In this document: piece by piece, positions 1 through 16,102 of the stretch
Layout: each line of letters opens with the position of its first letter
Position numbering within the stretch: position 1 is the first letter of the stretch
Assembly (NCBI GenBank): GCA_003694055.1
Contig: RFLC01000036.1
Location: 1-16,102 of the forward strand
DNA: 16,102 bases
DNA from: Candidatus Pacearchaeota archaeon
GTDB taxonomy: Archaea > Nanobdellota > Nanobdellia > Pacearchaeales > GW2011-AR1
Direction of reading: 5' to 3'
Made by a program: the position numbers and the translations under genes
Notes under the pieces: model-generated
What the model was told of the DNA's origin: nothing
Seen by the model: the letters and a program-made list of their open reading frames with translations, nothing else
Database searches by the model: none

Positions 1-80
1 ATTTAAAATCTTTCTATTTCCAGAGCGCAACCTTTTGTCCTGAAACATAATTTGGAAAGTAAATCTTGACAGCCATCTCA

Positions 81-104
81 CTAAGGCAAGGATTTCTTGC
101 GCGC
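81..104 (+). promoter_or_regulatory. Inverted-repeat element upstream of membrane protein gene, copy 1
   Basis: The block contains GCAAGGATTTCTTGC, an inverted repeat with 5-bp arms (GCAAG/CTTGC) and a 5-bp centre, followed by GCGC. A 24-bp copy with one difference lies at 7178-7201. Both end about 60-64 bases before a start codon and about 30 bases before a TTTTTAAA-type TATA-like box, so they occupy the position expected for an archaeal activator or operator site. The function is inferred; only the repeat and its position are seen. Confidence 0.5.
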
Positions 105-137
105 TACTTAGCAAAGAGCATTGCAACGGACAACTAA

Positions 138-147
138 CTTTTTAAAC
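138..147 (+). promoter_or_regulatory. TATA-like box for the first gene
   Basis: A run reading CTTTTTAAAC lies about 22-30 bases upstream of the ATG at 168, with no Shine-Dalgarno motif between. This fits an archaeal core promoter driving a leaderless transcript. Confidence 0.5.
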
Positions 148-167
148 CTCTCTATCCAACTAAAATA

Positions 168-713
168 ATGCAAGAAATCTTTGGCATTGGGCTAGGTGTT
201 GCCGTCGTGCTGCTATTGCGCTTGATTGTGCCGTTGAGCATCTTTCGCTGGCCGTTTTGGGGCACAATTGTCAGCGCCATCGTTGACGCGCTTGACGTGG
301 TGCTAGTTGACTTCATCGGAATGGGCAGTTTCGCGCACTACCACAACCTAGACAAAATTCTTGACCTCTATTACCTAAGCTTCGCATTCATCGTCTCACT
401 GAGATGGGAAGCCCTAGCGCGCAACACATCAATAGTTTTGTACATTTACCGCTTAATCGGCTCGCTCTTGTTCGAAATAACTGGCGCAAGGATTTTGCTC
501 TTCATCTTCCCAAACATGTTTGAAATGTTCTTCTGGTTCGAAGCATGGAGGCAACGCTACAAACCGAAATGGAAGCTAACCAAAAAGCGCCTTGCAATAA
601 CTTTGCTCATAATGCTAATCCCGAAAATGATTCAAGAGTACATCCTGCATTTTCTCGAACTAAAACCATGGGCAGACTACCTCTCAAAATTCGTTCTGCC
701 AAAAAACGCGTGA
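168..713 (+). CDS. Polytopic membrane protein of unknown function
   Basis: This 181-residue protein is strongly hydrophobic, with likely membrane segments near residues 4-26, 32-52, 63-78, 88-115 and 142-156, and basic loops (for example KPKWKLTKKR around 132-141) that would face the cytoplasm. I recognise no catalytic motif or named family. The ATG is supported by a TATA-like box 22-30 bases upstream and no ribosome binding site, the leaderless pattern seen at many genes here. It shares an upstream inverted-repeat element (81-104) with the membrane-protein pair beginning at 7262, suggesting co-regulation. It ends convergent with purA across a 502-bp spacer. It is certainly coding given the sustained hydrophobic pattern, but its role is unknown. 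Confidence 0.8.
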   Translation: MQEIFGIGLGVAVVLLLRLIVPLSIFRWPFWGTIVSAIVDALDVVLVDFIGMGSFAHYHNLDKILDLYYLSFAFIVSLRWEALARNTSIVLYIYRLIGSLLFEITGARILLFIFPNMFEMFFWFEAWRQRYKPKWKLTKKRLAITLLIMLIPKMIQEYILHFLELKPWADYLSKFVLPKNA

Positions 714-1215
714 TTGATTGGAAAAGTTCAAGGGGTTTAGAAAGCTTGCCTAAATGTGACAAACTTGAAGCGCACTTAACCGGAATTCGCTTAAAATTGT
801 CAGACCAATGGAAAGCTTGTAGCGCTTGCGATGTCAATTTCTAAAGGTGCGGTTTGCAAGTTCGGACGCGCGTAAAGCTGAACTTAAGCCCACTTCGCGC
901 AGAAGTGCACAACTCAAGACGTTGAATTCCACGCTGCTGCTCCGCGCGCGACAAGAGCTCGCGCGCTCCCTGAATTCCATGTGCTGACCTTTCTGCTTCA
1001 TCACTTTAAGCGCTGGCTCAGGACTATCGTAGCAAGGATGCGAAAACCCAAAAAAGCTTGCGACTCTGCAAAATGAAATGTTGTTGTGTATATACATGCG
1101 TATATACCACCTAACGCTTGACTCTCTCCACCAGCTGCAACCGCTAGCGAAAGCAGCAAACCAAGCAAAGCCGCGCAAAGCACTTATGCCGAACAAACTT
1201 TCACAGCACTCTAAA
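714..1215. other. Gene-free convergent spacer carrying a GTATATAC dyad
   Basis: There are 502 bases between two convergent genes. Open frames here (for example on the minus strand 834-1196) have the Cys/Ser/Trp-rich composition of noise and no promoter, so I call no gene. The stretch has several GCGCGC tracts, two GAATTCCA copies about 50 bases apart, and one perfect GTATATAC dyad at 1088-1107. It could hold an unrecognised RNA gene. Confidence 0.6.
1088..1107. repeat. GTATATAC-N4-GTATATAC dyad, site 1
   Basis: Two identical self-complementary octamers GTATATAC are separated by ATGC. With three flanking bases on the left it forms 23 bp of strictly alternating purine and pyrimidine. It lies in a convergent spacer, 108 bases past the end of purA. 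Sister sites are at 5877, 12103, 14521 and (degenerate) 15249. Confidence 0.85.
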
Positions 1216-2709
1216 TCATTTCCCTCGGCACTCTCTCAAACAAACAACTTTATCGCGCTCTTTTCCGACGGAGATTGCGACAATAGGCGTGCGAACAAAA
1301 TCCGAGAGTTCTTTCACCGCAAGCTTCAAAGAATCTGGGAGCTCCTGTTCGCCATTCCCAAGCAAATCAATCCTCTCAAAACCCTCGTAAGTTTTGTAAA
1401 TTGGCCTCGCGCTTTCAAGAAATCTGGGAGAAGGGTCAAACCTCTGGATCGCTCTTTCCGTCGGAGTAGCATAAGCATACCCGACCCTGAACTCGCGCGC
1501 AAAAGCCAGCACATCTGTCTTTGTCAAAACTATCGCGTCAGGAGAGTTCAGCATCGCAGCGTAGCGCACTGCCAAAGCATCAGTCCAACCCACTCGGCGA
1601 GGTCTGCCTGTGGTTGCGCCGTACTCTGAACCCGCAAGCCGAATCCCGACACCCTGCTCAAACTCATCCTCAGAGTTTTTCAACTCGTTTATGCGCTCAT
1701 GAAACCTGTCGTAAATTACCTGCCCTCTTGGTCCTCGCTCAAACTCAACTCCAAACTCCCTCAACTCTCGTTCGCAGTTGTTCTCCGGGTTTGCGCACCA
1801 TTCGCGCGAGCGCGCGCCGCCCAACTCAGTCGGCATCGGCCCACCCCCAACTCGAGTTTGATACGGAAATTTCACAACTCCCAACACAAAATCGATTGCG
1901 CGCGCCGGCAATCCAACGCCAGAAGCAGCGCCATTTACCGACGGAGAGGATGAGGTAACATACGGATAAGTTCCAAACTCAACATCAAGAAGCAAGCCCT
2001 GCGCGCCCTCTATCAAAACCTTCTTCCCCCTCCTCAAAAACTCATGAACTTTCTCAATTGTCTCAGCAGCATACCTAGCCAACACCTCTCGCGAGCGCTC
2101 GGTTTTTTCAACAATATCAAAAGCAATTTCCCTTGCCTTTCTCTCTCCAACATCGCCGTAAACATCTGGGTAAAACCTAACTGCCTTGGCGACGCGCGCG
2201 TAAAGCGCATCCCTGTCCAAGAAGTCCTCCACCCTTACGCCTCTCCTCGCAACCTTGTCAGCGTAGCACGGCCCGATTCCCCTGCCTGTTGAGCCAATCC
2301 CCTTGTTTTTTTGCGAAGCGTTGTGCGCTCTGTCCCGCGCAATGTGATAAGGCATGATTACATTTGCCTTCGTGCTTACGAAAAGGTTGTCTGTTGAATA
2401 ACCTGCATTGCGAAGCGCGTTAATCTCGTCGACAAAATCATCTGGCGAGATAACGCAGCCGTTGCCAATTATGCTCACTTTCCCCTCGCTGTCGTGCACT
2501 ATGCTGCACGGCACTGAGTGCAAAACAATCTCGTTTCCATTGTGAACAATTGTGTGACCTGCGTTATTGCCTCCAGTCGCGCGCGCCACCACATCAAACC
2601 GCTCAGAAAGCATCTCAGTCAGCTTGCCCTTGCCAGTATCGCCGAACTGCAAATCAATCACTGCAGCAACCTTACCTTGCCCAACTAAATCAGCCAACGT
2701 CACCCGCAA
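1216..2709 (-). CDS. purA: Adenylosuccinate synthetase (PurA) with a large insertion
   Basis: It catalyses GTP-dependent condensation of IMP with aspartate, the first committed step to AMP. Signatures: P-loop-like GDTGKGK at residues 23-29 with the catalytic Asp24, GGNNAGHT at 46-53 with the general acid His52, IGSTGRGIGP (138-147), EGAQG (234-238), TYPYVTSS (247-254), EYGATTGRPRR (362-372) and LTKTDVL (395-401). At 497 residues it exceeds E. coli PurA (432). Most of the excess is about 50 extra residues between PTEL (293-296) and SEYGATTG (361-368), a charged segment with two cysteines. The glutamate normally after the catalytic Asp (GDEGKGK) is Thr25. The start is a TTG, supported by GAGGTG a few bases upstream; a GTG two codons later is the alternative. 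It is divergent from the DUF192 gene. Confidence 0.96.
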   Translation of the reverse strand: MRVTLADLVGQGKVAAVIDLQFGDTGKGKLTEMLSERFDVVARATGGNNAGHTIVHNGNEIVLHSVPCSIVHDSEGKVSIIGNGCVISPDDFVDEINALRNAGYSTDNLFVSTKANVIMPYHIARDRAHNASQKNKGIGSTGRGIGPCYADKVARRGVRVEDFLDRDALYARVAKAVRFYPDVYGDVGERKAREIAFDIVEKTERSREVLARYAAETIEKVHEFLRRGKKVLIEGAQGLLLDVEFGTYPYVTSSSPSVNGAASGVGLPARAIDFVLGVVKFPYQTRVGGGPMPTELGGARSREWCANPENNCERELREFGVEFERGPRGQVIYDRFHERINELKNSEDEFEQGVGIRLAGSEYGATTGRPRRVGWTDALAVRYAAMLNSPDAIVLTKTDVLAFAREFRVGYAYATPTERAIQRFDPSPRFLESARPIYKTYEGFERIDLLGNGEQELPDSLKLAVKELSDFVRTPIVAISVGKERDKVVCLRECRGK

Positions 2710-2753
2710 TTCCCACCTCTAAACTTTAAAAACTTTATTGAGCTATTGCGCAA
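2710..2753. promoter_or_regulatory. 44-bp divergent promoter between purA and the DUF192 gene
   Basis: A single A/T block, CTTTAAAAAC at 2724-2733, lies about 21-30 bases upstream of the plus-strand ATG (2754) and 15-24 bases upstream of the minus-strand TTG (2709). On the minus strand GAGGTG precedes purA at the proper distance, while the DUF192 gene has no ribosome binding site and looks leaderless. One box may serve both directions. Confidence 0.55.
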
Positions 2754-3089
2754 ATGCAATTCAAACTAAAAAAAGGAAGAACAACGCTTGCGGTTAAAGT
2801 CAAGCAGGCAGATGGCTTTGCCCGCTACATAGGTTTGATGTTTAAAAAACGCTCCTCAAACGCCTTGCTCTTCAAATTCCAAAAAGGCAGAGCGGCAATC
2901 CACTCGCTATTTGTTTTCTTCCCGTTTGTCGCAGTTTGGCTCGACGATAAAAACAATGTGAAGAAAGTTGAGGTTGTAAAGCCATTCAGACTTTGCGTGC
3001 GTGGGCCGCGAGAGGCGTGCGCGCTGATTGAGATACCGCTATCCAAACGCCACGAAAAAATTTTGCGCAAACTTGGAGTGCTTTTTTAA
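2754..3089 (+). CDS. DUF192 family protein
   Basis: The 111-residue product matches the DUF192 family pattern: a stretch ending in an aromatic/Arg residue and GLMF (27-30), then NALLFKF (36-42), a beta-rich middle IHSLFVFFPFVAVWLDD with the -LDD- that follows the family's central strand, and a C-terminal IEIP (92-95), close to the usual 'LEL(P/A)' ending. The biochemical role of DUF192 is not established. Unlike many bacterial members it has no signal peptide, so it would be cytoplasmic. The start ATG follows a TATA-like box by about 22 bases. It converges on the 3224-3763 gene across 134 bases containing no recognised feature. Confidence 0.85.
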   Translation: MQFKLKKGRTTLAVKVKQADGFARYIGLMFKKRSSNALLFKFQKGRAAIHSLFVFFPFVAVWLDDKNNVKKVEVVKPFRLCVRGPREACALIEIPLSKRHEKILRKLGVLF

Positions 3090-3223
3090 ACACTTTAAGA
3101 GAGGATTTTAACTTGCGTAGTTTTCCCTTGCCTTTTTAGTTGCGCGATAATCACATTTCTCGCTAGCCCAATTCATCCCCGAACTCGCAAAGCGTGCAAA
3201 GTTTATTGCGCAGAAATCTCTGC

Positions 3224-3763
3224 TCAAGGTTTCAACAGCACAACAGGGCTAGATGTTTCCTTTTCCAAGTTAACCACAACCTTGCCATCAACAATCTGCT
3301 TGCAAAAGAAACCAGCAGGAACAGCAAGGTGCTTAATTTGATAGTGCGCAAGCGAGCGCCCGCACGCAGCTGTCGGCGGATAAACGAAAACATTCGACTC
3401 TGCCGCCTCAACTCCAAACACTTCTGCAATCTTCTCATACCTCTCGCGCTCGTCGTCAACCAACCCCGCAGGAACATTGTTAGGATCAACTTTCCCAAAG
3501 CAAAGGTGCGTCAAGCTAGTTGAACGAATCCCGCTCGCAGGCAAGTCAAGGCCAACTTCCTCTCTCACCAATCCGCTCCTCCACGCGTCATCAACTTCTG
3601 ACTGCAGTCTGTCGTAAAGCAAACCAGTTTGCGCGCACTTGTTCACGCTGAGAAAAGTTTTAATCGCATAAATCGCAACTGCAACTAGGAAAATTATTAT
3701 GAGTATCGAGAAAATCATTCCGAAAGAAATTCCGACGCTGGATTGAGCCCGTTTATCGCGCAT
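3224..3763 (-). CDS. Prepilin-like single-span secreted/membrane protein
   Basis: The 179-residue product begins MRDKRAQSSVGISFGM followed directly by a hydrophobic segment of about 22 residues. This arrangement (short basic head, small residue, Gln/Ser stretch, then the membrane helix) resembles archaeal class III/type IV prepilin-like signals. The rest is an extracytoplasmic domain with conserved-looking aromatic/Pro stretches (VFVYPPTAACG) and four cysteines. An in-frame ATG seven codons earlier exists (3784), but a TTATTAAATG box is 17-26 bases upstream of 3763, and the signal organisation fits the later start. It is the last gene of a minus-strand group with the 38-residue ORF and the 3977-4318 gene. 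The function is unknown; it may be a minor pilin or surface protein processed by a prepilin peptidase such as that at 12358. Confidence 0.72.
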   Translation of the reverse strand: MRDKRAQSSVGISFGMIFSILIIIFLVAVAIYAIKTFLSVNKCAQTGLLYDRLQSEVDDAWRSGLVREEVGLDLPASGIRSTSLTHLCFGKVDPNNVPAGLVDDERERYEKIAEVFGVEAAESNVFVYPPTAACGRSLAHYQIKHLAVPAGFFCKQIVDGKVVVNLEKETSSPVVLLKP

Positions 3764-3858
3764 CCAATTACAACGAAAGCGCATTTAATAATCTTTCTCC
3801 CAGAAAAGCGCGAGATGAGCAAATTGCAACCCTTATCGCAAACCTGATAAAAAACAAC

Positions 3859-3975
3859 TCAAAACTTCTTTTTGCGCGTGCGCTGCGCCCCGCCACGCTT
3901 GTAAACCTTGTAAAGCCTCTTTGCTTTTTTATCCCTCTTTGTTTTGCGCCTCAACTTCGGATCCTCTCGAACCAT
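3859..3975 (-). CDS. Tiny basic protein, 38 residues, unknown
   Basis: This ORF starts one base after the TAG stop of the upstream prepilin-like gene (TAGGATG), which suggests translational coupling, and ends at TGA. It begins MVREDPKLRRKTKRDKK and ends RTRKKKF; 19 of 38 residues are Lys or Arg, with a Leu-Tyr-Lys-Val-Tyr-Lys patch and a Gly-Gly turn. The composition resembles small ribosome- or nucleic-acid-binding proteins, but it does not match L41e, L39e, L40e or S30e as I know them. The even basic residue pattern, codon start position and operon placement favour a real gene; its shortness keeps confidence moderate. Confidence 0.6.
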   Translation of the reverse strand: MVREDPKLRRKTKRDKKAKRLYKVYKRGGAQRTRKKKF

Positions 3976-3976
3976 C

Positions 3977-4318
3977 CTAGCCTTGCTTGGAATTATCGTT
4001 GCCAGCTTCGCACTTCACCTGCGCGCAATCAACTTTCTCACAGCTGAGACCCAAAAGTGGATCAGTGCACTTAATTTTCCTCTTGTCCTCCAGCTCGTTC
4101 TCCTTGCAGCAATAGAAAAACCTGTCTTGGTTTTGGCAGGCAAGGTTGCATGCTTGGATTATCGCCGAGCTAACGCTGCTTTCCTCAAGCGGCTTGGTCG
4201 TTTTCTTGAACCTGTCAAACCCTCCGCTGACAAAAATAATAATCGCAATAAGCAAGATAACGCCTAACAAAATTATCACAAGCGTTGATATAGCAAGCTC
4301 AAACCCTCTTTTTTCCAT
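3977..4318 (-). CDS. Cysteine-rich prepilin-like protein
   Basis: The 113-residue product starts MEKRGFELAISTLVIILLG and runs straight into a membrane segment (about 10-31). The pattern Lys-Arg-Gly, aromatic, Glu, then hydrophobic helix is typical of archaeal class III prepilin-like signals, with Glu7 as the +5 glutamate if cleavage follows Gly5 minus one position. The exposed part is short and has eight cysteines (57, 61, 70, 71, 84, 93, 98, 103), which suggests disulfides or metal binding outside the membrane. An A/T-rich box about 20-30 bases upstream and no ribosome binding site suggest a leaderless start. It heads a minus-strand group of three genes and is divergent from the HD-domain gene. 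The specific function is unknown. Confidence 0.75.
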   Translation of the reverse strand: MEKRGFELAISTLVIILLGVILLIAIIIFVSGGFDRFKKTTKPLEESSVSSAIIQACNLACQNQDRFFYCCKENELEDKRKIKCTDPLLGLSCEKVDCAQVKCEAGNDNSKQG

Positions 4319-4432
4319 TTAATCCCAATGTAACGCGAGTTTTTAATTTTTACTGATTTGCGCTTCGCACAGTCAAGCCAACAAGTTTTGAATAATCACA
4401 AAATTATTAAACCAAATCTGCAAAGCAATAGC

Positions 4433-4987
4433 ATGAATCGCGAACAAGCTTTTGAGTTGCTTCACGAATGGGTGAAGAGTGATAGTTTGCGGACGCATTG
4501 CAAGTCAGTTGCATATGCAATGGAAGAGTACGCGCGCGAGTTTTCTCTCGACGATAACGAGGTTGAAAAGTGGTTCGTGTGCGGCTTGCTTCACGACTTT
4601 GACTGGGAAAAATTCCCAAATATCGACGAGCATCCCCGGAAAGGTTGCGAGTTTTTGAAGGAGCGCGGTTGCGATGACGAGATAATTGAAGCAATCCTCG
4701 GGCACAACGAGCGCACAGGGGTTGAGAGAAAGACGAAGATGGCGAAGGCGTTGTTTGCAGTAGACGAGTTGTGCGGCTTGGTTGTTGCGCTTGCAAAGGT
4801 TCGCCCAGGAGCATTCGAAGGCATGACACCGAAGTCGGTGAGGAAAGCAATGAAAAAGAAGGACTTTGCGAGAAATGTGAACAGAGAGGACATCAAAAGA
4901 GGAATTGAAGAGCTAGGAGTTGATGAGAACGCTCATTTCGAGATTGTCATAAGAGCATTGCAACGAATGGAAAATGATAGAAGTTAG
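4433..4987 (+). CDS. HD-domain protein (probable metal-dependent phosphohydrolase)
   Basis: The 184-residue product has the HD superfamily arrangement: His22 (RTHCKSVAYAM), the paired His54-Asp55 in GLLHDFDWEKFP, His67 (DEHPRKG), His91 (LGHNERTG) and Asp111 (FAVDELCGL). These would coordinate one or two metals for phosphate ester hydrolysis. It resembles the small stand-alone HDIG-type hydrolases; the substrate cannot be read from the sequence. An in-frame ATG exists at 4358, but the A/T box around 4400-4411 sits about 22-33 bases before 4433 and the homologous part begins here, so 4433 is preferred. It overlaps the following GHMP kinase by 14 bases, indicating translational coupling and possibly a shared sugar- or nucleotide-phosphate pathway. 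Confidence 0.88.
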   Translation: MNREQAFELLHEWVKSDSLRTHCKSVAYAMEEYAREFSLDDNEVEKWFVCGLLHDFDWEKFPNIDEHPRKGCEFLKERGCDDEIIEAILGHNERTGVERKTKMAKALFAVDELCGLVVALAKVRPGAFEGMTPKSVRKAMKKKDFARNVNREDIKRGIEELGVDENAHFEIVIRALQRMENDRS

Positions 4988-5840
4988 CGTTCCTGTTAGG
5001 ATTGACATCTCTCCCGGATGGACAGATGCCGAGCCGTTTTGCTCCTCTTTCGGCGGCGCAGTGTTGAACGCAGCTATCTCGCTGCGCGCGAAAGTCGTGC
5101 TCGCGGGAAACAAGCTCATAAGCTCGCTTGAGAAAATCCCTTCCGAGTCAGGGCTTGGCACTTCAGGAGCTGTGCGCGCAGCCTACCTGGTTGCCGTCGC
5201 TCCATCGCTCGCGCGCAACAAAACTGAGTTAATCAAAAAGGTTCACGAGTTCGAGAACAAAATTCTAGAGGAGCATGCAGGACTGCAAGACCAAGCTGCA
5301 GCGATTTTCGGAGGAGTCAACTTCTGGCGTTTCTCCTCGAGAAAGATTGAAAGAAAGCCCCTTGCCAAAAGAGTTGCAGATGAGCTAGAGGGAAGGATTG
5401 CCTTGCTCTACACAGGAGAAAAACACCTATCCTACAACGTGCACAAAAAAGTTTACTCGAGCCGGAACTACGCGCGCGCTTTGCCAAAACTCAAAAAACT
5501 CAAGAAGATTTCGGAAAGAATGTTTAGCTCTATCAACAAGCAAAATCCTAATTGGGAAAGTTTTGCCGAGCTCATGAACCTCGCATGGAGCGTAGAGAAA
5601 ACTCTCTACAATGGAATTGAAACGCAACGAATGAGGAAATTGCGCGCGCGGCTTGGCGAGCTGTTTTTGTCGGCGCGCGCTACCGGGGCTGGCGGCGGCG
5701 GCTCAATGATTTTCTTTACAACAAAAGAAAAACTGCCAAAGCTTAAGCAAGCGCTAAAAAAAGAGAGCAAACAAATGCCAAACTCCTGCTTAATTAATTT
5801 CAGGTTTGACCACAAAGGCATGATTGTGAAGCGCGCTTAA
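4974..5840 (+). CDS. GHMP-family sugar kinase (heptose/fucose kinase-like)
   Basis: The 288-residue cytoplasmic kinase has motif 1 RIDISPGWTDAEP (9-21) then FGGAVLNAAI (26-35), motif 2 SGLGTSGA (59-66) for ATP phosphate binding, AGLQDQAAAIFGGVNF (102-117) with the probable catalytic Asp106, and motif 3 ATGAGGGGSMIFF (236-248). The GWTD and GxQDQ signatures point to the group containing D-glycero-D-manno-heptose 7-phosphate kinase (HddA) and fucokinase domains rather than homoserine or mevalonate kinase. It is shorter than a usual HddA (about 340): only about 23 residues separate the N-terminal strand from motif 2, so a loop or subdomain is reduced. It is coupled to the upstream HD hydrolase by a 14-base overlap. 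The substrate is inferred only to be a sugar or sugar phosphate. Confidence 0.88.
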   Translation: MIEVSVPVRIDISPGWTDAEPFCSSFGGAVLNAAISLRAKVVLAGNKLISSLEKIPSESGLGTSGAVRAAYLVAVAPSLARNKTELIKKVHEFENKILEEHAGLQDQAAAIFGGVNFWRFSSRKIERKPLAKRVADELEGRIALLYTGEKHLSYNVHKKVYSSRNYARALPKLKKLKKISERMFSSINKQNPNWESFAELMNLAWSVEKTLYNGIETQRMRKLRARLGELFLSARATGAGGGGSMIFFTTKEKLPKLKQALKKESKQMPNSCLINFRFDHKGMIVKRA

Positions 5841-6296
5841 ATCTCTAACCTCAGCAAAAAGTTTTTCGCACATTGTGTATATACGTGCGTATATACGCAA
5901 CCTTCATATCAAGCAAAAGTGCTAAGTGCAATGCTAGTTTTGCGCCCGTCCCGGCCAACGCTGTTCAAAGAATCGCGCAGATTGATCAGTCCTGCCAACT
6001 CTTGCGAAAAGTGCGCTCATCCGACGCTAGCGCCAACCCGCGCGTCCGATAAAGCACGCGATTTGGGTGCGCGCTTGTCCAGTGTTAACTCCGCGCCGCT
6101 CTCGACACCGCCGTCTCAATTAAAAACGCGCGCTTGCGCGCAATGAAACACTTCAACTTTCCATAGATAATCGTCGCGCAAGCATAACATAATATTCAAC
6201 GCAAACCTTGCTGCAGGTTCGGGTCAGATAAAAATCTTGAAAGAATTGAGCGTCCTGCAACCTCTCTCAAAACGAAGCAAACCAGCTCAGAGAATT
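5841..6296. other. Gene-free convergent spacer carrying a GTATATAC dyad
   Basis: There are 456 bases between the convergent GHMP kinase and CARDB genes. The dyad lies only 36 bases after the kinase stop. The remainder is patchily GC-rich (for example GCGCGC twice near 6130-6143) without a convincing ORF or recognisable RNA. A 75-codon open frame at 5919-6146 looks like noise. Confidence 0.6.
5877..5896. repeat. GTATATAC-N4-GTATATAC dyad, site 2
   Basis: Two GTATATAC octamers are separated by GTGC. Because the spacer's outer bases pair (G-C), the arms extend to 9 bp, and the flanks TTGT/GCAA allow up to a 13-bp hairpin counting one T-G wobble. The tract from 5874 to 5899 alternates purine and pyrimidine throughout. 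This is the most symmetrical copy in the window. Confidence 0.85.
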
Positions 6297-6818
6297 TCAA
6301 GAAACACTGAAATTGAAGATTGCAAAATTGTTCGCCTCGTTGCTCTCACTCACTGCGTTTCCCTTGTCAGCTTGCGCGACAAGCGCATACTCGCCCGGTT
6401 CTAGCACAAAGTCCAACGTTGCAGCCCACAAATTGCTCTGTCCTGCTTTCAATGGCGGAACATTTAAGTCAATTGTGTAGCTAGTTGCGCTACCTTCGAG
6501 ATACACGCGCGTTGTGGTAAACACATTCACTCCAGCATTCCCAACATTCTTTGTTCGCACATGCATAAAAACATGAGTCACGTTCGTGCTGTTTGTGCTG
6601 TTCCCGTCAAAGCTCGAGTTTGCGAATGCGAAAATCTCGCTGATTATCAAGTCTGGTCTGCCGGGGTTTGGAGAAAGCTCGCTAAAATTCCCCGCGCGCT
6701 CAAGAGCCGGCTTGCTGCTCACCAAAAAAGAGCCTACAACCAACAAAGAAAACACGCAAACAATAGCCCAAGCAACCCGCGTGCCGCGCCTCTCGAAAAC
6801 TAACTTTGGCAAGACCAT
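6297..6818 (-). CDS. Membrane-anchored CARDB-domain protein
   Basis: The 173-residue product has an N-terminal basic head and one membrane helix (about 15-34), then an exposed CARDB/APHP-type beta-sandwich: RPDLIISEI (54-62), a Thr/Asn-rich loop with N-glycosylation sequons (NST, NVT), KNVGNAGVN (90-98), PPLKAGQS (121-128), and the hallmark ending AQADKGNAVSESNEANN (148-164). CARDB domains are Ig-like adhesion or protein-interaction modules on archaeal surface proteins; here there is a single domain, so it may be a surface subunit. An upstream in-frame ATG would add 37 residues, but a TTTTATAAAA box at about 6838-6847 sits 20-29 bases before 6818, indicating a leaderless start at 6818. Confidence 0.85.
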   Translation of the reverse strand: MVLPKLVFERRGTRVAWAIVCVFSLLVVGSFLVSSKPALERAGNFSELSPNPGRPDLIISEIFAFANSSFDGNSTNSTNVTHVFMHVRTKNVGNAGVNVFTTTRVYLEGSATSYTIDLNVPPLKAGQSNLWAATLDFVLEPGEYALVAQADKGNAVSESNEANNFAIFNFSVS

Positions 6819-7261
6819 CCCAGAAACAAATTCAAGCGTTTTATAAAAATTATTGAAGTTTGAAATGAACGTTTTAAAATGAGCATTGCACACATAAACC
6901 CCTAAATGAGTTAGACGCGACCTTCCCAAGATTTAGTGCGAATCCTGTGTAAGCAGCATGCTTGCCCCTTGCCCTATTGAGTATTAATTTCTTCAACAAC
7001 TCCAGTGTTTGCTGATAGCAAATTTTTTGTATCGCGCGACGCTTAAAGCGCACCCCTATGTAATCAATCAGCAACGCGCGCTCGTTCAGCGGCGCGCGCG
7101 TTGCATTTGTGCACTGCTCAAAACGCAACATCAAAATGCTTTATTTTCAGAGTAGCCTAGAGCAATTCATCCCAACGCTAAAGCAAGGATTTCTTGCGCG
7201 CAGATTAACTGCCGAAACAACGTCGAGTTAATTTTTTAAACGTGGAAGCTGATGGGTTTGC
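6819..7261. other. Divergent spacer of 443 bp, no clear gene
   Basis: It contains the promoter of the CARDB gene at its left end and, at its right end, the 24-bp inverted-repeat element (7178-7201) and TATA-like box of the 7262 gene. In between, an 86-codon minus-strand frame (6874-7134) has no signal peptide, motif or promoter and I do not call it. GCGCGC tracts occur near 7075-7103. Confidence 0.5.
7178..7201 (+). promoter_or_regulatory. Inverted-repeat element upstream of membrane protein pair, copy 2
   Basis: This copy contains GCAAGGATTTCTTGC followed by GCGC and matches 81-104 at 23 of 24 positions. It ends 60 bases before the ATG at 7262, and a TTTTTTAAAC box lies between (about 7230-7239), exactly as at copy 1. 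A co-regulator site is the simplest reading. Confidence 0.5.
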
Positions 7262-7822
7262 ATGCGAAAAATTGAGAGCGTTTTGGAAAGGGAAAAGAAA
7301 GCGCAGCGCAATCGTTTGATTTTAAGCATAATCATGCTGGGCATTCTCGTACTAAGCACGCTTGGCTTCGGGTTAATATTTGCAGTGAACTACGGCGGAG
7401 GGTTTAACACAGGCAACAACCAACAGGCAAACTCGCACGGAGGAATGCTCAACTCAAACGGTGTGCTAAACCTTGGCTCGCAGCAATACACTCTTGCTTA
7501 CCCAAAAACGCAAGTTGGGGATGTTCAAGTTAGTTTGACAAAAACCATCTCCCAGTTATCCGGCCAGACGCTCTACATTGCCGCGGACAATCCTGCAGTC
7601 GTGAACGAACTAGCGCAGACTCTTGGAAGGTTCGCAGCGCGAGCGCAAGAAGCGTGCTACCAAAAGTGCGATAAAGACCTGCCGGAAAAAACCTGCGACG
7701 ACAACTTGATTGTGTGGAGAGATTCAGAGGAGAACAAAGTTTGGGAAGAGGGAAACTGCATATTTATCGAGGGAGACATGCGCGCAGTTGATGCTCTTAT
7801 ATACAAAATGCTAGGTCAATGA
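7262..7822 (+). CDS. Single-span membrane protein of unknown function, first of a pair
   Basis: The 186-residue product has a basic N-terminus (MRKIESVLEREKKAQRNR), one membrane helix (about 19-42), a Gly/Asn-rich linker (44-70) and a C-terminal globular part of about 110 residues with four cysteines (132, 136, 145, 166) that may form disulfides outside the cell. I recognise no family. The start is supported by a TATA-like box about 23-32 bases upstream. Its stop codon overlaps the next gene's start (ATGA), so the two proteins are probably made in fixed proportion and may form a complex. The upstream inverted repeat is shared with the gene at 168. Confidence 0.78.
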   Translation: MRKIESVLEREKKAQRNRLILSIIMLGILVLSTLGFGLIFAVNYGGGFNTGNNQQANSHGGMLNSNGVLNLGSQQYTLAYPKTQVGDVQVSLTKTISQLSGQTLYIAADNPAVVNELAQTLGRFAARAQEACYQKCDKDLPEKTCDDNLIVWRDSEENKVWEEGNCIFIEGDMRAVDALIYKMLGQ

Positions 7823-8631
7823 TGGCACGAAAAAGCGAGAGAGAGGAGAAGAAAGAAAAAGCAAAGCAAGGAAAGCAGCGCAAGCCGCGCACTTCAAAAA
7901 AAGAACGCATGAACAAACAAGCTCTTTGGTTCATAGCATACTTGCTAAGCTTTCTTATCGTGTTCCTTCTTGCCTATTGGTATTTCACCCAGCCAGAGAA
8001 GTTCGAGTACCGCGGATTCAAGTTTGTCGAGGTAAAAGGACAGCGCGTTCACTTCTACAAAACCTTTGTGCCGCTGCTCAGATCCGACGGAAGCATAAAC
8101 TATTTTGCAGTTTACTTCCGCATTGATCCGCGAGAGAACGACGTGCCATTTGACAAACTAGGCGAGATTTCTTTCCCGCGAGGAAAGTTTGTTTACATAA
8201 CAATAAACGGCACAGGACTTGAAGACTGCCCGTTGAGCCAGGTCTCAATAGCCTCGCTTTCTTTCCTTCTCAAGAACGCAGGGTTAAGAGTTCATGGCGG
8301 ATTGGCGAATGAAGAGCAAGCCAACGCAACAGGGATACGTTATGTGACTTGCGAGAACCGCCCAAGAAATGTAGTGCTTGTCCTGCAAGAAGCAAATGAA
8401 ACAAGGATTGTGCAAACCTCGCAAAATTGCTATGTCGTGAATGTCAACCGCTGCGAGATTGCAAATGCGTTGGAAAAGTTTGAGATTGAGGCAATGGTTG
8501 ACGCGCGAAACATTGCGGCGCGCGAGCGTGGTGAGCTTAACAAGCCATCGCAAAACGAACGAGCGAGTGAGAATGTGAGCCAAACTAACGCAACCTCAAA
8601 CAACAGCGCGAACACAACATTCTCAAACTAA
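7819..8631 (+). CDS. Single-span membrane protein of unknown function, second of a pair
   Basis: The 270-residue product has a strongly basic cytoplasmic head (residues 1-33, mostly Lys/Arg/Glu), a membrane helix (about 36-56), then an exposed domain rich in beta-type sequence (FEYRGFKFVEVKGQRVHFY; NYFAVYFRIDP) with four cysteines (137, 178, 204, 212). The tail (about 240-270) is a Ser/Thr/Asn-rich stretch with several N-X-S/T sequons, suggesting a glycosylated flexible end at the cell surface. No known family is recognised. It overlaps the preceding gene by ATGA; two adjacent ATGs are possible starts, differing by one residue. Matching topology and cysteine number with its partner suggest a heteromeric membrane complex. 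Confidence 0.8.
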   Translation: MMARKSEREEKKEKAKQGKQRKPRTSKKERMNKQALWFIAYLLSFLIVFLLAYWYFTQPEKFEYRGFKFVEVKGQRVHFYKTFVPLLRSDGSINYFAVYFRIDPRENDVPFDKLGEISFPRGKFVYITINGTGLEDCPLSQVSIASLSFLLKNAGLRVHGGLANEEQANATGIRYVTCENRPRNVVLVLQEANETRIVQTSQNCYVVNVNRCEIANALEKFEIEAMVDARNIAARERGELNKPSQNERASENVSQTNATSNNSANTTFSN

Positions 8632-8685
8632 CGCGCACCCAACGGAAAGCGAAACGCAAGCGAGTTCAACCGACGAGAAAACCCA

Positions 8686-8758
8686 CGTCCCGGGGAGGAC
8701 TCGAACCTCCGACCCCATGGTTAACAGCCATGTGCTCTGCCAGCTGAGCTACCGGGAC
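8686..8758 (-). tRNA. tRNA-Asn (GUU)
   Basis: On the minus strand a complete cloverleaf can be drawn: acceptor GTCCCGG/CCGGGAC, D-stem GCTC/GAGC, anticodon stem CATGG/CCATG with loop CTGTTAA (anticodon GTT), five-base variable loop, T-stem GGAGG/CCTCC with loop TTCGAGT, discriminator G. It is 73 nt, has no intron and no encoded CCA (the next bases are TGG), so CCA is added afterwards. A TTTAAATAA box about 20-30 bases upstream (8778-8788) is the likely promoter. Confidence 0.97.
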
Positions 8759-9131
8759 ACACGACAAAATTTCGCTAGTTATTTAAAAGTTGTGCTGCGC
8801 AAATGCCAAAAAGCGTTTAATCTTGCTAACAAGTCCTGCTAGATATTTCGCGCGCTGGCGTGCTTTATTTGAGGCGCGGCGCGCTCAGCTCGCCGCGGCG
8901 CATCGTTCGCGAGAAGTGCTGGCAACTCGCGCGCGAATTTTGTCTGTGCTCGATGACGCAATGGTTAACCCACGCAAATCTCGCACTTCGTTTGGCGCGC
9001 GAGCGTCAAACCGCGTTTCCTGTTGGCGCTAAGAAAAAACGCGCTCAAAACGCGCGCATGGATAGGCAAACCATAAATTTATAAATGGTTGTTTTTAGAG
9101 TGGATTAACTAAACCAATGATAGGAGGTTGA
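8759..9131. other. Divergent spacer between tRNA-Asn and the ribosomal operon
   Basis: The 373 bases hold the tRNA promoter at the left and the rpl7ae promoter at the right. The middle (about 8840-9060) is GC-rich with repeated GCGCGC tracts and internal complementarity (for example GCGCGGCGCGC and CGCCGCGGCGC); no ORF has credible protein composition. A structured RNA gene is possible but not demonstrated. Confidence 0.5.
9077..9131 (+). promoter_or_regulatory. Promoter, leader and Shine-Dalgarno of the L7Ae-S28e-L24e operon
   Basis: A TATA-like AATTTATAAATG (9077-9088) is followed by a leader of perhaps 25 bases and a strong TAGGAGGT (9121-9128) three bases before the ATG at 9132. This contrasts with the leaderless look of many other genes here. 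The segment ATGATAGGAGGTTGA, flanked by CCA and TGG, resembles box C and box D halves of a kink-turn around the ribosome binding site, which could let L7Ae bind its own mRNA. Confidence 0.6.
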
Positions 9132-9434
9132 ATGGACTTCTACGAACTCGTCGAAAAGGCGCGAAAGACAGGAAAGATAGAGAAAGGAATCAACGAAGTG
9201 ACAAAGGCAATCGAGAGCGGCGCGGCTAAGCTCGTGGTTTACGCGAGCGACGTTGATCCGAAGGAAATTGTTGCGCACTTGGAACCGCTCTGCAAAGAGA
9301 AGGGGATTCCATGCAAGCAAGTTGACTCAAAAGAGCGGCTTGGTGTGGCTGCAGGAATACCTGTCAGGGCGTCAGCAGTGGCTATCGTCGAGCCCGGCGA
9401 AGCTGCGAAAGAAATTGACTCAATAAAAGCGTAA
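9132..9434 (+). CDS. rpl7ae: Ribosomal protein L7Ae (eL8 type)
   Basis: The 100-residue protein is the archaeal kink-turn-binding L7Ae, a large-subunit ribosomal protein also found in box C/D and H/ACA RNPs and RNase P. Diagnostic stretches are [27 protein letters not shown] (12-38), [21 protein letters not shown] (40-60) and [16 protein letters not shown] (70-85). It is shorter than the usual 115-125 residues, mainly because of a short N-terminus and C-terminus; the RNA-binding core appears whole. The start has a strong Shine-Dalgarno. It leads an operon with S28e (one base after the stop) and L24e, the conserved archaeal gene order. Confidence 0.97.
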
Positions 9435-9435
9435 A

Positions 9436-9720
9436 ATGTCAAAGAAGCAGCAGAGAGTTAGAGACAAAACATCAGAAGGCGGTCTAGCTGTGCGAACAGG
9501 CGAGCAAACTACTCACGCAGTTGTGGAAGAGCTCCTCGGCAGAACAGGCGCGCGCGGCGAACTCACGCAAGTAAAGGTCAGACTTCTCGAGGGCAAAGAC
9601 AAAGGAAAGGTCATGAGAAGGAACGTCAAAGGTCCTGTGCAACTCGGGGACATGCTAACCTTGCGAGAAACTGAGATTGAAGCTCGAAAGATTTCAACAG
9701 GAAGGAGGCGCATCTTATGA
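9436..9720 (+). CDS. rps28e: Ribosomal protein S28e (eS28) with N-terminal extension
   Basis: This is a small-subunit ribosomal protein near the mRNA exit channel. The core is clear: [52 protein letters not shown] matches the archaeal family from residue about 33 to 84. At 94 residues it is longer than the usual 65-75; about 25 extra basic/polar residues precede the core ([16 protein letters not shown]...) and about seven follow it. No in-frame ATG exists closer to the core, and the start lies one base after the L7Ae stop, so the extension is probably real. Its stop overlaps the L24e start. Confidence 0.95.
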
Positions 9721-9995
9721 CAAAGTGCAGTTTCTGCGGAAAAGAAGAGAGGCCGTTCCGCGGCGTGCATTTGATAAAAAACACAGGGGCAGTGGTCTAC
9801 TTCTGCTCCAGCAAGTGCAGAAGAAACGCTTTGAAATTAAAGAGGGACAAGAAAAAAGTGCGATGGACTGAAGCGTTCCACGAGAGAAGAGAGAAGTCGC
9901 GCGCGAGAGCACGGGCGGCGCGCGAAGCAAGCACTCAAGCTAACGAAGCAAAAAAAGAAACTAAAAAATCAAAATCCAAGAGTTCTAAAAAATAA
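9717..9995 (+). CDS. rpl24e: Ribosomal protein L24e (eL24)
   Basis: The protein is 92 residues with the zinc ribbon formed by Cys4, Cys7, Cys30 and Cys34 ([11 protein letters not shown]...YFCSSKC) followed by [20 protein letters not shown], the signature of archaeal L24e. The tail beyond residue about 55 is a Lys/Ala/Ser-rich extension absent from the shortest family members (about 55-65 residues). The start overlaps the S28e stop (ATGA). In many archaea ndk and infB follow; here the next 700 bases hold a dead insertion element instead. Confidence 0.95.
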
Positions 9996-9998
9996 CTT

Positions 9999-10013
9999 CG
10001 CTTTGTGAAAGCG
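9999..10013 (+). terminator. Small hairpin after L24e
   Basis: CGCTTT-GTG-AAAGCG forms a perfect 6-bp stem three bases after the L24e stop, with TTTTT about 18 bases further on (10031-10035). It may aid 3'-end formation of the ribosomal operon; the hairpin-to-T distance is not that of a classical terminator. Confidence 0.3.
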
Positions 10014-10123
10014 CCATGGTAGCGAGGCGATTTTTCAATCACTAAATCCTGATTAGAACCGTCGAGCGCAAGCCAACACAAAACTTATAAAAAGCAACGT
10101 CTTAAACTAGGATGAATAAACCT

Positions 10124-10143
10124 CTCCGCAGCTTGCTGCGGAG
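10124..10143. repeat. IS end hairpin at the transposase 3' side
   Basis: CTCCGCAGC-TT-GCTGCGGAG forms a perfect stem of 9 bp, four bases beyond the transposase stop. It matches the other end hairpin except for paired (compensatory) changes at two stem positions and the inverted loop. Confidence 0.75.
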
Positions 10144-10146
10144 CAT

Positions 10147-10516
10147 CTAAGTAAAATCTATTAACCTCAATTGCTCTCCTTTTCTTCCTTGTTTTTTAAT
10201 ATAACTTCTTATTATCTCTGCATTTTTTCTCAAATCAGGATGCTTCTCAAACAATTTGATAGCAGTTATACTTTTAACAATCTGGAATATTTTGATAGGG
10301 AATAACTTGGCGCAGAGCGTTCATTAGGTGCACATGGTCTTCATCAAACCCATACTCTCAAATTCAACATGATATCTCTCTAATGCCTTCACAAGTTCGC
10401 TTAATTGACTCCATATATTTATCCTCTAAAACAAATCTTTTCTATACAATGCAAAAAACAAAGTGATATTTTATCTTGAAGACTTTACGTGCTGACTTAC
10501 AAAGCTTGTCTTCCAT
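10147..10516 (-). pseudogene. tnpA: Broken IS200/IS605 TnpA (Y1 HUH transposase)
   Basis: Reading the minus strand and allowing frame changes, TnpA pieces appear in order: MEDKLCKSARKVFKIKYHFVFCIV then a stop where the family has Tyr; LEDKYMESIKRTCEGI; RYHVEFESMGF; DEDHVHLM, containing the HUH motif; SITAIKLFEKHPDLRKN; then AEIIRSYIKKQG...QLRLIDFT and a stop. At least three frameshifts and one in-frame stop are needed. The segment normally between the 'PDLRK' helix and the C-terminal tyrosine helix (the LWGGxxWSxGYF region) is missing, so an internal deletion is likely. The gene would be inactive. The order and motifs leave little doubt about the family. Confidence 0.85.
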
Positions 10517-10561
10517 AGAGCTAAAGAATTTTAGCTGTTTAATAGTTTTCTAAGGTTTTAT

Positions 10562-10581
10562 CCCCACAGCAAGCTGTGGGG
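10562..10581. repeat. IS end hairpin at the transposase 5' side
   Basis: CCCCACAGC-AA-GCTGTGGGG forms a perfect 9-bp stem about 45 bases upstream of the relic transposase start. Compared with the opposite end, two stem base pairs differ in a compensatory way (C-G for T-A and A-T for G-C), consistent with selection for the hairpin structure while the element was active. Confidence 0.75.
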
Positions 10582-10736
10582 TATTCGGATAAAATAAATC
10601 CAACATCGTGCCGCACTTCAACGCAATGCACATTTCCCGCAACCCCTGCAAAGCACAACCTTTCCAACCACTCATCAAATGCAATTAATCATTTCAATCA
10701 CAACAATCTATAAAAACGCGCTTGCGAATTTTGTTT

Positions 10737-11840
10737 ATGCGAAAGTCAAAACTTGAACGAATTGTTCGCAATGCGCTGAACACTCGAAGATATTCTATCC
10801 CTCTCGTCGCTGCAACTATTGCTGCCATGGGTTGCATTCCTGAAGAGAGCGCTGATGTTTCATCCGAAGGCAGGTATGTGGCTTTTACTGCCAATTACGA
10901 CGGAGAGTTTGACTGCGGCGAAGATGCGAAGCGTGTCGTGTGGTATGACTTAGAAACTGACCGCTTGAAAGTATTTGACGAAAACAGCCGCGTATGGTGG
11001 CTTGCTGTATCGCCGAGAGGCGTGCTGTACAATGTTGAAGATGAGCCTCTAGAAATAAAAGGTGAGCTCGATGGAAAAAGGATAGAGATACCGCGAGCAG
11101 GATATGCTGACATCGGCAATAGAGTATTGGTTTACACGCGTGTCCTCAACGACAACGACGGAGTGCTAGAAATTGTAAGAAACGGAAGAACGCTCCACAC
11201 TGACATTCACGGAACATTCGCAAAACTCTCTCCAAATGGAAAACGCATCGCTTACCTAACCTTCCCAAGAGATGATAAAAAAGTGCGATTGGAAGTGCTC
11301 GGAATTGACGGGAAAAACAGAAAGACAATCGCCAGCTTGAACGAGCTACACGAAGTAGCAAACATCCGATGGGCTGATGACGACCATCTGATTTTCGGAA
11401 TGACCACGCAGTACACCGGCGACGACGTGGAATTGTTTTGCGCAGATTGCACAAATGGAAAAATAGAGCAGTTAACAAATGACGACCTAGAAAATTTCTT
11501 TGGAGATAAGGTTGAAGGAGAGTACTACTTTATCGGTTATGAGAAAGGACAAGAAACCCGGTCGCAGAACAGAGAAATCTACGCAATGCGCAACTCAAAC
11601 GGAATTTGGGCAGTGAGAAAGCTTGGGCTAGAAGCAAGTTTCTTCAAGTTTTTTGGAGAGGACAAAAGAGGCATTGTTTGGGCTAACGACAACGGCGTGT
11701 TTGTGGGAGAGCTTGACGATTTAGAGAACAGGGTTAACTTGATAGACATCCTAAAAGCAAGGTTAGCTAGCCAACCAACGACACAGCCAGCTAGCCAACC
11801 AACGAGCCAGCCAGCTAACGAGAGCGAAACCTCAAGGTAA
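10737..11840 (+). CDS. Secreted beta-propeller-like (TolB/WD40-type) protein
   Basis: The 367-residue product has a basic head, a hydrophobic segment (about 20-32) and AAMGC with Cys33, a loose lipobox-like site, so it may be a lipoprotein or a cleaved secreted protein. The rest reads as repeated propeller blades of the TolB/PD40 type: DVSSEGRYVAFTANYDG, SRVWWLAVSPRGVLYNV, AKLSPNGKRIAYLTFP, ANIRWADDDHLIFGMT, EIYAMRNSNGIWAVRKL. The C-terminus (about 343-367) is a Pro/Thr/Ser/Gln linker made by a tandem 24-bp repeat. A TTG five codons upstream is in frame, but the CTATAAAAAC box about 20-29 bases before the ATG favours this leaderless start. It may bind surface polymers or proteins; the role is inferred. 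No GCGCGC occurs in the gene, unlike many neighbours. Confidence 0.8.
   Translation: MRKSKLERIVRNALNTRRYSIPLVAATIAAMGCIPEESADVSSEGRYVAFTANYDGEFDCGEDAKRVVWYDLETDRLKVFDENSRVWWLAVSPRGVLYNVEDEPLEIKGELDGKRIEIPRAGYADIGNRVLVYTRVLNDNDGVLEIVRNGRTLHTDIHGTFAKLSPNGKRIAYLTFPRDDKKVRLEVLGIDGKNRKTIASLNELHEVANIRWADDDHLIFGMTTQYTGDDVELFCADCTNGKIEQLTNDDLENFFGDKVEGEYYFIGYEKGQETRSQNREIYAMRNSNGIWAVRKLGLEASFFKFFGEDKRGIVWANDNGVFVGELDDLENRVNLIDILKARLASQPTTQPASQPTSQPANESETSR
11765..11812 (+). repeat. Tandem 24-bp repeat encoding a Pro/Ser/Gln/Thr tail
   Basis: Two adjacent 24-bp units beginning AGCTAGCCAACCAACGA differ at two positions and encode ASQPTTQP/ASQPTSQP. A third partial unit (AGCTAAC) follows. It expands the flexible tail of the beta-propeller protein and may vary in copy number by slippage. 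Confidence 0.85.
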
Positions 11841-12357
11841 GACCTATTTTCTAGCGCAACAATGTCCATTTTGCTCGCGCGGCAAGTTTTTCTCCCACAG
11901 CTTCGGCAGTTTGCTCGCGCGGTGCGTGAACTGAGAGGCGCGTGAGCTCCGAGGCGCGCGCGGCTTTTATTTTTTCACCAACTCCAAGCCGCAGCGTGTT
12001 GCAGCAGTCCATGGGGCAACTGAAAATTCTGTCGGCGCGCGCAGATTGCCGCTCCTCAAATAAAGCGCGCGAACGTGCTAACTGGATTTAAAAACTCAAG
12101 ATGTATATACAAATGTATATACGAAAACACTTCCATTTAAACGCGCGCGAAACGCCAGAGCGCGCGCGAACCAAAGACAACTTCGCGCGCCTGCCAACAC
12201 TCTCTGCTCAATTAAAAGCGCGTCATTCCAAATTCCAACTTCTTGCCCTCCGGGTGAAATCTGCGCGCGCTCATGCACAAACAACGGCAATGCAGAAACT
12301 CTCCACAAGCTCAAGCGCACTCGTTGAGCAGCGCAACTTGGCCGAGCTTCTAAACCA
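11841..12357. other. Gene-free convergent spacer carrying a GTATATAC dyad
   Basis: There are 517 bases between the convergent beta-propeller and prepilin peptidase genes. About seven GCGCGC tracts, a TATA-like GATTTAAAAAC (12086-12096) and a perfect dyad are seen. Frames on either strand look like noise. The TATA-like box just before the dyad hints at a transcript starting near it on the plus strand. Confidence 0.6.
12103..12122. repeat. GTATATAC-N4-GTATATAC dyad, site 3
   Basis: Two GTATATAC octamers are separated by AAAT. The outer spacer bases pair A-T here where sites 2 and 4 have G-C, so the 9-bp arms are kept by a covarying change. It lies near the centre of a convergent spacer, 262 bases from one gene and 235 from the other. 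Confidence 0.85.
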
Positions 12358-13230
12358 TTAACTAAAAATTGCCAGCGCATTAATCAAAAACCCTTGCCCG
12401 AAGAAATAAGCGTAAGCAAGCAAAAGTACAGCAACAAAAAACACCGGCGCAAATGGGACTCCGTTGATAACCCTCACTTTTTTCCCGCGTTTCACAAGAA
12501 GCTTAATTTCATCCTTGTTTAAGCCGTGCACAGAACGCCCAATAACTCTTCTCCCGATGCGGACTTCTTCGGCAAGCCAGTCCCCTTCAACAAGTTTACG
12601 AGGATGCAAACTCAAAACCATTGTCCTCTCCAAAGCCTTTGCATAAAGATAAAGCCAAGGAGAGAAAAGCAAGAGGGAAATGGCAAGGCTCAAAGCTCTT
12701 TGTTGAACAGACCAGCCCAAGAAGCTTGCTACAAAAAAGAACAGCAGAGCAAGCAGGCCGAAAATCCCAAGAGGAGTTGCATAAGGCCTCTTGCCCCACT
12801 CATCGCGCAAATTTTTCATAAAGCGTTTGCGCGAGTTCAAAGCAATAAAGGTAGAAAAAAACAGAGTGTAAAGGAACCCTATAAAGAGAAGCGTTACAAC
12901 AAACCCTGCTCCGTAAGTTAGCAATTCACCAACATTTTCTCCAGGCAGCATCGCGCCAAGAGCAATCAAGAGTTTCGCGTCGCCGCCGCCAAAAGTGCGG
13001 GTGTAATAAAGCGCGTTAGCGACAATTGTTGTGAAAATCACTCCTCCCACGCCGAGAAAAAAGAACTGCGCTTGAGAGTTTTGAACAGCATAAAACGCGC
13101 GATAAGCCAATAAAAAACCGAGCAAGGAAAAGTTAAGCCAGTTCTCAATTTCTTTGCGTTTGATGTCCTGCCACGCCGCTGCAAAGGTCGCAACAAGCGC
13201 CAGGGAAAAAATAAAATAATACTCCTCCAT
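12358..13230 (-). CDS. GxGD-type prepilin peptidase (A24 family)
   Basis: The 290-residue polytopic membrane protease cleaves the short signals of archaeal type IV pilin-like or archaellin precursors at the cytoplasmic face. The two catalytic aspartates are Asp22 in AAWQDIKRKEIENWL, and Asp84 in FGGGDAKLLIALGAMLP, the GxGD motif. Hydrophobic segments lie at about 5-20, 33-49, 57-76, 102-130, 152-172, 178-196 and 264-282; a soluble charged segment (about 200-260) precedes the last helix, longer than in minimal FlaK-type enzymes. I cannot tell archaellin-specific (FlaK) from general (EppA) specificity. No pilus motor or archaellin genes are near, but prepilin-like genes at 3224-4318 are plausible substrates. 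Divergent from the AI-2E gene with a 49-bp shared promoter. Confidence 0.92.
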   Translation of the reverse strand: MEEYYFIFSLALVATFAAAWQDIKRKEIENWLNFSLLGFLLAYRAFYAVQNSQAQFFFLGVGGVIFTTIVANALYYTRTFGGGDAKLLIALGAMLPGENVGELLTYGAGFVVTLLFIGFLYTLFFSTFIALNSRKRFMKNLRDEWGKRPYATPLGIFGLLALLFFFVASFLGWSVQQRALSLAISLLLFSPWLYLYAKALERTMVLSLHPRKLVEGDWLAEEVRIGRRVIGRSVHGLNKDEIKLLVKRGKKVRVINGVPFAPVFFVAVLLLAYAYFFGQGFLINALAIFS

Positions 13231-13279
13231 TCTCGAGTTAACCCGAAAAGTTTTTTATATCTTTCTCACATTAAAACCT
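13231..13279. promoter_or_regulatory. 49-bp divergent promoter
   Basis: A single A/T block TTTTTTATAT (13249-13258) lies about 22-31 bases before the plus-strand ATG (13280) and about 19-28 bases before the minus-strand ATG (13230). No ribosome binding site is obvious on either side, so both genes look leaderless and may share this box. Confidence 0.55.
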
Positions 13280-14284
13280 ATGCGCAAACTAAAAGAAACT
13301 TTCTTCTCGCGTCGCGGGCTGTACTTGCGGGAGATTAAAAAATACAGCATCTTGCTAACTTTCTTTTTTCTCCTAGTAGTTTCGTTTTACATTGTCAAAA
13401 GTTACCTAACAGCTCTCCTCTCTGCATTCATCTTTGCCTACCTCGTTTTCCCAATCCACAAACGCATGCGCAAAACCCTCGGCAACTCGTTTTCTGCACT
13501 TATCTCAGTCGCGCTAGTTTTAGGAGTGATATTCATCCCTTCTCTGCTAGTTTTCGGCGGCATTGCCCAGCAAATCATCTCCTACTTTTCAACAAACGGC
13601 TCGCAACTCCTCGAAACACTGGAGTCATCAAAACTCGTCGGAAAACTCGGAATCCAACTCAACTCCCTCGACAACATCAGCACTTACCTTATCTCTCTTT
13701 TCTCATCTGCGCTAAAGTTCGTTCCTTCGATGCTCGTGTTCCTGTTAATAACAATTTTCTCGATGTATTACTTCATTCTTGACTGGGACAAGCTCTCTGC
13801 AAAGCTGCGAACTTACTTGCCATTCGTGAACAAAGAGAAAGTTGCGCGGGACATTTCCGAAGTCACGAGAAGCATTGTTTACGGCACATTTTTAGTTGCA
13901 GTGATAGAGTTCGTGATAGCTGCTCTCGGCTTCTACCTCCTCGGCGTGAATTTCTTCCTCTTACTCGCTGCGCTCGTTTTCTTGCTCGCGTTTGTCCCGC
14001 TAGGCCCTGCAGTAGTGTGGGTGCCAGCTGTCGCGCTCTACCTTTTGCGAGCAGACTACTTCACTGCAATCGGAGTGCTAGTTCTTGGGCTTGTGCTGAG
14101 CTTTGGGATTGATACAATCGCAAGGGCAAAGCTCGTCGGCAACAAAACAAACATAAACCCTGTTGTCATGCTCTTGGGAATTTTCGGCGGCGTGCCATTG
14201 TTCGGGTTGTTCGGATTTGTCATCGGTCCGCTAATCCTTGCCTACACGTTGAAAATAATGGAAGAGGTTTTCTCACCTGTCTAA
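13280..14284 (+). CDS. AI-2E family transporter
   Basis: The 334-residue polytopic membrane protein belongs to the AI-2E/PerM family. It shows paired N-terminal helices (about 24-60), a helix at about 71-95, a variable extracytoplasmic region with QQIISYFSTNGSQLLETLES, then helices from about 150 onward, the DWDKL...RTYLP loop typical of the family, FVPLGPAVVWVPAVALYLL, and the conserved C-terminal block GGVPLFGLFGFVIGPLILA (303-321). Members export diverse small molecules or ions (some are Na+/H+ antiporters); the substrate is not predictable here, and a role in quorum sensing is not implied. The start is supported by the TTTTTTATAT box. It converges with the mazG-like gene across a spacer bearing a GTATATAC dyad. 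Confidence 0.92.
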   Translation: MRKLKETFFSRRGLYLREIKKYSILLTFFFLLVVSFYIVKSYLTALLSAFIFAYLVFPIHKRMRKTLGNSFSALISVALVLGVIFIPSLLVFGGIAQQIISYFSTNGSQLLETLESSKLVGKLGIQLNSLDNISTYLISLFSSALKFVPSMLVFLLITIFSMYYFILDWDKLSAKLRTYLPFVNKEKVARDISEVTRSIVYGTFLVAVIEFVIAALGFYLLGVNFFLLLAALVFLLAFVPLGPAVVWVPAVALYLLRADYFTAIGVLVLGLVLSFGIDTIARAKLVGNKTNINPVVMLLGIFGGVPLFGLFGFVIGPLILAYTLKIMEEVFSPV

Positions 14285-14723
14285 TAACAATCCGTTAATG
14301 AAAAAGCTCTCTTTCTAGATTGTCGCGCATCTCCCTGTGCCGCGCTTTTTCTCGAGTTCGGGCGCGTTTGTTGCGTTCGCGCGCGGCGCGCGCGGCGCTG
14401 TCAACTAGGGCGTGCGGAAATTTGCGAAAGGAGGTCGCATTTCTTGCGCGCGATTTTCGTCGCGCTGCCACGCCGTGCCGCGCTAACAAGCTCTGCACGC
14501 CAAAAACGCAAGTTAAAATTGTATATACGAACGTATATACGCAAACCTGGCTCTTGAAAGACGCGCGAGCGCCGTGCGCGCGCTCACCTGTTGGACTCGA
14601 AGTAAACCTCGCAGCCCGCGCAAGCAAGAAAAGCGCGCATCAAGCTGTTTCCTCACTTAACGCGCACCACTATCCCATCCAACGCACGCATCGCACAAGC
14701 AAGCACAAAACGCAAAACCCAGT
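14285..14723. other. Gene-free convergent spacer carrying a GTATATAC dyad
   Basis: There are 439 bases between the convergent AI-2E and MazG-like genes. It is very GC-rich in parts (14370-14400 has overlapping GCGCGC tracts). AAAGGAGGT near 14428-14436 looks like a ribosome binding site but no start codon follows, so it is probably chance or part of an RNA. No ORF is convincing. Confidence 0.6.
14521..14540. repeat. GTATATAC-N4-GTATATAC dyad, site 4
   Basis: Two GTATATAC octamers are separated by GAAC, whose outer G and C extend each arm to 9 bp. The flank GCAAAC on the right resembles the GCAACC flank of site 2. It lies in a convergent spacer. Confidence 0.85.
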
Positions 14724-15053
14724 TTAACGTTCATCGCCTTCAGAATGCAACACGTTCCTCTCTTTGCGCGACTTTAACTTAGCAAGGTTATCTTCGGCAA
14801 TCTTCTCAAGTGACAACCCTAGCTCATTCGCGAGCATCGCCACATACCAAAGCACATCGCCAAGTTCAGCTCCCAGCTTTTTCCTGTCCTCCTCGCTAAT
14901 CTCCCCCTCCTTGTTCCTAGCAATTTTCTTCAGCTTCTCAACAACCTCGCCAGACTCGCCAGCCAAACCCAACGCAGGATAAATCCATCGAAAAGCGAGC
15001 GTTGGATAAATGGCAGTTTCTTTCGCTCTTTCTTGATACTCATTAAAATCCAT
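14724..15053 (-). CDS. MazG-like nucleotide pyrophosphohydrolase
   Basis: The 109-residue all-alpha NTP pyrophosphohydrolase is of the MazG/dUTPase superfamily. The metal-binding motifs are Glu33-x-x-Glu36 (LAGESGEVVEKLKK) and Glu63-x-x-Asp66 (GAELGDVLWYVAMLANELG), with an N-terminal substrate-facing stretch YPTLAFRWIYPALGLAGE. Such single-domain proteins dimerise and hydrolyse (often non-canonical) dNTPs to the monophosphate, keeping the nucleotide pool clean. A TTATAAAA box (about 15073-15080) is 20-27 bases upstream of the ATG, fitting a leaderless transcript. The substrate is not predictable. Confidence 0.92.
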   Translation of the reverse strand: MDFNEYQERAKETAIYPTLAFRWIYPALGLAGESGEVVEKLKKIARNKEGEISEEDRKKLGAELGDVLWYVAMLANELGLSLEKIAEDNLAKLKSRKERNVLHSEGDER

Positions 15054-15435
15054 CCAATCCCAAGTAAAGCAAGTTTTATAAGCTTTGTCACTTCAAAACC
15101 CTCTCCAAAAATCTCTTAACCCTTACCCAAATTGCCCGCCACCTCACTAAACTAGAATGGTTAAAAATGCCAAGGAAGCATAAAGCGCCTCAAAAACTTG
15201 AGCAATCTTGAGACTGAAAGTACGGAGCAAGCGCCCTTAAACTTGTTTGTATATACACACGCATACACAAAACCCCACTCGCTAGCGAAACAGCTGCCCC
15301 ACTTCTCACCCACAGCTTGAGATCAGCTTTACCTTGCAGTCGCACCAATCTATCAAAACTCCTCCAAGCAACGCAGGCTTGAGACAAAACGAAGGATTTT
15401 TAAAAACGCAAATCGTGGTAAAATTGAGGTGTAGT
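15054..15435. other. Divergent spacer with degenerate GTATATAC dyad
   Basis: There are 382 bases between divergent genes. The left end carries the mazG-like promoter and the right end a TTTTTAAAA box (about 15398-15406) and GAGGTG ribosome binding site for the next gene. The middle holds the degenerate dyad at 15249-15268 and no credible ORF. Confidence 0.55.
15249..15268. repeat. Degenerate GTATATAC dyad, site 5
   Basis: GTATATAC-ACAC-GCATACAC: the right octamer carries two T-to-C changes that break the dyad. The alternating purine-pyrimidine character is kept over about 22 bp. It lies in a divergent rather than convergent spacer, so it may be a decayed or functionally distinct copy. Confidence 0.5.
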
Positions 15436-16102
15436 ATGAAGAATTTTTCAAGCCTTGCCATGCCTGTGGTAGCGCTAAGTATCTTTTTGCTCTTAGGAAG
15501 CATATTTTTCGTTAGCGTGCATGCGCAAACCCAGGGGCAAGCGAGCGATGATTCTGGGAGCGCGAGCGAGGATGGAAGCGCGCAGGAAAGCGGTTCAAAC
15601 CCTAGCACTTCAGAAAGCGCAACCCCGCAAGACACACAACAAACAGAAACAGACCAATCCGCAGCTTCAGACCAAGTTAAAGATTCAAACAGCGAGAAAA
15701 GCAAGAGTGAAAGGGAAAGCGCAAACTCCGACGAGAAAACGCAAACTGGCGCGGAAGATAACGCAAACAAAGGTGCCATGCAAGCTAGTGCAAATGAAAA
15801 CTCTCCAAGCGATGAGGAAGTTGAGAGCAATTCTGACGCTCTCTACCTAGACCTTGACGAAGTTTCAAAAGAGCTGTCAAAACCAGAAAGCGAGAACAAG
15901 CAATCGCCCGACGCTGAGAAAACAACAAATGAAAATGCCAACGAGGAGGAAGCTGTCTATTTGGAATTGGACAAGCTGGAAAAGCACCTAGAAATGAAGA
16001 GCTCTCAAAAGACAAAAACAAAGGTAAGAGAATTGAGAGAGAAAACTATTGCGAAGGAAGAGGTTGAAGCTCAGAAAAAAGATGGCGGGAATGGGTTAAG
16101 CA
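15436..16102 (+). CDS. Secreted acidic low-complexity protein (C-terminus outside window)
   Basis: An open frame of 222 codons runs off the window edge without a stop. It starts MKNFSSLAMPVVALSIFLLLG with a signal peptide ending VSVHA-Q (likely cleavage after residue 30), followed by about 100 residues rich in Ser, Glu, Asp, Gln, Asn and Thr, consistent with an exported disordered region. A short motif occurs twice: ALYLDLDEVSKEL (135-147) and AVYLELDKLEKHL (173-185), 38 residues apart, probably amphipathic segments. Toward the edge the sequence becomes Lys/Glu-rich, suggesting a coiled coil. GAGGTG stands five bases before the ATG and a TTTTTAAAA box lies about 30 bases upstream. No family is recognised; surface or cell-envelope role inferred. 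Confidence 0.8.
   Translation, partial: MKNFSSLAMPVVALSIFLLLGSIFFVSVHAQTQGQASDDSGSASEDGSAQESGSNPSTSESATPQDTQQTETDQSAASDQVKDSNSEKSKSERESANSDEKTQTGAEDNANKGAMQASANENSPSDEEVESNSDALYLDLDEVSKELSKPESENKQSPDAEKTTNENANEEEAVYLELDKLEKHLEMKSSQKTKTKVRELREKTIAKEEVEAQKKDGGNGLS

Follow-up and report, generated by a model that had tools for sequence, protein, structure and literature searches.

The operators of mazEF and vapBC toxin-antitoxin systems lie at the antitoxin gene, are bound by antitoxins of the SpoVT/AbrB fold, and comprise at least two palindromic boxes about 12 bp apart. The available part of a report on S. flexneri VapBC describes DNA-binding domains of the AbrB type and places putative VapB sites in neighbouring major grooves (PMC3384007). 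Operators of the TATAC type can also be bound by a different fold, as described in an excerpt on the ribbon-helix-helix domain of M. tuberculosis MazE6 (PMC9477884). In the Sulfolobales, 46–49 SegB sites genome-wide, each with two palindromic boxes (TCTAGA-S-TCTAGA), are reported to be tied to segregation (PMC12284271, excerpt). Sso7c4, a chromosomal protein of the archaeon Sulfolobus that belongs to the SpoVT-AbrB superfamily, is described as bending and bridging DNA (PMC5222340, excerpt).

Here we describe a dispersed dyad, GTATATAC-N4-GTATATAC, in the genome of a Candidatus Pacearchaeota archaeon, starting from a stretch of 16,102 nucleotides (RFLC01000036.1; the window). Each box reads as a palindrome in itself, YGTATATACR, and the boxes are spaced by exactly 12 bp. 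We found no report of this dyad, or of a comparable dispersed dyad, in the open-licence PMC literature. The open-licence texts that contain the octamer, among the matches listed, mostly concern primers, judging by topic, and the papers on FaRel2 and Rv0023 deal with a different site in their available sections.

Results

The original prediction placed four perfect dyads in the window, one in each long spacer between convergent genes. All four are present as exact copies (Table 1), in convergent gaps of 502, 456, 517 and 439 bp as delimited by our own simple ORF caller, and 200 dinucleotide shuffles yielded no match. The fifth convergent gap of the window is short (3089/3224, 134 bp) and carries no dyad. 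The degenerate copy is apparently a dead site. The named genes near the dyads are unrelated, encoding PurA, a GHMP kinase, a CARDB protein, a prepilin peptidase, an AI-2E transporter and MazG.

Table 1 Dyads and associated segments in the window.
Feature	Position	Strand	Description
Dyad 1	1088..1107		Centre ATGC; biased footprint ~1080-1115; convergent gap; exact match and flank bias over 44 matches
Dyad 2	5877..5896		Centre GTGC; footprint ~5869-5904; convergent gap
Dyad 3	12103..12122		Centre AAAT; footprint ~12095-12130; convergent gap; right flank carries the common ~50-bp segment
Dyad 4	14521..14540		Centre GAAC; footprint ~14513-14548; convergent gap; both flanks can be aligned with L057:208
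Degenerate dyad	15249..15268		Left box intact, two changes in right box; divergent gap
GC-rich segment beside dyad 4	14542..14615	+	One of seven flanks with the same segment
GC-rich segment beside dyad 3	12125..12190	+	Same segment as beside dyad 4

The genome-wide scan for which the original prediction called (995 kb, 79.65% complete) returned 73 matches at up to two mismatches, of which 70 are exact, two have one mismatch and one has two; the reversed motif gave none. This count may be 72, and the 44 matches considered in context below may be 43, since L006:51 and L007:1501 come from opposite ends of contig C23 and are probably a single physical site. The readable 312 kb contain 34 exact pairs, compared with 0.0001 expected from base composition, no match with one mismatch, one with two and two with three; one of these last two is an exact site shifted in register by 12 bp. 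Sixty-eight of 74 octamers stand in pairs 12 bp apart, and the six singles correspond to chance (6.3 expected). Each site carries ~37.6 bits, calculated over exact matches, compared with 14.7 needed to locate 73 sites. Site density is one per 13.6 kb in the whole genome and one per 9.2 kb in the fetched contigs, the latter probably too high since the contig blocks (C1–20, C121–140, C161–200 and the window) were picked after the hit list had been seen. No clustering among contigs and no macrodomain were visible, in an assembly too fragmented to judge. Protein-binding sites usually have a tail of near misses, and the 70/2/1 mismatch spectrum is odd for such a site.

Nine genomes of the same genus hold only three single matches, and they are too distant for the proposed comparison of orthologous spacers; the comparison with one of them, G004, gave no informative pair, at a median best-hit identity of 51%. 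In G004, the best candidate for a comparable dyad belongs to a larger repeat with IS6-like ends and is not of the same kind.

We examined the context of 44 exact matches, 34 in 42 readable contigs and ten in short loci (L006–L015). A symmetric base bias extends 8 bp outside the dyad and then stops; the core GTATATAC is flanked by T- and A-rich sequence without a fixed head. The centre tetranucleotide varies widely: the 44 sites have 23 different centres. The covariation of inner bases suggested from the window fails genome-wide: A..C is the commonest inner pair (14 sites, followed by GC 11, AT 11, GT 5 and other 3) and the pairs are close to independence, which leads us to reject RNA covariation. 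The palindromic boxes, their exact 12-bp pairing, the bounded symmetric bias and the association with MazE/VapB-type genes elsewhere support the predicted role as a target of a protein dimer or tetramer.

None of the 44 matches lies inside a gene, as called by our simple ORF caller in place of a standard annotation. Among 29 sites in closed gaps, ten are convergent, 11 tandem and eight divergent, compared with 6.0, 16.4 and 6.6 expected. The dyad is thus not a marker of convergent spacers as had been proposed, because convergent gaps are not significantly enriched and the same-genus genomes are nearly devoid of matches; the degenerate copy in the window also lies in a divergent gap. None of 27 start codons falls within 90 bp of a site, where the null gives 26–31% and none of 5000 simulations was as low, which is not the placement of an antitoxin-promoter operator. 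Avoidance of gene ends was not significant.

It had also been argued that the sequence around the sites is not shared. This holds for most sites, with no common larger element and no shared flank past 8 bp, except that seven flanks have a GC-rich segment of ~50 bp in common and the spacer of dyad 3 resembles contig C6 (89% over 149 bp, dyad included), the unchanged dyads in such related spacers being in part a result of selecting exact matches. At weaker scores the GC-rich segment is also present without a dyad, and we found no decayed dyad beside these lone copies. Repeat links between spacers number two between site-bearing spacers, 18 mixed and 43 between site-free spacers; site-bearing spacers therefore share no more repeats than site-free ones.

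We then compared 80 loci with the same dyad from a wider collection, using a scan pattern with fixed R..Y bases that may omit records very near the source genome. An AbrB-type (MazE/VapB-type) gene lies 0–49 bp from the dyad in eight of these loci, which belong to unrelated bacteria and phages; the distance of 0 in L198, L204 and L216 reflects a longest ORF that runs over the dyad, with an uncertain true start. Five of the eight genes pass the Pfam MazE cut-off, two are just under it and one has no MazE match. No AbrB-type gene was found elsewhere in the 635,220 bp of the 80 loci, a silence somewhat biased by a model trained on matches near dyads. Outside one Patescibacteria MAG, 57 of 65 loci have a dyad without a detected AbrB-type neighbour, and many of these may be chance matches. 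Three boxes at 12-bp steps occur by the AbrB-type gene of L259. The Patescibacteria MAG, FW300_bin.57 (SCTJ01), is the one other genome in which many copies were seen, in copy counts that excluded the genome of locus L161, and there they form three-box arrays.

Finally, we searched the archaeal genome for a binder. A MazE/VapB operator calls for a cognate AbrB-fold gene. Searches with PF04014 and TIGR01439 gave no match in the source genome, TIGR01439 even at E 5, which counts against an AbrB-fold binder, although the result is not final for an incomplete genome in which a short gene could be missed (39 fetched contigs below 3 kb, 72,988 bases, are all N). The readable part held no convincing protein of the AbrB or toxin-antitoxin toxin type. 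PF04014 matches occur in all nine relatives, and their AbrB genes have no clear 12-bp box pair upstream. RHH_1 is present in seven of ten genus genomes and had no match in the source genome, which counts against a ribbon-helix-helix operator. The ends of contig C23 (7,553 bp) share a 99-bp overlap that is also seen between two other contigs, so C23 may be a small circular molecule. The contig bears a dyad 124 bp beyond the gene for a MinD/ParA-type ATPase.

Discussion

We propose, with a probability of about 0.4, that the dyad is a chromosome-organising or segregation site bound by a pair of AbrB-fold dimers. Each dyad would be recognised as double-stranded DNA by two dimers of the same protein, possibly a cooperative tetramer, which would sit in neighbouring major grooves at a distance of 12 bp, one dimer per box. 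The binder would most likely have the swapped-hairpin SpoVT/AbrB fold of MazE and VapB antitoxins, since in several unrelated bacteria this box pair stands immediately at mazE- or vapB-type gene starts. In the archaeon the site would not act as a promoter operator, being intergenic, present once per ~9–14 kb, at least ~90 bp from start codons, and conserved in an all-or-none manner. The bound protein pairs would instead serve as fixed positions in chromosome organisation or segregation, a role that SegB, ParB or Noc sites have in other organisms.

The same placement makes it unlikely that the dyad is the operator of a global transcription regulator, whose bound protein would act on many genes at a distance. 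AbrB is such a global regulator, and the bacterial dyads at mazE/vapB-type gene starts are where an operator would be expected. However, the archaeal sites avoid start codons, those in convergent gaps have no promoter of called genes beside them, and the neighbours in the window are functionally unrelated. A mobile palindrome of REP-like or MITE-like character, dispersed by copying, is a comparably poor candidate. It would account for intergenic, high-copy sites nearly confined to the source genome and for the spacers duplicated together with their dyad, but most flanks share nothing, the centres are well mixed, lone copies of the shared segment lack a decayed dyad, and site spacers are no richer in repeats. 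The shared interior with terminal inverted repeats of a MITE is absent, and the only Y1 transposase match in the genome is a remnant with three stops (window 10310–10483), short of what a REP/BIME system would have. Exactness itself points both ways, since in the available excerpt of PMC2817692 some REP families are mostly exact (29/38/40, 259/329/355), while in many other rows near-exact copies greatly outnumber the exact ones (for example 4/52/126, compared with 70/2/1 here).

A tag for DNA uptake, recombination or immunity, made exact by biased gain of perfect copies, is improbable. Such drive could produce the all-or-none sequence and the excess of information, and a prepilin peptidase gene lies in the window; yet known uptake sequences stand more densely and occur within genes as well, compared with one site per 9–14 kb and none within genes here. 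More improbable still is an RNA hairpin, bidirectional terminator or insulator at gene ends, a role that the original prediction had entertained and that our analysis did not bear out. The 8-bp stem does fold (-8.5 to -13.4 kcal/mol and z -1.3 to -2.7 for four 60-nt pieces of the window) and none of the FW300_bin.57 arrays is divergent, but eight of the archaeal closed-gap sites are, the inner pairs do not covary, no dyad is among the terminators predicted in the window, and Rfam finds only a tRNA there. The combination of GC-rich stem, U-run and gene 3' end that marks an intrinsic terminator is not found at the dyad.

Beyond a chromosome-organising site bound by AbrB-fold dimers, we consider a wider scenario that is speculative and rather doubtful. 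A toxin-antitoxin-type operator would have left its operon to become a genome-wide address code, in which an AbrB-fold protein with an antitoxin as its ancestor or relative occupies ~70 exact intergenic twin-box sites and organises or partitions the chromosome of this DPANN-like archaeon, and possibly a small circular element as well. The Patescibacterium would have done similarly with three-box arrays, independently or by transfer. If true, this would show antitoxin DNA-binding domains taking on a further role. The dyad bears on chromosome organisation and segregation in small archaea without ParB, and a near-invariant site in ~70 copies, together with a protein-fold prediction from unrelated operons, makes the question addressable by pull-down.

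Comparison with known systems indicates which features are shared. REP and BIME elements with RAYT transposases are likewise short, palindromic, extragenic and present in many copies, but are described with a GT(A/G)G head and a GC-rich stem (PMC2817692, excerpt), whereas the archaeal dyad has an AT-rich core and no such head. A ParB-parS or Noc system is not indicated, as ParB_N has no match in any of the ten genus genomes, the source genome included. For Sso7c4, the available part of the report mentions no long exact target (PMC5222340), and both AbrB family models are without a match in the source genome. SegB sites resemble the dyad as many two-palindrome sites scattered over a chromosome (73 over 995 kb here), but differ in sequence and spacing, with no TCTAGA-S-TCTAGA motif in the dyad, and those of S. 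solfataricus are given as 83.7% genic (PMC12284271, excerpt), compared with 0/44. The arrays of FW300_bin.57 have the same box, the same 12-bp period and many copies per genome; they differ in having three boxes, often a partial fourth, a longer conserved stretch, and placement exclusively in tandem or convergent gaps (15 of 15 examined). The mazEF and vapBC operators present the identical box pair, GTATATAC-N4-GTATATAC, at AbrB-type genes, whereas the ~70 archaeal sites have been placed away from start codons.

Number and form of the two-box site

The four exact dyads of two GTATATAC octamers separated by four bases, and the degenerate fifth copy, were confirmed in the window, while 200 shuffles of it gave zero dyads. 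As contig C114, the window belongs to a 994,947-bp genome in 270 contigs with 79.65% completeness. This genome encodes the ribosomal proteins L7Ae, S28e and L24e and is thus archaeal, and its small size would be compatible with a DPANN-type lineage. Across the genome we found 70 exact dyads, 72 matches with at most one mismatch and 73 with at most two, and 0 matches to a reversed control pattern. A further 80 contigs were taken in blocks, 39 of which, all below 3 kb, consisted only of N; the readable sample, including the window, comprises 42 contigs and 311,995 bp, with a coding fraction of 0.80. It holds 34 exact dyads and no copy with a single mismatch. One match, the fifth site of the window, has two mismatches, and two matches have three, of which one has a decayed second box and the other is an exact site in a register shifted by 12 bp. 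The octamer occurs 74 times in this sample, 68 of them paired at exactly 12 bp, leaving 6 unpaired versus 6.3 expected by chance. Overall, the dyad is a genuine DNA site that recurs across the genome with hardly any variation.

The 44 exact matches give the consensus Y-GTATATAC-RNNY-GTATATAC-R, in which every box is individually palindromic. The flanks are T-rich on the left and A-rich on the right, with C depleted on the left and G on the right, a bias that ends 8 bp outside the dyad. Information amounts to ~37.6 bits per exact site, against the 14.7 required to locate 73 sites in the genome. The original prediction had proposed covarying arms; instead, the inner purine and pyrimidine are independent of each other (AC 14, GC 11, AT 11, GT 5, and AA, GA and TC 1 each), and RNA covariation is ruled out since A..C cannot pair. 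The proposed protein site fared better, and a putative two-dimer binding site is well supported.

Coordinates of dyads and other features
Feature	Sequence	Position	Strand
Dyad, site 1	window	1088-1107	
Dyad, site 2	window	5877-5896	
Dyad, site 3	window	12103-12122	
Dyad, site 4	window	14521-14540	
Degenerate fifth site	window	15249-15268	
Three-mismatch match, second box decayed	L025	3477	
Three-mismatch match, shifted register	L094	894	
GCAAGGATTTCTTGCGCGC, ~60-65 bp upstream of a + strand gene at 168 (by eye)	window	86-104	
GCAAGGATTTCTTGCGCGC, ~60-65 bp upstream of a + strand gene at 7262 (by eye)	window	7183-7201	
GC-rich hairpin-like segment	window	11933-11970	
GC-rich hairpin-like segment	L057	3363-3431	
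Spacer with Y1 remnant	window	9996-10721	
Y1 (IS200/IS605-type) transposase remnant, 3 stops	window	10310-10483	-
Hairpin-like sequence, possible remnant end	window	10124-10143	
Hairpin-like sequence (by eye), possible remnant end	window	~10562-10581	
MazE-like/CsaA-type ORF	L204	909-1325	-

Placement relative to genes

None of the 44 exact dyads lies inside a called gene; 12 are in convergent, 13 in tandem and 9 in divergent gaps, and 10 adjoin a contig end. Dyads had been proposed to mark long convergent spacers, a preference that is not significant genome-wide: the 29 in closed gaps of readable contigs divide into 10 convergent, 11 tandem and 8 divergent, where 6.0, 16.4 and 6.6 would be expected. 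The shortest gap hosting a dyad measures 239 bp. The dyads keep away from start codons, with 0 of 27 within 90 bp of a dyad (null 26–31%; 0 of 5000 simulations equally low), and avoidance of gene ends is not significant (19% versus 27%). Dyads are also more central in gaps than by chance (mean nearest-gene distance 130 bp versus 98, 34 sites) and show no clustering among contigs of the readable sample. A chromosome-organising role is our best inference.

The 7,553-bp contig C23 encodes NUDIX, acyltransferase and archaeal MinD-type ATPase proteins and carries one dyad, 124 bp past the MinD-type gene, which scores above the archaeal MinD cut-off; this is at most suggestive of partition. Its exact 99-bp terminal repeat looks like the assembler's k, because two other contigs (L044 and L094) likewise overlap by 99 bp, and so C23 may be a 7.45-kb circle, the alternative being a chromosomal repeat.

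Selection versus copying

The main rival explanation is recent copying. The surroundings of the dyads had been described as unshared, which does not hold for seven flanks with a common ~50-bp GC-rich segment beginning 2–4 bp off the dyad, nor for contig C6 and the site 3 spacer, which match at 89% across 149 bp, dyad included. Site-bearing spacers have no more repeats in common than site-free spacers. The unchanged boxes in related spacers are partly a selection artefact, as these comparisons began from exact dyads; the near absence of copies with 1–3 mismatches in the whole genome is an independent sign of constraint. One spacer (L077) is 85% like the site-bearing L094 spacer across 237 bp, minus one 12-bp unit. 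We read these observations as selection on the two-box unit with occasional loss.

The spacers of this genome also contain dispersed GC-rich hairpin-like segments, and GCGCGC/CGCGCG words occur at 7.5 per kb in intergenic versus 2.4 per kb in genic sequence. The transposase remnant in the window is the only Y1_Tnp match in the genome, and two hairpin-like sequences may be its ends. GCAAGGATTTCTTGCGCGC occurs twice in the window.

Occurrence in other genomes

Of nine same-genus genomes, six lack the dyad; the other three contain a single match apiece, with at most one mismatch. The genus is deep, since adenylosuccinate synthase, found in five of the nine, is 40–51% identical in aligned pieces. 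Among 371 genomes of the phylum, exact dyads occur only here (70) and in G002 (1). The relative G004 (L104–L138) contains a dispersed element whose ends are GGCTCTGTTGAAAA and which encloses a TGATTTGC dyad; it is probably a MITE belonging to an IS6-like family.

A scan of a genome-contig collection returned 60 stretches with the dyad, 15 of them in the Patescibacteria MAG FW300_bin.57, whose genes appear bacterial by eye (e.g. EF-Tu, EF-G). Boxes there are grouped in threes, frequently plus part of a fourth, and these arrays lie in -- (8), ++ (4), convergent (3) and divergent (0) gaps. In the phylum of a Nomurabacteria MAG (G406), 4 of 379 genomes have 1–3 exact dyads. An AGGGGT stretch is found near Nomurabacteria/Doudnabacteria dyads (L185, L182, L208), the first two adjoining gene 3' ends. 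No description of the dyad was found in the open-licence literature searched.

A predicted AbrB-type binder

ORFs were searched near dyads from the collection scans (80 loci, 635,220 bp). All eight AbrB-type genes found lie 0–49 bp from a dyad, with none found elsewhere in these loci. Five score above the Pfam MazE cut-off, two fall slightly under it (24.4 and 23.6 versus 24.7) and one, on a Taylorbacteria contig (L204), has no match. This last ORF joins a MazE-like N-terminus to a CsaA-type tRNA-binding domain, with a dyad at its start. A PIN- or MazF-like ORF follows the AbrB-type gene in 7 of 7 cases checked by eye. On a viral contig (L259), three boxes in 12-bp steps lie 25 bp upstream of a gene start; this gene encodes a MazE-type antitoxin and precedes a MazF-like ORF.

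An AbrB-fold protein as the predicted binder is moderately supported. The main weakness is that no AbrB-type gene was found here: PF04014 and TIGR01439, like RHH_1 and ParB_N, had 0 matches in the own genome (~80% complete, short contigs masked), whereas PF04014 matched in all nine same-genus relatives; at this completeness absence is not proof. AbrB-type domains are also reported for S. flexneri VapBC, and its putative sites lie in adjacent major grooves (PMC3384007).
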